Of a stretch of 54,570 nt of DNA, positions 1-54,570 are shown piece after piece. Numbering within the stretch: position 1 is the first letter of the stretch; the number at the start of each line of letters is the position of its first letter. Made by a program: the position numbers and the translations under genes. The notes below the pieces were generated by a model that saw only the letters and a list, made by a program, of their open reading frames with translations, did not search any database and was not told the DNA's origin. The stretch comes from Burkholderiales bacterium (lineage in GTDB: Bacteria > Pseudomonadota > Gammaproteobacteria > Burkholderiales > Burkholderiaceae_C), in NCBI GenBank assembly GCA_026932235.1, contig JAIXKR010000138.1, forward strand, positions 28,187 through 82,756. Reading direction: 5' to 3'.

Positions 1-390
1 GCGCTGGCCTGGGCGCTGGACTACGCCAAGGTGCGCCAGCAGTTCGGCAAGCCGATCGGCGCCAACCAGAGCATCGCCTTCATGCTGGCGCAGGGCCATG
101 TCGACGTCGAGGCCTCGCGCCTGTACACCTACCACGCGGCGCAGCGCTGGGACAGCGGCGCGGCCATCAAGGACATCATCCTCGACGTCTCGTCCGCGAA
201 GCTGTTCGTCACCCAGGCCGTGTACCGGGTGACGCAGAACGCGCTGCACATCGGCGGCGGCTGGGGCATCACCGAGGAACTGCCGGCGATGCGCATGGCG
301 CTCGACGCACTGGTCGCGCCGGTCACGGTCGGCTCCTACGAGATCCAGCTGCGAGTGATCGCCAAGCAACTCGGCTTGCCGTGCGACTGA
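1..390 (+). CDS. acyl-CoA dehydrogenase, C-terminal part (5' end outside window)
   Basis: The frame is open from base 1 and ends at TGA 388-390, so the first visible in-frame start (GTG 31) is internal. About 129 residues are seen. They match the C-terminal helical domain of acyl-CoA dehydrogenases: 'VRQQFGKPIGANQSIAFMLA' is the usual region after the middle beta domain, and 'ALHIGGGWGITEELPAMR' corresponds to the conserved glycine-rich segment near the FAD and acyl pocket. The family introduces an alpha,beta double bond into acyl-CoA esters using FAD. The gene is 13 bp upstream of the thiolase-like gene at 404 and is probably in the same operon. Substrate cannot be read from this fragment. 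Confidence 0.9.
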   Translation, partial: ALAWALDYAKVRQQFGKPIGANQSIAFMLAQGHVDVEASRLYTYHAAQRWDSGAAIKDIILDVSSAKLFVTQAVYRVTQNALHIGGGWGITEELPAMRMALDALVAPVTVGSYEIQLRVIAKQLGLPCD

Positions 391-403
391 AAGGGCCGAA
401 CGC

Positions 404-1633
404 GTGAAAACCCCCGACCGCTCCCTCGGCCGAGTCGCCGCCATCATCGGCATGGGCGACTCCTACGCCGACAAGCAGGACGTCAAGGACCCGCTGCAGC
501 TCGCCACCGAGGCGAGCTGGGCCGCGTTCAAGGACGCCGGCATCCGCAAGGACGACATCGACATCCTGCTCACCGGCCGCTCGCCGTGGGCCGACCGGCG
601 GCCGCAGTGGAACAACATCTTCGCCTCGCACATGCAGATGCCGGTGCGTATGACGACCGAGCTCACCTTCCACGGTGCCGGCGTCAACGCGATGATCGGC
701 CAGGCCGCGCTGGCGATCGCCGCCGGCGTGGCCGACTACGTGCTGTGCGTGCAGTCGGATGCGGTCGAGCTGTTCATCGACGCCACCGCGGTGGGCGCGG
801 CCACCGACGCCTGCCCGCAGTTCGAGTTTCCCTACGGCCCGACGATTCCGACCATCTACGCGCAGCTCGCCTGCCGCTACATGCACGAGTTCGGCGTCAC
901 CGAGGAAGACTTCGCCGAGGTCGCGGTGCAGCGCCAGGAATGGGCGGTGCATCACCCGAAAGCGGCCAAGCGCAGGCACGGCCTGATCACCGTCGACGAC
1001 GTGATGCGCTCGCCCTACATCTCGTCGCCGCTGCGGCGCTGGATGTGCGCCACCTGGGGGCCGGGCGGCACCGCCGGCGCCTTCGTCGTCACCAGCGTCG
1101 AACGTGCCAGGCAGGCCAGGCGCCCGATCTACATCCACGGCTTCGGCACCTGCACCACGCACGAGTACCTGTGCGAACGCATCAACCTGCGCAAGAGCCG
1201 CATCCCGCTGGGGGCCCTGCCGGCCATCACCACCACCGGCGCCGCCCACGCCGCGCGCGAGGCCTACGCGATGGCCGACATGACGCCCGCCGACATGCAG
1301 CTCGGTGCCCTCGCCGGCAACTTCTCGCACACCGTGCTCGTGCAGCTCGAAGACCTGGGCTTCGCGCCCAAGGGCCGCGCGATGGACCTGGTGCGCAGCG
1401 GGCGCATGCGCCCGGGCGGCGACTTTCCGGTCGACACCAACGGCGGCTGGATGGGCTTCGGCCAGCCCGGCATCTCGGTGGCCGCCGACTCGCTGGTGGA
1501 GACCGTGCGTCAGTTGCGCGGCGACCCGCTCGGTCTGAAGGCCGGCAACTCACCGAAGCGCGCGATGGCGTACTCGGCCGGCGGCATGCTGGCCTGCCAC
1601 AGCGCGGTCATCCTCGGTACCGAAGCGCCATAG
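404..1633 (+). CDS. thiolase-like (SCP2/lipid-transfer type) acyl-CoA protein, pair 1
   Basis: 409 aa from a GTG start; thiolase-superfamily fold of the SCP2/lipid-transfer type. The position of the nucleophilic Cys reads 'FHGAGVN' (about residues 89-95), so Cys is absent. Where SCP2 thiolases have HDCF and related retro-aldolases have YDxF, this protein reads 'LAGNFSHT' (about 302-309), so neither His nor Tyr is present. 'VDTNGGWMGFGQPG' (about 344-357) matches the usual NxxGG loop. A DUF35 gene follows after 23 bp, the standard partner of this subfamily; in steroid side-chain degradation the Ltp2-DUF35 complex is a retro-aldolase. This copy is the most divergent of the four in the window and may have a different or a structural role. 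Family is clear, reaction is not. Confidence 0.85.
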   Translation: MKTPDRSLGRVAAIIGMGDSYADKQDVKDPLQLATEASWAAFKDAGIRKDDIDILLTGRSPWADRRPQWNNIFASHMQMPVRMTTELTFHGAGVNAMIGQAALAIAAGVADYVLCVQSDAVELFIDATAVGAATDACPQFEFPYGPTIPTIYAQLACRYMHEFGVTEEDFAEVAVQRQEWAVHHPKAAKRRHGLITVDDVMRSPYISSPLRRWMCATWGPGGTAGAFVVTSVERARQARRPIYIHGFGTCTTHEYLCERINLRKSRIPLGALPAITTTGAAHAAREAYAMADMTPADMQLGALAGNFSHTVLVQLEDLGFAPKGRAMDLVRSGRMRPGGDFPVDTNGGWMGFGQPGISVAADSLVETVRQLRGDPLGLKAGNSPKRAMAYSAGGMLACHSAVILGTEAP

Positions 1634-1656
1634 CCACCGCACCAGGAGCACAGACC

Positions 1657-2100
1657 ATGTTGGAACAAGGCGAATTCGCCGACTACACCGAATCGTTCCC
1701 GACCCCGCGCGTCACGCAGGACGCGCTGCCCTACTGGGCCGCCGTCAAGGAAGGCCGGCTGCTGTACCAGCGCTGCCCGGCCTGCCGCGGCGCGATCTTC
1801 CCGCCGCGCTCGATCTGCCCGATGTGCGAGGCCGGCGCCGTGCCGCAGTGGGAAGAGTCCCAGGGCACGGGCAGCATCTACAGCTTCTCGGTCGTGCACC
1901 GGCCGCCCTCGGCGGTGTGGCGTGCGCGTTCGCCCTACACCATCGGCCTGGTGCGGCTCGACGAGGACTGGTTCCTGTTCACTGAGATCGAAGGCCGGCC
2001 CGAGGACATGGCGGTCGACCAGCGGGTGCAGGTGGCGTTTCCCGCACGCGAGGTGGCGCTGCCGGTGTTCCACCTCGTCGGCGAGGGCGCGCCGCGATGA
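1657..2100 (+). CDS. DUF35 (Zn-ribbon/OB-fold) partner protein, pair 1
   Basis: 147 aa from ATG 1657, preceded by AGGAG at 1643-1647. The layout is typical of DUF35 proteins: an N-terminal helix ('PYWAAVKEGRLLYQRC'), a rubredoxin-like zinc ribbon with two CxxC pairs (CPAC and CPMC, about residues 43-61), then an OB-fold ('GTGSIYSFSVVHRPP' onward). Members bind acyl-CoA and form complexes with thiolase-fold proteins. It lies directly after the thiolase-like gene and overlaps the next gene by 4 bp (ATGA), so the three are probably translationally coupled. Confidence 0.88.
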   Translation: MLEQGEFADYTESFPTPRVTQDALPYWAAVKEGRLLYQRCPACRGAIFPPRSICPMCEAGAVPQWEESQGTGSIYSFSVVHRPPSAVWRARSPYTIGLVRLDEDWFLFTEIEGRPEDMAVDQRVQVAFPAREVALPVFHLVGEGAPR

Positions 2101-3407
2101 GCGATGCACGCGCCATGTGGGACGCCGCAGCCGAAGGCATGGCGCCCGAGCAGCGGCAGGCCCTGCAGTTGAAGGGCGTGCAGGCACTGCTGGCCTGGGT
2201 CAAGGCGCACTCGCCGATGCAGCGCGAGCGCCTCGTGCGGGTTGACCCGGCCGCGGTGCGCAGCCTGGCCGACTTTGCCGCGCTCGTGCCGCTGAGCACC
2301 AAGGACGAGCTGCGCGCCGCGATGGACCGCTACGGCAGCGCCCTGCCCCACCTGTGCGTGCCGCGCGAGGACATCGTGCTGTCCGGCCCGTCGGCCGGCA
2401 CCAGCGGACGCCAGACCTACCAGGCCTTCGACACCCAGGACCTGGACCGCAACGTCGAGCTGGCGGCGCGCATGTTCTGGTGCAGCGGGCTGCGGCCGGG
2501 CGATGTGCTCCAGCTGCTGGTCACACCGTTCACGCCGGCGGCAGACATCTTCCGCCTCGGCGCGCAGCGCGCCGGCGTGAAGTGGATCATTCGCGACAAC
2601 CACGAGCCCGCGCAGGTGCCACGTTACGTCGAGGTCGCGCGCGCGCTCGAGCCCACCTTCCTGCAGGCCGGCGTGGCCACGCTGCGCGCCATGGCCCAGC
2701 ACGCCGCGGCCACGCCCGAAGGCGGAGCGCTGCCGTACAGGCGCGCGATTCTGATGGGCGCAGCGCTCGGCCCCGAGGCGCGCGCGCAGTTCCGCCAGAC
2801 GCTGGGCATCGAGGTCACGACGCTGTCGGGCCAAGGTTCGGATTTCAACCTCTTCAGCACCGAGTGCCCGGCCCACGACGGCGAGCACTGGCATGGCGAG
2901 GACATGACGCTGGTCGAAGTGATCGACCCGGCCACTGGCGCGCCGGTGCACGAGGGTGACGTCGGCGAGATGGTCATCACCGACTTCTACCGCCGCGCCA
3001 CGCCACACGTGCGCTGGCGGACCGAGGACATGGTGCGTGTGCACCCGGGCGTGTGCAGCTGCGGCCGCACGTCGCGCCGCTTCACGCTGCTCGACCGGCT
3101 GGCCAACCGCGTGCCGGTGCGCGGCGGCGCCGTCTATCCGTTCCAGGTCGAGACCGCGCTGTCGCGCAGCGAGGAAGGCCGCAACCTCGAGTTCGCCCTG
3201 GTGCGCCGGGCGGTCGAGCCGCAGGTGCTGGAAGTTCGCCTGCTGCGCCCCGCCACGCTGGCCGCCGACGCCACGACCGGCGTGGCGCAGCGGCTGCAGG
3301 CCCACCTCGACGCCGAGTTGAAGCTGCCCACCCGAGTGTCGTTCCACGACGACCTGCCGCGCGTCGGCTACAAGACGCTGCGCGTGCTCGACGACAGGAC
3401 GGCGTGA
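2097..3407 (+). CDS. PaaK-like AMP-forming acyl-CoA ligase
   Basis: 436 aa, the size of phenylacetate-CoA ligases rather than of the 500-650 aa FadD type. 'LSGPSAGTSGRQTYQAF' is in the position of the ATP-binding Thr/Ser/Gly-rich loop. 'GDVGEMVITDFYRRATPHVR' and 'VCSCGRTSRRFTLLDRLANR' match the second half of the adenylation domain of the PaaK family, and 'DLPRVGYKTLRVLDD' is the C-terminal lid, with Lys in the expected place. The predicted reaction is acid + ATP + CoA to acyl-CoA + AMP + PPi. It overlaps the DUF35 gene by 4 bp (ATGA). Substrate is not predictable; the neighbours suggest a bulky or cyclic acid. Confidence 0.85.
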   Translation: MSDARAMWDAAAEGMAPEQRQALQLKGVQALLAWVKAHSPMQRERLVRVDPAAVRSLADFAALVPLSTKDELRAAMDRYGSALPHLCVPREDIVLSGPSAGTSGRQTYQAFDTQDLDRNVELAARMFWCSGLRPGDVLQLLVTPFTPAADIFRLGAQRAGVKWIIRDNHEPAQVPRYVEVARALEPTFLQAGVATLRAMAQHAAATPEGGALPYRRAILMGAALGPEARAQFRQTLGIEVTTLSGQGSDFNLFSTECPAHDGEHWHGEDMTLVEVIDPATGAPVHEGDVGEMVITDFYRRATPHVRWRTEDMVRVHPGVCSCGRTSRRFTLLDRLANRVPVRGGAVYPFQVETALSRSEEGRNLEFALVRRAVEPQVLEVRLLRPATLAADATTGVAQRLQAHLDAELKLPTRVSFHDDLPRVGYKTLRVLDDRTA

Positions 3408-3491
3408 TGCCCTGAGCCTTGCGACCGAGGCCCGCCCCCGGACGCGGCTGAACCAGAACCACGAACCACGAACTGACCGGAGCACGACCCC

Positions 3492-4649
3492 ATGGATTTC
3501 GAACTGAGTGAAGAACAACGCGCGATCGCCGAGACGACGCGCCGTTTCGTCGAGAAGGAGATGCCGCGCCAGCAGGTGCTGCAATGGGCGCGCGACAAGG
3601 TCGAGCCGCCGCAGGAGCTGTTCAGGAAGCTCGGCAGGCTGGGCTACTACGGCTTCCTGCTGCCCGAGGCCTACAGCGGACTCGAGAAGCCCGACCCGAT
3701 GGGCATGCTGGCCTTCGTCGAGCAGTTCGCGCGCGCGTCGGCGGCCATCACCACCGCCTGGGGTCGCGCCGCGGTGATCCTGGCGCCGCTGGTGGCCAAC
3801 TTCGGCACCCAGGCGCAGAAGGACATGGTGCTGCCCAGGGTGATGGCCGGCGAGGTCTTCATGGCGCTGGGCCTTACCGAGCCCGGCTCCGGCAGCGACG
3901 CGGCGTCGCTGCGCACCACGGCGGTCAAGCGCAGCGACGGCCACTGGGTCATCAGCGGCGAGAAGCTGTATTGCTCGCAGGCCAAGTCGGCGGGCTTCCT
4001 GATCCTGGCCGCACGCACCGACCCGCATGCCGTCAAGCAGGAGGGCATCTCGACCTTCCTGATCCCGAACCCGGGCAGCCACCCGGCGATCGAGCTGACC
4101 CGCATCGAGACCATGGGCCTGGGGCCGGTGCCGACCTTCTCGGCCCACTTCCGCGACCTGGTGCTGCCGCCCGACGCGCTGATCGGGGAAGAGAACAAGG
4201 GCTGGCAATGTGTGCTCGGCGGGCTGGACAACGAGCGCCTGTACCACGGCGCCATCGGCGTCGGCGCCTCGCAGGCCATCATCGACGAGGTGGTGGCCTA
4301 CCTGAAGCAGCGCGTGCAGTTCGGCAAGCCGCTGTCCAAGCTGCAGTCGGTGCGCCACAAGATCGTCGACATGCAGTTGCGCACCGACGCCGCGCGGCTG
4401 TTGGTCTACCGCGGCGCCAGCGTGCTCGAGAAGACCGGCGCCTGCCACAACGAGGCCTCGTTCGCCAAGGTGGCCGGCGCCGAGTGCTACATGCACTGCG
4501 CCTACACCGGCCTGCACCTGCTGGGCGGCTACGGCTACACCGTCGACTCGGGTCTGCCGATGCATTTCCAGGACGCCAAGCTGTTCGAGATCGGCGGCGG
4601 CGCGATGGAAGTTCAGCGCGACATCATCGCGCGCGGCATGGGACTGTAG
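3492..4649 (+). CDS. acyl-CoA dehydrogenase
   Basis: 385 aa, full length for the family, from ATG 3492. The three domains are visible: an N-terminal helical domain ('MDFELSEEQRAIAETTRRF'), the FAD-contacting segment 'ALGLTEPGSGSDAASLRTT' (about 121-139) at the start of the beta domain, and the C-terminal helical domain ending in 'GGGAMEVQRDIIARGMGL'. 'VQFGKPLSKLQSVRHKIVDM' is the usual region near the subunit interface. It should carry out FAD-dependent alpha,beta-dehydrogenation of an acyl-CoA. An 84-bp gap separates it from the ligase, and the next gene begins directly after its stop codon, so it belongs to the same operon. No feature fixes the substrate. Confidence 0.93.
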   Translation: MDFELSEEQRAIAETTRRFVEKEMPRQQVLQWARDKVEPPQELFRKLGRLGYYGFLLPEAYSGLEKPDPMGMLAFVEQFARASAAITTAWGRAAVILAPLVANFGTQAQKDMVLPRVMAGEVFMALGLTEPGSGSDAASLRTTAVKRSDGHWVISGEKLYCSQAKSAGFLILAARTDPHAVKQEGISTFLIPNPGSHPAIELTRIETMGLGPVPTFSAHFRDLVLPPDALIGEENKGWQCVLGGLDNERLYHGAIGVGASQAIIDEVVAYLKQRVQFGKPLSKLQSVRHKIVDMQLRTDAARLLVYRGASVLEKTGACHNEASFAKVAGAECYMHCAYTGLHLLGGYGYTVDSGLPMHFQDAKLFEIGGGAMEVQRDIIARGMGL

Positions 4650-5444
4650 ATGGCGCTGTCGAACGGAAAGCTGGCGAGTCTGGCCGACGCCGCCGAACTC
4701 GCGCGCGGCGCGGCGCGCGTCGCGCTCGGCGGCTGGAGCTTCAGCCGCCGGCCGCTGGCCGTCGCGATGCACTGGGCCGCACACGGTCTGCGCTTCGACG
4801 AACTGCTGGTGCTGACCGGCGGCGTGGAGACCGATCTGCTGGTCGCCGCCGGCGTGGCGCAGCGCGTGCGCGGCTTCTACCTCGGCATGGAGGCGCTGGG
4901 CATGGGGCCGGGGCTGAAGGCCGGTTGCGACGTGATCGAGGAGACCGAGACCTCGCTGATGCTGGGCTTGAACGCGGCGGTCGAGGGCGCGTCCTTCCTG
5001 CCGCTGCCGGCGCGCCATGGCGTGGCGCTGGCGCAGGTGCGGCCCGACTTGCGCCGCGTGCGCTGCCCCTACACCGACGAGGAGCAACTCGCGATCCCGC
5101 CCCTGCCGATCACGGTCGCCTACGTGCATGCCTGGCGCGCCGACCGCCAAGGCAACGCGGTGTTCGGTGGCCACCGGGCGGCCGACCGGCTGCTGGCGCT
5201 GGCAGCGCAGCGCACCGTCGTGACCTGCGAAGAGCTGGTCGACGACATCACGGCCGGTGGCGTCGAAGCCGACCTCACCGAAGCCCTGGTCAGCAGGGTC
5301 GTGCACGCGCCCGGTGGCGCCCGGCCCGGCGGCTGCCTGCCCGGCTACGAGGCCGATTGGCCGGCACTGCTGGACTACACGGCGCTCGAGCGCGACGCCG
5401 TCGCCGGCTGGGCCCGTGCCCGGCTCGAAGGAAGGGCGCGATGA
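4650..5444 (+). CDS. CoA-transferase-fold subunit, IpdA-like
   Basis: 264 aa; ATG immediately follows the TAG of the upstream gene. The sequence has the family I CoA-transferase alpha-subunit fold. The start 'VALGGWSFSRRPLAVAM' (about 24-40) resembles IpdA-type proteins, where a GGW/GW loop is followed by Arg/Lys-Pro. IpdAB of actinobacterial steroid degradation is not a transferase: it hydrolyses a cyclic beta-ketoacyl-CoA to open the last ring. The next gene, overlapping by 4 bp (ATGA), is the IpdB-like partner, so a heteromeric enzyme is expected. Assignment to the ring-opening function rather than to an ordinary CoA transferase is inference from the partner lacking an ENG motif. Confidence 0.75.
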   Translation: MALSNGKLASLADAAELARGAARVALGGWSFSRRPLAVAMHWAAHGLRFDELLVLTGGVETDLLVAAGVAQRVRGFYLGMEALGMGPGLKAGCDVIEETETSLMLGLNAAVEGASFLPLPARHGVALAQVRPDLRRVRCPYTDEEQLAIPPLPITVAYVHAWRADRQGNAVFGGHRAADRLLALAAQRTVVTCEELVDDITAGGVEADLTEALVSRVVHAPGGARPGGCLPGYEADWPALLDYTALERDAVAGWARARLEGRAR

Positions 5445-6298
5445 ACGACAACGAGACCCGCAGCGACGCACCCGCCGCGCCGGCCGACGTGGCCGAGATG
5501 ATGGTCTGCACGATGAGCGACTGGCTGCTGCGCGCCGAGGTCATCCAACTCGGCCTGGCTTCTGCGCTGAACCAGGTCGCCGCGCTGCTGGCGCAGGCGC
5601 GCACGCATGGCCACGGCCCCGCGCTCGAAGACCCGGCGGCGCTGACGCTCACGCGCGCCCAGCGCCCCGCTTTCCTGAGCCGCAGCGAACGCGCCGCCCA
5701 GATCGGCGCGCTGCGGCGCTATGAGGCGCCCGAATGGATCGGCCAGATGATGCCGCGCCTGTCGGGGCGTGTGCGCCAGTTCGTGCGCCCGCTGCAGATC
5801 GACGTCCAAGGGCGCATCAACAGCCTGCGCGTCGCCGACAAACAGGGGCGTCTGCGCCGCTTCGCCGGCCTGGCGGGGCTGGCCGAACTGGCCGAGATCG
5901 CACAACCCTTCCTCGTCTACCTGCCGCAGCAGGACAGCCGCTGCTTCGTCGATGCGGTCGACTTCGTCGTCGCCGACCCGCTGGCCGCGCACGCGCCGGG
6001 CGTGGGCCATGTGGTGATGGTCACCGACCTCGCGGTGTTCGAGTTCACGTCGGCCGGCGCGCGCGCCCTCAGCCGCCACCCCGGCGTGACGCACGAGCAA
6101 TTGCGCGAGCGCACGCCGGCCGCCGTGGCGGTGGGCGGCGTGCCGTACACGCCCCGTCCGGATGCCGCGCTGCTGCAGCGGCTGCGCACGCAGATCGACC
6201 CGCACCGCGTGCGCGACATCGAGTTCGCCGGCGGCCCGGCACGACGCGACGCTCTGCTGCGCCTGTACGCGCAGGAGGCGGCAGCGACGCTGCCCTGA
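5441..6298 (+). CDS. CoA-transferase-fold subunit, IpdB-like
   Basis: 285 aa from ATG 5441, overlapping the IpdA-like gene by 4 bp. 'MMVCTMSDWLLRAEVIQLGL' near the N-terminus and 'TDLAVFEFTSAGARALSRHP' followed by 'GVTHEQLRERT' near the C-terminus match the beta subunits of family I CoA transferases and, in style, IpdB. The catalytic SENG-type motif of true 3-oxoacid CoA transferases is not seen, as in IpdB. The middle part ('PQQDSRCFVDAVDFVVADPL') is the usual substrate-domain segment. It ends 6 bp from the convergent MmgE/PrpD gene and closes this operon. Confidence 0.75.
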   Translation: MNDNETRSDAPAAPADVAEMMVCTMSDWLLRAEVIQLGLASALNQVAALLAQARTHGHGPALEDPAALTLTRAQRPAFLSRSERAAQIGALRRYEAPEWIGQMMPRLSGRVRQFVRPLQIDVQGRINSLRVADKQGRLRRFAGLAGLAELAEIAQPFLVYLPQQDSRCFVDAVDFVVADPLAAHAPGVGHVVMVTDLAVFEFTSAGARALSRHPGVTHEQLRERTPAAVAVGGVPYTPRPDAALLQRLRTQIDPHRVRDIEFAGGPARRDALLRLYAQEAAATLP

Positions 6299-6304
6299 GC
6301 TGCT

Positions 6305-7660
6305 TCAGCCGGCCGGCGGCTTCGGCAGCATCGCGAAGGCCTCCAGCACCGCGGCGATGCCGGCCCGCTCGGGCGCGCGGCAGAACGCCTCCACGCGGTC
6401 GTAGGCCGCCGCCGGCACGCCGGTCTCGGCGCCGATGCGCCGCACCAGCTTCGAGTCGGTGTCCCAGTCGTAGGCGAAATCGGCCACGGTCATGCGCTGG
6501 TCCTGCACCAGCCGCGCGCCGTCGGCGGTCTCGGCCTCGATCACGCAGGACAGCACCGGCACCGTGGCGTCGGTCACCAGCTCGATGCGCTCGGTGAGCG
6601 CGTTGACCTCGGCGTCGTCGTAGGTCGTCATCGCAGCCATGCTCGGCGTGCCGCGCAGCAGCGTCAGCGCGATGCAGAACGGGATGCTCATCAGCGTGCC
6701 CGAGATCGAGTCGAACGGGCCCTTGGCATCCATGCCGGCGTAGCCGGTCTCGAAGGGATTCATGCGCACGCGCACCTGCTTCAGGGCCCGCTCCTCGAGC
6801 CTGTCGCGCAGGATCAGCGCGCCGGTCACCGGCGTCTGGTTGAAGGCGCACACCGGGAAGGGCTTGAAGGTGACCCGCTGCACCGACCATTCCGTCCCCA
6901 GCCGTGCCAGCAGGGCGGGCACATCGCAATCGCTGCGCGCGTAGGCCTTGACGAAGCCCGAGCGACCCTCGAAAGCGCCCGGCGCCGAGCGCGAACCGGC
7001 GCGCGCGAGTTCGGTTGCGACCAGCCCGTTGCGTGCGGCCACGCCGACCTGGTAGCGCCATTCGTCGGTGCCGTCGGCGAAGGACTGCAGCATGCCGCCG
7101 GTGAACGAGGCCGCGTTCGCCAGCGCTGCGGCGCTGCGTTCGGCGTCCAGGCCCAGCAGATGCGACGTGGCCGCTGCCGCGGCCAGCGTGCCGTAGAGCG
7201 GCGAAGCGCGCAGCCCGGCGGGCGTCGTCTTCGGCCCGTACGCCGATTCGAGCAGGCCGCCGACCTCGTAGCCGGCGATCAGCGCCGGCAGCATGCGCGC
7301 CACCGGCAGGCCGCGTGCCTCGACCAGCGCCGTCAGCAGCGGGATCATGATGGTGCCGAAGTGCCCGGCACCGCAGGTATCTTCCTGGGCACGGCCGTGG
7401 AACAGCGCCGAGTTGGCCAGCGCGGCGCCGTCGACCGAGGTCTTGCGCCCGTCGCCGAGCAAGGTGGCGCCGCCGCTGCGCTCGCCGTCGAGCGCCAGCG
7501 CCGACCGCCGCGCCACCGGGGCGAAGGGCGTCGCGTGCCCACCCAGCGCGATGCCGTAGCCGTTGAGCAGGCAGGTGCGGGCCTTCTCGACCACGGGTGG
7601 CGGAACCTTCGTCAGGTCGAGGTCGGCAACAAATCGGCCAAGGGATTGTGCGAGCGACAT
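6305..7660 (-). CDS. MmgE/PrpD family protein
   Basis: 451 aa from ATG 7660, chosen over the upstream in-frame start at 7705 because a GGGGAG Shine-Dalgarno sequence lies about 8 bases before it. 'SLAQSLGRFVADLDLTKVP' followed by 'RTCLLNGYGIALGG' is the usual N-terminus of the MmgE/PrpD family, and 'FHGRAQEDTCGAGHFGTI' matches the conserved active-site region (family: HAxDxDD... variants). Members include 2-methylcitrate dehydratase, cis-aconitate decarboxylase and iminodisuccinate epimerase. A link to propionyl-CoA disposal through 2-methylcitrate is possible, but no prpB or prpC is present, so the substrate stays open. It is transcribed convergently to the 1-6298 operon and divergently from the importer operon. 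Confidence 0.85.
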   Translation of the reverse strand: MSLAQSLGRFVADLDLTKVPPPVVEKARTCLLNGYGIALGGHATPFAPVARRSALALDGERSGGATLLGDGRKTSVDGAALANSALFHGRAQEDTCGAGHFGTIMIPLLTALVEARGLPVARMLPALIAGYEVGGLLESAYGPKTTPAGLRASPLYGTLAAAAATSHLLGLDAERSAAALANAASFTGGMLQSFADGTDEWRYQVGVAARNGLVATELARAGSRSAPGAFEGRSGFVKAYARSDCDVPALLARLGTEWSVQRVTFKPFPVCAFNQTPVTGALILRDRLEERALKQVRVRMNPFETGYAGMDAKGPFDSISGTLMSIPFCIALTLLRGTPSMAAMTTYDDAEVNALTERIELVTDATVPVLSCVIEAETADGARLVQDQRMTVADFAYDWDTDSKLVRRIGAETGVPAAAYDRVEAFCRAPERAGIAAVLEAFAMLPKPPAG

Positions 7661-8020
7661 GAAGAGTCTCCCCGATCCGCCGCGGGCGCCCAAAGGGTTG
7701 CACATGCGTCCGTCTCCAGATGCGTGGCCAATCAGGGAATGCGCGGAGCCCAGCGCACTCTAGGTGGCCTAGGCTCGCGCGCCAGAGGGTAAGTGTCCAT
7801 TGACGCTCTGCCGAACGCTTGTTAGAATAACGGCCTGCAGCAACTTGCGAGCCGGCGTTTGGCGGGGTGATCACAGCCTCCCGCGGGTCGAGTTCGGTAG
7901 ATCGCAGGCAGGATCGCAGAAGAATGGCTCCGACTCGGGGGCCCGGAGACTTTCAGTGCCGACAAAGTACATAGACGCGCCTAACATTAGGCAGGTAACC
8001 AATCTGCAGGGGACAGCAAC
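7661..8020. other. intergenic region between MmgE/PrpD gene and importer operon
   Basis: This 360-bp stretch has no convincing gene. It contains the importer promoter and operator (7800-7828) and two inverted repeats. One is CTAGG-tgg-CCTAG at 7760-7772. The other is GCCTAA-ca-TTAGGC at 7979-7992, 29 bases before the TTG start at 8021. The second sits in the 5' leader and could be a further regulator site; its sequence differs from the 14-bp operator. Confidence 0.5.
7800..7828 (+). promoter_or_regulatory. promoter with embedded TetR-like operator, importer operon
   Basis: TTGACG (-35, 7800-7805), a 17-bp spacer and TAGAAT (-10, 7823-7828) make a good sigma70 promoter upstream of the gene at 8021. 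The 14-bp site CGAACGCTTGTTAG (7812-7825) fills the end of the spacer and overlaps the -10 box, a position suited to repression. The same site recurs at 24224 (minus strand), 35752 and 38726 (minus strand). Confidence 0.65.
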
Positions 8021-8818
8021 TTGAAGTCTGCCAACGAGGCTGTACCGGTCCTTGAGTGCCAGGGCATCGAACGCCGCTTCGGTGGCCTGGTGGCCGTGAC
8101 CGGCGTGGACTTGCGCATCGACCGCAGCGAGATTTTCGGCTTGGTCGGCCCCAACGGCAGCGGCAAGACAACACTGGTCAATGCCGTGACCGGGTTCTAC
8201 CCGCCGCAGAAGGGCCGCATCCTGCTGAACGGCACGGAGATCACGGGCATGAAGCCGCACAAGGTGGCGCGGCAGCATGTCGCCCGTACCTTCCAGAACT
8301 TGGCGCTGTTCAACGGCATGTCGGCGCTCGAGAACATCCTGCTCGGCCGCCATGTGCACCTGAACCCCGGCGTCGTCAAGACGGCGCTGTATTGGTGGCT
8401 GAGCCAGCCCGAGGAAATCGCGCACCGCCGGCTGTGCGAGGAGACGATCGAGTTCCTACAGCTTCAGGGCGTGCGCGACGAGCCGGTGGAAACATTGCCC
8501 ATCGGCCTGAAGAAGCGGGTGGAACTGGCCCGCGCGCTGGTCGCCGAGCCGGAGTTCCTGATCCTGGACGAACCGATGGCAGGCATGAACCAGGAGGAGA
8601 AGGAGTACATGGCGCGTTTCATCCTCGACGCGCGCGACGAGCGCGGCATCACGGTGCTGCTGATCGAACACCACATGGATGTCGTGATCGGCATCTGCGA
8701 CCGCATCATGGCCCTGAACTACGGCGAGGTCATCGGCACCGGTCTGCCGCGCGACGTGGTCGCCAACCCGCGCGTCATCGAAGCCTACCTCGGAAAGGCG
8801 CAGCAGCATGCAGCGTGA
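8021..8818 (+). CDS. livG: branched-chain-type ABC transporter ATP-binding protein LivG
   Basis: 265 aa from a TTG start with CAGGGGAC upstream. Walker A is 'GPNGSGKTT' (about 47-55), the Q-loop region reads 'VARTFQNLALF', Walker B is 'FLILDEP' and the switch His follows in 'LLIEHHMDVV'. The ABC signature is degenerate ('LPIGLKKRVELARAL'). The C-terminal 'NPRVIEAYLG' is typical of LivG/LivF-type ATPases of the hydrophobic amino acid family. It energises import together with the LivF gene at 16596. The acyl-CoA synthetase gene downstream overlaps by 11 bp. In view of the operon the substrate is more likely a carboxylic acid than an amino acid. Confidence 0.92.
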   Translation: MKSANEAVPVLECQGIERRFGGLVAVTGVDLRIDRSEIFGLVGPNGSGKTTLVNAVTGFYPPQKGRILLNGTEITGMKPHKVARQHVARTFQNLALFNGMSALENILLGRHVHLNPGVVKTALYWWLSQPEEIAHRRLCEETIEFLQLQGVRDEPVETLPIGLKKRVELARALVAEPEFLILDEPMAGMNQEEKEYMARFILDARDERGITVLLIEHHMDVVIGICDRIMALNYGEVIGTGLPRDVVANPRVIEAYLGKAQQHAA

Positions 8819-10751
8819 AGACCTTGCCCACGCTGCGGCGATGGCGCGGCAGTGGGACCTGAACCCGCAGACCACCCTGACCCGGCTGCTGGCCATCAAC
8901 GCCGGCAGCCATGGGCGCCAGATCGCCATGCGCGAGAAGGCGCTCGGCATCTGGCAGGAATTCACCTGGCAGCAAGTGCTCGACGAGGTGCTTTCCATCG
9001 CGGCCGGTCTCGAGCAGTTGGGGTTCACCGCCGGGGACTCGATGCTGGTGCTCGGCGACAACCGGGTTCGCCTGTACCTGGGCATGCTGGCCGCCGGCGC
9101 GCTCAAGGGCTATGCGATGCCGGTCTACCCTGACGCCACGCCCGAGGAGGTTCTCCATTTCGCCGGCGAGGCGCAAGCGCGCTTTGCGCTGGCCGAGGAC
9201 CAGGAGCAGGTCGACAAGCTGCTGGAACTGCGCGAGAACGCGCCATCGCTGCGGCACATCGTTTACGACGACCCGCGCGGTCTCAACCACTACAAGGTCG
9301 ATGGCCTAGCCTCGTGGGAGCAGCTGCGCGAGGCCGGCGCCGCCCGCCTGCGCAACGAACCGAATCTGCGCGACGATCTTGTCAATCGGGCGGTACCCGA
9401 GGGCCCGGCGGTGTTCGTGCACTCGTCGGGCACCACCGGCAAGCCCAAGGGCGTGGTGCTGCAGCAGCGCAACGTGCTCGCTGGAGTGCGCAACGCCTAC
9501 CAAGGCAAGGTCTTCGGCTGGGGCGAGCACATCCTGGCCTACCTGCCGATGGCCTGGATCGGCGACTTCGCCGTCACCATGGCCGCAGGCATCGCGCTGC
9601 GCTTCACCATCAACATTCCGGAACGCTCGGAAACCGTGCTGCGCAACCTGCGCGAGATCGCGCCCACGCTCTACCTCGCCGCGCCGCGCAGCTGGGACAA
9701 CATGCTGACCTCGATCCGGGTCCGCATGGAAGACTCCACGGCGCTGAAGAAGCGCGTCTTCGACCACTTCATCGATGTCGGCGTCGCCGTCGAGCGGCTG
9801 AAGCTCGATGGCAAGACCCCGACCGCGATGCAGCGCCTGCAATGCCGTCTGGGCGAGATGCTGGTGTTCGGACCCCTGAAGGACCAGTTCGGACTGAACC
9901 GCATGCGCGTGGCACTGACCGGCGGCGAGGCGATGGGCGAGGACACCTTCCTCTTCTATCGCGCGCTGGGCATCAACTTGCGCCAGCTCTACGGGCAGAC
10001 CGAGAGCAGTGCGTTCAACACAGTGCAGGCCGCAGACGAAGTGCGCCTGCACACGGTGGGCCGGCCGCTGCCAGGCGTGGACGTGAAGATCGCCGACGAC
10101 GGCGAGATCCTGCTGCGCTCGGAGAGCGTCTTCAGCGGCTATTTCCAGAACGAGGAAGCGACGCGCAAGACCATCATCGACGGCTGGCTGCAAAGCGGCG
10201 ACGCAGGCTACGTCGAACCTGACGGCCACCTGGTCGTGCTCGGACGGGTGGCCGAAGTCGTGCACACCGCCAAGGGCGAGCGCTACATCCCGAACTACAT
10301 CGAGAACCGGCTCAAGTTCAGCCCCTACATCAAGGACGTGGCTGTGCTCGGGACCGGGCGCGACTTCCTCTGCGCGATGGTGTGCATCGATGGTGAAGCC
10401 GTCGGTCACTGGGCCGAGGTGCGCGGCATTCCCTACATCTCGTACGCCGACCTGTCGCAGAAGGCCGAGGTGTGCGAGCTGGTCGCCAGCGCGATCCGGC
10501 GGCTGAACGAGGCTCTACCCGAGGGGCTGCGTATCCGGCGCTTCGTCGACTTGCACAAGGAGTTCGACCCCGACGACGGCGAGATCACGCGCACGCGCAA
10601 GCTGCGCCGCAACGTCATCGAAGAGCGCTATGCGTCCGTCATCCAGGCGCTCTATGCCGGTGATGAATCGATCGTCATGAAGGCGCAGATCACCTACGAC
10701 ACCGGTGACACCGGCGTGATCGAACGCAATCTTGTGCTGAGGACTCTTTGA
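8808..10751 (+). CDS. long-chain-type AMP-forming acyl-CoA synthetase
   Basis: 647 aa. The P-loop is 'HSSGTTGKPKG' (about 204-214), the adenylation motif 'LYGQTESS' (about 395-402) and the hinge 'GDAGYVEPDGHLVVLGR' are present, and the length matches the long-chain synthetase/FACS subgroup. The reaction is carboxylate + ATP + CoA to acyl-CoA + AMP + PPi. The gene lies inside the ABC importer operon, between livG (11-bp overlap) and livH (start at or a few bases after its stop). This suggests CoA activation is coupled to uptake, pulling substrate into the cell. No membrane segment is obvious, so it is probably cytoplasmic or peripheral. Confidence 0.92.
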   Translation: MQREDLAHAAAMARQWDLNPQTTLTRLLAINAGSHGRQIAMREKALGIWQEFTWQQVLDEVLSIAAGLEQLGFTAGDSMLVLGDNRVRLYLGMLAAGALKGYAMPVYPDATPEEVLHFAGEAQARFALAEDQEQVDKLLELRENAPSLRHIVYDDPRGLNHYKVDGLASWEQLREAGAARLRNEPNLRDDLVNRAVPEGPAVFVHSSGTTGKPKGVVLQQRNVLAGVRNAYQGKVFGWGEHILAYLPMAWIGDFAVTMAAGIALRFTINIPERSETVLRNLREIAPTLYLAAPRSWDNMLTSIRVRMEDSTALKKRVFDHFIDVGVAVERLKLDGKTPTAMQRLQCRLGEMLVFGPLKDQFGLNRMRVALTGGEAMGEDTFLFYRALGINLRQLYGQTESSAFNTVQAADEVRLHTVGRPLPGVDVKIADDGEILLRSESVFSGYFQNEEATRKTIIDGWLQSGDAGYVEPDGHLVVLGRVAEVVHTAKGERYIPNYIENRLKFSPYIKDVAVLGTGRDFLCAMVCIDGEAVGHWAEVRGIPYISYADLSQKAEVCELVASAIRRLNEALPEGLRIRRFVDLHKEFDPDDGEITRTRKLRRNVIEERYASVIQALYAGDESIVMKAQITYDTGDTGVIERNLVLRTL

Positions 10752-10753
10752 CC

Positions 10754-11641
10754 ATGGACTTGTCGCTGTTCCTAGAACTGGCCATCAACGGCGCCCTTTC
10801 GGGCCTGATGTATTCGCTGGTCGCACTGGGCATCGTGCTCATCTACAAGTCGTCTTCGGTGCCCAACTTGGCCCAGGGGGCGCTGGCCATGCTCGGCGCC
10901 TTCGTCGCACTGGCCGTCTTCGAGGCGTTGAAGGCGCCGATGTGGGTAGCCTTGCCGGTTGCGATGGTGCTGATGTTCCTGATCGGCATGGGCATCGAAC
11001 GCGTGGCGCTGCGCCGGCTTGCAGGCCGGCCGTTGGTGATGATCTTGATGATGACGCTGGCGCTCGACATCTTCGTGCGGGCAGCAGCACTCGTCGTCTG
11101 GGGCGGCACCAACCGGGTGCTGCCCTTGCCGATCTCCTCGGACCCGCTTTTCCTGGGCAACGTGCTGATCAACCGCAGCTACGTGGCCGGCGGCGTCACG
11201 GCTCTGCTGCTGTTCGGCTTCTTCGTGCTGTTCTTCCGCACCCGCACGGGCATCGTGCTGCGGGCGATCTCCGACGACTATACGGCGTCGTGGTCGGTCG
11301 GCATCTCGGTTGAACGAGGCGTCGCGCTGTCCTGGGCGATGTCAGCGGTCGTGGCAACCTTGGCCGGTGCGTTGTGGGGATCGATCCAGGGGGTGGACCA
11401 GTCGCTGTCGCAACTGCTGCTGATGGGTGTCGCCGTGGCCGTACTGGGCGGCCTGGACAGCATCGGCGGCGCCATCGTCGCCGGCCTGCTGCTGGGCATG
11501 TTCCAAGGCGTGGCCTCAGGCTACCTCGACCCCCTGGTCGGCGGCGGCAGCCGCGAACTCGTGGTCGCCGCGACGCTGGTGCTGACCATCCTGATCCGCC
11601 CGCATGGCCTGTTCGGCCGCGAAGACATCCAGAGGATCTGA
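10754..11641 (+). CDS. livH: branched-chain-type ABC transporter permease LivH
   Basis: 295 aa from ATG 10754; a TTG at 10748 in the same frame is a less likely alternative that would overlap the upstream stop. The sequence is strongly hydrophobic with about eight membrane segments. The N-terminal 'GALSGLMYSLVALGIVLIYK' and the cytoplasmic-loop segment 'RAISDDYTASWSVGISVE' fit LivH permeases. 'GVAVAVLGGLDSIGGAIVAG' is the conserved C-terminal permease motif. It forms the inner-membrane channel with LivM, whose start is 4 bp after this stop codon. Confidence 0.93.
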   Translation: MDLSLFLELAINGALSGLMYSLVALGIVLIYKSSSVPNLAQGALAMLGAFVALAVFEALKAPMWVALPVAMVLMFLIGMGIERVALRRLAGRPLVMILMMTLALDIFVRAAALVVWGGTNRVLPLPISSDPLFLGNVLINRSYVAGGVTALLLFGFFVLFFRTRTGIVLRAISDDYTASWSVGISVERGVALSWAMSAVVATLAGALWGSIQGVDQSLSQLLLMGVAVAVLGGLDSIGGAIVAGLLLGMFQGVASGYLDPLVGGGSRELVVAATLVLTILIRPHGLFGREDIQRI

Positions 11642-11645
11642 ATCC

Positions 11646-12719
11646 ATGTTCTACCGTCAGGCAGGCATCCACCACACCACCTATCGTGGTGACCGGCAAC
11701 TGTTCCCCATCCCCTTCGATCGCTGGCAACTCGCCGTTCTGCTGGCACTGGCCCTGGCGGCGCCGATGCTGCTGAGTTCGCTGTACATGAAGAGCTACGT
11801 ATTGCCGTGGCTCATCTGGACGGCTGCGGCGCTGGGACTCAATCTCATCCTCGGCTGGGCCGGGCAGTTCCATTTCGGCTACGCCGCCATCATGGGCATC
11901 GGCGCGTACACCGCAGTCCATGCCACGCGCAACGGCATTCCGTTCGAGATCGCCATCGCGCTCGCGGGCTCGGTCGCCACGCTCATCGGCTGCGCCTTCG
12001 CGATCACGGCGCTGCGCGTTCGCGGCCTGTACCTGGCGCTCAGCACGCTGGCCCTGCAGTTCGTGATGGACTGGGTGATCAACAAGGTGCCGGCCGTCAG
12101 CGGCGGCACGCAGGCCACGATCCAAGCACCACCGCTACGGCTGTTGGGCATCGAGGTCACGTCCGACGCCGGGCTGTACTACGTCGTGCTGGTCTGGTGC
12201 GTACTCGTCACCATCTTCATGCTCAACCTGCGCCGCACCGGTCTCGGCCGGGCGCTGGTGGCGGTGCGCGAGAAGGACTTCGCTGCCGCGGTCATCGGCG
12301 TCAACAGCTTCTACTACAAGCTGGTGGCGTTTGCGATGTCCTCCTTCATCGGCGGCATCAGCGGCGCCATCCTCATCTTTACCTTCTACCACGCCGTCAC
12401 GCCGGAACAGTTCGCCGTGAACGTGTCGATCCAGGTCCTGGCCATGGTGATCGTGGGCGGCCTGGGCAGCGTGATCGGCTGCTACTTCGGCGTCGCGTTC
12501 ATCTTGCTGCTGCCCGGCATCGTGGCGAATCTGATATTCGCAGGCGCCCAGATGATGGACCTGAAGATTGGCATCGAGCTGCTGGCCCACATCCCGAGTT
12601 TCCTGTACGGGATTCTGATCATCGGGTTTCTTCTGTTCGAACCATTGGGTCTGGCCAAGATCTACACGAACCTGCGCAACTATTTCATTTTCTGGCCGTT
12701 CGGCTACGCCCGCAAATAG
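11646..12719 (+). CDS. livM: branched-chain-type ABC transporter permease LivM
   Basis: 357 aa from ATG 11646, the start that places the gene 4 bp after livH. There are about nine hydrophobic segments. 'GLNLILGWAGQFHFGYAAIM' is the LivM signature region near the N-terminus and 'MVIVGGLGSVIGCYFGVAFI' the conserved permease motif. 'YRGDRQLFPIPFDRWQ' is the short N-terminal extension often seen in this family. The C-terminus ('GLAKIYTNLRNYFIFWPFG') matches members associated with aromatic or aliphatic acid import more than amino-acid importers; this last point is an impression, not a search result. Confidence 0.92.
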   Translation: MFYRQAGIHHTTYRGDRQLFPIPFDRWQLAVLLALALAAPMLLSSLYMKSYVLPWLIWTAAALGLNLILGWAGQFHFGYAAIMGIGAYTAVHATRNGIPFEIAIALAGSVATLIGCAFAITALRVRGLYLALSTLALQFVMDWVINKVPAVSGGTQATIQAPPLRLLGIEVTSDAGLYYVVLVWCVLVTIFMLNLRRTGLGRALVAVREKDFAAAVIGVNSFYYKLVAFAMSSFIGGISGAILIFTFYHAVTPEQFAVNVSIQVLAMVIVGGLGSVIGCYFGVAFILLLPGIVANLIFAGAQMMDLKIGIELLAHIPSFLYGILIIGFLLFEPLGLAKIYTNLRNYFIFWPFGYARK

Positions 12720-12762
12720 CGGCTCTCAACCCTGGACCCACCCCCCACTGGAGCAGACAACC

Positions 12763-14004
12763 ATGTACCGGAAACTCAAGCTGATGCTCGGCGCGGCCGC
12801 CGTGCTGCTAGCAGCCGCACCCGCGCACGCCGAAACTCTTCGCTTCGCGCTGTGCTATGACCTGACCAAGGCCTACACCTTCATCTCGCCGCAAGTCGCG
12901 CAGGCAGCGCGTGACTATGCCGCGTTGCTCAACCTGAAGGGTGGCATCGAGGGCAACCCGATCGAGCTCATCGTCCAGGACCATGGCAACGAGCCGCAGC
13001 GCGGCATCGAGTGCTACGAGAAGGTGAAGGACCAAGCGCTGACCGTCGATCCGCTGTCCACACCGGTCTCGCGAGCCGTGCTGCCACGCGCGATGAAAGA
13101 CGGCAAGATCATGATCCAGGCACTCGTGGGCCGTGGCGACGCGGTGGATGGCGAAGTGTTCAAGTGGATCTTCCCGCTCGGCCCGACCTATTGGGGCCAG
13201 GCCGCCAACATCGTCAGCCACTTCAAGAAGCAGTCCGGCGGCAACCTGAAGGGCAAGAAGATCGCGTTCCTGTACATCGACTACCCGTTCGGGCAAGAGC
13301 CGATTCCGGTGCTGCAGGAACTGCAGAAACGTGAAGGCTTCGAACTCCAGTTGTTCCCGTATCCGCTGCCGGGCAGCGACCAGTCGTCTGCCTGGTCGCA
13401 GCTGCGCCGTTTCCAGCCCGACCTGATCGTGCACTGGGCGTTCTCGGCCATGCACGTGGTCGCGTCAAAGGAGGCCAAGCGCAACGGCATATCGTTGGAC
13501 AAGATGGTCACCGTGAACTGGTTCAACGAGACAGACCTGAACAACATCGGTCACGACGTCGCCAAGGGCATTCGCCGGTCGACCACGGTCGCCAGCGGTG
13601 TCGACAACCCCATCATGAAGGACATCATTCGCGAGCTGTACGACAAGGGCAAGGGCAACGGCGACCGCAAGTTCCTCGACGACATCTACTACGCGACGGG
13701 GCTGTCCATCTACGCGCCCATCTTCGAGGCCGCCCGCTTGGCGCTGAAAGCAGACAAGGGCCCGATGACTGCGGAGAAGATGCGCAAGGGGCTGGAAAGC
13801 GTGCGCGGCTTTGACGCCAGCGGCCTGTTGCCGGCTCTCACGGTCACCGCCAAGGACCATGGCGGCGGCGGTAAGACACGGATCGAGTTGTGGGACGGCT
13901 CGAAGTGGATCCCGCAGGGGGACTGGATCGCCGACTACAACGATCTGGTCTGGAGCACGGTGAAGCAGCACTCGGCGGAATTCGCCAAATCCACGGGGCA
14001 GTGA
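12763..14004 (+). CDS. ABC transporter substrate-binding protein, copy 1 (LivK-like)
   Basis: 413 aa with a clear signal peptide ('LGAAAVLLAAAPAHA', cleavage probably before ETLRF), so the mature protein is periplasmic. The type I periplasmic-binding fold is recognisable by 'YDLTKAYTFISPQVAQAARD' and 'AALLNLKGGIEGNPIELIVQ'. A strongly conserved block 'FPLGPTYWGQAANIV' and the C-terminal 'DHGGGGKTRIELWDG' are shared with the two following genes. The family binds hydrophobic amino acids or aromatic/aliphatic acids. Shine-Dalgarno GGAGC lies before ATG 12763. A strong hairpin follows the stop codon. Confidence 0.92.
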   Translation: MYRKLKLMLGAAAVLLAAAPAHAETLRFALCYDLTKAYTFISPQVAQAARDYAALLNLKGGIEGNPIELIVQDHGNEPQRGIECYEKVKDQALTVDPLSTPVSRAVLPRAMKDGKIMIQALVGRGDAVDGEVFKWIFPLGPTYWGQAANIVSHFKKQSGGNLKGKKIAFLYIDYPFGQEPIPVLQELQKREGFELQLFPYPLPGSDQSSAWSQLRRFQPDLIVHWAFSAMHVVASKEAKRNGISLDKMVTVNWFNETDLNNIGHDVAKGIRRSTTVASGVDNPIMKDIIRELYDKGKGNGDRKFLDDIYYATGLSIYAPIFEAARLALKADKGPMTAEKMRKGLESVRGFDASGLLPALTVTAKDHGGGGKTRIELWDGSKWIPQGDWIADYNDLVWSTVKQHSAEFAKSTGQ

Positions 14005-14016
14005 CCGCCCTCTCCT

Positions 14017-14041
14017 CCCCACTGGCCAGCGGCCGGTGGGG
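14017..14041 (+). repeat. strong intercistronic hairpin between binding-protein copies 1 and 2
   Basis: CCCCACTGGCC (14017-14027), loop AGC, GGCCGGTGGGG (14031-14041): an 11-bp stem with one G-T wobble and a 3-base loop. It begins 12 bases after the stop of copy 1 and ends 27 bases before the start of copy 2. No T-run follows, so it is more likely a 3'-end stabiliser or partial attenuator than a full terminator. Confidence 0.7.
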
Positions 14042-14068
14042 AACACAAACCGAACAGGAGCAACCCAT

Positions 14069-15313
14069 ATGCGATCCAGTCTGAAGAGAGTACTGACGGC
14101 AGCCGCCTTGCTGGTCTCAACCCAGGCTACGCTGGCCGCAGAACCGGTCAAGTTCGGTTTGTGCTACGACCTGACGAAGATTTATGTCGCTGCCGTGCCA
14201 CAAGTGGCACAGGCCGTCAAGGACTACGCCGACCTGCTCAACACTCGCGGTGGCCTCGAAGGTCACCCGATCGAAGTCGCGGTTCAGGACCAAGGCAACG
14301 AACCGCAACGGGGCATCGACTGCTACGAGCGCCTGAAGCGTGAAGGCACGATGATTTTCGACACCTTCTCGTCGCCGGTCTCCCGCGCCGTGCTGCCGCG
14401 CATCATGCAGGACGGCAACATCCTGGTGCAGCCCCTGGTGGGCCGGGGTGACGCCGTCGACGGTGAAGTCTTCAAGCAGGTGTTTCCCTTGGCTCCCACC
14501 TATTGGGGCCAGGCGGCAAACATCATCAGCTACTTCAAGAAGCAGAGTGGGGGCAGCCTCAAGGGCAAGAAGGTAGCCTTCATGTACCTCGACACGCCCT
14601 TCGGCCGCGAGCCAACGCCGGTGTTTGAGGCTCTGAAGCGGCTCGAGAGCTTCGAGTACCAGCCCTTTCCAATCCCTGTGCCGGGCAATGACCAGAGTGC
14701 GGCGTTCACGCAGATGCGGCGCTTCCAGCCCGACTGGGTGGTCCTGTGGTCCTTCTCGCCGCTGAATCCCATCACCTTCCGCGAGATGCAGCGCAACGGC
14801 ATCCCGATCGAGAAGATGGTGACGGTGAACTGGATCAACGAGGTCGACATCAACAACTTTGGTGCCGCCGCCGCAAAGGGACTCAAACGCTCGACGGTCG
14901 TCGTCGGCGGCGCCGAGCATCCGTTGGTAAAAGACATCCTGCGCGAGCTCTACGACAAGGGCAAGGGCAATGGCGATCGCAAACTCGTCGCCGACTCCTA
15001 CTACAACACGGGTCTGGCCGTGTACTCGTCCGTCTTCGAAGGCGTGCGCATCGCCATCAAGACACAGGGCTGGCCGCTGACGCCGGAGAAGATCCGGCAA
15101 GGCATGTATGGCATCAAGAACTTCGATGCAAAGGGCTTCATGGCCCCGATCACCGTCACGCCCAAGGACCACGGTGGTGGCGGCAAGACCCGCATAGACA
15201 TGTGGGACGGCAGCAAGTGGGTGGCGCAGACCGACTGGTTCGCCGACTACACGGGCCTGGTCAACACGCTCGTCAAGGCCAATTCTGCAGACTTCGCCAA
15301 AGCCAACAAGTAA
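14069..15313 (+). CDS. ABC transporter substrate-binding protein, copy 2 (LivK-like)
   Basis: 414 aa from ATG 14069, chosen because CAGGAG lies about 9 bases upstream; the in-frame start at 14036 lacks this. Signal peptide 'VLTAAALLVSTQATLA' with cleavage before AEPVK. It is clearly paralogous to copies 1 and 3: shared blocks 'GLCYDLTKIYVAAVPQVAQ', 'FPLAPTYWGQAANII', 'ELYDKGKGNGDRK' and 'DHGGGGKTRIDMWDGSKWV'. The first binding-cleft region differs ('IYVAAVPQ' against 'AYTFISPQ' and 'AYGFISPQ'), which may change ligand preference. Confidence 0.92.
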   Translation: MRSSLKRVLTAAALLVSTQATLAAEPVKFGLCYDLTKIYVAAVPQVAQAVKDYADLLNTRGGLEGHPIEVAVQDQGNEPQRGIDCYERLKREGTMIFDTFSSPVSRAVLPRIMQDGNILVQPLVGRGDAVDGEVFKQVFPLAPTYWGQAANIISYFKKQSGGSLKGKKVAFMYLDTPFGREPTPVFEALKRLESFEYQPFPIPVPGNDQSAAFTQMRRFQPDWVVLWSFSPLNPITFREMQRNGIPIEKMVTVNWINEVDINNFGAAAAKGLKRSTVVVGGAEHPLVKDILRELYDKGKGNGDRKLVADSYYNTGLAVYSSVFEGVRIAIKTQGWPLTPEKIRQGMYGIKNFDAKGFMAPITVTPKDHGGGGKTRIDMWDGSKWVAQTDWFADYTGLVNTLVKANSADFAKANK

Positions 15314-15342
15314 GCCGCCCGTTCGGCGCGAGGAGACAAGAC

Positions 15343-16593
15343 ATGTACAAATCGTGGAGAGCGGCGCTTGCCGCCCTGACGTTCTTGACCGCGGGGCAAG
15401 CCGCCTGGGCGGCCGACCCGATCAAGTTCGGGCAGTGTTACGACCTGACCAAGGCCTACGGCTTCATCTCGCCTCAGATCGCGCAGGCCTCGCGCGACTT
15501 GGCCTCGCTGATCAACGCGAAAGGCGGCATCGGTGGCCGGCCGATCGAACTGCTGCTCAACGATCACGGCAACGAGCCGCAGCGCGGCGTGGAATGCTAC
15601 GAGCGCCTGAAGCGAGACGGCGTAGTGGTGTTCGACTTCTTCTCGACTCCGGTCGCGCGCGCGTTGCTGCCCCGCGTGATGCAGGACGGCAATATCCAGC
15701 TCCAGGCGATACATGGTCGTGCCGACGCTGTCGACGGTGAGGTCTTCAAGTCGGTGTTCCCGCTCGGTCCGACCTACTGGGGCCAGGCCGCGAACATGAT
15801 CAGCTACATCAAGCGGCAGGCCGGCGCGAACATCAAGAGCACGAAGGTCGCGTTCCTCTACGCCGACTACCCGTTCGGACACGAGCCGATCCCGATCCTG
15901 CAGGAGTTGCAGAAGCGCGAGGGCTTCGAACTGCAGATGTTCCCCTACCCGTTGCCGGGCAACGATGTCAGTTCCGCGATGAGCCAGATTCGACGCTACC
16001 AGCCGGACTGGATCGTGCACTGGGGCATCGGGCCCATGAATGTCGTCGCCCTGAAGGAGATGAAGCGCAGCGGCATCCCGAACGAGAAGTTCATCACCGT
16101 CAACTGGCTCAACGAAGCCGACATCACCAATATCGGCGCCGAGGCGGCCAAGGGCGCGAAGCGCTCCTCAGTAGTGGTAGGCGGCGGCACCGACACTCCG
16201 CTGCTGCGAGAGATCACGAAGGAGTTGTACGACAAGGGCAAGGGCAACGGTGACCGCAAGTTCTTGAACGACACCTACTACAACCTGTCCCTGGCGATCT
16301 GGTCCACCGTGTTCCAGGGCGTGGAACTCGGCCTGAAAAACGACCCCGGCCCGTTGACCGCCGACAAGGTGCGCAAGGGTCTGGAAAGCCTGCGCAATTA
16401 CGACGCCAATGGCCTGTTTCCCCCGCTGACGATCACCGCGAAGGACCACGGCGGCGGCGGCAAGACCCGCATCGACATGTGGGACGGCAGCAAGTGGGTT
16501 CCCCAAACCGACTGGTTCGCCGACTACACGGATCTGGTCTGGAGCACGGTGAAACAACACTCTGCCGAGTTCGCCAAATCTGGAAAAAATTGA
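15343..16593 (+). CDS. ABC transporter substrate-binding protein, copy 3 (LivK-like)
   Basis: 416 aa from ATG 15343 with AGGAGA at 15331-15336. Signal peptide 'LAALTFLTAGQAAWA', cleavage before ADPIK. It resembles copy 1 more closely than copy 2: 'YDLTKAYGFISPQIAQASRD', 'FLYADYPFGHEPIPILQELQ' and 'KREGFELQMFPYPLPG' have near-identical counterparts in copy 1. It ends 2 bp before the GTG of livF. Three tandem binding proteins on one permease set suggest import of several related ligands. Confidence 0.92.
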   Translation: MYKSWRAALAALTFLTAGQAAWAADPIKFGQCYDLTKAYGFISPQIAQASRDLASLINAKGGIGGRPIELLLNDHGNEPQRGVECYERLKRDGVVVFDFFSTPVARALLPRVMQDGNIQLQAIHGRADAVDGEVFKSVFPLGPTYWGQAANMISYIKRQAGANIKSTKVAFLYADYPFGHEPIPILQELQKREGFELQMFPYPLPGNDVSSAMSQIRRYQPDWIVHWGIGPMNVVALKEMKRSGIPNEKFITVNWLNEADITNIGAEAAKGAKRSSVVVGGGTDTPLLREITKELYDKGKGNGDRKFLNDTYYNLSLAIWSTVFQGVELGLKNDPGPLTADKVRKGLESLRNYDANGLFPPLTITAKDHGGGGKTRIDMWDGSKWVPQTDWFADYTDLVWSTVKQHSAEFAKSGKN

Positions 16594-16595
16594 CC

Positions 16596-17387
16596 GTGAA
16601 CGCCCTCATCCTCAACAACATCGAGGTCATCTACGACCACGTCTTCCTGGCCATCAAGGGCGTTTCCATCGAGGTGCCACAGGGCGGCATGGTCGCCCTG
16701 TTGGGCGCCAACGGCGCCGGCAAGAGCACCACGCTGAAGGCGGTGAGCGGGCTGCTCAAGTCCGAGCGTGGCGAGATCACGCGTGGCGACGTGAAGTTCA
16801 TGGGCGAGGACATCGCCAAGCTGGCGCCGCAGGACCGGGTCAAGCTGGGCATCGCCCAGGTGCTCGAAGGCCGTCGTGTCTTCGAGCACCTGACACCCGA
16901 CGAGAACCTCATTGCGGCTTCTGCCGTGCATGGCGGCAAGGCCGACATGGAGCGCAACCGCGACCGGGTGTACTCCTACTTCCCCCGCCTGCACCAGCGC
17001 CGCACCGCCAAGTCGGGCTACCTGTCCGGCGGCGAACAGCAAATGCTGGCCATTGCACGCGCGCTGATGACGCAGCCCAAGCTGCTCATGCTCGACGAGC
17101 CGAGCCTGGGCCTCGCGCCGGTGATCGTCGCCGAGATTTTCGAGATCATCCGGCGCATCAACCGCGATGAAGGCATGTCGATCCTGCTGGTCGAGCAGAA
17201 CGCCATCGCGGCGCTGGACGTCGTGTCGCACGGCTACCTGATCGAGAACGGCCGCGTCGTCATGCACGAGAAGGCCGAGGTCATGAAGAACAACCCGGAC
17301 ATCCGCGAGGCCTACCTCGGCGGCGCCGAGGGGCGCGATTTCAAGGAGATCAAGCACTACCGGCGCCGCAAGCGCTGGCTGGCCTGA
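16596..17387 (+). CDS. livF: branched-chain-type ABC transporter ATP-binding protein LivF
   Basis: 263 aa from GTG 16596, 2 bp after the preceding stop. Walker A 'GANGAGKSTT', ABC signature 'LSGGEQQMLAIARAL', Walker B 'LLMLDEPSLGLAP' and switch 'LLVEQN' are all intact. 'NPDIREAYLGG' is the usual LivF C-terminus; a basic tail ('KEIKHYRRRKRWLA') extends it by about 20 residues beyond the common end. This longer LivF form is known in acid importers, but its role here is not known. It works with LivG to drive the LivHM permease. Confidence 0.93.
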   Translation: MNALILNNIEVIYDHVFLAIKGVSIEVPQGGMVALLGANGAGKSTTLKAVSGLLKSERGEITRGDVKFMGEDIAKLAPQDRVKLGIAQVLEGRRVFEHLTPDENLIAASAVHGGKADMERNRDRVYSYFPRLHQRRTAKSGYLSGGEQQMLAIARALMTQPKLLMLDEPSLGLAPVIVAEIFEIIRRINRDEGMSILLVEQNAIAALDVVSHGYLIENGRVVMHEKAEVMKNNPDIREAYLGGAEGRDFKEIKHYRRRKRWLA

Positions 17388-17406
17388 TCCTGCCGGCGGT
17401 CGTGCC

Positions 17407-18324
17407 GTGTCCGAACGCACGATCGAGAAGTTGCTCGAGCGGCTGCGGCGGCTGCCACCGCAGACCACGCTCACCCTCGCCCAGTTGCGCGCTCAGTATG
17501 AGCGCGCCCAGGTCGTCTTCCCTTTGACGGGCGAGGTCACGCTGCAAGTGCTCGACACCGGCTCTGTGCGCGGTGAATGGCTGCTGCCTGCTGGCGCCGG
17601 TGATGCCGTCGTGCTGTATCTGCATGGCGGCGGCTACGTCATTGGCTCGCCGCGCTCGCACCGCCACCTTGCGGCCGACATCGCCCTGGCCGCCGGCGCC
17701 CGTACGTTCACGCTCGACTACCGGTTGGCACCCGAGCACCCTTTCCCTGCCGCTCTGGACGACGCCGTCGCCGCCTACCGCTGGCTGATCGAGTCGCTGC
17801 GGGTCAAGCCCGGTTGCATCGTCCTGGCCGGCGACTCGGCCGGCGGCGGGCTGGTGCTGACGACCCTGGTTGCGCTGCGCGACGCCGGCCTGCCGCTGCC
17901 GGCCGCCGGCGTATGCATCTCGCCCTGGACCGACCTCAGTTGCAGCCTGCCCGCGTGCGATCCGCAACGGCCCAGCCACGACCCGCTGATCGACCACGCC
18001 GTGCTACGTGCCATGGCCCATGCGACCATGGGCCGGCGCAGCCTGCGCGACCCGCGGGTGTCGCCGCTGTTCGCCGATCTGCGCGGCCTGACTCCGCTGC
18101 TCTTGCAGGTGGCCGGCGGCGAGGCCTTGGTCGACGACGCGCGGCAACTGGCCATCGCCGCCAGCGAAGCCGGCGTGCACACCACGCTCGAAGTCTGGCC
18201 GCGCATGGTTCACGTCTGGCACTGGTACGCGCGCATGCTCGACGAAGGCCAGCGGGCCATCGAACGCGTCGCGCAATTCATGCACGGCGCACTGCGGCAA
18301 CGCGCAGCGGCTGATCCGTCCTGA
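17407..18324 (+). CDS. alpha/beta hydrolase, HSL-family esterase
   Basis: 305 aa from GTG 17407, 19 bp after livF. The oxyanion-hole motif 'LYLHGGGYVIGSPRSH' (about 75-90) and nucleophile elbow 'GDSAGGG' (about 143-149) are those of the hormone-sensitive-lipase family. The acid and base are probably in 'GGEALVDDARQ' and 'VHVWHWY'. It has no signal peptide and should act in the cytoplasm on an ester or lactone. As the last gene of the importer operon it may hydrolyse an imported ester or an intermediate lactone; this is inference. It converges on the next gene with a gap of 18 bp. Confidence 0.87.
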   Translation: MSERTIEKLLERLRRLPPQTTLTLAQLRAQYERAQVVFPLTGEVTLQVLDTGSVRGEWLLPAGAGDAVVLYLHGGGYVIGSPRSHRHLAADIALAAGARTFTLDYRLAPEHPFPAALDDAVAAYRWLIESLRVKPGCIVLAGDSAGGGLVLTTLVALRDAGLPLPAAGVCISPWTDLSCSLPACDPQRPSHDPLIDHAVLRAMAHATMGRRSLRDPRVSPLFADLRGLTPLLLQVAGGEALVDDARQLAIAASEAGVHTTLEVWPRMVHVWHWYARMLDEGQRAIERVAQFMHGALRQRAAADPS

Positions 18325-18342
18325 CCGCGGCTGTGCGCCGGC

Positions 18343-18741
18343 TCAGGCCGGTGTGAATACCGGCAAGGGTGGCCCATCCTCGCTCGGGCTGAACTTCAGC
18401 TTCACCGGCTGCCCGATGCGCACCGCGTCGGCATCGGCGTCGACGATGTTGGTCATCATCGTCGGCCCCTCCTCGAGCGTCACGTAGGCCACCACATACG
18501 GCACCTCGGCCCTGCGCATGACGCTGAAGCTGTAGATCGTGCCCTGCCCGCTCGCCTGCCGCCACTGCGTGCGCTCGCTGCCGCAGAACGGGCAGGCCGC
18601 GCGAGGGTAGTGGTGGTGCTCGCCGCAGTCGTCGCAGCGTTTGACGAGCAGCCGGCCTTCGGCCGCGGCTTCCCAGAACGGCCGCGTTTCCGGGGTGACG
18701 GTGGGTGCGGCCATCTCGCGCCGTCCGATGGTGATGCTCAT
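18343..18741 (-). CDS. DUF35 (Zn-ribbon/OB-fold) partner protein, pair 2
   Basis: 132 aa from ATG 18741, which overlaps the TGA of the upstream thiolase-like gene (ATGA). Zinc ribbon with two CxxC pairs (CDDC and CPFC, about 38-54), then the OB-fold 'GQGTIYSFSVMRRAE'. The N-terminus 'TRPFWEAAAEGRLLVKRC' is the helix that contacts the thiolase-fold partner in known complexes. It is the last gene of the 24173-18343 operon and converges on the esterase. DUF35 proteins are required for activity of Ltp2-type retro-aldolases. Confidence 0.88.
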   Translation of the reverse strand: MSITIGRREMAAPTVTPETRPFWEAAAEGRLLVKRCDDCGEHHHYPRAACPFCGSERTQWRQASGQGTIYSFSVMRRAEVPYVVAYVTLEEGPTMMTNIVDADADAVRIGQPVKLKFSPSEDGPPLPVFTPA

Positions 18742-19904
18742 TCGCGCTCCAGGATCAGGGTGGCACTGCCGTGCCGGGTGCCGAGCGATCCACCGGTGCC
18801 ATGCGCCAGCGCGAGCCTGCAATTGGGCACCTGCACCAACGGATGCGCCTCGCCGCGCAACTGGCGCACCGCTTCAATGACCTTTGTCATGCCGCCGCGA
18901 TTTCCCGGGTGGTTGTTGCACAGGCCGCCGCCGTCGGTGTTGAAGGGCAGCTTGCCGGCGCCGGAGATCAGGTTGCCGTCGGACACGAACCGGCCGCCCT
19001 CGCCCTTCTTGCAGAAGCCCAGGTCCTCCAGCGTCAGCAGCACGGTGATCGTGAAGCTGTCGTAGATCGACGCGTACTGGATGTCGGCGGGCTTCACGCC
19101 GGCCTCGGCGAATGCCGCCGCGCCGGTCCAGGCCGCGCCGGTCGTCAGCAGGTCCACCTTACCGCCGATCTGCGCGCGCATGAACTCGCCGGTGCCGATG
19201 ACCTTGACCAGCGGACGCTCGAGCTGACGTGCGATCTCCGGCCGGACCACGACGAGCGCGCCGCCGCCGTCGCTGATGACGCAGCAGTCGAGCCGGTGCA
19301 GCGGGTCGGCGATCATCGGCGAGCCGACCACGTCCTGCACCGTCACCACGTCGCGCACCATCGCGTGCGGGTTGTGCTGGGCGTGGTGCGACGCGGCCAC
19401 GCGGATCCAGGCCAGCTGTTCGCTGGTGGTGCCGTGCTCGTGCATGTGGCGCATGGCGGCCATGGCATACATGTTGACGGTGGTCGGCGCGTAGGGCAGC
19501 TCGAACGACACGTCGGGCGCAGGGCCGTAGTTGCGCGGCGCGGTGCCGGTGGCCATGCCCTCGGCCTTGGGCCGCCCGGCCAGCGTGATCAGTGCCACGT
19601 TGCAGCGGCCGGCGGCGATGGCCGCCGCGGCATGCGCGACGTGCACCACGTACGAGGAGCCACCGGTCTCGGTGGTGTCGACGTGCCGGAGCGTCATGCC
19701 CATGTAGTCGACCATGCTCAACGCACCCAGGCCGGGCGCGTCGCCGGCGCAGAAGTAGCCGTCGACGTCACGCATCGTCAGGCCGGCATCGGCGAGTGCA
19801 CCGCGCGCGACCTCGGCATGCAGTTGCGCCACCGACTTGTCGTCGGCGCGACGGATCGGGTGCTCGTAGGCCCCCGCGATGTAGGCCTTTCCCTTCAGGC
19901 TCAT
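18738..19904 (-). CDS. thiolase-like, putative acyl-CoA retro-aldolase, pair 2
   Basis: 388 aa from ATG 19904 (ATGA overlap with the MaoC-like gene). At the nucleophile position it reads 'TETGGSSYVV' (about 78-87) with no Cys. At the catalytic His position of SCP2 thiolases it reads 'IYDSFT' with Tyr281. 'FNTDGGGLCNNHPG' (about 321-334) is the conserved NxxGG loop and 'AHGTGGSLGTRHG' replaces the C-terminal Cys-Gly motif. Loss of Cys with Tyr in place of His is what is expected for Ltp2-like enzymes that cleave beta-hydroxyacyl-CoA with a tertiary alcohol into a ketone and propionyl- or acetyl-CoA. The reaction is inferred from family resemblance and context. Confidence 0.82.
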   Translation of the reverse strand: MSLKGKAYIAGAYEHPIRRADDKSVAQLHAEVARGALADAGLTMRDVDGYFCAGDAPGLGALSMVDYMGMTLRHVDTTETGGSSYVVHVAHAAAAIAAGRCNVALITLAGRPKAEGMATGTAPRNYGPAPDVSFELPYAPTTVNMYAMAAMRHMHEHGTTSEQLAWIRVAASHHAQHNPHAMVRDVVTVQDVVGSPMIADPLHRLDCCVISDGGGALVVVRPEIARQLERPLVKVIGTGEFMRAQIGGKVDLLTTGAAWTGAAAFAEAGVKPADIQYASIYDSFTITVLLTLEDLGFCKKGEGGRFVSDGNLISGAGKLPFNTDGGGLCNNHPGNRGGMTKVIEAVRQLRGEAHPLVQVPNCRLALAHGTGGSLGTRHGSATLILERE

Positions 19905-20290
19905 GGGTTTGCCTTGGCAGGCTTGATGGTGGCCGCGCCCTTGATGACGTCCAGGCCCTTGCCGTTGCGCACCCAGACGTCGTAAACCGGCGGCTGGCTG
20001 CCCTCGCGCAGCTCGCCGCCGCCGGTCACGTCGTCGTCGATGCGCACCGGCTGCACGAAGCGGATCTCCAGGTGCACGCGGTTCAGCGCGTCGACGCCCA
20101 GCGTGTTCTTCAGCGCCTGCCAGATCAGCGCCACCGACATCGTGCCGTGCGCGATGATCCCGCCCATCGGGCTCCTGGCGGCGAACTCCTTGTCGACGTG
20201 AATCGGGTTGTAGTCGTTCGTCACCGCCGCGTAGGCCATGATGGTGTCGAAGTCGACGTGCTTGGTCGATGCCTTCAGCTGCTTGTCCAT
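19901..20290 (-). CDS. MaoC-like hot-dog (R)-enoyl-CoA hydratase subunit with catalytic motif
   Basis: 129 aa, a single hot-dog domain. The hydratase motif is complete: 'TNDYNPIHVDKEFAA' (about 24-38) gives the D-x-N-P-x-H signature with catalytic Asp and His. 'GGIIAHGTMSVALIWQ' is the following conserved helix. A 9-bp gap separates it from the FAS1-like gene, and it overlaps the downstream thiolase-like gene by 4 bp. With the FAS1-like protein it can form the heteromeric hydratase known for ChsH1/ChsH2, in which one subunit carries the catalytic residues and the other opens the acyl pocket. Confidence 0.85.
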   Translation of the reverse strand: MDKQLKASTKHVDFDTIMAYAAVTNDYNPIHVDKEFAARSPMGGIIAHGTMSVALIWQALKNTLGVDALNRVHLEIRFVQPVRIDDDVTGGGELREGSQPPVYDVWVRNGKGLDVIKGAATIKPAKANP

Positions 20291-20299
20291 GGTGGCCCC

Positions 20300-20701
20300 T
20301 TACTGCGCGACCAGCGTGGTCATGATGCCGCTGAACAGCAGCTCGCCCGAGCCCACGGCGCGCGTCTCGGTGCGCACGCGCACCCACTTGCGGTCTTTCT
20401 TGACTTGCTTGTCCAGGCACCACACTTCGGTGCGCAAGGTCTCGCCGATGCGCGGCATGCGCAGGATGTCGAAAGTCTGCCCGCCATGCACGCCGCCGGG
20501 CGGACGCGGCGAGTTCAGCGTCAGCACGGCGTCGATGACGATCATCGCCAGCATGCCGCCAGGCATCACGCCGGGGTCGTCGTCGTTTGGGTACACGCTG
20601 CGCCACTTGGCGATGGTCGCCTCGTCGACGCTGAAATCGCGCGTGCCGTAGTTCTTGCCCGGCTCGTAGTGGTCGTAGTTGAAGATGACAAGGTCACTCA
20701 T
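20300..20701 (-). CDS. FAS1/MaoC-like hot-dog subunit lacking the catalytic motif
   Basis: 133 aa from ATG 20701 (ATGA overlap with the DUF35 gene). The N-terminal 'YEPGKNYGTRDFSVDEATIA' is typical of the FAS1-type dehydratase half-domain. 'PPGGVHGGQTFDILRMPRIG' and 'RTETRAVGSGELLFSG' fit a hot-dog fold. The D-x-N-P-x-H signature is absent. The expected role is the non-catalytic half of a heteromeric enoyl-CoA hydratase with the next gene. In actinobacterial ChsH2 such a half-domain is fused to DUF35; here the DUF35 is the separate upstream gene. Confidence 0.78.
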   Translation of the reverse strand: MSDLVIFNYDHYEPGKNYGTRDFSVDEATIAKWRSVYPNDDDPGVMPGGMLAMIVIDAVLTLNSPRPPGGVHGGQTFDILRMPRIGETLRTEVWCLDKQVKKDRKWVRVRTETRAVGSGELLFSGIMTTLVAQ

Positions 20702-21117
20702 GATGTTGCGGGCTCCACTTGCGGAACCTTCTGTTCGCTGCCGGGGCGGGTCTCGTAGCACACACGCACGCGCATGCCGACCTTCACCGTTGCCGGGTCG
20801 CAGTTCAGCACGTTGCACATGAAGCGCAAGCCCTCGTCCAGGTCCACCAGCGCCAGCACATAGGGCGTGTCGGCCATGAACGCCGCGATCGGCGCGCGGT
20901 GGATCACCGAGAAGCTGGCCACGCGCCCGAGGCCTTCGGCCACCTGCCATTGCAGGTCGGTGCTGTGGCAATGCACGCAGGCGAACCGCGAGTAGAACTG
21001 CGGCTTGCCGCAGGCGCGGCAGCGCTGGAAGCGGAACTCGCCCTGGTTCGCACCCTCCCAATAGGGCCGGCTGATGCTGTCCGGCACCGGCATCGGCTTG
21101 GTTTGCACTTCGGCCAT
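20698..21117 (-). CDS. DUF35 (Zn-ribbon/OB-fold) partner protein, pair 3
   Basis: 139 aa from ATG 21117, 2 bp after the stop of the thiolase-like gene. The zinc ribbon has two CxxC pairs (CRAC and CVHC, about 33-50), followed by OB-fold sequence 'GLGRVASFSVIHRAP'. 'RPYWEGANQGEFRFQRC' is the N-terminal partner-binding helix. It overlaps the FAS1-like gene by 4 bp. It lies exactly between a thiolase-like gene and the hydratase genes, which is the order expected of a hydratase-aldolase complex. Confidence 0.88.
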   Translation of the reverse strand: MAEVQTKPMPVPDSISRPYWEGANQGEFRFQRCRACGKPQFYSRFACVHCHSTDLQWQVAEGLGRVASFSVIHRAPIAAFMADTPYVLALVDLDEGLRFMCNVLNCDPATVKVGMRVRVCYETRPGSEQKVPQVEPATS

Positions 21118-21119
21118 GG

Positions 21120-22271
21120 TCAGGCCCTCCCCATGATGATCGAGCAATGGCCGGAAAAGATGCCGCCCAGCGTGTGGGCCAGCGCCACTTCGGCGTCCTT
21201 GACCTGGCGCGGGCCGCATTCACCGCGCAACTGGCGCACCGCCTCGACGACATGGAACATGCCGCCGGCCGCACCCGACGAGCCGTACGACAGCAGGCCC
21301 CCATTGGTGTTGACGGGAAAGCGTCCGCCGATCGCGAACTCGCCGGCCAGCGCCGCCGGGCCGGCCTCGCCGCGGCCGTAGAAGCCCATCGACTCCAGCG
21401 TGATGAGCAAGGTGCTGGTGAAGCAGTCGTAGATGTGTGCGCAGTCGACGTCCCGGTGCTCGAGCCCGGCCTGGGCCAGCGCATCGGCGGCGGACTCCTT
21501 GCAGCCAAAATCGACCAGCGACGGCGCCGCGAAGATGTGCTCGTGCGTGTGGCCTTCGCCGATGCCCAGCAACTCCACCGCCCGCCGGCGGCCGTCGCGC
21601 GCGGTCTCGCCGGCGCTCACCACCACCGCGGCGCCGCCGTCGGACACGAGGCAGCAATCGAGCATGCGCAAGGGCGAGGCGATCACCTTGGACTTGCGCA
21701 CGTCGTCCATCGTGATCGGCTTCTTCATGTGCGACTGCGGGTGCAGCGCGGCGTTGGCGCGCTGGTTCACCGCCACGGCCGCGAGGTGGTCGCCATTGAG
21801 CCAGCCTTCGTGGAAGTAGACCTGGGCGGCCATCGCGAAGGCGGCTGGCACGCTCATCCCGTAGGGCTGCTCGTACTGCGGGTGGCCGACGTCGGCCAGC
21901 GCGGCTTGTACCTTGTCGCCCATGCCGGTCAGGCGGTTGTCGCCGGTGACGCACAGCACATGGCGGCAGCGCCCCGAACGCACCAGCGACTCGGCATGAC
22001 GCACCAGCAGACCACCGGTCATGCCGCCCATGGCGATCGAGGCGTTGACCTTGGGGCGCAGCCCGATGTACTCGCCCAGCACTCCCCCCAGCATCAGTTG
22101 CGGCGATGCGAACGAGTACGCGGTCAGCAGGCCGTCGATGTCCGACACCGCCAGCCCTGCGTCGGCCAGCGCGCCCAGTGCGGCTTCGGCGTGCAGCGAC
22201 ATGCAGGTGCTGTCGGGCAGCGCACCGACCTGCGTGTCGTGCACGCCGCTGATGATGGCTTTGGTTCCCAT
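21120..22271 (-). CDS. thiolase-like, putative acyl-CoA retro-aldolase, pair 3
   Basis: 383 aa from ATG 22271, with a weak purine-rich site before it; an in-frame upstream start at 22340 would overlap the flavoprotein gene. At the nucleophile position it reads 'IAMGGMTGGLLV' (about 79-90), no Cys. At the catalytic His position it has 'IYDCFT' with Tyr281. 'VNTNGGLLSYGSSGAAGG' is the NxxGG loop. The C-terminal 'AHTLGGIFSGHCS' lacks the usual CxG. It is 13 bp downstream of the IpdC-like gene. Predicted to act with the DUF35 gene at 20698 as a retro-aldolase; the reaction is inferred. Confidence 0.82.
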   Translation of the reverse strand: MGTKAIISGVHDTQVGALPDSTCMSLHAEAALGALADAGLAVSDIDGLLTAYSFASPQLMLGGVLGEYIGLRPKVNASIAMGGMTGGLLVRHAESLVRSGRCRHVLCVTGDNRLTGMGDKVQAALADVGHPQYEQPYGMSVPAAFAMAAQVYFHEGWLNGDHLAAVAVNQRANAALHPQSHMKKPITMDDVRKSKVIASPLRMLDCCLVSDGGAAVVVSAGETARDGRRRAVELLGIGEGHTHEHIFAAPSLVDFGCKESAADALAQAGLEHRDVDCAHIYDCFTSTLLITLESMGFYGRGEAGPAALAGEFAIGGRFPVNTNGGLLSYGSSGAAGGMFHVVEAVRQLRGECGPRQVKDAEVALAHTLGGIFSGHCSIIMGRA

Positions 22272-22284
22272 GCTTGGTCTCGTG

Positions 22285-23415
22285 CTAGGCCAGACTGATG
22301 CGCACGTCGCGCTGCAGCCGCCGGATCTCCTGGATGGCACCGTCGACCAGGTCGGTCATGATGTCGCGCGCCGGGCGCCGCGCCTTGAGCAGGCCGCCCG
22401 CCTGACCGGCGATGTTGTAGAAGAGGTCGTGACGGCCGGCAGCCAGCACCGCGGCCAGGAAGTCCTCCATCAGGATGCGCTGGTACGGCGTCTCCAAGGT
22501 CGGCAGTCCGGACTCTGCCCAGGCCTGAGAGATTTCACCGTGGAAGGCACGCACCGTCTTGCCGGTCCAGACCTTGCTGACACGGAAGGCCTCGGAGTCC
22601 GCGGCCACGATCTGGTCCTTGCAGGTGTCGAACAGTTCGCACTCGTCGGCCACAAGGAAGGCGGTGCCCAGCCAGGCGGCCTGCGCGCCCAGCACCAGTG
22701 CGGCGACGATCCCGCGGCCATCGGCGATGCCGCCGGCAGCGATCACCGGCGTCGGGTTCACTGCGTCCACCACTTGCGGGATCAGCGGCAACGAGGCCAC
22801 GGTTCCGGTATGGCCGCCGGCCTCGGTGCCCTGCGCGACGATCGCGTCGACGCCCGACTTGCGCTGGCGCACCGCATTGCGCACCGAGCCCGACAGGCCG
22901 ATCAGCTTCATGCCCTGCGCGCGCGCGCGCGGCAGCAGGAAATCGGGATCGCCCAACCCTGCGGCGAAGATCGGCACGTGTTCGTCGAACACGACGTCGA
23001 GCACCGACTTCGCGTACTCGATGTTGACCACCGTTTCGTCGGCGGGCTGCACCGCAGGCAGCTGGTAGCGCTGGAGCAGCGTCTGCACGAAGGCGGCATG
23101 CTCCGGGTAGCGGCGCCGGATCTCGTCTCGCACGCCCGATCGGGTGTCGGGTGCGTCGGCAATGCGCGCCGGCAGCAGCAGGTCGACGCCGAACGGACGG
23201 TCGGTGAGCGAACGCACCTCGCGGATGCGACGCCGCGTTTCCTCAGGCGACAGCCCCGAGCAGCCCAGCACACCACAGCCCCCCGCCTGCGACACCGCCG
23301 CCACCAGCTTCGGCGGGGTGGCCCGCCCGCCTACCCCCATGCCGGCGAGGAAGATCGGGTACTCGATGCCCAGCGAATCGCAGAAGGCGTTGTGCAGGAT
23401 CGGACGGGCCGTCAC
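22285..23415 (-). CDS. nitronate monooxygenase-fold flavoprotein, IpdC-like
   Basis: 376 aa from GTG 23415, which overlaps the stop of the upstream hydratase (GTGA). The FMN-binding TIM barrel of the NPD/nitronate monooxygenase family is clear: 'YPIFLAGMGVGGRATPPKL' at the start, 'AQGTEAGGHTG' (about 203-213) and 'VIAAGGIADGRG' (about 233-244) bind FMN phosphate. IpdC of steroid degradation has this fold and acts as a reductase, and the gene beside an EchA20-like hydratase recalls the actinobacterial echA20-ipdABC order. A true nitronate-oxidising role cannot be excluded. Confidence 0.82.
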   Translation of the reverse strand: MTARPILHNAFCDSLGIEYPIFLAGMGVGGRATPPKLVAAVSQAGGCGVLGCSGLSPEETRRRIREVRSLTDRPFGVDLLLPARIADAPDTRSGVRDEIRRRYPEHAAFVQTLLQRYQLPAVQPADETVVNIEYAKSVLDVVFDEHVPIFAAGLGDPDFLLPRARAQGMKLIGLSGSVRNAVRQRKSGVDAIVAQGTEAGGHTGTVASLPLIPQVVDAVNPTPVIAAGGIADGRGIVAALVLGAQAAWLGTAFLVADECELFDTCKDQIVAADSEAFRVSKVWTGKTVRAFHGEISQAWAESGLPTLETPYQRILMEDFLAAVLAAGRHDLFYNIAGQAGGLLKARRPARDIMTDLVDGAIQEIRRLQRDVRISLA

Positions 23416-24173
23416 TTGAACTCGGGCTTGCGCTTGGCGCGGAAGGCCGCCACGCCCTCCTTCACGTCGTCGGTCTGGAAGAGGAAGGGGAAGGCATCGA
23501 CCGCGTAGCGCATGTCGTCGCCGCCCAGCCCGCGGTTGAAGAAGGACTTCGCCATCTGCACCGCCATGTGCGGTTTGCCGGCGAGCTTGTGGGCAAAGGC
23601 CATCGCCTCGTCGAGCAGCTTGTCGTGTGCGACGGTGCGCAAGGCGATGCCCAAGCGCACGGCCTCGGCGGCGTCGATCGGGTCGCCCAGCATGCTCAGT
23701 TCCTTGGCCTTGGGGCGGCCGACGATGTCGTGCAGCCTCAGCAGCGCAAAGCCCGGCAGCAAGCCGAGCTGAATCTCGGGCACGCCGAAGCGGGCCCGCT
23801 CCGAGGCGAGGATGAAGTCGCAGGCAATCGCGAGCTCGAAGCCGCCGCCGAACGCCACTCCGTTGACAGCCGCGATCAGCGGCTTGCGGCAGCGTTCGGG
23901 TGCCTCCAGCACCGGCAGCACGTCGGCAATGAAGCTGCGCGCCTGCTCGGGCGTGGCCGGGAAGGTGCTGATGTCCGCGCCGGCACAGAAGGCCTTGTCG
24001 CCTCGCCCGGTGAGGATGCCCACGCGGATCTCGTCGTCGGCCTGGATTCTTGCCAGGCTTTCGATTACGCCTTCGCGGATGCCCATGGAAATGGCGTTGA
24101 GCTTGGTCGGCTCGTCCAAGGTGACGATCGCGACACGGCCTTGCTGCTCGAATTCGACACTGCCGATGCGCAT
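23412..24173 (-). CDS. enoyl-CoA hydratase/crotonase family
   Basis: 253 aa from ATG 24173. Crotonase fold with the oxyanion-hole segment 'AFCAGADISTFP' (about 61-72) and 'NGVAFGGGFELAIACDF' (about 103-119). Both Glu residues typical of hydratases are present: one in GGGFE and one in 'FGVPEIQLGLLPG'. It is the first gene of the operon, 50 bp downstream of the operator at 24224, and overlaps the IpdC-like gene by 4 bp. By position it may correspond to the EchA20/ScdY-type ring-opening enzyme of steroid pathways, but plain enoyl-CoA hydration is equally compatible with the sequence. Confidence 0.87.
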   Translation of the reverse strand: MRIGSVEFEQQGRVAIVTLDEPTKLNAISMGIREGVIESLARIQADDEIRVGILTGRGDKAFCAGADISTFPATPEQARSFIADVLPVLEAPERCRKPLIAAVNGVAFGGGFELAIACDFILASERARFGVPEIQLGLLPGFALLRLHDIVGRPKAKELSMLGDPIDAAEAVRLGIALRTVAHDKLLDEAMAFAHKLAGKPHMAVQMAKSFFNRGLGGDDMRYAVDAFPFLFQTDDVKEGVAAFRAKRKPEFK

Positions 24174-24220
24174 GGACTGCTCCTGTGAGGGCTTTAAGAA
24201 TTCGCCTTTTCGGCTCGCGA

Positions 24221-24249
24221 AGGCTAACGAACGTTAGACAGTTCGTCAA
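24221..24249 (-). promoter_or_regulatory. promoter with embedded TetR-like operator, hydratase/aldolase operon
   Basis: On the minus strand: TTGACG (-35, 24249-24244), 17-bp spacer, TAGCCT (-10, 24226-24221). The near-perfect inverted repeat CTAACG-aa-CGTTAG occupies 24224-24237. The distance from -35 to operator (6 bp) and the overlap with the first three bases of the -10 are identical to those at 7800-7828. Confidence 0.65.
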
Positions 24250-24276
24250 TGAGCGACATGCTGTGTCGAACGACAA

Positions 24277-25053
24277 TCAGCGGCGCAGGCCGCCGTAGCT
24301 CGCCCACGGCGTCGCCACGAGGTACCCGGCGTCGACGGGCAGGTTGATGCCGGTGATCGCCGACGCCCGGTCCGATGCCAAGAAGGCCACCGCGTTCGCG
24401 ATCTCGCGCGGCTCGATCAAACGGCCGAGCGCCGCGTGCGTGGTCATCGCGCCGGTCTCCAGCGTGCGCGTCGTGATGCCCTTCTCGAGCGCCGGCGTGT
24501 GCGTGAAGCCGGGCGACACGGCGTTGACGCGTACGCCCTTGGGGCCCCACTCCGCCGCCAGGCATTCGGTCAGGTTGATGACGCCGGCCTTGGCCGGGCC
24601 GTACGAGTGCAGGGGCCCCGACCCCATGCCGGCCACCGACGCGATGTTGACGATCGCGCCGCTGCCGCGCTGCGCCATCGCGGCGCCGAAGCGCGCGCAG
24701 CATAGGTAGGTGCCGCGCAGGTCGATGCGGGCGACGAAGTCCCATTCGCGCAAGCTCAGTTCCTCGGGCGGCAGCGTGCGTTGCAGTACGCCGGCACTGT
24801 TGACCAGCACGTTCGGCACGCCGCAGCGCGCCTGCACGGCAGCGACCAGCGCCTCGACCGATTGTTCTTCGCCGACGTCGAGCACCAGCGCGATGCCGCC
24901 GATTGCCTCGGCCACTGCCTGCGCCGCAGCTTCGTTGCGATCGGCCACGATTACCCGCGCACCGGTGCCTGCGAGCAAAGCTGCGCAGGCCTCGCCGATG
25001 CCGCTGGCGCCGCCCGTCACTACGGCAACCTGATCTGAGAAATCCAACTCCAT
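24277..25053 (-). CDS. short-chain dehydrogenase/reductase
   Basis: 258 aa. Classical SDR: cofactor motif 'VTGGASGIGEACAA' (about 12-25), an Asp in 'VIVADRN' after the second strand (favours NAD), 'NSAG' (about 85-88), the catalytic Ser in 'NIASVAGMGSG' and 'SYGPAKAGV' with the YxxxK pair. It oxidises a secondary alcohol or reduces a ketone, probably a 3-hydroxyacyl-CoA or ring hydroxyl (IpdF, of HIP degradation, is an SDR of this type). It overlaps the upstream ligase gene by 34 bp and is the last gene of the iclR-led operon. Confidence 0.9.
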   Translation of the reverse strand: MELDFSDQVAVVTGGASGIGEACAALLAGTGARVIVADRNEAAAQAVAEAIGGIALVLDVGEEQSVEALVAAVQARCGVPNVLVNSAGVLQRTLPPEELSLREWDFVARIDLRGTYLCCARFGAAMAQRGSGAIVNIASVAGMGSGPLHSYGPAKAGVINLTECLAAEWGPKGVRVNAVSPGFTHTPALEKGITTRTLETGAMTTHAALGRLIEPREIANAVAFLASDRASAITGINLPVDAGYLVATPWASYGGLRR

Positions 25054-26561
25054 GTCGCGCTCCCTGTCGATGTGAGTTCTGCACGCAGCATGCGCTTAAG
25101 CACCTTTCCCGATGGTAGACGCGGCAGCGAGTCACGCAGCACCAGTTCCTTCGGCAGCTTGAAGCCGCCGAGCTTGCCGCGGCAGAAGGTCTGGAGCTCG
25201 TCGAGCGTGAGGCTAGTGCCGGGCCGCAGGACCACCACCGCGACCACGCGCTCGCCCCAGCGTTCGTCGGGCAGGCCCACCGCCGCGGCTTCCAGCACCT
25301 GCGGCAGCTGGTACAGCACGCGTTCGACCTCGCTGCTGGCAATGTTCTCGCCGCCGCTGATGATCATGTCCTTCTTGCGGTCGGTGAGGAACAGAAAGCC
25401 CTCGGCATCGAGGTAACCGATGTCGCCGGTACGAAACCAGTGGCCCGGGTGGAAGCTGGCCGCGGTCTTCTCCGGATCGCGCCAGTAGCCGCCGGTGACC
25501 TTGGGGCCGCGCAGGCAGATTTCACCGGCCTCGCCGCACGGCAGCGCGCCGCCATCGTCGTCGCAGATGCGGATTTCGACGTGCGGCAGCGCGCGCCCGG
25601 TCGAGCCGATCTTCTCGATCTCGCGCCCGGCCTCCATCAGCGTGTCGCCGGAGCAGCTCTCGGTCAGACCGTAGCCGTCGATGTAGCGGCCGCGTTTGAA
25701 GAGCGAGACGAACTCGCGGATGCGTTCTTCGGGCGTGCGCTCGCCACCGCCAATCTGCCAGCGAAAACTGCTCACGTCGAAGCGCTGGCGATCCGGCAGT
25801 GCCAGCAGGCGGTTCAGCATCACCGGCGCCATCCAGCCGGCGGTCAGGCGTTCGCGCGCGATCAGCGCCAGGGTCTCCTCGGGCTCGAACTCGCGCTGCA
25901 CCGCGAGCATGCCGCCCATCTGCAGCACCGCCAGGCCCGGCAGATCGAACGCGCCGACGTGGTAGAGCGGCCCGACCACGAGCAGCCTTTCGCCGCCATG
26001 CAGGCCGAGCACGGCGATGTGGTCCAGGCACTTCCAGTGGTAGTTGGCGTAGGAATGGATCACGCCCTTGGGGCGGTCGGTGGTGCCCGAGGTGTACATC
26101 AGCCGGAACAGGTCCTCGGGCCGGCGCACCTGCGGCGCCCACACCGGCTCGGCCACGGGCCCGAGGCGGCGGCTGTCGGATTGCGCCGCTTCGTCGACCA
26201 CCACCACGTTGCCGAAGCCGCCCGCCAACGGGCGCAGTTCCTCGTCCACCAGCAGCAGCTTCACCCCCGCGTGGCCGACGATGTAGTCCACCTCGTCGGC
26301 GCCCAACCGGTAGTTGATGGGCAGCAGCACCGCGCCCAGGTGGCTCACGGCCAGCGCCAGCTCAATGAAGGCAGCGCTGTTCTTCATCAGCAGCGCGACG
26401 ACGTCGCCTTCGCCGATGCCGCGTGCGCGCAGGCTGCCGGCGGTGGCGGCCAGGCGTGCCGCAAGGTAGCCATAGCCCTGACGCTGGTCGCGGTACAGCA
26501 GCGCCGGTCGCGCGGGCTCGGCGCGCGCCCAGCGCAGGATGGCGGCACTCAAGTTGACCAT
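25020..26561 (-). CDS. AMP-forming acyl-CoA synthetase
   Basis: 513 aa from ATG 26561 with GAGGAG about 6-8 bases upstream. All adenylation motifs are present: P-loop 'MYTSGTTDRPKG' (about 155-166), 'IDGYGLTESCSG', hinge 'GDIGYLDAEGFLFLTDR', 'ISGGENIASSEVE' and the catalytic Lys in 'LPRLPSGKVLKRML'. The length and motifs fit the FadD3/medium-chain or aryl-CoA synthetase group. It is the third acyl-CoA ligase type in the window, so at least three different acids or intermediates are probably activated. It overlaps the SDR gene by 34 bp and lies 26 bp after an acyl-CoA dehydrogenase gene. Confidence 0.93.
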   Translation of the reverse strand: MVNLSAAILRWARAEPARPALLYRDQRQGYGYLAARLAATAGSLRARGIGEGDVVALLMKNSAAFIELALAVSHLGAVLLPINYRLGADEVDYIVGHAGVKLLLVDEELRPLAGGFGNVVVVDEAAQSDSRRLGPVAEPVWAPQVRRPEDLFRLMYTSGTTDRPKGVIHSYANYHWKCLDHIAVLGLHGGERLLVVGPLYHVGAFDLPGLAVLQMGGMLAVQREFEPEETLALIARERLTAGWMAPVMLNRLLALPDRQRFDVSSFRWQIGGGERTPEERIREFVSLFKRGRYIDGYGLTESCSGDTLMEAGREIEKIGSTGRALPHVEIRICDDDGGALPCGEAGEICLRGPKVTGGYWRDPEKTAASFHPGHWFRTGDIGYLDAEGFLFLTDRKKDMIISGGENIASSEVERVLYQLPQVLEAAAVGLPDERWGERVVAVVVLRPGTSLTLDELQTFCRGKLGGFKLPKELVLRDSLPRLPSGKVLKRMLRAELTSTGSATWSWISQIRLP

Positions 26562-26587
26562 GCAGATCTCCTCGGGGACTGGCGCGC

Positions 26588-27760
26588 TCAGTACGAGCGC
26601 GGCATGCCCAGGTCGTGGTTGGCGACGTAGTTGAGGATCATCTCTTCGGACACCGGTGCGAAGCGGAACAGCCGCGCATCGCGCCACAGCCGCTCGACGT
26701 GAAATTCGGTGGCGTAGCCCATGCCGCCCATGGTCTGCATGGCACGTTCGGTGGCGCGGGCCACGGCTTGCGCGGCCAGCAACTTGGCGCCGTTGGCCTC
26801 GCTGCCGTAGGGCAGTCCCATGTCGCAGTTGACCGCCGCCTTGTGGTTGAGCAGGCGCGCCGCCTCGACTTCGACATGGCATTGCGCGAGCGGGAACTGC
26901 AGCCCCTGGTAGCTCGAGACCGGCTTGTCGCCGAAGACCTTGCGTTCGTTGCCGTACTTCACCGCCAGCTTGATCGCCAGTTCGCCGGTGCCGGCCAGCG
27001 CTGCGGTGGTGACGATGCGCTCGGTGTTGAGCACATCGAGCAGTTCGTGCCAGCCGCGATGCAAGGTGCCGACGAGCTCGCCCGGCGCGATGCGCACGTC
27101 GTCGAAGAAGACGCTGCTCGACGCCAGCGTGCGCGTGCCGACCTTGTCGATCGCGGTGTGCGTCAGGCCCTTGCGCTCGACGTCGACCATGAACATCGAC
27201 AGGCCGTCGCTGCGCGATTTGCACTCGGCGAGCTTCTTGGTGCGCGCCACCACCAGCATCTTCGCCGCGTCGGGCACGCCGGTGATCCAGATCTTTCGGC
27301 CGTTCAGGCGCCAGCCGTCGCCGTCGGCCTCGGCATAGGTTCGCAGCTCCAGCGTGTTGGTGCCGGCGTCGGGCTCGGTCAGCGCCATGCAGCAGTTGAT
27401 CTCGCCCGAGACGATCTTCGGCAGCAGCTCGCCCTTCATCGCGGGCGTGCCGAAGCGCGACAACGCGACGCCGCCAAAGATCGGATTGATCATGAAGAGC
27501 TGTCCGACGGTCGCGCCGCCGCCGCAGGACGCCAGCGTCTCGACCACCAGCGCCAGCTCGAACATGCCCAGGCCGGCCCCGCCGACCTCGGTGGGCAGCG
27601 CGGCGCCACACAGGCCGGCGTCGCAGACAGCGCGCCAGAACTCCTTCGGGAACGCCTTGGCGGCGTCCTGCTTGCGCCAGTACTCGAGGCCGAAGCGGTC
27701 GCCGACCTTGCGCGCCGCGTCGATCATCTGCCGCTGTTCATCCGAGAGTCGAAAGTCCAT
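26588..27760 (-). CDS. acyl-CoA dehydrogenase
   Basis: 390 aa from ATG 27760. Domain order: N-terminal helices ('MDFRLSDEQRQMIDAARKVG'), beta domain beginning at 'CCMALTEPDAGTNTLELRT' (about 119-137) with the FAD-facing TEPDAGTN, then the C-terminal helical domain with 'MQTMGGMGYATEFHVERLWR' (about 343-362) and 'RDARLFRFAPVSEEMILNYV'. It is part of the operon headed by iclR, 18 bp after the E2 gene. It dehydrogenates an acyl-CoA; substrate not known. Confidence 0.92.
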   Translation of the reverse strand: MDFRLSDEQRQMIDAARKVGDRFGLEYWRKQDAAKAFPKEFWRAVCDAGLCGAALPTEVGGAGLGMFELALVVETLASCGGGATVGQLFMINPIFGGVALSRFGTPAMKGELLPKIVSGEINCCMALTEPDAGTNTLELRTYAEADGDGWRLNGRKIWITGVPDAAKMLVVARTKKLAECKSRSDGLSMFMVDVERKGLTHTAIDKVGTRTLASSSVFFDDVRIAPGELVGTLHRGWHELLDVLNTERIVTTAALAGTGELAIKLAVKYGNERKVFGDKPVSSYQGLQFPLAQCHVEVEAARLLNHKAAVNCDMGLPYGSEANGAKLLAAQAVARATERAMQTMGGMGYATEFHVERLWRDARLFRFAPVSEEMILNYVANHDLGMPRSY

Positions 27761-27778
27761 CGTGAGCCCCTGTGCCAG

Positions 27779-29023
27779 CTAGTCGAACAACAAGCGAGTC
27801 GGATGGGCCAGTCCATCGACGATCTCGCTCAGCAGCGCGGCGCCACCAACTCCGTCGAGCACCCGGTGGTCGAGCGACAACACCAGCGCAATTTCGCGCC
27901 GCAGCGCCGGCTGGCCGCGCGCGTCGGGACGGAACAGCTCGCGCACGCTGCCGACGCCGAGGATCATCGACTGGCCGGGCACGATGATCGAGGTCATCGC
28001 GGTCAGGCCGTGCATGCCGGCATTCGACACCGTGATGGCACCACCGGCCATCTCGTCGGCACCGAGCCGACCCGCACGCGCACGTTCGGCCAGGGTGTTG
28101 GCCCGGCGCGCCAGATCGATCAGGCTCAGGCGCCCTGCATCGCGCACCAACGGCACGCGCAAACCGTATTCGGTGTGCACGGCCACGCCGACGTCGCTGC
28201 CGTCAAGCAGCAGCGCGCCCTGCGGCGTCCATATTCGATTCAATTCGGGCAGCGCGCGCAGCGCCCGGCCCACGGCCGCGACGAAGAAATGGTTGAGCGT
28301 CAGTCGCGGCTCGGTCTGAGGGTCTTTCAGCTTGGCGTAGAGGTCGAGCAGACACGAAACCTCGGCCTCGCGCGCCAGGTAGAAGTGCGGAATGTCCTGC
28401 TTGGCGGCGGTCAACCGCGCGGCCGTGGCCTGCTGCACCCCGGTGAACGGTTGCAGGCGGCCGGCAGCCGTGCCGGGGGCCGCTGGCGCAGGCGGCTGCA
28501 AGCGGTAGGCCGCCAGCGCGCGGTTCGCCTCCGTCGCGGATGCAGTGGCGGCCGGCGGCGACGGCGCGGGCGCAGGCGTCGGTGTGGGAACGGATGTCCG
28601 CGCCTTCAGCGCGGCGTCGACATCACTCGCCCGCACTCGACCGCGCGGCCCCGAGCCCGTCACGTCGGCGAGCGCAACCTGATGGTCGCGCGCCAGACGG
28701 CGAGCGAAGGGTGTGACCGGCCGGCGTGCGGTGGTGGCGACCGAGTCGGCTGGGTCGGCCACGGCGACTGATGCGATCGACGGCACGCCGTCGTCCCAAT
28801 GCCCGACCACCGCACCGACCGGCACGGTCTCGCCCACCGCGACCAGCGGCGCCCCCATCACGCCGTCGCTTGCGGCCGCGATTTCGGTCGCCGCCTTGTC
28901 GTTCTCGACCACGAACACGCAGTCGCCGGCCTTGAAGCGCGCGCCGGGCGCGAGCGTCCACTCGGCCAGCGCACCTTCGGTCATCGTCAGGCCCAGCTTG
29001 GGCATGAGCCAGTCTCTGCGCAC
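27779..29023 (-). CDS. 2-oxo-acid dehydrogenase E2 (dihydrolipoyl acyltransferase)
   Basis: 414 aa from GTG 29023, 4 bp after the preceding stop; ATG 29005 is an alternative that would begin directly at MPKLG. One lipoyl domain ('MPKLGLTMTEG' to about residue 80) with the lipoylated Lys in 'VENDKAATEI' (about 43), a peripheral subunit-binding domain ('VTPFARRLARDHQ' to 'RGRVRASDVDAAL'), a Pro/Ala-rich linker, and the catalytic domain ending with 'LSLDHRVLDGVGG' (HxxxD). It transfers the acyl group from lipoamide to CoA. E1-alpha and E1-beta are just upstream; an E3 gene is not in the window. Confidence 0.92.
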   Translation of the reverse strand: MRRDWLMPKLGLTMTEGALAEWTLAPGARFKAGDCVFVVENDKAATEIAAASDGVMGAPLVAVGETVPVGAVVGHWDDGVPSIASVAVADPADSVATTARRPVTPFARRLARDHQVALADVTGSGPRGRVRASDVDAALKARTSVPTPTPAPAPSPPAATASATEANRALAAYRLQPPAPAAPGTAAGRLQPFTGVQQATAARLTAAKQDIPHFYLAREAEVSCLLDLYAKLKDPQTEPRLTLNHFFVAAVGRALRALPELNRIWTPQGALLLDGSDVGVAVHTEYGLRVPLVRDAGRLSLIDLARRANTLAERARAGRLGADEMAGGAITVSNAGMHGLTAMTSIIVPGQSMILGVGSVRELFRPDARGQPALRREIALVLSLDHRVLDGVGGAALLSEIVDGLAHPTRLLFD

Positions 29024-29027
29024 GACC

Positions 29028-29831
29028 TCAGGTCCCTTTGAATTCGGCCTTGCGCTTCTCGAGGAACGCGCGGCAGCCCTCGTGCGCATCGTTGCTGTCG
29101 AGCACCAGGCCGATCATCGCCTGCTCGTGCGCCAACGCCGCGGGCAGCGGCATCTCCAGGCCCTGGCGCAAGGTGCGCTTGAGCAGCTTGAGCACCAGCG
29201 GCGACTTCTCTGCGATGCGCGTGGCCAACGCCAGCGTCTCTTCGAGCAGCTTGGCACGCGGCACGGTACGGTTGCACAGCCCCAGCGCCACCGCCTCGGC
29301 GGCGCTGATCTGGTCGCCGGTGAACATCAGCTCCTTGGCGCGGCACAGCGGGATCTGGCGAATCAAACGCTGCGTGCCGCCCGCGCCGGGAAACAGGCCG
29401 AGCGTGATCTCGGGCAGGCCGAGCTTGGCTTCCTCGGCCACCAGGCGGATGTCCAGCGCCAGCAGCAACTCGGTGCCGCCGCCGAGCGCCCAGCCGTTGA
29501 TGGCGCCGAGCGTCGGCTTGTCGCAGCTGTCGAAGCGCGTGAACAAACGATGGATCACTTCTGCGAACTGTTCGTAGTGCGGCAGCCCGCGCCGGCTGTC
29601 GAGATCGGCGATGTCCCCGCCGGCCACGAAGGCCCGTTCGCCTGCTCCGGTGACGACGATGGCACGCACCGCATCGTCGGCCTCGAAGGCCGCGAGCGCG
29701 GCGTCGAGCGCATGCATGGTGGGCACGTCGATCGCATTCAGGGTCTTCGGCCGGTTGATCGTCAGCAGGCCCACCGGGCCGCGCTTTTCGCTCAGGATGC
29801 TGTCGTTAGCCATGGGTGTCTCCGTGTTCAT
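29028..29831 (-). CDS. enoyl-CoA hydratase
   Basis: 267 aa from ATG 29831, overlapping the E1-beta stop (ATGA); ATG 29813 is an alternative start. The crotonase motifs are intact: 'ERAFVAGGDIADL' for the oxyanion hole, 'NGWALGGGTELLLALDI' with the first catalytic Glu and 'LGLPEITLGLFPGAGG' with the second. With both Glu it should be a true hydratase. It lies between the E1 and E2 genes of the dehydrogenase complex, an unusual insertion that suggests its product or substrate is directly linked to the 2-oxo-acid step. Confidence 0.92.
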   Translation of the reverse strand: MNTETPMANDSILSEKRGPVGLLTINRPKTLNAIDVPTMHALDAALAAFEADDAVRAIVVTGAGERAFVAGGDIADLDSRRGLPHYEQFAEVIHRLFTRFDSCDKPTLGAINGWALGGGTELLLALDIRLVAEEAKLGLPEITLGLFPGAGGTQRLIRQIPLCRAKELMFTGDQISAAEAVALGLCNRTVPRAKLLEETLALATRIAEKSPLVLKLLKRTLRQGLEMPLPAALAHEQAMIGLVLDSNDAHEGCRAFLEKRKAEFKGT

Positions 29832-30811
29832 TCGAGGGTGCGGCGCACGGCCTTGACGATGGCCGCGGTGCCGATGTTGTAGCCCTGCTCCAGCGACTTG
29901 GCGAAGGGCACCGGCATGAAGGGCGCGCCGACGCGCACCACCGGTGCATCGAGTTGGTCGAAGCCTTCGTCGGCCATCGTCGCGGCGATCTCGGCACCGA
30001 CGCCGAAGGCCTGCACCGCCTCATGCACGATCACCGCACGGTGGGTGCGCGCCAGCGACGCGAGCACGGTGGCGCGGTCCCAGGGCTGCAGGCTTCGCAG
30101 GTCGATCACCTCGACCTCGATGCCCTCGCCGGCCAATTCCTGCGCCGCCGCCAGCGAGGTATGCACGGTCGCGCCGTAGGTCACCAGCGTCACGTCGCGG
30201 CCGGCGCGAACGGTCCTGGCCTTGCCGAGTTCGTCGCGCACCGACACGTCGACCGGGCCCTTGCTGCCGTACAGGCCCTTGTGTTCGATGAAGATCACCG
30301 GGTCCGGGTCTTCGATGGCGGCGCGCAGCAGGCCGTAGGCATCGGCCGGCGTGGCCGCGCACACGACCTTGAGGCCAGGCACATGCGCCAGCCAGGCTTC
30401 GAGACATTGCGAATGCTGCGGCCCGGCGCTCAAGCCCCCGCCGTGCGGCGTGCGCAATACCATCGGCACGTTGCATTGGCCACCGAACATGAAGCGCGCC
30501 TTGGCCGCCTGGTTCACCAGGGCGTCCATCGCCAGCGTGATGAAGTCCATGAACATGATCTCGACCACCGGGCGCAGGCCCGACAGCGCGGCGCCGACCG
30601 CCGCGGAAACGATGCTCGCCTCGGAGATGGGGGTGTCGAGCACACGCTTCGGCCCGAATTCGTCGAGCAGGCCGCGCGTCGCCTTGAACGAGCCGCCGGG
30701 CGCGCCGATGTCCTCGCCCATCACGATGACGCGCGGGTCGGCGGCCATGCTGTCGCGCAGCGCCTGTGCAACGCTGGCCATGTACTTCATCTCGGTCGGG
30801 CCGGCGCTCAA
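29828..30811 (-). CDS. 2-oxo-acid dehydrogenase E1 component, beta subunit
   Basis: 327 aa from ATG 30811, overlapping the E1-alpha stop by 4 bp. 'VIVMGEDIGAPGGSFKATRG' (about 28-47) holds the ThDP-activating Glu region; 'DTPISEASIVSAAVGAALSG' and 'PVVEIMFMDFITLAMDALVN' are conserved in pyruvate, acetoin and branched-chain E1-beta. 'TPHGGGLSAGPQHSQ' is the substrate-side loop. The C-terminal transketolase domain runs from 'TLVTYGATVHTSLAAAQEL'. The family oxidatively decarboxylates 2-oxo acids or cleaves acetoin; the specificity is unknown. Confidence 0.93.
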   Translation of the reverse strand: MSAGPTEMKYMASVAQALRDSMAADPRVIVMGEDIGAPGGSFKATRGLLDEFGPKRVLDTPISEASIVSAAVGAALSGLRPVVEIMFMDFITLAMDALVNQAAKARFMFGGQCNVPMVLRTPHGGGLSAGPQHSQCLEAWLAHVPGLKVVCAATPADAYGLLRAAIEDPDPVIFIEHKGLYGSKGPVDVSVRDELGKARTVRAGRDVTLVTYGATVHTSLAAAQELAGEGIEVEVIDLRSLQPWDRATVLASLARTHRAVIVHEAVQAFGVGAEIAATMADEGFDQLDAPVVRVGAPFMPVPFAKSLEQGYNIGTAAIVKAVRRTLE

Positions 30812-31779
30812 GAGATCGTCTCAGTGTAGACGCCGGCAAAGGCGGGTTCGAAAGCCGGCAGCCCATCGGAACGCGCACCGGCGATCGCGGCTTCGATGCG
30901 CCGTGCAACCTCGGCTGCCGCTGCATCCAGCACCACTTCGGCGACGCCCGCGGCGAGCAAGGCGGCGTGAGTGCGTGCCAGCGGATCGGTGCTGGCGCCC
31001 GCCTGCATCTCGTCGGCGCTGCGGTACTTCTGCGGGTCGCCTTCGAAGTGACCGCGCACGCGGTGCGTCTTGCATTCGAGCACACGCGGACCCAGGCCCT
31101 CGCGGATGGCGGCCACCGCGCGCGCGGCCGCAGCGGCGACCGCGAGCACATCGTTGCCGTCCACGCCTTCGTGAACGATGCCGAAGGCCGCAGCCAACGC
31201 ATCCAGCCGCGCCGCGAACTGGCGCGAGGTGGGCGAGAACTCGGACCAGCCGTTGTTCTCGCACACCAGCAGCAGCGGCGACTTCCACAGCGCGGCCATG
31301 TTCAGCGTCTCGTGCAGCACGCCTTCGGCCATCGCGCCGTCGCCGAAGAAGCTGACTGCCAGCCCGCCGCTGCCGAGCACCGACTGCGCGATGGCGCTGC
31401 CCAACGCGATCGGGATGCCGGCACCGACGATGCCATTGGCACCCAGGATGCCCAGGCTGGTATCGGCCACGTGCATCGACCCGCCACGGCCCCGGCAGAT
31501 GCCGCCCGCACGGCCCATGATCTCCTTGAAGAAGCCGTCCAGCGCCAGCCCGCGCGCCAGCACATGGCCGTGGCCGCGGTGCGTGGTGGCCAGCGTGTCG
31601 CCGGGTGCCAGTGCCGATGCCACGCCGGCGGCGATGGCCTCCTGGCCGATGCTCAGGTGGATGAAGCCCGGCACCTCGCCGTCGGCAAACAGTTTCGTCA
31701 GTGCCGTCTCTGCCTGGCGCACCAGCAGCATCGTGCGGTACAGCGCGAACAGGCGTTCGCTGTCGTTCGCGGCCGCCAT
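30808..31779 (-). CDS. 2-oxo-acid dehydrogenase E1 component, alpha subunit
   Basis: 323 aa from ATG 31779, which starts 2 bp after the upstream stop; an in-frame GTG at 31818 would overlap it by 37 bp. The ThDP motif 'FFGDGAMAEGVLHETLNM' to 'CENNGWSEFSP' (GDG...NN) is intact. 'GFIHLSIGQEAIAAGVASAL' and 'TTHRGHGHVLARG' match acetoin/pyruvate dehydrogenase E1-alpha, and 'RGRGGSMHVAD' is the conserved phosphate-binding loop. 'KTHRVRGHFEGDPQKYR' is the C-terminal conserved block seen in acetoin dehydrogenase-like E1. Coupled to E1-beta by a 4-bp overlap. Confidence 0.92.
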   Translation of the reverse strand: MAAANDSERLFALYRTMLLVRQAETALTKLFADGEVPGFIHLSIGQEAIAAGVASALAPGDTLATTHRGHGHVLARGLALDGFFKEIMGRAGGICRGRGGSMHVADTSLGILGANGIVGAGIPIALGSAIAQSVLGSGGLAVSFFGDGAMAEGVLHETLNMAALWKSPLLLVCENNGWSEFSPTSRQFAARLDALAAAFGIVHEGVDGNDVLAVAAAAARAVAAIREGLGPRVLECKTHRVRGHFEGDPQKYRSADEMQAGASTDPLARTHAALLAAGVAEVVLDAAAAEVARRIEAAIAGARSDGLPAFEPAFAGVYTETIS

Positions 31780-31781
31780 GC

Positions 31782-32591
31782 TCAGGCGCCGCTGCCGGGC
31801 TTGCGCTTGGCCGGCCACTCGAAGGCCCGCGGCTGCTTGTTCAGGAAGCGCGCCACCGCGTCCTGGTGGTAGTCAGTCTTCATCACCATGGCCTGCGCCG
31901 CAGCCTCGAGTTCGGACAGCGTGTCCTGGTCGAGGTTGAACGAGCGGTTGAGGATGTTCTTGGAGATGCCGATGGCCTGCGTCGCCGCGCCGTGGAAGCG
32001 CGTCGCCATCGCCAGCGCCTCATCGAGCAACTGGTCTTCGGGCACGACTTCGTAGACGATGCCGAGCGAGCGCGCTTCTTCGGCATCGACCTCGCGCGCC
32101 GAGAACACCAGTTCCTTGGCGCGCATCAGGCCGACCACACGGGGCAGCAGGTAGAACGCGCCAAGGTCGGGCACCAGCCCGACGCGGGTGAACACCGCGC
32201 AGAAGCGCGCGCTGGGCGAGGCCAGCACGAAGTCGCAGGCCAGCGACAGGATGAAGCCGGCGCCGAAGGCGGGGCCGTGCACCGCCGCGATCACCGGCTT
32301 TTCGAGGTTGACCAGCTCGCGGAACCAGACATGCAGGCGGCGGATGCGGTCGCGGTCGGCGAACACCGGGCGCTTCTCGGAGGACAGCGACTTCAGGTCG
32401 CCCCCGGCGCAAAAGGCCTTGCCGCTGCCGGTGATGACGACGGCGCGCACCTCGGCGGTGTCGCGGGCCTCGTACACCGCCTCTGCAATGCCCTGGCGCA
32501 TTTCCAGGTCGAAGGCGTTGCGCAGTTCGGGCTTGTTCAGCCGGATGACGAGTGTGGCGCCGTGGCGCTCACGCAATACGGAATCGCTCAT
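31782..32591 (-). CDS. enoyl-CoA isomerase/PaaG-like crotonase family protein
   Basis: 269 aa from ATG 32591, overlapping the acyl-CoA dehydrogenase stop by 4 bp. Crotonase fold with '[13 protein letters not shown]' as oxyanion-hole segment. The first hydratase Glu is replaced ('[17 protein letters not shown]') and the second motif reads '[18 protein letters not shown]', with Asp where PaaG-type isomerases have their catalytic Asp. It is therefore more likely a Delta3-Delta2 enoyl-CoA isomerase or a PaaG-like ring isomerase than a hydratase. This is a judgement from motif position only. Confidence 0.82.
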
Positions 32592-33736
32592 GTCTTGAAT
32601 CCCAGGTCACGCGCAATGATGTTGCGCTGAATGTCGCTGGTGCCCTCGCCGATGACGTAGACGAGGGCGTCGCGGTGGATGCGGCCGACCGGGTACTCGC
32701 GCATGATCCCGGCGCCGCCGTGAATGCGGATGGCGGCCTCGCTGACCGAGACCGCCGCCTCGCTGGCCACCAGCTTGACCTTGGCGGCGGTGGCCGCGTC
32801 CAGCGTGCCTTGGTCGACCCGCCAGGCGCCGTAGTACACCAACCAGCGCGCGGCCTCGATCTGCGCGGCCATGTCGGCCAGGCGGTGGCCCACGGCCTGG
32901 TAGTCGCCGACGCGTTTGCCGGCGACCACGCGGTCGCGGGCGTAGACCAGCGCCGCCTCGTAGGCCGCGCGCGCCATGCCCAGGGCGTTGGCGGCCACGC
33001 CGACGCGGTTCTCGCTCAAGGAGTCGAGGATCACCGGGTAGGTGCCTTCGCGGGCACCGAGCAGCGCCTCGTCGGGCACGAGCACGTTGTCGAAGTGGAT
33101 CAGTGCGGTCTCGGAGCCGCGGATGCCCTCCTTGCGCAGCTTGGACATGGCCACGCCGGCGTTGGGCAGCTCGACGATGAACAGGCTGATCGCCTCGGGC
33201 GTGAGCTCGGCCCGCGTGCGCGCCGCCACAAGCATGAAGTCGGCGATGGGCGCGTTCGTGATGTAGAGCTTGCTGCCGTCGATGCGCCAGCCCCCGTCCA
33301 CGCGCGTGGCCTTGGTGCGCAAGGCGCGCACGTTGGAGCCGCCGTCGGGTTCGCTCAAGGCGAAGGCGGCGATTTTCCGCCCCGCCAGCGCCGGCACGAA
33401 ACAGCGCGCGCGCTGTTCGGGCGTGCCGGCACGCCAGATCGGCCAGATGCCCAGGTGCGAATGCGCCGACCAGCTCGATGCGAAGGCCTGGCTGCAGAAG
33501 CTCAGCTCCTCACGGACGATGCAGTCGCTGATCTTGTCCATGCCGCTGCCGCCGACTGCCTCGGGATAGCGCACGCCGAGCAGGCCGAGTTCACCCCAGC
33601 GGCGGAACACTTCGCGCGGGAAGGACTCTTCTTCTTCGGCCCTTGTCACCAGCGGCGCCAGCTCTTCACGGCACATGCGGCGCACTGTTTCGCGCACAGC
33701 CTCGTTTTCGGCGGAGAAGCCAAAATCCAGGCTCAT
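32588..33736 (-). CDS. acyl-CoA dehydrogenase
   Basis: 382 aa from ATG 33736. '[20 protein letters not shown]' is the FAD/substrate segment of the beta domain, '[17 protein letters not shown]' the following strand, and '[20 protein letters not shown]' with '[19 protein letters not shown]' the C-terminal FAD/acyl-pocket region of typical length. It is directly coupled to the iclR gene by an ATGA overlap and is the first catabolic gene of its operon. Confidence 0.93.
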
Positions 33737-34539
33737 CGATTCCCACCCTCGTCCCGCGCTGGCCCGGATATCGCGCGCGAAACAAGCGCCGCCCTATCTC
33801 GGAGTTCCTCGCCCAACGCCTTGATCGCGGAGCGCGGCAACTGGGCCGTGAACCCGGTGCCGCTGATGGCCATCACGGGTGTGCCGGCCGAGTCCACGAC
33901 CGCACAGGAAACGCTGGTCACGCCCTTGACGTAGCAGCCCGCGTCGACCGCGTAACCCTTGCGGGCCGCTTCGTCCACGCTGCGCATGTAGGCGTCGAAC
34001 CCCGGCGGATCGTCCCAGCGCAAAGCCTCGACACGGCGCCGCAACTCGGCCCGCGTCAGACCGGAGTGGGCCGCCATGCTGCGGCCGAGCGCCGAGATGA
34101 ACATCGGCAATCTCTGCCCGACATTCATGTGCACACGCATCGTCGCATCGTTGTCGGCCCGATCCACAAGCACCACCCGGTCCTCCGAGGCGCGGTGCCA
34201 AAGCGTGGCCGTCACGCGGTGGCTTGCGGCAAGCGATTCCAGGTGGGGATGGATAAGGCGAGCGTAAGACGCAGTCTCGAGCGCACCCTTGGCCAATTCC
34301 ACCAACCCCAAGCCGACGCGGTAGGTCTTGGTAGCTTCATCGAAAGTCACGAGCCTCTCGTGCACCAATGTCTTCAACAGATTGAAACAGGTGCTCGAGT
34401 TCAGACCGAGATCTCGCGAGATGCGACTGACCCCCACCGGAGTGGCCGCGATCGACAGATAACGCACGACGGCCAAGCCACTGGCCAATGCGCCGACAAC
34501 TTTCTCTGGCGGTTCGAGGCGATCCACGCGCAAGTTCAT
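33733..34539 (-). CDS. IclR-family transcriptional regulator
   Basis: 268 aa from ATG 34539; a TTG at 34554 in the same frame is an alternative. The N-terminal winged helix-turn-helix is seen in '[20 protein letters not shown]' and '[20 protein letters not shown]'. The C-terminal ligand domain has '[20 protein letters not shown]' (about 137-156) and '[20 protein letters not shown]' with the family's conserved hydrophobic/Gly pattern. It is the first gene of the operon it presumably controls and lies divergent to the Bug-type binding-protein gene, with the inverted repeat at 34598-34628 between them as the likely target. Confidence 0.92.
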
Positions 34540-34564
34540 CAATGCTGAACACAAGTACGCGATG

Positions 34565-34628
34565 TTGACACGACGGAACGGATGCGTCTAGACTTTTTCG
34601 CTATACAGATGCCTATTCTCTATAGCGA
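34565..34628 (+). promoter_or_regulatory. divergent control region with 8-bp inverted repeat (probable IclR site)
   Basis: TCGCTATA (34598-34605) and TATAGCGA (34621-34628) are perfect inverted copies separated by 15 bp. They lie just downstream of a possible plus-strand promoter: TTGACA at 34565-34570 and a poor -10 around 34587-34594. The repeat is 59 bp from the iclR start and 14 bp from the start of the gene at 34643, so an IclR protein bound here could control both directions. Confidence 0.5.
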
Positions 34629-34642
34629 ATGATGAGCGAAAT

Positions 34643-35605
34643 ATGAACTTGACCCGACGAATGATCCTCGCGCTGCCGATGTTCGCCACCGGCCCGCTGG
34701 GGGCCCAAGAGAGCTATCCGGCAAGGCCGATCACGCTCGTCATTCCGTCGGTTGCAGGCGGCATCCTCGACACGATCGGGCGCATCGTGGGCCGGAGCCT
34801 GGAGCCGCTGGGTCAGACGGTCGTTTATCAGAACGTCCCTGGCGCCGGCAGCATCCTGGGGACCGACGTGGTCGCCAAAGCGGCCGCCGACGGCTACACG
34901 CTCGCCGTGGTGGCCACCAGCCACGCCATCAACCCGAGCGTCTACGCGAAGATGCCGTATGACACGTCTCGCGACTTGGCACCGGTCGCCCATACCGTCA
35001 ATCTGACCAACCTGCTCGTCGTCAACCCTGCGGTGCCGGCCAATAACCTGCAGGAGTTGATCGCGCTGGCCAAGCGCAAACCGGGCAGCCTGACCTTCGG
35101 CTCGGCGGGCATCGGCCAATCGAATCACCTCTCGGGAGAGATGCTCCGCGTCGCCGCTGGCATCGACATCGTGCATGTGCCCTACAAGGGCAGCGCGGCG
35201 GCAATGAACGACGTGCTGGCGGGTCACATCTCGATGATGTTCGTCGACCTGCTGTCGGCCATGCCGCACGTCAAGGCGGGAAAGTTGAGGGTGATAGCGG
35301 CAACAGGTTTGCAGCGCTCTGCGTCGGCGCCGGAGATCCCGACGCTTCACGAGTCCGGGCTGACCGGGTTCAACGGCAACTCCTGGCTTGGACTGGTCAG
35401 TCGCGCCGGGACGCCGAAGTCGGTCATCGACAAACTCAGCGCCGCCGTGACCCAGGCTCTTCGGGACAGTGCGATGCGCCAGCGACTGCTTGCCCAAGGG
35501 GTTGAACCTGTCGGCGGCTCCGCGAAAGAGTTCGCGACCTTTCTCGAGGTTGAAACCAAGCGCTACGCCGCCGCCGTTGCGGCAGCCGGCATCAAGCGCG
35601 AGTAG
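34643..35605 (+). CDS. Bug-type (tripartite tricarboxylate transporter) substrate-binding protein
   Basis: 320 aa. Signal peptide 'MILALPMFATGPLGA', cleavage near QESYP. The mature start 'YPARPITLVIPSVAGGILDT' is the classic Bug pattern (YPxRPIxLVVPxxAGG). 'NVPGAGSILGTDVVAKAAAD' and 'IVHVPYKGSAAAMNDVLAGH' are also family blocks. Bug proteins are periplasmic and bind carboxylates. No TctA/TctB membrane partners are adjacent, which is common in betaproteobacteria, where orphan Bug genes are abundant. It may serve as a sensor or use a distant membrane unit. Confidence 0.92.
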   Translation: MNLTRRMILALPMFATGPLGAQESYPARPITLVIPSVAGGILDTIGRIVGRSLEPLGQTVVYQNVPGAGSILGTDVVAKAAADGYTLAVVATSHAINPSVYAKMPYDTSRDLAPVAHTVNLTNLLVVNPAVPANNLQELIALAKRKPGSLTFGSAGIGQSNHLSGEMLRVAAGIDIVHVPYKGSAAAMNDVLAGHISMMFVDLLSAMPHVKAGKLRVIAATGLQRSASAPEIPTLHESGLTGFNGNSWLGLVSRAGTPKSVIDKLSAAVTQALRDSAMRQRLLAQGVEPVGGSAKEFATFLEVETKRYAAAVAAAGIKRE

Positions 35606-35751
35606 TCGCCGGTCCGGCCCGCTGCAGATGCGGCGAAGGCCCTGTATCCGCAGAAACCCGCCTCCCGCGCCTTTGCGTCGGGGGCTGAGACCGCGTTCAG
35701 CGGGGCAAACATCGTCGGGTATCCACGGTGGAAACAGATGGCGTTCCTGGG

Positions 35752-35765
35752 CTAACGTTAGTTAG
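35752..35765 (+). promoter_or_regulatory. TetR-like operator upstream of the porin gene
   Basis: CTAACGTTAGTTAG differs in one base from the reverse complement of the site at 24224 (CTAACGTTCGTTAG). It lies 118 bp upstream of the porin start. A good -35/-10 pair at the fixed distance seen for the other sites is not visible here (GGCGTT-17-TAGGCA at best), so the promoter is uncertain. Confidence 0.5.
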
Positions 35766-35883
35766 GCAACGCGAACTCGTGGCTGGCTGGCGGATCACTT
35801 GCCCACCCGCAAGCCGGCCACAACGCAGTCGGCCCCCCACCCGTAAGCACTGCGGGCGATTCATCCCACCAAGGAGACATACA

Positions 35884-36978
35884 GTGAACCTTCGACATCT
35901 TCTCGTTGGCACTCTCGGCATATCAGCTGCCGCCGTTGCACATGCGCAATCCTCCGTCACGCTGTACGGACTGATCGATGTCGCTCCGGCATCGTTCAGC
36001 CGAACGACGGCGGCGGATGACCGCATGTCCAAGTTGAACAGCGACACTGGAAGTTCATCGCGCTTCGGCGTGAGAGGCACGGAAGACCTCGGCGGCGGTC
36101 TGGCGGCCTTCTTCAACCTCGAATCTCCGATCGACCCGAAGAGCGGCGCCGTCTCGGGCGGCGCGAGCTCCGGCGCCTGCAATCCCGCCGCAGGATGTGC
36201 CGCGGCAACGACTGCGGCGTTCTGGCGCCGCAACGCCTATGTCGGACTGAAGGGATCGTTCGGCGAGGTCACCCTCGGCCGAAACTACACTGCTGCGGTC
36301 ATCAAGCAGGCCGGTACACTCAGCGCCACCCCATCGGGCATCAATACCGGTATGGGCCTGACACTGCTGTCTCAGGGCATCAGCAACGACTTCTGGAACA
36401 GCAACCAGATTCGCTACGACAGCCCTCGCCTGGGTCCGGTCGACTTCGCCGTCCACGTGGCGCTGGGTGAAGGCACCACGGGCAGAAACGTCGGCGGCAA
36501 TATCCGATTCCTGCAGGGGCCTGTCGCGGTTTCGCTGAGTGTCCAGAAGGATGAGAACCTCGCCGGCAAGAGCGTCACCTGGACCATGCTTTCCGGTTCG
36601 TACGACTTCGGCGCTTTCAAGCTCCACGCAGGGGCCAACACCGTTGACAACGACGACGGCGTGGTGGGTTTCGTCGACTCCAGCCTCTGGACCGTCGGCG
36701 GCAGTTTCAAGGCCACGCCGCAACTCACCCTGGCCACGCAGTACTGGACGGTGAAGGAGAAGGTCGGTACGTCCACGTCCAGCAAGTTGTTGGTGCTGAA
36801 CGCCGACTATGCACTGTCCAAGCGCAGCTTCCTGTACGCGATGTTCGGCTATGCCGACAGCAAGGATCTCGGAATCGCGCCCTTGTGGGGCAACGGGAAC
36901 TTCTCGGGTACGGGCAACGTCATCGCTGCCAACGACAAGAACAACGGGCTTGCGATCGGTATCCGGCACGTGTTCTGA
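35884..36978 (+). CDS. outer-membrane porin (Gram-negative OmpC/Omp32-type)
   Basis: 364 aa from GTG 35884 with AAGGAG at 35871-35876. Signal peptide 'LVGTLGISAAAVAHA', mature start 'QSSVTLYGLIDVA', typical of betaproteobacterial general porins. 'SSSRFGVRGTEDLGGGLAAF' (about 57-76) and 'AYVGLKGSFGEVTLGRN' are the usual early strands; the protein ends in Phe ('GLAIGIRHVF'), the signal for outer-membrane assembly. It should form a trimeric beta-barrel channel. Because the shared operator lies upstream, it may be the entry pore for the substrate of the catabolic genes. A terminator follows. Confidence 0.95.
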   Translation: MNLRHLLVGTLGISAAAVAHAQSSVTLYGLIDVAPASFSRTTAADDRMSKLNSDTGSSSRFGVRGTEDLGGGLAAFFNLESPIDPKSGAVSGGASSGACNPAAGCAAATTAAFWRRNAYVGLKGSFGEVTLGRNYTAAVIKQAGTLSATPSGINTGMGLTLLSQGISNDFWNSNQIRYDSPRLGPVDFAVHVALGEGTTGRNVGGNIRFLQGPVAVSLSVQKDENLAGKSVTWTMLSGSYDFGAFKLHAGANTVDNDDGVVGFVDSSLWTVGGSFKATPQLTLATQYWTVKEKVGTSTSSKLLVLNADYALSKRSFLYAMFGYADSKDLGIAPLWGNGNFSGTGNVIAANDKNNGLAIGIRHVF

Positions 36979-37016
36979 TGTCTCCTAGGTTGCCTCTCAG
37001 CGGAGGCATCCATTGC

Positions 37017-37047
37017 GCGGCGGGCAGGAAACTCCCGCCGCTTTTTT
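37017..37047 (+). terminator. rho-independent terminator after the porin gene
   Basis: Stem GCGGCGGG (37017-37024) and CCCGCCGC (37034-37041), a 9-base loop, followed by six T. It ends 10 bp before the stop codon of the convergent DUF35 gene. Confidence 0.9.
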
Positions 37048-37057
37048 GTTCCCGTGG

Positions 37058-37489
37058 TCAACGGCCAGCCGGCCTGAAACGCGGCAACACGACTTGGTCG
37101 TTGATGGGTTCGCAGACCAACTCCACAGCCATATCGAACTGCACGGCCATGGGATCGCCGCCGACCAGGGAGCTGATCATCCGCGGCCCTTCGGCCAGTT
37201 CGACCAACAACACGGCATAGGGCGTGTCTTGCTTGAAGGCAGGGCCCGGTGCGCGATGCACCACGCTGAAGGAGTGCACGACGCCGCGCCCGCTGGCGGC
37301 GCGATGCTCGAGGGCCTCGCTGCCACATTGGCGACAGATCGACTGCTGATAGAACTGGACATGGCCGCAGCCTGTGCAGTGTTGCAGCAGCAGCCGACCG
37401 TCCTTCAGACCCTGCCAGTAGGCCTGCGAGTCCAGGTCGGGCGTGGGCAGCGGCTTGATGTGAGCCTCCTTGGGTTCGATGCGTCTCAC
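37058..37489 (-). CDS. DUF35 (Zn-ribbon/OB-fold) partner protein, pair 4
   Basis: 143 aa from GTG 37489, overlapping the stop of the thiolase-like gene (GTGA). Zinc ribbon with two CxxC pairs (CTGC and CRQC, about 38-55) and OB-fold 'GRGVVHSFSVVHRAPGPAF'. 'DSQAYWQGLKDGRLLLQHC' is the N-terminal helix. The ending 'NDQVVLPRFRPAG' is the usual DUF35 C-terminus. It faces the porin terminator and closes a two-gene operon. Confidence 0.88.
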   Translation of the reverse strand: MRRIEPKEAHIKPLPTPDLDSQAYWQGLKDGRLLLQHCTGCGHVQFYQQSICRQCGSEALEHRAASGRGVVHSFSVVHRAPGPAFKQDTPYAVLLVELAEGPRMISSLVGGDPMAVQFDMAVELVCEPINDQVVLPRFRPAGR

Positions 37490-38691
37490 AGCGTGGCCTC
37501 CGTTCCCAGAATCGTGGTCGCCTGGGTCGCGAATCCCGCCCCCAAGCTGTGTACCAGGCCGAGTTCCGCGCCCGTCACCTGACGCTGGCCACATTCACCG
37601 CGCAATTGCTGCACCACTTCCAGGAAGTGCAGCAGCGAGCCCGGCATGCCCGGATGGGCGTAGGACAACAGACCCCCATGGGTGTTACAAGGTATGCTGC
37701 CACCGTGGGTGATCTGGCGGTCATCGACAAAGCGCCCGCCCTCGCCCTTGGGGCAGAAGCCCAGGTCTTCCAGCATCATGATCACAGTCCCGGTGAAGCA
37801 GTCGTAGACGCCTGCGACATCGATGTCTCTCGGCGAGCAGCCCGCCATGGCGTAGGCCTTGGCACTGGATTGGACGGCACCGGTGGTGGTGAGCGACGGC
37901 ATCAGGAAGATGTGCTCATGCGTGTAACACTCGCCGGCACCAAGAATGTAGATCGGCTTGGTCCTGCAGGCGCCGGCGCGATCGGCCGCGCTGACGACGA
38001 ACGCGACGGCGCCGTCAGAGATCAAGGAACAATCCAGCTTGTGGTACGGGGTGGTCACCCAACCGGAGTTCAACACGTCGTCGACGGTGATCGGCGTCGT
38101 CATCTGCGCGCCGGGCGTTCGCATGGCGTGCTCGCGATGGATCACCGCGACCTTGGCGAACTGTTCCGCCGTGGTGCCGAACTCCTTCATATGCCTGTGC
38201 GCCGTCATGGCGAAGGTGTTTGCCACGGGGATGCCGAAGGGCATTTCGTATTGCTGGTCACGGCTCTCGGTCATCGAGCGCAACGCCAAGTCTGGAGACA
38301 AGCCGGTGAGCAGGCTGTCGGCACCAAGAACCAGGACGTTGTCGGCCAAGCCTCCGGCAATGGCCGCAGCTGCGATGTTGAACATCGTCGCGGCCGTCGC
38401 GCCCGACACCTGCAACGTGTTCGAGAAAGTCGGCACGAGGCCGAAGTACTCGCTGAACGCCACGCTGAAGCGGTGGAACGGCGCCGCGAAGGCCGAACTG
38501 GTCAGCACCCCGTCGATCTGCGAGCGCTCGATCCCAGCGTCGGCCAGCGCGGCTTTGGCAGCTTGGGAAGCCAGCGCCATGACGCTCTTGTCAGGCACAC
38601 GCCCGACATCGGAGCGGCCTGCGCCGACGATGGCGACCTGCCCACGAATGCTTCGTCGGCCGGCGATGGCGTTCGACACCGGGATTGCCAT
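37486..38691 (-). CDS. thiolase-like, putative acyl-CoA retro-aldolase, pair 4
   Basis: 401 aa from ATG 38691 with AAAGGG upstream. The nucleophile region is 'NTLQVSGATAATM' (about 91-103), without Cys. The catalytic His position is Tyr296 in 'GVYDCFTGTV'. 'CNTHGGLLSYAHPGMPGS' is the NxxGG loop and retains a His, unlike pairs 1-3. The C-terminal CxG motif is replaced by 'VHSLGAGFA'. It is the first gene of its own unit, 35 bp downstream of the operator at 38726, and is paired with the DUF35 gene by a 4-bp overlap. Confidence 0.83.
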   Translation of the reverse strand: MAIPVSNAIAGRRSIRGQVAIVGAGRSDVGRVPDKSVMALASQAAKAALADAGIERSQIDGVLTSSAFAAPFHRFSVAFSEYFGLVPTFSNTLQVSGATAATMFNIAAAAIAGGLADNVLVLGADSLLTGLSPDLALRSMTESRDQQYEMPFGIPVANTFAMTAHRHMKEFGTTAEQFAKVAVIHREHAMRTPGAQMTTPITVDDVLNSGWVTTPYHKLDCSLISDGAVAFVVSAADRAGACRTKPIYILGAGECYTHEHIFLMPSLTTTGAVQSSAKAYAMAGCSPRDIDVAGVYDCFTGTVIMMLEDLGFCPKGEGGRFVDDRQITHGGSIPCNTHGGLLSYAHPGMPGSLLHFLEVVQQLRGECGQRQVTGAELGLVHSLGAGFATQATTILGTEATL

Positions 38692-39055
38692 GGTGATGGG
38701 CCCTTTCTAAGTGATCCTTCTGATTCTAACAATCGTTCGTTCGCTTCGCGATCAACGGAGTGCTGAAACTGAGCAGATCGCTGGCCGCGCTGAACTTGTG
38801 CCTGTTCTTGGTTCAGTGGCTTGCGTTGACCTCGACCGTGTTCCTGGTATGGGACGTGGACTCTCGGTGACCTGCGGTCGCGAAGCAGGAGTCGCTGGCG
38901 CATGGCTCCGATCAATTCGCGACGAAGATCTCTCCGGGCATCAGTCGGAGACGCGAGTCGTCTCGCTGGTGTAGCGGAAGTGCGCGAAAAAGGAGCTTCA
39001 GTCCGCACCCACCGCCCAGCACGTTGACCATGACCACGATCTGGCACACCGGCCT
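38692..39055. other. intergenic region; possible hydrophobic micro-ORF
   Basis: A 364-bp gap holding the operator at 38726-38739. On the plus strand a GTG-started frame at 38760-38870 encodes 36 residues with a strongly hydrophobic core (about 24 residues around 'NLCLFLVQWLALTSTVFLVW'), like a single membrane segment. The ribosome-binding site is poorly placed, so this is only a candidate. Nothing else is seen between 38871 and 39055. Confidence 0.3.
38726..38739 (-). promoter_or_regulatory. TetR-like operator upstream of thiolase/DUF35 pair 4
   Basis: On the minus strand this reads CGAACGATTGTTAG and continues as AAT, so 17 bases (CGAACG-a-TTGTTAGAAT) match the site at 7812 with one change, including the TAGAAT -10 box. 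A -35 at the 17-bp distance is poor; a TTGATC lies 21 bp before the -10. The site is 35 bp upstream of the start codon. Confidence 0.6.
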
Positions 39056-39994
39056 TCAGACCAGTTCCTGCACCAGGCTCGCCATGCTGGGCCTGGCACG
39101 CGGGAACTGCTCGCGCACGGCACTTCTTTCGCTGATGCCGAGGACCAAGCCGATCTGCTCCTCGTCAGCACCTCGGTCGTACAGACGAGCAACCACAGTG
39201 CGGCGAATCGACAACGGTGTCGCCCACTCCAGCTCCGCGTATCGGAGCAGCTTGCGGTAAGTCTCGAGGATCGGGCGGCACAGGAAGCGCCGTCGTCCCT
39301 CTGCGCCGTACTGCGTGATGCGAAAGCTTTCGCCCGTCGCGCTCAGGAACAAGGAGCTGATCGGATCCAGGCCGCGATGTGCAGCGGCGTCGGCTACGCC
39401 ATGGCCTCGCACCACTCGCTCCGCCAGATACGCATCCAGAGCGTCGTCCAACTTTCGGCTCGCAAAGTAGAGCGGCCTTGACCTGCCGGAAATGCTCGCG
39501 GTGGCCGGCATCTCAGACTCGCGACGCACCTGTCCATCGGCCTGCAGGTAGTCGCTGACCCGCAGCCGCGCGATTTCGAGTGGGCGCGCGCCGGTCACGA
39601 ACAACGTGTAGAACAAGGCGACGTCACGCGCCGGTTGGGCGCTGCGCCCTCGGATACGGACCACCGCCCGGGCGATCTCGTCCGCACTCACCACCCGATC
39701 CTCTCTCGGCGTGTGACCAGCCACCGGCTCGAATCGCTCCAGGGCGTGCAGGATGGCGGCGCGCCGCTCCCGCAGGCGGCGCACGAACGCCGTGGCGCCG
39801 TCGTTCATGCCTTCGATGCCGACTTCCCTGCACAGGCGCATGGCCACCACCTTGACGCGCCGCTCGACGGCCGTGCGCGTGATGCCGAAGTCCGCAGCCA
39901 CCGACTCGTAGGTGCGGCCGTCGATCACCGCGCGCAGCATGGCCACCGCCTGTATGGCGGCGGCCCCCGTGGAACCTGGTTCATCGTCGTCCAT
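39056..39994 (-). CDS. tyrosine-recombinase-like protein, catalytic residues degenerate
   Basis: 312 aa from ATG 39994, with GGAGGG about 7 bases upstream. An N-terminal helix-turn-helix-like part ('YESVAADFGITRTAVERRVK') precedes a recombinase-like domain. Box I is recognisable ('VTGARPLEIARLRVSDY', with the conserved Arg). Box II reads 'LSIRRTVVARLYDRGADEEQ' followed by 'IGLVLGISERSAVREQFP': the conserved Arg is kept, but the HxxR His, the His of GH and the final Tyr are replaced by Leu, Ile and Phe in my alignment. It may be a non-catalytic recombinase-fold DNA-binding protein. No attachment site or tRNA is seen beside it. Confidence 0.7.
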   Translation of the reverse strand: MDDDEPGSTGAAAIQAVAMLRAVIDGRTYESVAADFGITRTAVERRVKVVAMRLCREVGIEGMNDGATAFVRRLRERRAAILHALERFEPVAGHTPREDRVVSADEIARAVVRIRGRSAQPARDVALFYTLFVTGARPLEIARLRVSDYLQADGQVRRESEMPATASISGRSRPLYFASRKLDDALDAYLAERVVRGHGVADAAAHRGLDPISSLFLSATGESFRITQYGAEGRRRFLCRPILETYRKLLRYAELEWATPLSIRRTVVARLYDRGADEEQIGLVLGISERSAVREQFPRARPSMASLVQELV

Positions 39995-40285
39995 GGCATG
40001 CCCTCCGACTTTTGTCGAACATGTCCATCGTTCCCCACTGGCCCCCTCCCCGACAGCCGAAACGATGCGGCCCGGCCCGTGATTTCGGCACCGGCTCACC
40101 CGCCTTCGACCTCGTGGTTACCGGGTGCAACGCAGCCGTGCACAACCTGCCGTTTCCTGCGCCAATATCAACGAGCCACTCCTTGGGAACGTCGGTATCG
40201 AAATGCTAGGTTGAACGCGTCGTGGCCGATCGACGTTTAGGGAGTTTCGTCGGCGCGCAGAAACGCTGAACAGGGGGCGAACAGA

Positions 40286-41239
40286 ATGCTCGATCGCGAT
40301 CAGCTGGAAACCTTCGCGACGGTGGCCGAGGCGCACAGCTTCGAACGCGCTGCGACCCTGCTCAACATCACGCGCGGAGCGGTCTCGCAACGCATCAAGG
40401 CCCTCGAGGAGTCGTTGACGACGGTGCTGCTGGTTCGCGAGAAGCCGGTCGCGCCGACCGCCGCGGGCGAGATCCTGCTGCGCCACGTCAAGGCCCTGCG
40501 TCTGCTCGAAGGCGCGACGCTGAACGAACTCAAGCCCCAGGCGGGGCCGCACGTACCCGTGCCGCTGGCCATTGCGGTCAATGCCGACTCGCTCGCGACG
40601 TGGTTTACGCGTGCCTTGTGGGAGTTGCTGCTGCGCCGGCAGGTGGCGCTGGAGATCGTCACCGACGACCAGGACCACACGTCGGGGCGCCTGGCACGTG
40701 GCGAGGTCATCGGCTGCGTCTCCACCGACGCCAAACCCGCGGGCGGCTTTCTGGCCGAATGCCTCGGCGCGATGGAATACCGCTGCTACGCAACGCCGGC
40801 CTTTGCGGCGGAGTACTTTCCGAAGGGACTGAACGTGCAGGCAGTGCTCATCGCGCCGGCCATCCTGTTCAACCGCAAGGATTCACTGCACGACGACTTT
40901 CTGAAGCGGCGCTTCGGCTTCGCGGTGGACCGCTACCCGCGCCACTACCTGCCCTCGCCGATGATCCTGATGGAGGGTGTTGCCGCCGGAGTCGGCTACG
41001 GGCTTGTGCCGAGCCTGCAGGCTGCCGCAGCGGCCGAACGCGGCGAGCTCGTCGACCTCGCGCCCGATGAACCGGTGCTCGTCAACCTGCACTGGCACCA
41101 CTGGGAACTGGAGCCGCCACTGTCGCGCGAGATCACGGACCTCGTGGTCCGCCACGCGCAGGCACAACTGCTGCCGCGTGCGGAGCAGCAGCCGCCCGAG
41201 GAGGCAGCGTCAACGCCGAAGGCCGTCGACGCCGATTGA
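40286..41239 (+). CDS. LysR-family transcriptional regulator, ArgP-like
   Basis: 317 aa. The N-terminal winged helix ('LETFATVAEAHSFERAATLL' and 'NITRGAVSQRIKALEESLTT') and the start of the effector domain ('VPLAIAVNADSLATWF') match the ArgP/IciA/LysG subgroup, which commonly senses Lys or Arg and controls exporters. 'GVAAGVGYGLVPSLQ' is the conserved end of the second subdomain. A Pro/Glu-rich tail of about 25 residues follows. It converges with the broken transporter gene, overlapping it by 30 bp at the stop codons. Confidence 0.92.
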   Translation: MLDRDQLETFATVAEAHSFERAATLLNITRGAVSQRIKALEESLTTVLLVREKPVAPTAAGEILLRHVKALRLLEGATLNELKPQAGPHVPVPLAIAVNADSLATWFTRALWELLLRRQVALEIVTDDQDHTSGRLARGEVIGCVSTDAKPAGGFLAECLGAMEYRCYATPAFAAEYFPKGLNVQAVLIAPAILFNRKDSLHDDFLKRRFGFAVDRYPRHYLPSPMILMEGVAAGVGYGLVPSLQAAAAAERGELVDLAPDEPVLVNLHWHHWELEPPLSREITDLVVRHAQAQLLPRAEQQPPEEAASTPKAVDAD

Positions 41240-42481
41240 CCTGGGTCCACCCACCGCGCAGATCAAGCCCACGAGGGCGGACACGCCGAGTCCGCCGACC
41301 AGCGACACGGTGTCCGCATCGGCGTCAATCCAACCCGCCCATCCTGCCAGGTAGGCAGCACCGGACACGGCCAAACCGGAACCCATCACGAGGCCGGCCT
41401 GGGCCGCTGGGAGCGTCGCCCCGCGCAGCAGCAGCAGCACGAACAGCCAACCGACGCTGGCGAGATAGACCACGTTGACCGACACCATGGTCTCCACGAT
41501 GCCCTGCCCGCGAGCGGCCAGCAGGCCTCCCGCGGCCAGAGCCGCAATCGACCAGCCGGGGTGGTTCGTGTCGCGCGCGCTGGGCGCCGCGGCTGCCGTC
41601 GCGCTGGCCATGGCCCGCACGATCGCTGCGCCGGATCCCAGCGCCGCCGTCGAGAGGGCGGCGAGCAGCAGCGTCTGCGACCCGGGCCATAGCCCATTGG
41701 CGGCACGCCCCAGCGCAAACGGGATCACCTGTTTCGCGTCGGTCAGCCCGTCCAGTTCGCCCGTGCCCCGCAGCGCCAGCGCCAGGGCCGGCGGCAGGAA
41801 GGCCACGGCAATCAGCACGACACCCGCAAGCGCGCAGCCGGCGACGGCAACGAGCGGCCGGCGCGCAGCGAGCACGAACTGGTGGTAGTCCGCGCCCAAG
41901 CAGACGAGCAGCCCGACCGCCAGCACGATGGACACCAGGCGTGCCGGGCTGAAACCGCCGAGATCGCGCACGAGCAGTGGTGCTGACTGAGCGTACAACG
42001 CCAGTCCGCCCGCATCAGCCATCGCGTAGATGAGCACGAGCGCGCTGACCAGCAGGCAGGCGGCGAACAGGCGCGATGCAACGCGCAGGTCGAGTCTGGA
42101 TGCCCCGAGGATCAGCGCCAGCACCAGCGCCTGGGACATGAATCCTGGAAGACCAATCAGCCGCGCGATGGCGACGCCACCTGCGACCTGGGCCGCGAGC
42201 ACACCGCTCATCCAGATCAGGGACAGCAGCGCGACGGCACGCTGAATCGGCGGGCCGAAGGCCTGCCCGAACAACTCCCAGACCGGCACGCCGAGTCTCC
42301 ACAGCCGGCCGGCGAAAGTCGCCAGCGCGAGCATCCCGAGGGCAGTCGCGACACCGTACAGGCCGCCCGCCATGCCCTGCGACAGCGCCATCTCCCCCGA
42401 GCCGAACAGGAAGCCGATGCCTTAGCTGGCCGAGACCAGCAAGGCCGCCACCTGCAGCACGCCGAGCACCCGCGCCGTCAT
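41210..42481 (-). pseudogene. sodium:solute symporter-like gene interrupted by an in-frame TAA
   Basis: Read from ATG 42481 the frame gives 'MTARVLGVLQVAALLVSAS', then TAA at 42424-42422, then 'GIGFLFGSGEMALSQGMAGG' and continues open to 41210. The part after the stop has about eleven hydrophobic segments and looks like a sodium:solute symporter-type transporter, whose first helix would be split by the stop. A single base change from TAC or TAT (Tyr) would explain it. Without readthrough, translation could restart at ATG 42391 (393 aa) but would lack the first membrane segment. It overlaps the desaturase gene by 4 bp (ATGA). Confidence 0.75.
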
Positions 42482-43422
42482 GATCTCGCCTCCCGTTCCC
42501 AGGCCCGCACGACTGCGGCGGGGCCGGCAAAGTACGCGTCGCAGACCGTCCCATGCTCGCGGTACGCGGGCAGGCGCCGGAAGAGCGCATGCGCTTGTGG
42601 CAGGCGGTAGTACGGGACGGCCGGCAGCAGGTGATGGGTCAGGTGGTAGCCGTTGTTGCGCGGGTGGATCAGCCAGCGCACTGGGCCGCGCACGGCCATG
42701 TCGCGCGTGAAGCTCAGGATGCCGCCCGGCCGCAGGCCGAAGTGGTCGCACATCTCGCGCAGTGTCGTGATCAGGTGAAAGGCGGTGGCCCGCGCCAGCA
42801 GCCACAGGCCAAGGAACGCCAGCGTGAAGTGCGTGCCGGTGAACTCGACCAACAACGCGAGCGCGCCGATCCACCAGGCCACGATGCCGGCCCGGCTCGA
42901 CCATGGCACGCCCGCGGCCCCAAGGTGCCCGAAGAAGTTGCCCCACCAGGCACGCATCGAGAAGACCTGGCGCAGATAGCTCGCCAGCCAATGGCGGGGC
43001 AGTGTTTCCGGCGGATCGATCAGGTCGGGATCACCGCCTGCCGCGCCCAGTTGCATGTGGTGCTTGAAATGGTCCGCTCGATAACTCTGCAGCGACGCGA
43101 ACAGCAGCGGCGCGACGAGCAGCCCCGCGATCGCATCGTTCACGCGCAGCGTTCGGCAGAGGTTGCGATGCCCGGCATCGTGCAGGATGTTGCCCAGGGC
43201 GCGCTGCCGGTTGGCGATGACGAGCAGCGCCAGTGGCAGCGTCTCCAACCCGACCCATACCACGGCCGTCGTCGCGGCCAGGATAGCGGTCCAATCAAGG
43301 GCAATGTCGCCGAGGGGTCGCGCCCAGTTCAGTCGCAGCAGTTCGCGGTGCGCGCCGCCGTCGCGCTGCAACTGCGCGCGCAGTTCCGACTGGTCCCCGA
43401 GGACTTCCGAATGCGTCAACAT
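42478..43422 (-). CDS. membrane fatty-acid desaturase family protein
   Basis: 314 aa from ATG 43422, with AAGGAG about 9 bases upstream; the in-frame start at 43467 lacks such a site. Three His boxes of the di-iron desaturase/hydroxylase family are complete: 'HDAGHRN' (about 81-87), 'DHFKHHMQ' (about 117-124) and 'NNGYHLTHHLLP' near residue 265. Hydrophobic stretches around 45-70 and 95-112 and two later ones fit membrane helices. The family adds a double bond or hydroxyl group to lipid acyl chains or carotenoid-like substrates; the exact role is not clear. It is coupled to the broken transporter gene. Confidence 0.9.
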   Translation of the reverse strand: MLTHSEVLGDQSELRAQLQRDGGAHRELLRLNWARPLGDIALDWTAILAATTAVVWVGLETLPLALLVIANRQRALGNILHDAGHRNLCRTLRVNDAIAGLLVAPLLFASLQSYRADHFKHHMQLGAAGGDPDLIDPPETLPRHWLASYLRQVFSMRAWWGNFFGHLGAAGVPWSSRAGIVAWWIGALALLVEFTGTHFTLAFLGLWLLARATAFHLITTLREMCDHFGLRPGGILSFTRDMAVRGPVRWLIHPRNNGYHLTHHLLPAVPYYRLPQAHALFRRLPAYREHGTVCDAYFAGPAAVVRAWEREARS

Positions 43423-43668
43423 CGCCGGAAACTCCTTCCCCGAGCGGCATCGCATCGCGCGTCTCACCGGCGTCGCGCCAGTTGAAACGCCTTTGCAAAG
43501 GCCCGGGTATCGACGCTAGCAGCGCGCCGTGCCTCCCACATGGCGTTTAGCAACTTTGGCCCCCGGTGAGCTTCGCTAAACCGTCGTCTCGAACCGCGAG
43601 ATGCCTCGCCGAATCCTCATAATCAGTTACAGAAACCAGCCTTCCCACACACGCAAGGAGAGCCCCGG

Positions 43669-44091
43669 ATGAGTGGCGAACGCGACCTCGATACCCTGCG
43701 GCGCGAGATGGCCCCGCAGTTGCACCCCGAGACCTTCGTCTACTGCAGTTTTCCGGATTTCCGCATCCCACCCGGCCTGGAGCCGATCTGCACCTTCCGT
43801 GAGGCCGAGGGCGTCACCGCGATCGTGGAGAAGGCGCAGGCCGAAGGCTCCGCCGTGCCCTACGTCTTCGAGTCGCACCTGATCACCCTCACGGTGCATT
43901 CGGCCCTCGACGCCGTGGGTTTCATCGCGACGCTGGCCGGCCGGCTGGCGGACGCCGACATCCCCTGCAACGTGGTCGCGGGCTACCACCACGATCACCT
44001 GTTCGTGCCGACGCGTCACTCGCAGCAGGCGCTGAAGGTGTTGGCGTCGATTTCGGTGCAGCCGCGGCCCCCTGCGATGCCCGCCGCTTAG
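43669..44091 (+). CDS. ACT-domain protein (ACT_7/CASTOR-like)
   Basis: 140 aa from ATG 43669, with AAGGAG at 43655-43660. 'HPETFVYCSFPDFRIPPGLE' and 'VTAIVEKAQAEGSAVPYVFE' followed by 'LITLTVHSALDAVGFIATLA' and 'ADIPCNVVAGYHHDHLFVP' fit the small double-ACT proteins found widely in proteobacteria. They are thought to bind amino acids; the biochemical role is unknown. The stop overlaps the convergent AlpA gene by 4 bp, the point where the ICE-like region begins. Confidence 0.85.
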   Translation: MSGERDLDTLRREMAPQLHPETFVYCSFPDFRIPPGLEPICTFREAEGVTAIVEKAQAEGSAVPYVFESHLITLTVHSALDAVGFIATLAGRLADADIPCNVVAGYHHDHLFVPTRHSQQALKVLASISVQPRPPAMPAA

Positions 44092-44363
44092 TGGCCGCCC
44101 TGCTCGGTGATCCAGCGCCGCACATCCTCCGCGCGCCAGGCCGTGACCCCTGCCGACAGCTTCACCGGGCTGGGAAACGAGCGCGCACGGACCTGACGCC
44201 ACAGCGTGGACTTCGAGATCGGCACGAACGCGAGCACCTGGCGTTGGCGCAGGAAGCCGGTGTCGGGCAAGCAGGGTGAGGGGTTGGTTGCCGCGCCGGC
44301 TTCGGTCGTGTGAAGTGGCTTGGCAGCAGCGGCGCTGCTGGGCGATGAGGTCCGCATGGGCAT
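44088..44363 (-). CDS. AlpA-family phage/ICE regulatory protein
   Basis: 91 aa; ATG 44363 (a second ATG at 44357). After a low-complexity N-terminus of about 35 residues comes the AlpA helix-turn-helix: 'FLRQRQVLAFVPISKSTLWR' (about 37-56) and 'FPSPVKLSAGVTAWRAEDVR' (about 63-82). AlpA proteins activate integrase or excision genes in prophages and regulate several ICEs. A GGCGGA/TCCGCC hairpin lies 14-29 bases upstream of the start. Confidence 0.88.
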   Translation of the reverse strand: MPMRTSSPSSAAAAKPLHTTEAGAATNPSPCLPDTGFLRQRQVLAFVPISKSTLWRQVRARSFPSPVKLSAGVTAWRAEDVRRWITEQGGH

Positions 44364-44747
44364 GTTCTGTCTCCGCGGCGGACTGCTCCGCCGGAAGGCA
44401 TGACCAGCTCGTTGCCGCAGCGAAGGGTCACGGTCGGATCGCTGCGGAAAGGAACGCGAAGACTCCAGGTCAACCGCCAGTGCGTTCCCAGCTGGCGGTT
44501 CGTGCGGACCGGCGCCGATGCGCGGCCTTGGAAGAATGGCTCATGTGGTGGCGGACGGCCGGCGTTGCCGGGGGCCACTTCAGGCGGAATGAGGGCAGGT
44601 GTCGACTGCGACGCCATCGAACGTCGATGGGAGAAGCGCTGCGACCACCGGAGCCGCCATGCGCCCGCGTGAGACGGTAGCGCCGATGCTCGATCAGTTT
44701 ACGCCGAGCGCCGCCCGCGCCTGCGAAACGATCGCCTTGCGCGGGCG
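44364..44747. other. non-coding gap between alpA-like gene and ICE hypothetical gene
   Basis: A 384-bp stretch without a convincing gene; open frames on both strands here have no ribosome-binding site or family likeness. The hairpin GGCGGA-ctgc-TCCGCC (44377-44392) lies in the leader of the AlpA gene. The promoter for alpA is presumably here but no clear -35/-10 is visible. Confidence 0.4.
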
Positions 44748-45542
44748 CTACACGGTGGCGATACGCGGCGCCGCGGTCTCGCCGTTCTCGCCTTCGACCA
44801 CCGCGTCGACCTCGGCCACCGGCGCGGTGGGCGGTAAAGCGGTGAGCGCCACGTCTTCGCCGGCCTGGGCACTCGCGCCATCGGGTGTGACCTCTTCGAT
44901 CGACTCGCCCTGCCCCTCGATCTCGACCTCGGGCGCGTTCATCCGCCGCCGCAGTCCCGACGCGAAGTTGCGTGCCGCCGTGGCGACCCCGCGCACCTGG
45001 CGCTTCACCAGCGCGCGCTGCTTGTCGACTTCGCGCGTGGTGATGACCTCGTGGATCTCCAGCGTCTGCAGCAAGGGCATCAGCTGGTCGAGTTTGCCGA
45101 GCACTTCCAAGTAGCGCCGACCGCTCGACGACAACACGCCCACCTCGATCTCCAGCGCTCGGGTGTCGTAGGTCGCCACCCGCGTGATCCCGTGCGCCTT
45201 GAAGAGCGCTTCGGCTCCGTCGATGGCACGGTCCAGCGCGGCGGAAACGGCATCCAGGCGCTCGCGCAGCGCGGTCTCCACGCGCGCAACGTCCTCGGGG
45301 TCCAGACGTGTGCGCGCGATCACCGAGATGAAGTGCGCGTTGAGCTGCAGCGTCGCGAACATGCGCACGAACAGGCGCTTGCCCTCGGCGCTGGTGAAGC
45401 AGGCCGGCATCTTCACGCTCGCCGCCTCGACACGCCGATAGTCGACCTTGGCCTCGCGCGCGAGGATGCGCTCGTTGACGCCACCCTGGTCCACCCGCAC
45501 GATCTGCAGGCTGGTGGTCGTCGGCAGGACATCGTTGTGCAT
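44748..45542 (-). CDS. conserved ICE hypothetical protein (possibly DUF1845/AcaB-like)
   Basis: 264 aa from ATG 45542, with GGGAGAGG upstream; an in-frame start at 45560 is less likely. 'VNERILAREAKVDYRRVEAA' and 'SVKMPACFTSAEGKRLFVRM' begin a conserved block, 'LNAHFISVIARTRLDPEDVA' continues it, and 'VGVLSSSGRRYLEVLGKLDQ' followed by 'LMPLLQTLEIHEVITTREVD' closes it. This reads like a protein family of integrating conjugative elements, tentatively DUF1845/AcaB-like, but I cannot verify the name. The last 60 residues are acidic and low-complexity. No enzyme motif seen. Confidence 0.7.
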   Translation of the reverse strand: MHNDVLPTTTSLQIVRVDQGGVNERILAREAKVDYRRVEAASVKMPACFTSAEGKRLFVRMFATLQLNAHFISVIARTRLDPEDVARVETALRERLDAVSAALDRAIDGAEALFKAHGITRVATYDTRALEIEVGVLSSSGRRYLEVLGKLDQLMPLLQTLEIHEVITTREVDKQRALVKRQVRGVATAARNFASGLRRRMNAPEVEIEGQGESIEEVTPDGASAQAGEDVALTALPPTAPVAEVDAVVEGENGETAAPRIATV

Positions 45543-46019
45543 GGGCCTCTCCCGCAACAATCACACTGAGGACGCGCTGACGGCCAGTGTTCGCCGCGGT
45601 CGGCACCCATCGCCACGCGAAACGGCCGCTCAGCGGCGGCGGTTTCGCCATCAGCCTGCGCCGCACGGCGGCAACCCCGTTGACCGACTGCGTTCGCCTC
45701 GCTACCTTTCGCACACGCAGCAGCTGGCCCTGCGTCCACCCCGGCAAGCCCTGTTGATCCTTGTGCGCACGCAAGCGGTTCGAACTCTTCGACCGCCTCG
45801 CACCCCGAGCGCGCTTTCGAGCCGTTGACTGTCCAGGCCTCGTGCGGCCAACGGCTGCAACGCGCGCTTCGATCGGTTGCTGGCATCCCGATCACGCGGC
45901 ACGCGCCGCGCCCAGCCAGCCCTTGAAGTCAGCCGCCGGCTCCCAGCCGGCATTCATCACCCCGTGGGGCCATCGCCCCGTGGGCGGTCATGGCCTCCGA
46001 GTTCCCCATGGAGGCCAAC
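45543..46019. other. divergent intergenic region with hairpins
   Basis: A 477-bp gap between divergently transcribed ICE genes; promoters for both should lie here but none is clear by eye. Two hairpins precede the gene at 46020: GCCGGC-tccca-GCCGGC (45935-45951) and a 10-bp stem with two G-T pairs at 45961-45984 (CCCGTGGGGC-catc-GCCCCGTGGG). Open frames in the gap lack ribosome-binding sites and family likeness. Confidence 0.4.
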
Positions 46020-46562
46020 ATGCCACACCCCCGAGCATCGCTCGAACGTTCGCGCGCACCGCTGTTCGCAGCGGGCGCTCTCTGTGATTCGTTTGAAGGC
46101 GTCCTCGCTGAGGACGACGACACTACCCAGGCCGGCGCCGAGTCCATGGACTGGACCGAGCAGGACGTCGTGTTCCTGCACTGGCGCCTGCTGCAAGAAG
46201 TCGAGGCGCTCTCGGACCCCGAGACGCCGCTCGAAGCCAAGCTCGACACGCTGCGCTGGGTGTTCACCGAGCGCGACAAGGACTCGCGACCGTTCTCGTT
46301 CGTGAACTGCCTGCGTGTCGTCGGCTGCAGCCCCCTGTCGCCGATCCCCTACTGCGGCCTCGTCGACGCCGAAGAGATCCGCAGCCGCATCCGCCATGGC
46401 GTGAAGCGATGGCTTGAAGCCACGCTGACGCGCTACCCGGACTGGGTGCGCGAAGCCGTTGCGCGCAACCCGGAGTGGGTCGAGCTGCAACTCGCCCGCA
46501 ACCCGCAGTGGATCAACCAACAGGTCCGTGCGGTCGCCCTGCAAGGCGACCTGTTCGCCTGA
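46020..46562 (+). CDS. ICE hypothetical protein
   Basis: 180 aa from ATG 46020, chosen because GGAGG lies 6-7 bases upstream (ATG 46008 and 45990 are in frame). No catalytic motif. The middle, 'MDWTEQDVVFLHWRLLQEVE' and 'LEAKLDTLRWVFTERDKDS', is helical and acidic; the end 'VARNPEWVELQLARNPQWIN' contains a short repeated NPxW motif. The context (between ICE-type genes, plus strand, followed by two small genes) suggests an element-specific function. I do not recognise the family. Confidence 0.7.
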   Translation: MPHPRASLERSRAPLFAAGALCDSFEGVLAEDDDTTQAGAESMDWTEQDVVFLHWRLLQEVEALSDPETPLEAKLDTLRWVFTERDKDSRPFSFVNCLRVVGCSPLSPIPYCGLVDAEEIRSRIRHGVKRWLEATLTRYPDWVREAVARNPEWVELQLARNPQWINQQVRAVALQGDLFA

Positions 46563-46615
46563 GCCCATCCCGGTCGCCGCCGAACCGCAGCTACCACCAC
46601 TTCAAGGAACACACC

Positions 46616-46759
46616 ATGTCCCGCATCTATCGCGCGGCCGGCGTGCTGGCCGTTCTCGCATTGCACGCACTCGGCGCCCATCTGGACGCCACCGATTCGC
46701 ATTCGCCGCCCTCGCGCGCCGAAGGCCATCCCATGCCCGGCGCAACGCCGGTCCGCTGA
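46616..46759 (+). CDS. small membrane or secreted peptide (candidate)
   Basis: 47 aa from ATG 46616, with CAAGGA about 10 bases before it. The N-terminal 'MSRIYRAAGVLAVLALHALG' has positive residues followed by a hydrophobic run like a signal anchor; the rest is polar. It lies in a 206-bp gap between two plus-strand ICE genes and ends 9 bp before the next start. No family known to me. Confidence 0.5.
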   Translation: MSRIYRAAGVLAVLALHALGAHLDATDSHSPPSRAEGHPMPGATPVR

Positions 46760-46768
46760 GGAGCTGCC

Positions 46769-47095
46769 ATGCACATCGTTGCCCAAACCGGGCGTGTCGC
46801 GGCGCTGCTGCTGCCCGTGCGCGCACCGGAGGATCTCGAGTACCTCGTCAAGGAGAGCGAGATCGTCACCGGCCGACCCGGCCGCACTTTCGTGATCGCC
46901 GGCGCCGACCGCCTCGCCTACCGGCTGCAGTGGCATCCGCTCGGCTTCCAGGTCGAGCGGCTCGACAGCCGCGGCCGCGCGCTGCACGTGCAGCAACTGC
47001 TGCTGTTCGAGTTCCTCGACCACCCGCTGCTGGAGGCCTTGCATGCCGGCCAGCTTTTCACCGCGCCGATCGAGTTCGATTCGCCGCGCGGTTGA
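46769..47095 (+). CDS. ICE hypothetical protein
   Basis: 108 aa from ATG 46769 with GAGGAG upstream. Predicted mixed alpha/beta protein: 'VAALLLPVRAPEDLEYLVKE' and 'VTGRPGRTFVIAGADRLAYR' and 'QQLLLFEFLDHPLLEALHAG' have alternating hydrophobic patterns. No motif or family recognised. A long hairpin separates it from the GHKL ATPase gene. Confidence 0.65.
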   Translation: MHIVAQTGRVAALLLPVRAPEDLEYLVKESEIVTGRPGRTFVIAGADRLAYRLQWHPLGFQVERLDSRGRALHVQQLLLFEFLDHPLLEALHAGQLFTAPIEFDSPRG

Positions 47096-47110
47096 CTCAT
47101 CCACCCCAAA

Positions 47111-47138
47111 GGCGGGCGTCCCTTCGGGGGCACCCGCC
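47111..47138 (+). repeat. hairpin upstream of the GHKL ATPase gene
   Basis: GGCGGG (47111-47116) pairs with CCCGCC (47133-47138); inside it CCC-TTCG-GGG (47120-47129) forms a stable UUCG tetraloop. Only one mismatch interrupts the stem. It ends 16 bases before the start codon, next to the ribosome-binding site, so it may affect translation or processing. Confidence 0.65.
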
Positions 47139-47154
47139 GTACCGGAGACCCACC

Positions 47155-48747
47155 ATGCAGATTCAAGTCCGCATCAACGAGGAAGGCGCGCTGCGCAACC
47201 AGCGCTTCGCCTTCACCGACCGATTCACCCTCGTGTCGGAACTGCTCCAGAACGCCCGGCGCGCTGGCGCCACGTCCATCGCCATCAACCACGACGCCGA
47301 AGCCGGGACGCTGACCGTCAGCGACAACGGCGGCGGCGTTGACGACTTCCAGAAGCTTCTGACCTTCAACGAGTCGGGCTGGGATGAGACCACCTGCGAC
47401 GCCGAGAACCCGTTCGGCATCGGATTCTCGAAGTGCCTCTACGCCGCGTCGCGCTGCATCGTGCGGTCGCGCGGCCAGTGCGCTGACTTCGACACCGCCT
47501 CGGCGCTGGCCCGAACACCAATCGACGTCACCGAGTCGGCCGACGCGCCGGCCGAGGGTACGCAGATCGAGCTGCACGGCGTCGACCTGCCCGACCTGGC
47601 CTCGCGCATCGCCACGCTGTGCGCGGGCTTCCCCGTCCCGGTGTGCTTCAACGGCAAGGCGCTCGAACGCCCGCATGCCGCGGATCGTCTGTCCCTGACC
47701 GCGACGCCTATCGGCGGCCTGCACCTGTGCGGCATGCGCGATGGCGAGCACAGCCACGACACCTTGGTCTACCTGCAGGGCTTCTGCGTGCTGCGCCCGA
47801 TCTACCACCGGCCAGATCGCGTGAACGTACTACACCTCGATGCACGCCAGTTCATGGCACGGCTACCCGATCGCGACAAGCTGATCGACGAAGACCGGCA
47901 GCGCAAGCGCATCGACACTGTGCTGCGCGTTGAGTGGCGCCGCGTGCTCGAGGACGCCAAGCGCGCCCTGCCCGCCGACGAGTTCGTCGACAGGTTCTAT
48001 CCGGCCCTGCGGGGCTGGGGCCACCTGGACCTGCTCAACGACATCGACGCCCTGCCCGCCGCAGTGTTCGACGAGATCTGCGGCTACCCCTACCAGGAGG
48101 GCTCGGGTGACCGGGACTACCTGCGTACGGTGGCCGTCGCGCCGGCACGGGCGGCCATCGAGGCGGGCTCGGTCAAGCTGTGCTCGATCGAGTCGATCGA
48201 CGAAAACAACGCCGGCCGCTGGATGTTCGCGCGTGCCACGGGGTGCCTGCTCTTCAACCTGGGCGGCCTGCATCACGAGCATTGGGTGCAAGTCCATGTG
48301 CGCTGGCTGGACGACGAGCCGGTCACCGTCGAACCGCTCGGCGGACGTGTTCGCCGGACGCTGGAAGGCCGCTGGATCTGGCCGGACGTCGTGCTGTGTA
48401 CCGCCGTGCGCGTCGGCGTGGGCAGCGACAGCGTGGACATCGCCGATGCCGGCGTTCACCACGACGGGGTGCTCCACGTCCCGGATGGCGAGTGGTCGGG
48501 CGAGCCGGTTCGCCAGGTCTCGAACTTCACCGACGAGAACGAGCAGTTCCTGGAGTCCGCTCTGGACGCGGACCGCGACGCGCTGGCTGACCTCATCCGT
48601 CGGCTGCGCTCCGTCGATCCGAAGGACACGCTCGCCTCGCTGCTGCGTGAGCTGAAGCTCGAGCGCTACCCGGTGCTGCATGGCAGGCAGTTCCGCCTGA
48701 GCGTCGGCACCGGATCGGACGGCCATGCCGTCGAACTGGCCGATTGA
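47155..48747 (+). CDS. GHKL (HSP90-type) ATPase-domain protein of an ICE
   Basis: 530 aa from ATG 47155. The N-terminal ATP-binding fold is unmistakable: N box 'SELLQNARRAGATSI' (Glu29, Asn33), G1 box 'VSDNGGGVDD' (Asp57) and G2 box 'NPFGIGFSKCLYAA' (about 85-98). The remaining 400 residues match no domain I know; they contain 'HLDARQFMARLPDRDKLIDE' and a C-terminal charged helix ('DADRDALADLIRRLRSVD'). GHKL proteins include Hsp90, MutL, gyrase B and MORC-type ATPases, so ATP-driven dimer closure is plausible. Possible roles are DNA handling or host-defence modulation; neither is shown. Confidence 0.8.
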   Translation: MQIQVRINEEGALRNQRFAFTDRFTLVSELLQNARRAGATSIAINHDAEAGTLTVSDNGGGVDDFQKLLTFNESGWDETTCDAENPFGIGFSKCLYAASRCIVRSRGQCADFDTASALARTPIDVTESADAPAEGTQIELHGVDLPDLASRIATLCAGFPVPVCFNGKALERPHAADRLSLTATPIGGLHLCGMRDGEHSHDTLVYLQGFCVLRPIYHRPDRVNVLHLDARQFMARLPDRDKLIDEDRQRKRIDTVLRVEWRRVLEDAKRALPADEFVDRFYPALRGWGHLDLLNDIDALPAAVFDEICGYPYQEGSGDRDYLRTVAVAPARAAIEAGSVKLCSIESIDENNAGRWMFARATGCLLFNLGGLHHEHWVQVHVRWLDDEPVTVEPLGGRVRRTLEGRWIWPDVVLCTAVRVGVGSDSVDIADAGVHHDGVLHVPDGEWSGEPVRQVSNFTDENEQFLESALDADRDALADLIRRLRSVDPKDTLASLLRELKLERYPVLHGRQFRLSVGTGSDGHAVELAD

Positions 48748-48977
48748 GTCCCTGGGTGGGAGGCCTTCGGGCCTCCTCTCCCCAGCGCAGCACCTCGCGT
48801 GTGCGCTGCGGAGAGGCTTTCCCGCAGGTCGCAGGCACACCTGGAGCGAATCGCTCCGAAGCCGGCCCCGAAGTCCCTCCGGCGCTCAGCGCCGGCCCGC
48901 CCGCCATGGCCGCGGAGCCTTGCCCGCGAACCGGGCGCAGGCCCGGCGTGGCGGGATCACCCCGTCAAGGAGAAATC
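48748..48977 (+). other. structured non-coding stretch with several hairpins
   Basis: Four inverted repeats lie within 140 bp. GGAGGCC-ttcg-GGCCTCC is at 48759-48776 (7-bp stem, UUCG loop, terminator-like without a T-run). AGCGCA-g-CAC with GTGTGCGCT is at 48784-48807 (9 bp, one bulge). GGAGCGA-a-TCGCTCC is at 48843-48857. CCGGCGC-tca-GCGCCGG is at 48879-48895. The region could be a terminator plus a structured leader, a small RNA or a single-strand initiation site for the element; the sequence does not decide. Confidence 0.5.
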
Positions 48978-49046
48978 ATGAACCGACAACAAGCCATGCC
49001 TGTTCCCGGATGCCGCCGCGGCAGCCTCGGAGGCTGCCATGAATGA
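48978..49046 (+). CDS. candidate leader peptide before the primase-like gene
   Basis: 22 codons from ATG 48978 to TGA 49044-49046, preceded by a strong Shine-Dalgarno (CAAGGAG, 48965-48971). The stop codon overlaps the start of the primase-like gene by 8 bp, so ribosomes finishing this peptide could re-initiate there. The peptide ('MNRQQAMPVPGCRRG' start) has no known match. Translational coupling is the likely role if it is translated. Confidence 0.4.
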   Translation: MNRQQAMPVPGCRRGSLGGCHE

Positions 49047-50055
49047 CACGGTCTTCGAACACCGCATCGACGAAGCCAAGCGCCGCGCACACGGCCGCTG
49101 GACCGAGATCCTGCGCAGCCTGGGCGTCGACGATCGCATCCTGGGCAAGCGCAACGGCCCATGCCCGTCATGCGGCGGCACCGACCGCTTCCAGTACACC
49201 GACAAGTTCGGCGAAGGCAACTACCACTGCCGCCACTGCGGTGCCGGTGGCGGCTTCAAGCTGCTGCAGGCCGCGCTCGGCCTCGACTTCGCAACCGCGC
49301 TGCGGCAGGTGGAGTCCTGCGTCGGCGCACCGACGCCTGCGCCGAGTGCCCCACCGGCGGCGGCCGAACCGTCCGCGCAGCGCATGCGCCGCCTGGCGCA
49401 ACGCCTGTGGGACGAAGCCCTCCCGGTCCAGCCCGGCGACGAGGTCGATTGCTACCTGCGCCGCCGCGGGCTGCACCTGCGCCATCCACCGACTGTCCTG
49501 CGCCGTCACCCTGCGCTGGGCTACTACGAGAAGAACGCCGCGGGCCGCTCGTGCAAGGTGGCCGACTACCCGGCCATGCTGGCCTGCATCCAGGGCCCGG
49601 ACGGCCACGCGGTGACGCTGCACCGGACCTACCTGAAGGATGGCGAGAAGGCGCCGGTGCCGGACGCACGCAAGGTGCTCTCGGCCGGCATCAACGGCGC
49701 CGCCGTCCGGCTGTGTGAACCGGCGCAGGAGCTCGCCGTGGCCGAAGGCATCGAGACCGCACTGGCGGTGCACCTCGCAACCGGCAAGCCAGCATGGGCC
49801 GCCGTCAGCGCCGGCAACCTCGAGAAGCTCTGGTTGCCCGAGGGTGTGCGTCAGGTCTGCATCTATGCCGACAACGACGCCGATGGCGGCTTCGAAGGCC
49901 AGGCCTGCGCCTACGCGCTGGCGCGCCGGCTGACCCGCAGCGCGCCGGGCAACGACGCTCGCCAGGTGCGCGTGTTCCTGCCGCGTCAACCCGGCCACGA
50001 CTGGGCCGACGTGTGGCGCATACGCAGCACGGCCGCCGAAGCCCAGGCCGCGTAG
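49039..50055 (+). CDS. primase-like protein: CHC2-type zinc ribbon plus TOPRIM
   Basis: 338 aa. The N-terminal zinc ribbon is 'GPCPSCGGTDRFQYTDKFGE' followed by 'GNYHCRHCGAGGGFKLLQAA' (Cys42, Cys45, Cys64, Cys67). A TOPRIM domain follows after an Ala/Pro linker: 'LAVAEGIETALAVHLATG' (about 233-250) holds the catalytic Glu and 'CIYADNDADGGFEGQ' the Asp residues. This arrangement is that of phage P4 alpha- or plasmid-type primases, without the helicase part. Probably it lays RNA primers on element DNA during replication or transfer. GGAGG is 5-8 bases before ATG 49039. Confidence 0.88.
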   Translation: MNDTVFEHRIDEAKRRAHGRWTEILRSLGVDDRILGKRNGPCPSCGGTDRFQYTDKFGEGNYHCRHCGAGGGFKLLQAALGLDFATALRQVESCVGAPTPAPSAPPAAAEPSAQRMRRLAQRLWDEALPVQPGDEVDCYLRRRGLHLRHPPTVLRRHPALGYYEKNAAGRSCKVADYPAMLACIQGPDGHAVTLHRTYLKDGEKAPVPDARKVLSAGINGAAVRLCEPAQELAVAEGIETALAVHLATGKPAWAAVSAGNLEKLWLPEGVRQVCIYADNDADGGFEGQACAYALARRLTRSAPGNDARQVRVFLPRQPGHDWADVWRIRSTAAEAQAA

Positions 50056-50277
50056 CGGGATGGCGCCATGAACCCCACCGGTCGCTGCCACACCGGGCCC
50101 CGTGTCGATGACGCAGGGCGAAGGCAGACCTTGAACTGCATGCAGTCGGCGCGGAAGAACCCGCGCCATCGAGAGGATCCGGCCCCATGCCGGATCCATC
50201 ACCCACCCCTTGGGGCCCGGCCTGTCTCCCCAAAAAAGCGGGGGCACGGTGCCCCGCACTTCCGATCGGAGCTTGTG
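50056..50277 (+). promoter_or_regulatory. leader of the DUF932 gene with three inverted repeats
   Basis: 222 bp without a gene. GGATCCGG-ccccatg-CCGGATCC lies at 50175-50197 (8-bp stem, 7-base loop), CCCC-tt-GGGG at 50206-50215 and GGGGCA-cgg-TGCCCC at 50241-50255. The last ends about 20 bases before the start codon. Function not known; regulation at RNA level is plausible. Confidence 0.45.
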
Positions 50278-51342
50278 ATGAAGAACGGACGCACCCTCGT
50301 GAGCCTGGCGCAGGAACTCGAACGCCAGCTGAATTCGAAGAAGGACCTGGTGGTCCCCTCGGCGCTGATGCGCCACGACACCGACGACACGGGCCAGACG
50401 CGCCTTGTCGTCGAAGAGACCGGTGGCCCGGCGCACTACGGCGTGACGCCGCTGGCGCGCCGCCAGCTCGCGGACAAGTTGAAGATCCCGTATGCGTACT
50501 TCGAACGCATGCGCAGCGAGCAGCCCGTGCTGCTGGACCGCAACGTCAACACCTGGCTGCAGAGCGACGACGACCGCCGCATGCTGCGCACGCTGGACGG
50601 CAACGTCCGCGCGGTGCTGTCGGACCGCTACCGCCGGCTCGACAACTACGACCTCGCCGAAAGCGTGCTGCCGATCCTGCAGCGCCTGCCCGAGGTGCGC
50701 TTCGAATCGGTCGAGCTGACCGAGACGCGCATGTACCTCAAGGTGGTCACGCCGCAGCTGAAGCACGAGATGTCGCCCGGCGATGTCGTGCAGGCCGGCG
50801 TGGTCGTGAGCAACTCCGAAGTCGGCCACGGCACGCTCTCGGTGCAGCCGCTGATCTATCGGCTGCGCTGCCTCAACGGGCTGATCGTTCCCGACTTCTC
50901 GCTGCACAAGACGCACGTCGGCCGCAGCATCGGCAACGTCGCGGACACCATCACGGTGTTCAAGGACGACACGCTGCAGGCGGACGACAAGGCCTTCTTC
51001 CTGAAGGTGCGTGACGTGGTCGAAGCGGCGGTGTCCGAGGCGATCTTCCTGCAGGCCGCTCAGAAACTGCAGAAGACGCTGCGCATCCCGCTGACCGGTG
51101 ACCCGGTGAAGACCGTCGAGGTGCTGGCCAACCGCTACGCCCTCAACGAGCAGGAGCGTGCCGGCGTGCTGCGGCACCTGATCGCCGACGCCGACCTGAC
51201 CGGCTACGGCCTGGTCAACGCGGTGACGCACTACTCGCAGGAGGTCGACGACTACGACCGTGCGACTGAGTTCGAGGCCCTCGGCGGCCGGCTCATCGAG
51301 CTGCCGCAGACCGAGTGGAAGAGCCTCGCCGAAGCCGCCTGA
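50278..51342 (+). CDS. DUF932 (phage/plasmid-like TIGR03299) protein
   Basis: 354 aa from ATG 50278. The start is followed by 'TLVSLAQELERQLNSKKDLV'. 'LARRQLADKLKIPYAYFERM' (about 62-81) and 'NVRAVLSDRYRRLDNYDLAE' (about 108-127) are the strongest DUF932 blocks; 'VVSNSEVGHGTLSVQPLIYR' and 'LRCLNGLIVPDFSLHKTHVG' follow. DUF932 proteins are common on plasmids, phages and ICEs but the function is unknown. A strong terminator-like hairpin follows 17 bases after the stop. Confidence 0.88.
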   Translation: MKNGRTLVSLAQELERQLNSKKDLVVPSALMRHDTDDTGQTRLVVEETGGPAHYGVTPLARRQLADKLKIPYAYFERMRSEQPVLLDRNVNTWLQSDDDRRMLRTLDGNVRAVLSDRYRRLDNYDLAESVLPILQRLPEVRFESVELTETRMYLKVVTPQLKHEMSPGDVVQAGVVVSNSEVGHGTLSVQPLIYRLRCLNGLIVPDFSLHKTHVGRSIGNVADTITVFKDDTLQADDKAFFLKVRDVVEAAVSEAIFLQAAQKLQKTLRIPLTGDPVKTVEVLANRYALNEQERAGVLRHLIADADLTGYGLVNAVTHYSQEVDDYDRATEFEALGGRLIELPQTEWKSLAEAA

Positions 51343-51359
51343 GCGCGGCGCTTGCCCGA

Positions 51360-51449
51360 GCAGCCCGGACCCCTCGCGGGTCCGGGCTGCGCGGATTCGC
51401 CCGCGAGTCCGGGTGGTTGCGCATGGCAATGCGGCCCCGACGGGGCCGC
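51360..51449 (+). terminator. two strong hairpins between DUF932 and the FlhD-like gene
   Basis: The first is GCAGCCCGGACCC (51360-51372), loop CTCGC, GGGTCCGGGCTGC (51378-51390): a perfect 13-bp stem. The second is GCGGCCCC (51431-51438), loop GAC, GGGGCCGC (51442-51449). Neither has a long T-run, so termination is probable but not certain; the pair separates the DUF932 gene from the activator genes. Confidence 0.6.
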
Positions 51450-51577
51450 GGGCCATCGCAAGCTCACTGCCCAACCCTATGCTGTGGCGCACACCGATCG
51501 ACACCCGACCGCCACCCGACATATCTCAATCCCACCCATCCACCGTGCCCGGCCAGGGCCCACCCGAGGACAGCACC

Positions 51578-51871
51578 ATGAACCAGGCGCAGCTCTCCGA
51601 CGTCCAGCTCACCAACCTGACCTTGCTGCTCACCATCCGCGACGGCGTCCTGCAGGACCGCCCCGCCACCTGCTGCAAGTACGCGCTCGATGCCGTGCAG
51701 GCGGACCGCATCGCCGGCCTGGGGGTTCAGCAGATCATGGCCATCGTCGCCAACGTCGGCGACGCCACGCTCTTCCCAGCACGCCGCGACCTGCTGGCGC
51801 TGCTCGAAGCGCCGCTGCCGCTGACCCGGCCGCTCGCCGCGGTGCACGCCGCCCAGCACCTCGCTGCCTGA
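51578..51871 (+). CDS. FlhD-like transcriptional regulator subunit of a mobile element
   Basis: 97 aa from ATG 51578. The sequence follows the FlhD pattern: 'LSDVQLTNLTLLLTIRDGVL' (about 6-25), 'DRPATCCKYALDAVQADRIA' and 'LGVQQIMAIVANVGDATLFP' match the FlhD helix arrangement ('LxLAQRLIVxDxxxAxxRLG...AxLP'). The next gene is an FlhC-like protein 21 bp away, as in a heteromeric FlhDC complex. Mobile-element FlhDC relatives (SetCD, AcaCD, BisDC) activate conjugation genes. The GC-rich element context and the absence of flagellar genes favour this role over motility. Confidence 0.75.
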   Translation: MNQAQLSDVQLTNLTLLLTIRDGVLQDRPATCCKYALDAVQADRIAGLGVQQIMAIVANVGDATLFPARRDLLALLEAPLPLTRPLAAVHAAQHLAA

Positions 51872-51892
51872 CCGCCGCCACTGGCGATCGCC

Positions 51893-52513
51893 ATGGGCGA
51901 GCCCCGTCCCCCGTTGCGGGTCGACCGGCAGCTGCGAGCACTGCAGCTGGCCAAGGACTGCGCCGCCCTGGGCGCCCGCGTGCGCACGATCGGCCACCTC
52001 ACCGGCCTGCCCCCACGCGAGCTGCTGCGCCTGCTGTTTCCCGACCGCGAGCACGTGCCGCGCGGCCGGCCGCCCGACTCGCCCGAGTGGTACCACGGCG
52101 CGAACCTGCTCTACCGCGCGGAGGCGTCGATCGTCGTAGCGCTGTACAGGCGCCTGCGCGACGGCGGCTTCGCGGCGGCCGAAGCGCTCGTCGCCGCCTA
52201 CCGCCACTACGGCAGCATCTGCGAACCGCCGCAGCGCATCAGCTTCGATCGCGCCTTCGACCTTGCCGCGCACACCGACGGGCTGTGGCTGACCAGCGTG
52301 CAGAGCTTCTCTCTCGTCGCCTGCCCCACGTGCCACAGCGAGTACCTGGCGGCCTACGGCTCGGCGCCGCGGTCCAACGACGAGTGCCCGTTCTGCAAGC
52401 TGGTGCAGCGCTATGGCACGGACCAGCGGGTGCAGGCGTCGTTCCCGGTGCGGCCGCTGCCGGACCTATCGGGAATCGAGCTCGGTTTGCACCGCTTGTT
52501 GAATGGGCGATAG
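51893..52513 (+). CDS. FlhC-like transcriptional activator subunit of a mobile element
   Basis: 206 aa from ATG 51893. A FlhC-like zinc site is visible: 'VACPTCHSEYL' and 'DECPFCKLVQ' supply Cys144, Cys147, Cys165 and Cys168, close to the four Cys of E. coli FlhC. The N-terminal helices 'RQLRALQLAKDCAALGARVR' and 'TIGHLTGLPPRELLRLLFPD' include a helix-turn-helix-like segment. With the FlhD-like protein it should form a hexameric DNA-binding activator. The intergenic gap to the convergent helicase gene is 73 bp with nothing recognised. Confidence 0.82.
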   Translation: MGEPRPPLRVDRQLRALQLAKDCAALGARVRTIGHLTGLPPRELLRLLFPDREHVPRGRPPDSPEWYHGANLLYRAEASIVVALYRRLRDGGFAAAEALVAAYRHYGSICEPPQRISFDRAFDLAAHTDGLWLTSVQSFSLVACPTCHSEYLAAYGSAPRSNDECPFCKLVQRYGTDQRVQASFPVRPLPDLSGIELGLHRLLNGR

Positions 52514-52586
52514 GAAGCGGACGACAACTACTTTGCGGCGGACACCCATTGATGGGCTTCAGGGCACGGCAGTTCGACGCGTCGCT

Positions 52587-54335
52587 CTACAGCGTGTGCT
52601 GGCCGATGATGGGACAGCCTGGCCAAATCGGACCAAGCATCAGTGTGTGCGCCTTGGCGCGGGTAATGGCTACGCGAAGTATCTTGCGGCTTCGGTGATA
52701 AGGAGGCTCGTCGCCCCACCACACGAATGACGACACCATCTGCGCACCGTCATGCCGCCCTTCCCGGACGACGATGACACCGTCGAACTGCTTGCCCTTC
52801 GACTTGTGGATCGTCATCACTTGTATGCCCGGCGGATCGTCGACGCCGCCAAGAATCTGGTCTTGGGCGAGCGCCAGATCGAGCACCTGCCGTGCACCCG
52901 TGTACTGGCCGTCACGCGTCCAGACGGCTCCGAGTCCTCCACCGATCCGCTTGCCGCGGTTGAAGGCGACCAGGTAGTCCAGGTTCTTCGCGGCCTCCGC
53001 CAGATGCTCGTCGCCAGCCGCGCGCAGTGCAAGCTTGACGCGAGTCCAATCCTTCGCTGGATCGCCTGCGAATCCCTGAGCACGCAGCCCATCCATGGCG
53101 CCAAGTACTGCCTGAACGAACTTCGCTTTCGGCGCCTTGCCGGCCCGAACCGCCAGCGCCCAAACTTGCCACTGCTTCGCAGCTGCCAGACCGTTCGCGC
53201 GCTTTGCCGCCGCCAGCAGATCAAGCGCTGTTGCGAGGTCGGGCATCCGGTCAGCGTCTCTCTTGGGTTCAAGGAGAAACGCCGCGAAGCGTGCCGTCAA
53301 CATCGCTTCGGCCTCATCGAAAGACAGCTTGTGCCGCACCGGTTTGGGCTCAGCGTTCAGCGCCGCCGAAATCTTCGCGGCCGACGCGCCGGAGTGTGTG
53401 AGGATTGCGACGTTCCTGCCGTACTTCCCGGTCGACTTCCTGATGGCCCGCTGAAGCATGCCGATGGACATGCGCATGATGGCACTCAGCGTCCGCAGCT
53501 TCGGGTTGTAGGCGAAGGCGGAGACGCCGACGTATGGCGACCCGCGAACTTTGCCAAGCAAGATGTCTTGGCCGAACGTGGCTATCTCTGTACCACCGCT
53601 GCGGTGATTCTGCGCACCGAGGTCGATCTCCAAAGGCGTCAGCGACTTCTTGATGGCGATGATCCGCTCCGGACCAATGCCCGGAAGATGGTCGAAGATC
53701 TGCTGCTCAAGATCGGCCAGACAGATAACCTGTACGGCAGGTGCCAGCAATTCGATGCACCGCCAAGCATGTTCGTTGGTGTCCTGCGCCTCGTCCACGA
53801 TGATCAGCGGATGGCGCTGAGTGACGAGGCGACGGACATGCGCGCTACGTTCGAGCAGCTGTGCCGCGTTGGACGGGAAGAGGTCAAAGGCGATCAGTCC
53901 GTCCTCCCGAAACAGCCGCTCGCGCTCCTGCAGCCACGCTTGCCACTCCGGGTTGTCTTCGTTGCGGTCCTTCGCCTTGATCGTCCCGTACTTGGCCTGC
54001 TCATCCTGCGGCAACAGGATGCGCAACGACTTCGGAGCACCGAGCAGATAGGCGTGTGCCGACAGCAACGTCCAGAAGAAGGAGTGGAAGGTCTGCATGC
54101 TCAACATCCCGCGCTGAGCCTTCGGCACTTCCAGTCGCGTGGCCTCCCCAACGCGAGCGACAGCTGCCCTGGAGAAGCTCAGGAAAAGGACAGATTGGCC
54201 GGGCGTGAGACCAACGCTGATGCGCACAACCGCCTTCTTCAGCGCAATAGTCGTCTTGCCGCTTCCTGGTCCACCGATGACGAGAGCATGCCCCTCGCAA
54301 TCAAGGAGTTGCTGGCGAAGACCGCAGAGCTCCAT
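52587..54335 (-). CDS. UvrD/Rep-type superfamily 1 helicase (possible GajB-like)
   Basis: 582 aa from ATG 54335. SF1 motifs are clear: Walker A 'VIGGPGSGKTTIALKK' (about 19-34), motif II 'PLIIVDEAQDTNEHAW' (about 175), motif III/IV 'ICLADLEQQIFDHLPG', motif V 'IQVMTIHKSKGKQFDGVIVV' and motif VI 'KILRVAITRAKAHTLML'. The size and form resemble stand-alone UvrD-like helicases such as GajB of Gabija, rather than full UvrD or RecB. The gene follows, by 8 bp, another minus-strand gene cut by the window edge. Composition looks somewhat less GC-rich than the ICE genes, suggesting cargo of separate origin; I did not compute it. Confidence 0.85.
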   Translation of the reverse strand: MELCGLRQQLLDCEGHALVIGGPGSGKTTIALKKAVVRISVGLTPGQSVLFLSFSRAAVARVGEATRLEVPKAQRGMLSMQTFHSFFWTLLSAHAYLLGAPKSLRILLPQDEQAKYGTIKAKDRNEDNPEWQAWLQERERLFREDGLIAFDLFPSNAAQLLERSAHVRRLVTQRHPLIIVDEAQDTNEHAWRCIELLAPAVQVICLADLEQQIFDHLPGIGPERIIAIKKSLTPLEIDLGAQNHRSGGTEIATFGQDILLGKVRGSPYVGVSAFAYNPKLRTLSAIMRMSIGMLQRAIRKSTGKYGRNVAILTHSGASAAKISAALNAEPKPVRHKLSFDEAEAMLTARFAAFLLEPKRDADRMPDLATALDLLAAAKRANGLAAAKQWQVWALAVRAGKAPKAKFVQAVLGAMDGLRAQGFAGDPAKDWTRVKLALRAAGDEHLAEAAKNLDYLVAFNRGKRIGGGLGAVWTRDGQYTGARQVLDLALAQDQILGGVDDPPGIQVMTIHKSKGKQFDGVIVVREGRHDGAQMVSSFVWWGDEPPYHRSRKILRVAITRAKAHTLMLGPIWPGCPIIGQHTL

Positions 54336-54343
54336 CGATGTGC

Positions 54344-54570
54344 CTACGATAAAGCTGCAGGAGCCGGCGGCGCCGCGGCACCGGCGGCTGCGGGCCCGGC
54401 GGGCTTAGCCGGCGCCGCTGCGACTGCGACCTCCACGGGAATATCAGCCGGTTTCGGGAAGGCTGCATACACCTGCTTCAAGAAGCCGGTGACCGTTGGT
54501 GGCAGTTCGGCCACCGTGCTGCCTTCGAAGAGTCTGGCAGCCCAACCGGCGCCCTTGCTGCCGTCCAGTG
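54344..54570 (-). CDS. C-terminal part of an upstream partner gene (5' end outside window)
   Basis: Open on the minus strand from base 54570 to TAG 54346-54344, giving about 75 residues. The visible end runs 'LDGSKGAGWAARLFEGST', 'VAELPPTVTGFLKQVYAAFP', then a Pro/Ala-rich tail ('AAPAKPAGPAAAGAAAPPAP'). The first half resembles in style the ends of OLD-type nucleases (Lys-Gly, an amphipathic helix, then 'PP..' and a last helix), which would fit a GajA partner, but the fragment is too short to prove it. The Ala/Pro tail of about 28 residues is unusual. It is 8 bp upstream of the helicase, so both are probably co-transcribed. Confidence 0.55.
   Translation of the reverse strand, partial: LDGSKGAGWAARLFEGSTVAELPPTVTGFLKQVYAAFPKPADIPVEVAVAAAPAKPAGPAAAGAAAPPAPAALS

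Follow-up and report, generated by a model that had tools for sequence, protein, structure and literature searches.

The window (the whole 54,570-nucleotide stretch analysed here) carries four transcription units whose Pfam contents agree with those of the initial annotation: an importer operon, a hydratase/aldolase operon, a porin, and a thiolase paired with a DUF35 (ChsH2-type) partner (Table 1). All eight proteins of the importer operon have Pfam matches, and comprise an ABC ATPase, an AMP-binding acyl-CoA ligase (8841-10751), two BPD_transp_2 permeases, three consecutive Peripla_BP_6 solute-binding proteins, and a second ATPase. The hydratase/aldolase operon encodes an ECH_1 protein, an NMO-family flavoprotein, a MaoC protein, and two thiolase plus ChsH2-type partner pairs; a 133-aa protein encoded between the first such pair and MaoC has no Pfam match. 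When ten window enzymes were compared with NCBIfam, the product of 18738-19904 scored over the cut-off for PRK08142 (a thiolase subfamily), and the other nine had no over-cut-off family among the matches listed (25 of 70 for the hydratase). Together, the four units look designed for uptake and breakdown of an organic acid. A steroid C/D-ring pathway was considered and rejected: the CoA-transferase-like pair at 4650-6298 matches only weakly (at most 57.1 bits) to chains that we take to be of the IpdAB and AibAB types, and the flavoprotein is a generic FabK/NMO protein, so no pathway is claimed.

Table 1. Coordinates of the genes, operators and promoter elements, and of the three TetR genes outside the window.
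Feature	Position	Strand	Remark
Importer promoter -35, TTGACG	7800..7805	+	17-bp spacer contains the operator
Importer operator, CGAACGCTTGTTAG	7812..7825	+	Exact consensus match
Importer promoter -10, TAGAAT	7823..7828	+	First three bases shared with the operator
Importer operon	8021..17387	+	Eight proteins; start codon of the first gene uncertain
Hydratase/aldolase operon	18343..24173	-	Pfam
Hydratase/aldolase promoter -10, TAGCCT	24221..24226	-	Weak; poorer than the importer TAGAAT
Hydratase/aldolase operator, CTAACGTTCGTTAG	24224..24237	-	Exact consensus match
Hydratase/aldolase promoter -35, TTGACG	24244..24249	-	
Candidate operator 5' of the porin, CTAACGTTAGTTAG	35752..35765	+	Exact consensus match; assignment ambiguous
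Gram-negative porin (Porin_4)	35884..36978	+	Pfam
Thiolase (37486-38691) and ChsH2-type partner (37058-37489)	37058..38691	-	Pfam
Thiolase/ChsH2 promoter -10, TAGAAT	38723..38728	-	
Thiolase/ChsH2 operator, CGAACGATTGTTAG	38726..38739	-	Exact consensus match
TetR1	C117:17695-18318		Nearest TetR gene, ~18 kb from the first site
TetR2	G000:C158:172677-173312	-	Outside the window, on another contig
TetR3	C162:33344-33994		Outside the window

A common 14-bp operator had been proposed to link these units from within their promoter spacers, and all four sites have the sequence, position and strand claimed for them. Searched without mismatches, the consensus picks out these four positions and no others in the window, and 100 dinucleotide-shuffled versions contain no match, which supports a common operator; with up to two mismatches allowed there are nine window matches against a shuffle mean of 2.89. 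The placement within the spacer holds at two of the four sites. At 7812 and 24224, TTGACG is followed by 6 bp and then the operator, giving a 17-bp spacer to a -10 hexamer that opens with the operator's last three bases, as described in the initial annotation. Site 38726 does run into TAGAAT, but no TTGAC is seen at the right distance, and at 35752 neither a -35 nor a -10 element is seen.

The window sites are members of a genome-wide palindromic family, CNAACRNNYGTTNG. Rather than occurring at chance frequency, the symmetric motif is found at 26 places in the genome versus 4 for a reversed control, and all 15 copies scoring at least 16 bits are intergenic (297 kb examined, 90% coding); strong copies adjoin acyl-CoA dehydrogenase, carboxylase, thiolase, and uptake genes. 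The genome excess is confined to the symmetric form and to exact asymmetric matches, with the asymmetric pattern at one mismatch giving 48 matches versus 87 for its reversed control. In other genomes, the loose symmetric motif occurs at 1.8 to 4.8 times control in G001-G011 and at 0.3 to 1.6 times in G012-G018. A composite of a TTGAC promoter and the operator has five matches in 298 family genomes and none for the control, and all five are the 7812 or 24224 promoters or their orthologs. A literature search with five 14-mer and one 12-mer operator strings gave a single match, of the 12-mer, in one unrelated paper.

The sites are also kept in related genomes; neither outcome that would have refuted the initial proposal, chance frequency or lack of conservation, was seen. 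At the importer, G217, G273, and G310 have the operator unchanged, letter for letter, in their orthologous promoters, and G240 has CTAACGCTTGTTAG there; the core, AACGCTTGTTAG, is identical in four genomes besides this one. The Extensimonas genomes retain the operator but not TTGAC, and E. perlucida and E. vulgaris, which are cultured, probably keep both the operator and TetR2. Among orthologous hydratase promoters, that of G217 carries CAAACGTTTGTTAG and those of G273, G153, G240, and G310 have forms with one mismatch, although in four of six the match is only a one-mismatch core match, expected by chance in ~5% of 200-bp stretches. For the thiolase promoter, G217 and G273 have one-mismatch core matches no more than ~65 bp from the start (chance ~6% of such stretches each). 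The thiolase ortholog of G074 has a strict site (CGAACGGACGTTTG), even though this genome lacks TetR2; a TetR gene ~5 kb away encodes a protein sharing 38% identity with TetR3, which is what TetR1 orthologs show. The link of the thiolase pair to the other units has weak ortholog support, and that of the porin is a suggestion from the window sequence.

The window contains no TetR_N match, consistent with the earlier view that it encodes no TetR regulator and that the regulator lies outside, where we found three TetR genes bearing the motif. All three proteins score over the cut-off for PF00440 (TetR_N), with no NCBIfam family over cut-off for any of them; their recognition helices differ from each other, and each gene carries the palindromic motif in its own promoter, a layout of autoregulation. 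In TetR2-clade promoters, C(T/A)AACGCTTGTTAG lies just 5' of the gene in 20 of 21 rows and CTAACGTTCGTTAG in the other; the 21 rows form one clade (support 99/97), and some are near-copies. The operator at 24224 is identical to that of the TetR2 promoter of G002. In the sister clade of TetR2, CAAGCGCTTG is 5' of the gene in four of eight rows, and CAAGTGCTTG in one more.

Operator class and co-occurrence point to TetR2. Operator matrices for TetR1 and TetR2 (T1 and T2), built from other genomes and based on three distinct sequences in one case and four in the other, give T2/T1 scores of 18.7/12.1 at 7812, 20.0/15.3 at 24224, 18.7/13.8 at 35752, and 16.7/12.5 at 38726, such that all four sites fit the TetR2 operator better, by 4 to 7 bits. 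Moreover, hydratases of at least 83% identity (299 genomes searched) and TetR2 at E <= 1e-50 (298 genomes) share their distribution, both occurring in one set of six genomes that spans four genera. The importer ligase is present in 14 genomes, with a strict operator in five, a one-mismatch site in one (G153), and none in eight; TetR2 is present in all six with an operator and in none of the eight without. In a class-wide sample, TetR2 relatives at E <= 1e-40 occur in its own genome and two others of 369, with identities of 46% and 41% in those two, and the 441 plasmid records returned with the TetR2 query are all below 60% identity (best, 41.6%).

The initial annotation suggested searching the surrounding 50 kb for a TetR gene whose own promoter has the motif, and TetR1 is such a gene, ~18 kb from the first site; in G273 its distance to the importer operator is ~11 kb. 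Its promoter carries a related CGAACATACGTTAG-type site in 17 rows of one clade and, on an indirect matching of genomes, TetR1 occurs in G217 and G273 as well as in the Extensimonas genomes. Nonetheless, we think it unlikely that TetR1 controls the window sites, and the nearest TetR as sole regulator was set aside after operator classing in view of the higher T2 scores. In addition, the TetR1 promoters at three Extensimonas loci (L082, L086, and L087) lack such a site, although the importers of G240 and G310 keep a TetR2-type one. TetR3 could act here, because its own operators, CTAACGAACGTTAG and CTAACAAGCGTTCG, are letter-identical to sites 24224 and 7812, and it would then control the sites in this genome through overlapping regulons and crosstalk, perhaps together with TetR2. 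We regard this as still less probable, since TetR3 orthologs above 70% identity are found in only two of 32 other genome handles searched (G113 and G214), both of which lack the importer operator, whereas G240, G310, G010, and G004 (the last two inferred to be G217 and G273) keep the operator and have no such ortholog; as a conserved regulator, TetR3 was set aside for its rarity.

MerR proteins typically bind within the promoter spacer, and the in-spacer position of the sites would suit a protein outside the TetR family, for instance an activator of the MerR type such as LiuR. This seems very improbable, as MerR promoter spacers are 19-20 bp rather than the 17 bp seen here, and the motif recurs at the three TetR genes and at numerous homologs. 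The failure of the one-mismatch asymmetric pattern to exceed its control, and the low ratios in G012-G018, are what chance matches would give, but we attach almost no credence to such an origin given the symmetric-motif excess, the empty shuffles, the composite matches, and the wholly intergenic strong copies; for 7812 and 24224, ortholog conservation refutes it, and 35752 may yet be a chance match.

The system resembles several known ones. PsrA of Pseudomonas is a TetR repressor of fatty acid degradation with the operator [G/C]AAAC(N2-4)GTTT[G/C] (PMC10304680); it shares with this system the TetR family, two xAAAC/GTTTx halves, and control of beta-oxidation genes, but the operator here is C[T/G/A]AAC-N4-GTT[A/C/T]G, and the NCBIfam PsrA model (Vibrio-type), with its cut-off of 300, gives the three TetRs 42.2, 36.8, and 40.5 bits. 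AtuR and RdmA, of acyclic terpene and DSF catabolism, are similarly TetR repressors adjoining acyl-CoA catabolism genes, and their operators adjoin the -10 (PMC9973270). The AtuR operators given there, AGCAAGCGCTTGG / CCAAGCGCTTGCT, are resembled by the TetR2 sister-clade elements CAAGCGCTTG (four of eight rows) and CAAGTGCTTG (one), but differ from the CTAACGCTTGTTAG-type operator here, and the TetR2 clade itself carries C(T/A)AACGCTTGTTAG rather than a AGCAAGCGCTTGG-type operator in 20 of 21 rows. BkaR, the mycobacterial branched-chain keto-acid repressor, is a TetR protein that controls its own expression and whose gene neighbours accD1/accA1 carboxylase and fadE genes, a setting like those of TetR1 and TetR3; its motif as described, GTTA(N)T(N4)A(N)TAAC (PMC3920632), has the half-sites in reverse order relative to the operators here. 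KstR, the actinobacterial cholesterol regulator, has a large regulon and a palindromic operator that extends over the -10 at lipid catabolism genes (PMC1995591), as here, but the sequence reported, TnnAACnnGTTnnA, is unlike these operators, and with the KstR model (cut-off, 280) TetR1 and TetR2 score 32.1 and 24.3 bits, with TetR3 not among the matches listed. FadP, a predicted fatty acid degradation regulator with an adjacent beta-oxidation operon and many operons per genome (PMC5343134, PMC12543098), is like TetR2 in these respects and in family. However, FadP has been proposed to occur in most species of the Burkholderiales (PMC12543098), and with a threshold of E <= 1e-50 TetR2 is recovered from six of the 298 genomes of the family, although diverged FadP proteins could score below this threshold. 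The distribution does not support identity of the two, but a more distant relation may hold.

The window sites thus likely serve as operators for a TetR-family repressor that governs acyl-CoA catabolism, with TetR2 the most probable one. From the sites, promoter layout, conservation, co-occurrence, and operator classes, all read from sequence, we infer repression, its ligand, and the pairing of regulator with sites. As long as substrate is absent, a TetR2 dimer would occupy CNAACGNTNGTTAG between the -35 and the -10 and block RNA polymerase, repressing the importer and hydratase/aldolase promoters. The thiolase promoter would probably be repressed as well, though this link is weaker, and assignment of the porin site is ambiguous. 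The importer would take the acid in and its encoded ligase would convert it to a CoA thioester, and this thioester, or an early product, probably releases TetR2. TetR2 would also repress itself, through an operator common to divergent acyl-CoA dehydrogenase-thiolase-FadJ-like genes.

The sister repressors TetR1 and TetR3, whose sites adjoin acyl-CoA carboxylase and dehydrogenase operons, may use the same half-sites, TetR1 with a different centre. A tentative and rather doubtful extension is that the three paralogs share one operator code, in which CNAAC/GTTNG half-sites are identical and the centre bases (for TetR1, with a third half-site, CNAACAKWCGTTAGTTAG) choose the repressor, and in-between operators, such as those at C158:202411 (T1 16.2, T2 16.2) and the porin, might be read by several repressors, summing acyl-CoA signals.

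Related bacteria keep the switch together with the repressor gene, and the gene-control network is therefore real; it is ordinary in kind, TetR repressors of acyl-CoA catabolism being known, and this one is probably undescribed so far. An uncharacterised acid-uptake and CoA-degradation cluster can now be given a probable repressor together with a probable operator and layout of its promoters, and the paralogous repressors and their operators offer a natural set for studying divergence of TetR specificity. Derepression, or a TetR2-based sensor, would provide a route to the cluster's substrate.

All four 14-bp sites of the initial annotation, which precede the importer operon (7812), the hydratase/aldolase operon (24224), the porin gene (35752) and the thiolase/ChsH2 pair (38726), are present exactly as claimed, and their consensus matches four times in the window and not at all in 100 shuffles. 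The proposed placement of the operator inside the promoter spacer holds for the sites at 7812 and 24224 and not for the other two, because TTGAC-N7-CNAACGNTNGTTAG matches only at 7800-7825 (forward strand) and 24224-24249 (reverse strand). A search of 298 family genomes for the composite promoter-operator gave five matches, each at the importer or hydratase/aldolase promoter of G000 (the source genome), G217 or G273, and none for the control. Three Peripla_BP_6 solute-binding-protein genes are consecutive within the importer operon (12763-16593). A gene set for a 2-oxoacid dehydrogenase-type complex (E1 alpha, E1 beta and E2) occupies 27779-31779, with a single weak motif match, inside a gene at 31746-31759.

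The source genome is a 3.86-Mb draft of 169 contigs (80.93% complete, 5.84% contaminated), with the window at C117:28187-82756. Exact CKAACGNNNGTTAG occurs in it at 10 places, four in the window and the rest on contigs C134, C158 and C162. In the genome-wide scan against chance, the symmetric form CNAACRNNYGTTNG is enriched (26 places vs 4 for the control); CKAACGNNNGTTAG at one mismatch shows no excess (48 matches vs 87 for the reversed control). Within 297 kb of fetched DNA, from contigs picked for holding sites and gene-called by a custom script (coding fraction 0.90), operator matrices gave 15 sites at ≥16 bits, all 15 intergenic, and at 14.5 bits 20 intergenic matches (three of which repeat a site in a second register) plus three inside genes. 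Motif copies adjoin carboxyl transferase, acyl-CoA dehydrogenase, thiolase, FadJ-like, SDR and FadH/OYE-like genes. A motif-like site precedes SDR genes with similar starts (MDLELK.KSVIVTGGGSNIGRA) in G310 and in the source genome.

None of the 15 TetR_N matches in the genome (PF00440; 14 above cut-off) falls in the window, as the initial annotation stated, and the nearby TetR-family gene with the motif in its own promoter that it proposed seeking is TetR1, on the same contig. Judged from the genome-wide site lists, motif copies adjoin three TetR_N genes, TetR1, TetR2 and TetR3, whose recognition helices differ (GIKAGSIYYHF, GMTSGSLFYHF and GMKAASLYHHF in the source genome). Among proteins of solved structure, the one nearest to TetR2 in sequence is chain 4mxm_A ('Transcriptional regulator I2'; E 8.4e-46).

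Regulator genes and operator-like sites outside the window (C, contigs; L, fetched loci)
Feature	Location	Remark
TetR1	C117:17695-18318	adjoining site CGAACATACGTTAG
TetR2	C158:172677-173312	adjoining site CTAACGCTTGTTAG
TetR3	C162:33344-33994	two adjoining sites
Extended TetR1 operator GTTAGTTAG	L041 17603-17620 (C117)	also promoters in L055-L069, L094
CAAGCGCTTG (four genes) / CAAGTGCTTG (one gene)	upstream regions of L220-L223 and L226	
Second importer operon with own AMP ligase, CTAACGGTAGTTAG site	L052 17389-17402 (C134:67388)	contig end
Motif-like site before SDR gene	L243 1982-1995 (G310:C1:206981)	about 11 kb from G310 importer operator
Motif-like site before SDR gene	L048 16061-16074 (C158:236060)	

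The TetR1 query yielded 79 homolog loci, from the best 80 of 160 stretches encoding a relative, and together these hold 83 sites vs 2 control matches in 1.39 Mb. The strict motif lies ≤125 bp before the match start in 30 loci (16 close, 10 alphaproteobacterial and 4 actinobacterial rows) and is absent from that interval in 49, including the 20 rows of a sister group with roughly 70-80% identity. Homologs in L070, L078, L081 and L085 lack the -95 site and share CCTAACTAACRACCG, adjoining the start codon. In the TetR1 clade, 17/17 promoters (own genome counted) extend to GTTAGTTAG, in which a second TTAG, 4 bp further along, supplies a third half-site and may allow two dimers to bind. TetR2-clade promoters have C(T/A)AACGCTTGTTAG in 20/21 rows and CTAACGTTCGTTAG, identical to the window site at 24224, in the remaining row (L199). 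Each operator class, T1 (TetR1) and T2 (TetR2), forms one clade in the tree (support 98/97 and 99/97, respectively), some rows being near-copies. Within 200 bp upstream of the gene, the sister clade of T2 has CAAGCGCTTG in 4/8 rows, CAAGTGCTTG in one, looser forms in two and none in one; CAAGCGCTTG and CAAGTGCTTG recall the AtuR operator.

Scored with matrices derived from operators outside the source genome, the window sites favor T2 over T1 at 7812 (18.7 vs 12.1), 24224 (20.0 vs 15.3), 35752 (18.7 vs 13.8) and 38726 (16.7 vs 12.5). TetR2 is found (E ≤ 1e-50) in 6/298 family genomes, the six holding the hydratase at ≥83% (299 genomes searched), although three belong to one genus and these are not six independent events; TetR1 may well follow the same pattern. 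The porin site may belong to TetR1 rather than TetR2, because ACGTTAGTTAG is common to this site and the extended TetR1 operator. Since TetR3 operators are letter-identical to two window sites, crosstalk there is possible on sequence grounds; TetR3 orthologs above 70% identity occur in only 2 of 32 other genome handles searched.

Among the three units compared with orthologs (importer, hydratase/aldolase and thiolase), conservation in related strains is clearest for the first two. The importer ligase (E ≤ 1e-200) occurs in 14/299 family genomes, own genome counted, and scanning 1,500 bp upstream (about 1,000 bp in G112) found a strict operator in five (G000, G217, G273, G240 and G310), a one-mismatch site in G153 and no operator in eight; TTGACG at the same spacing is retained in G217 and G273 and absent from G240 and G310. 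The hydratase (E ≤ 1e-60) occurs in 7/299, and in six, all at ≥83% identity, the promoter has an operator whose eight core bases are matched with ≤1 mismatch: G000 and G217 have the strict form, and G273, G153, G240 and G310 have one mismatch; the G073 homolog (60% identity) has none at that threshold. Each one-mismatch site is weak alone, because about 5% of 200-bp stretches match by chance, and three come from one genus and are not independent. Upstream of the thiolase there are one-mismatch matches in G217 and G273, a strict match in G074, and no match in the three Extensimonas genomes, where this region resembles the terminal part of a different gene.

As far as the consulted portions of the sources describe them, the published TetR operators for acyl-CoA catabolism, those of PsrA, AtuR, BkaR and KstR (PMC10304680, PMC9973270, PMC3920632, PMC1995591), are unlike the present operators in half-site or layout. 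Any of the three TetRs may be linked to FadP or LiuQ, regulators mentioned in PMC5343134 and PMC12543098. The literature searched yielded no regulatory paper containing the operator strings.

In keeping with the established behavior of the family, a TetR dimer in the 17-bp spacer would compete directly with RNA polymerase, and, by analogy with relatives and from the genes present, we infer that a CoA thioester would free the repressor.
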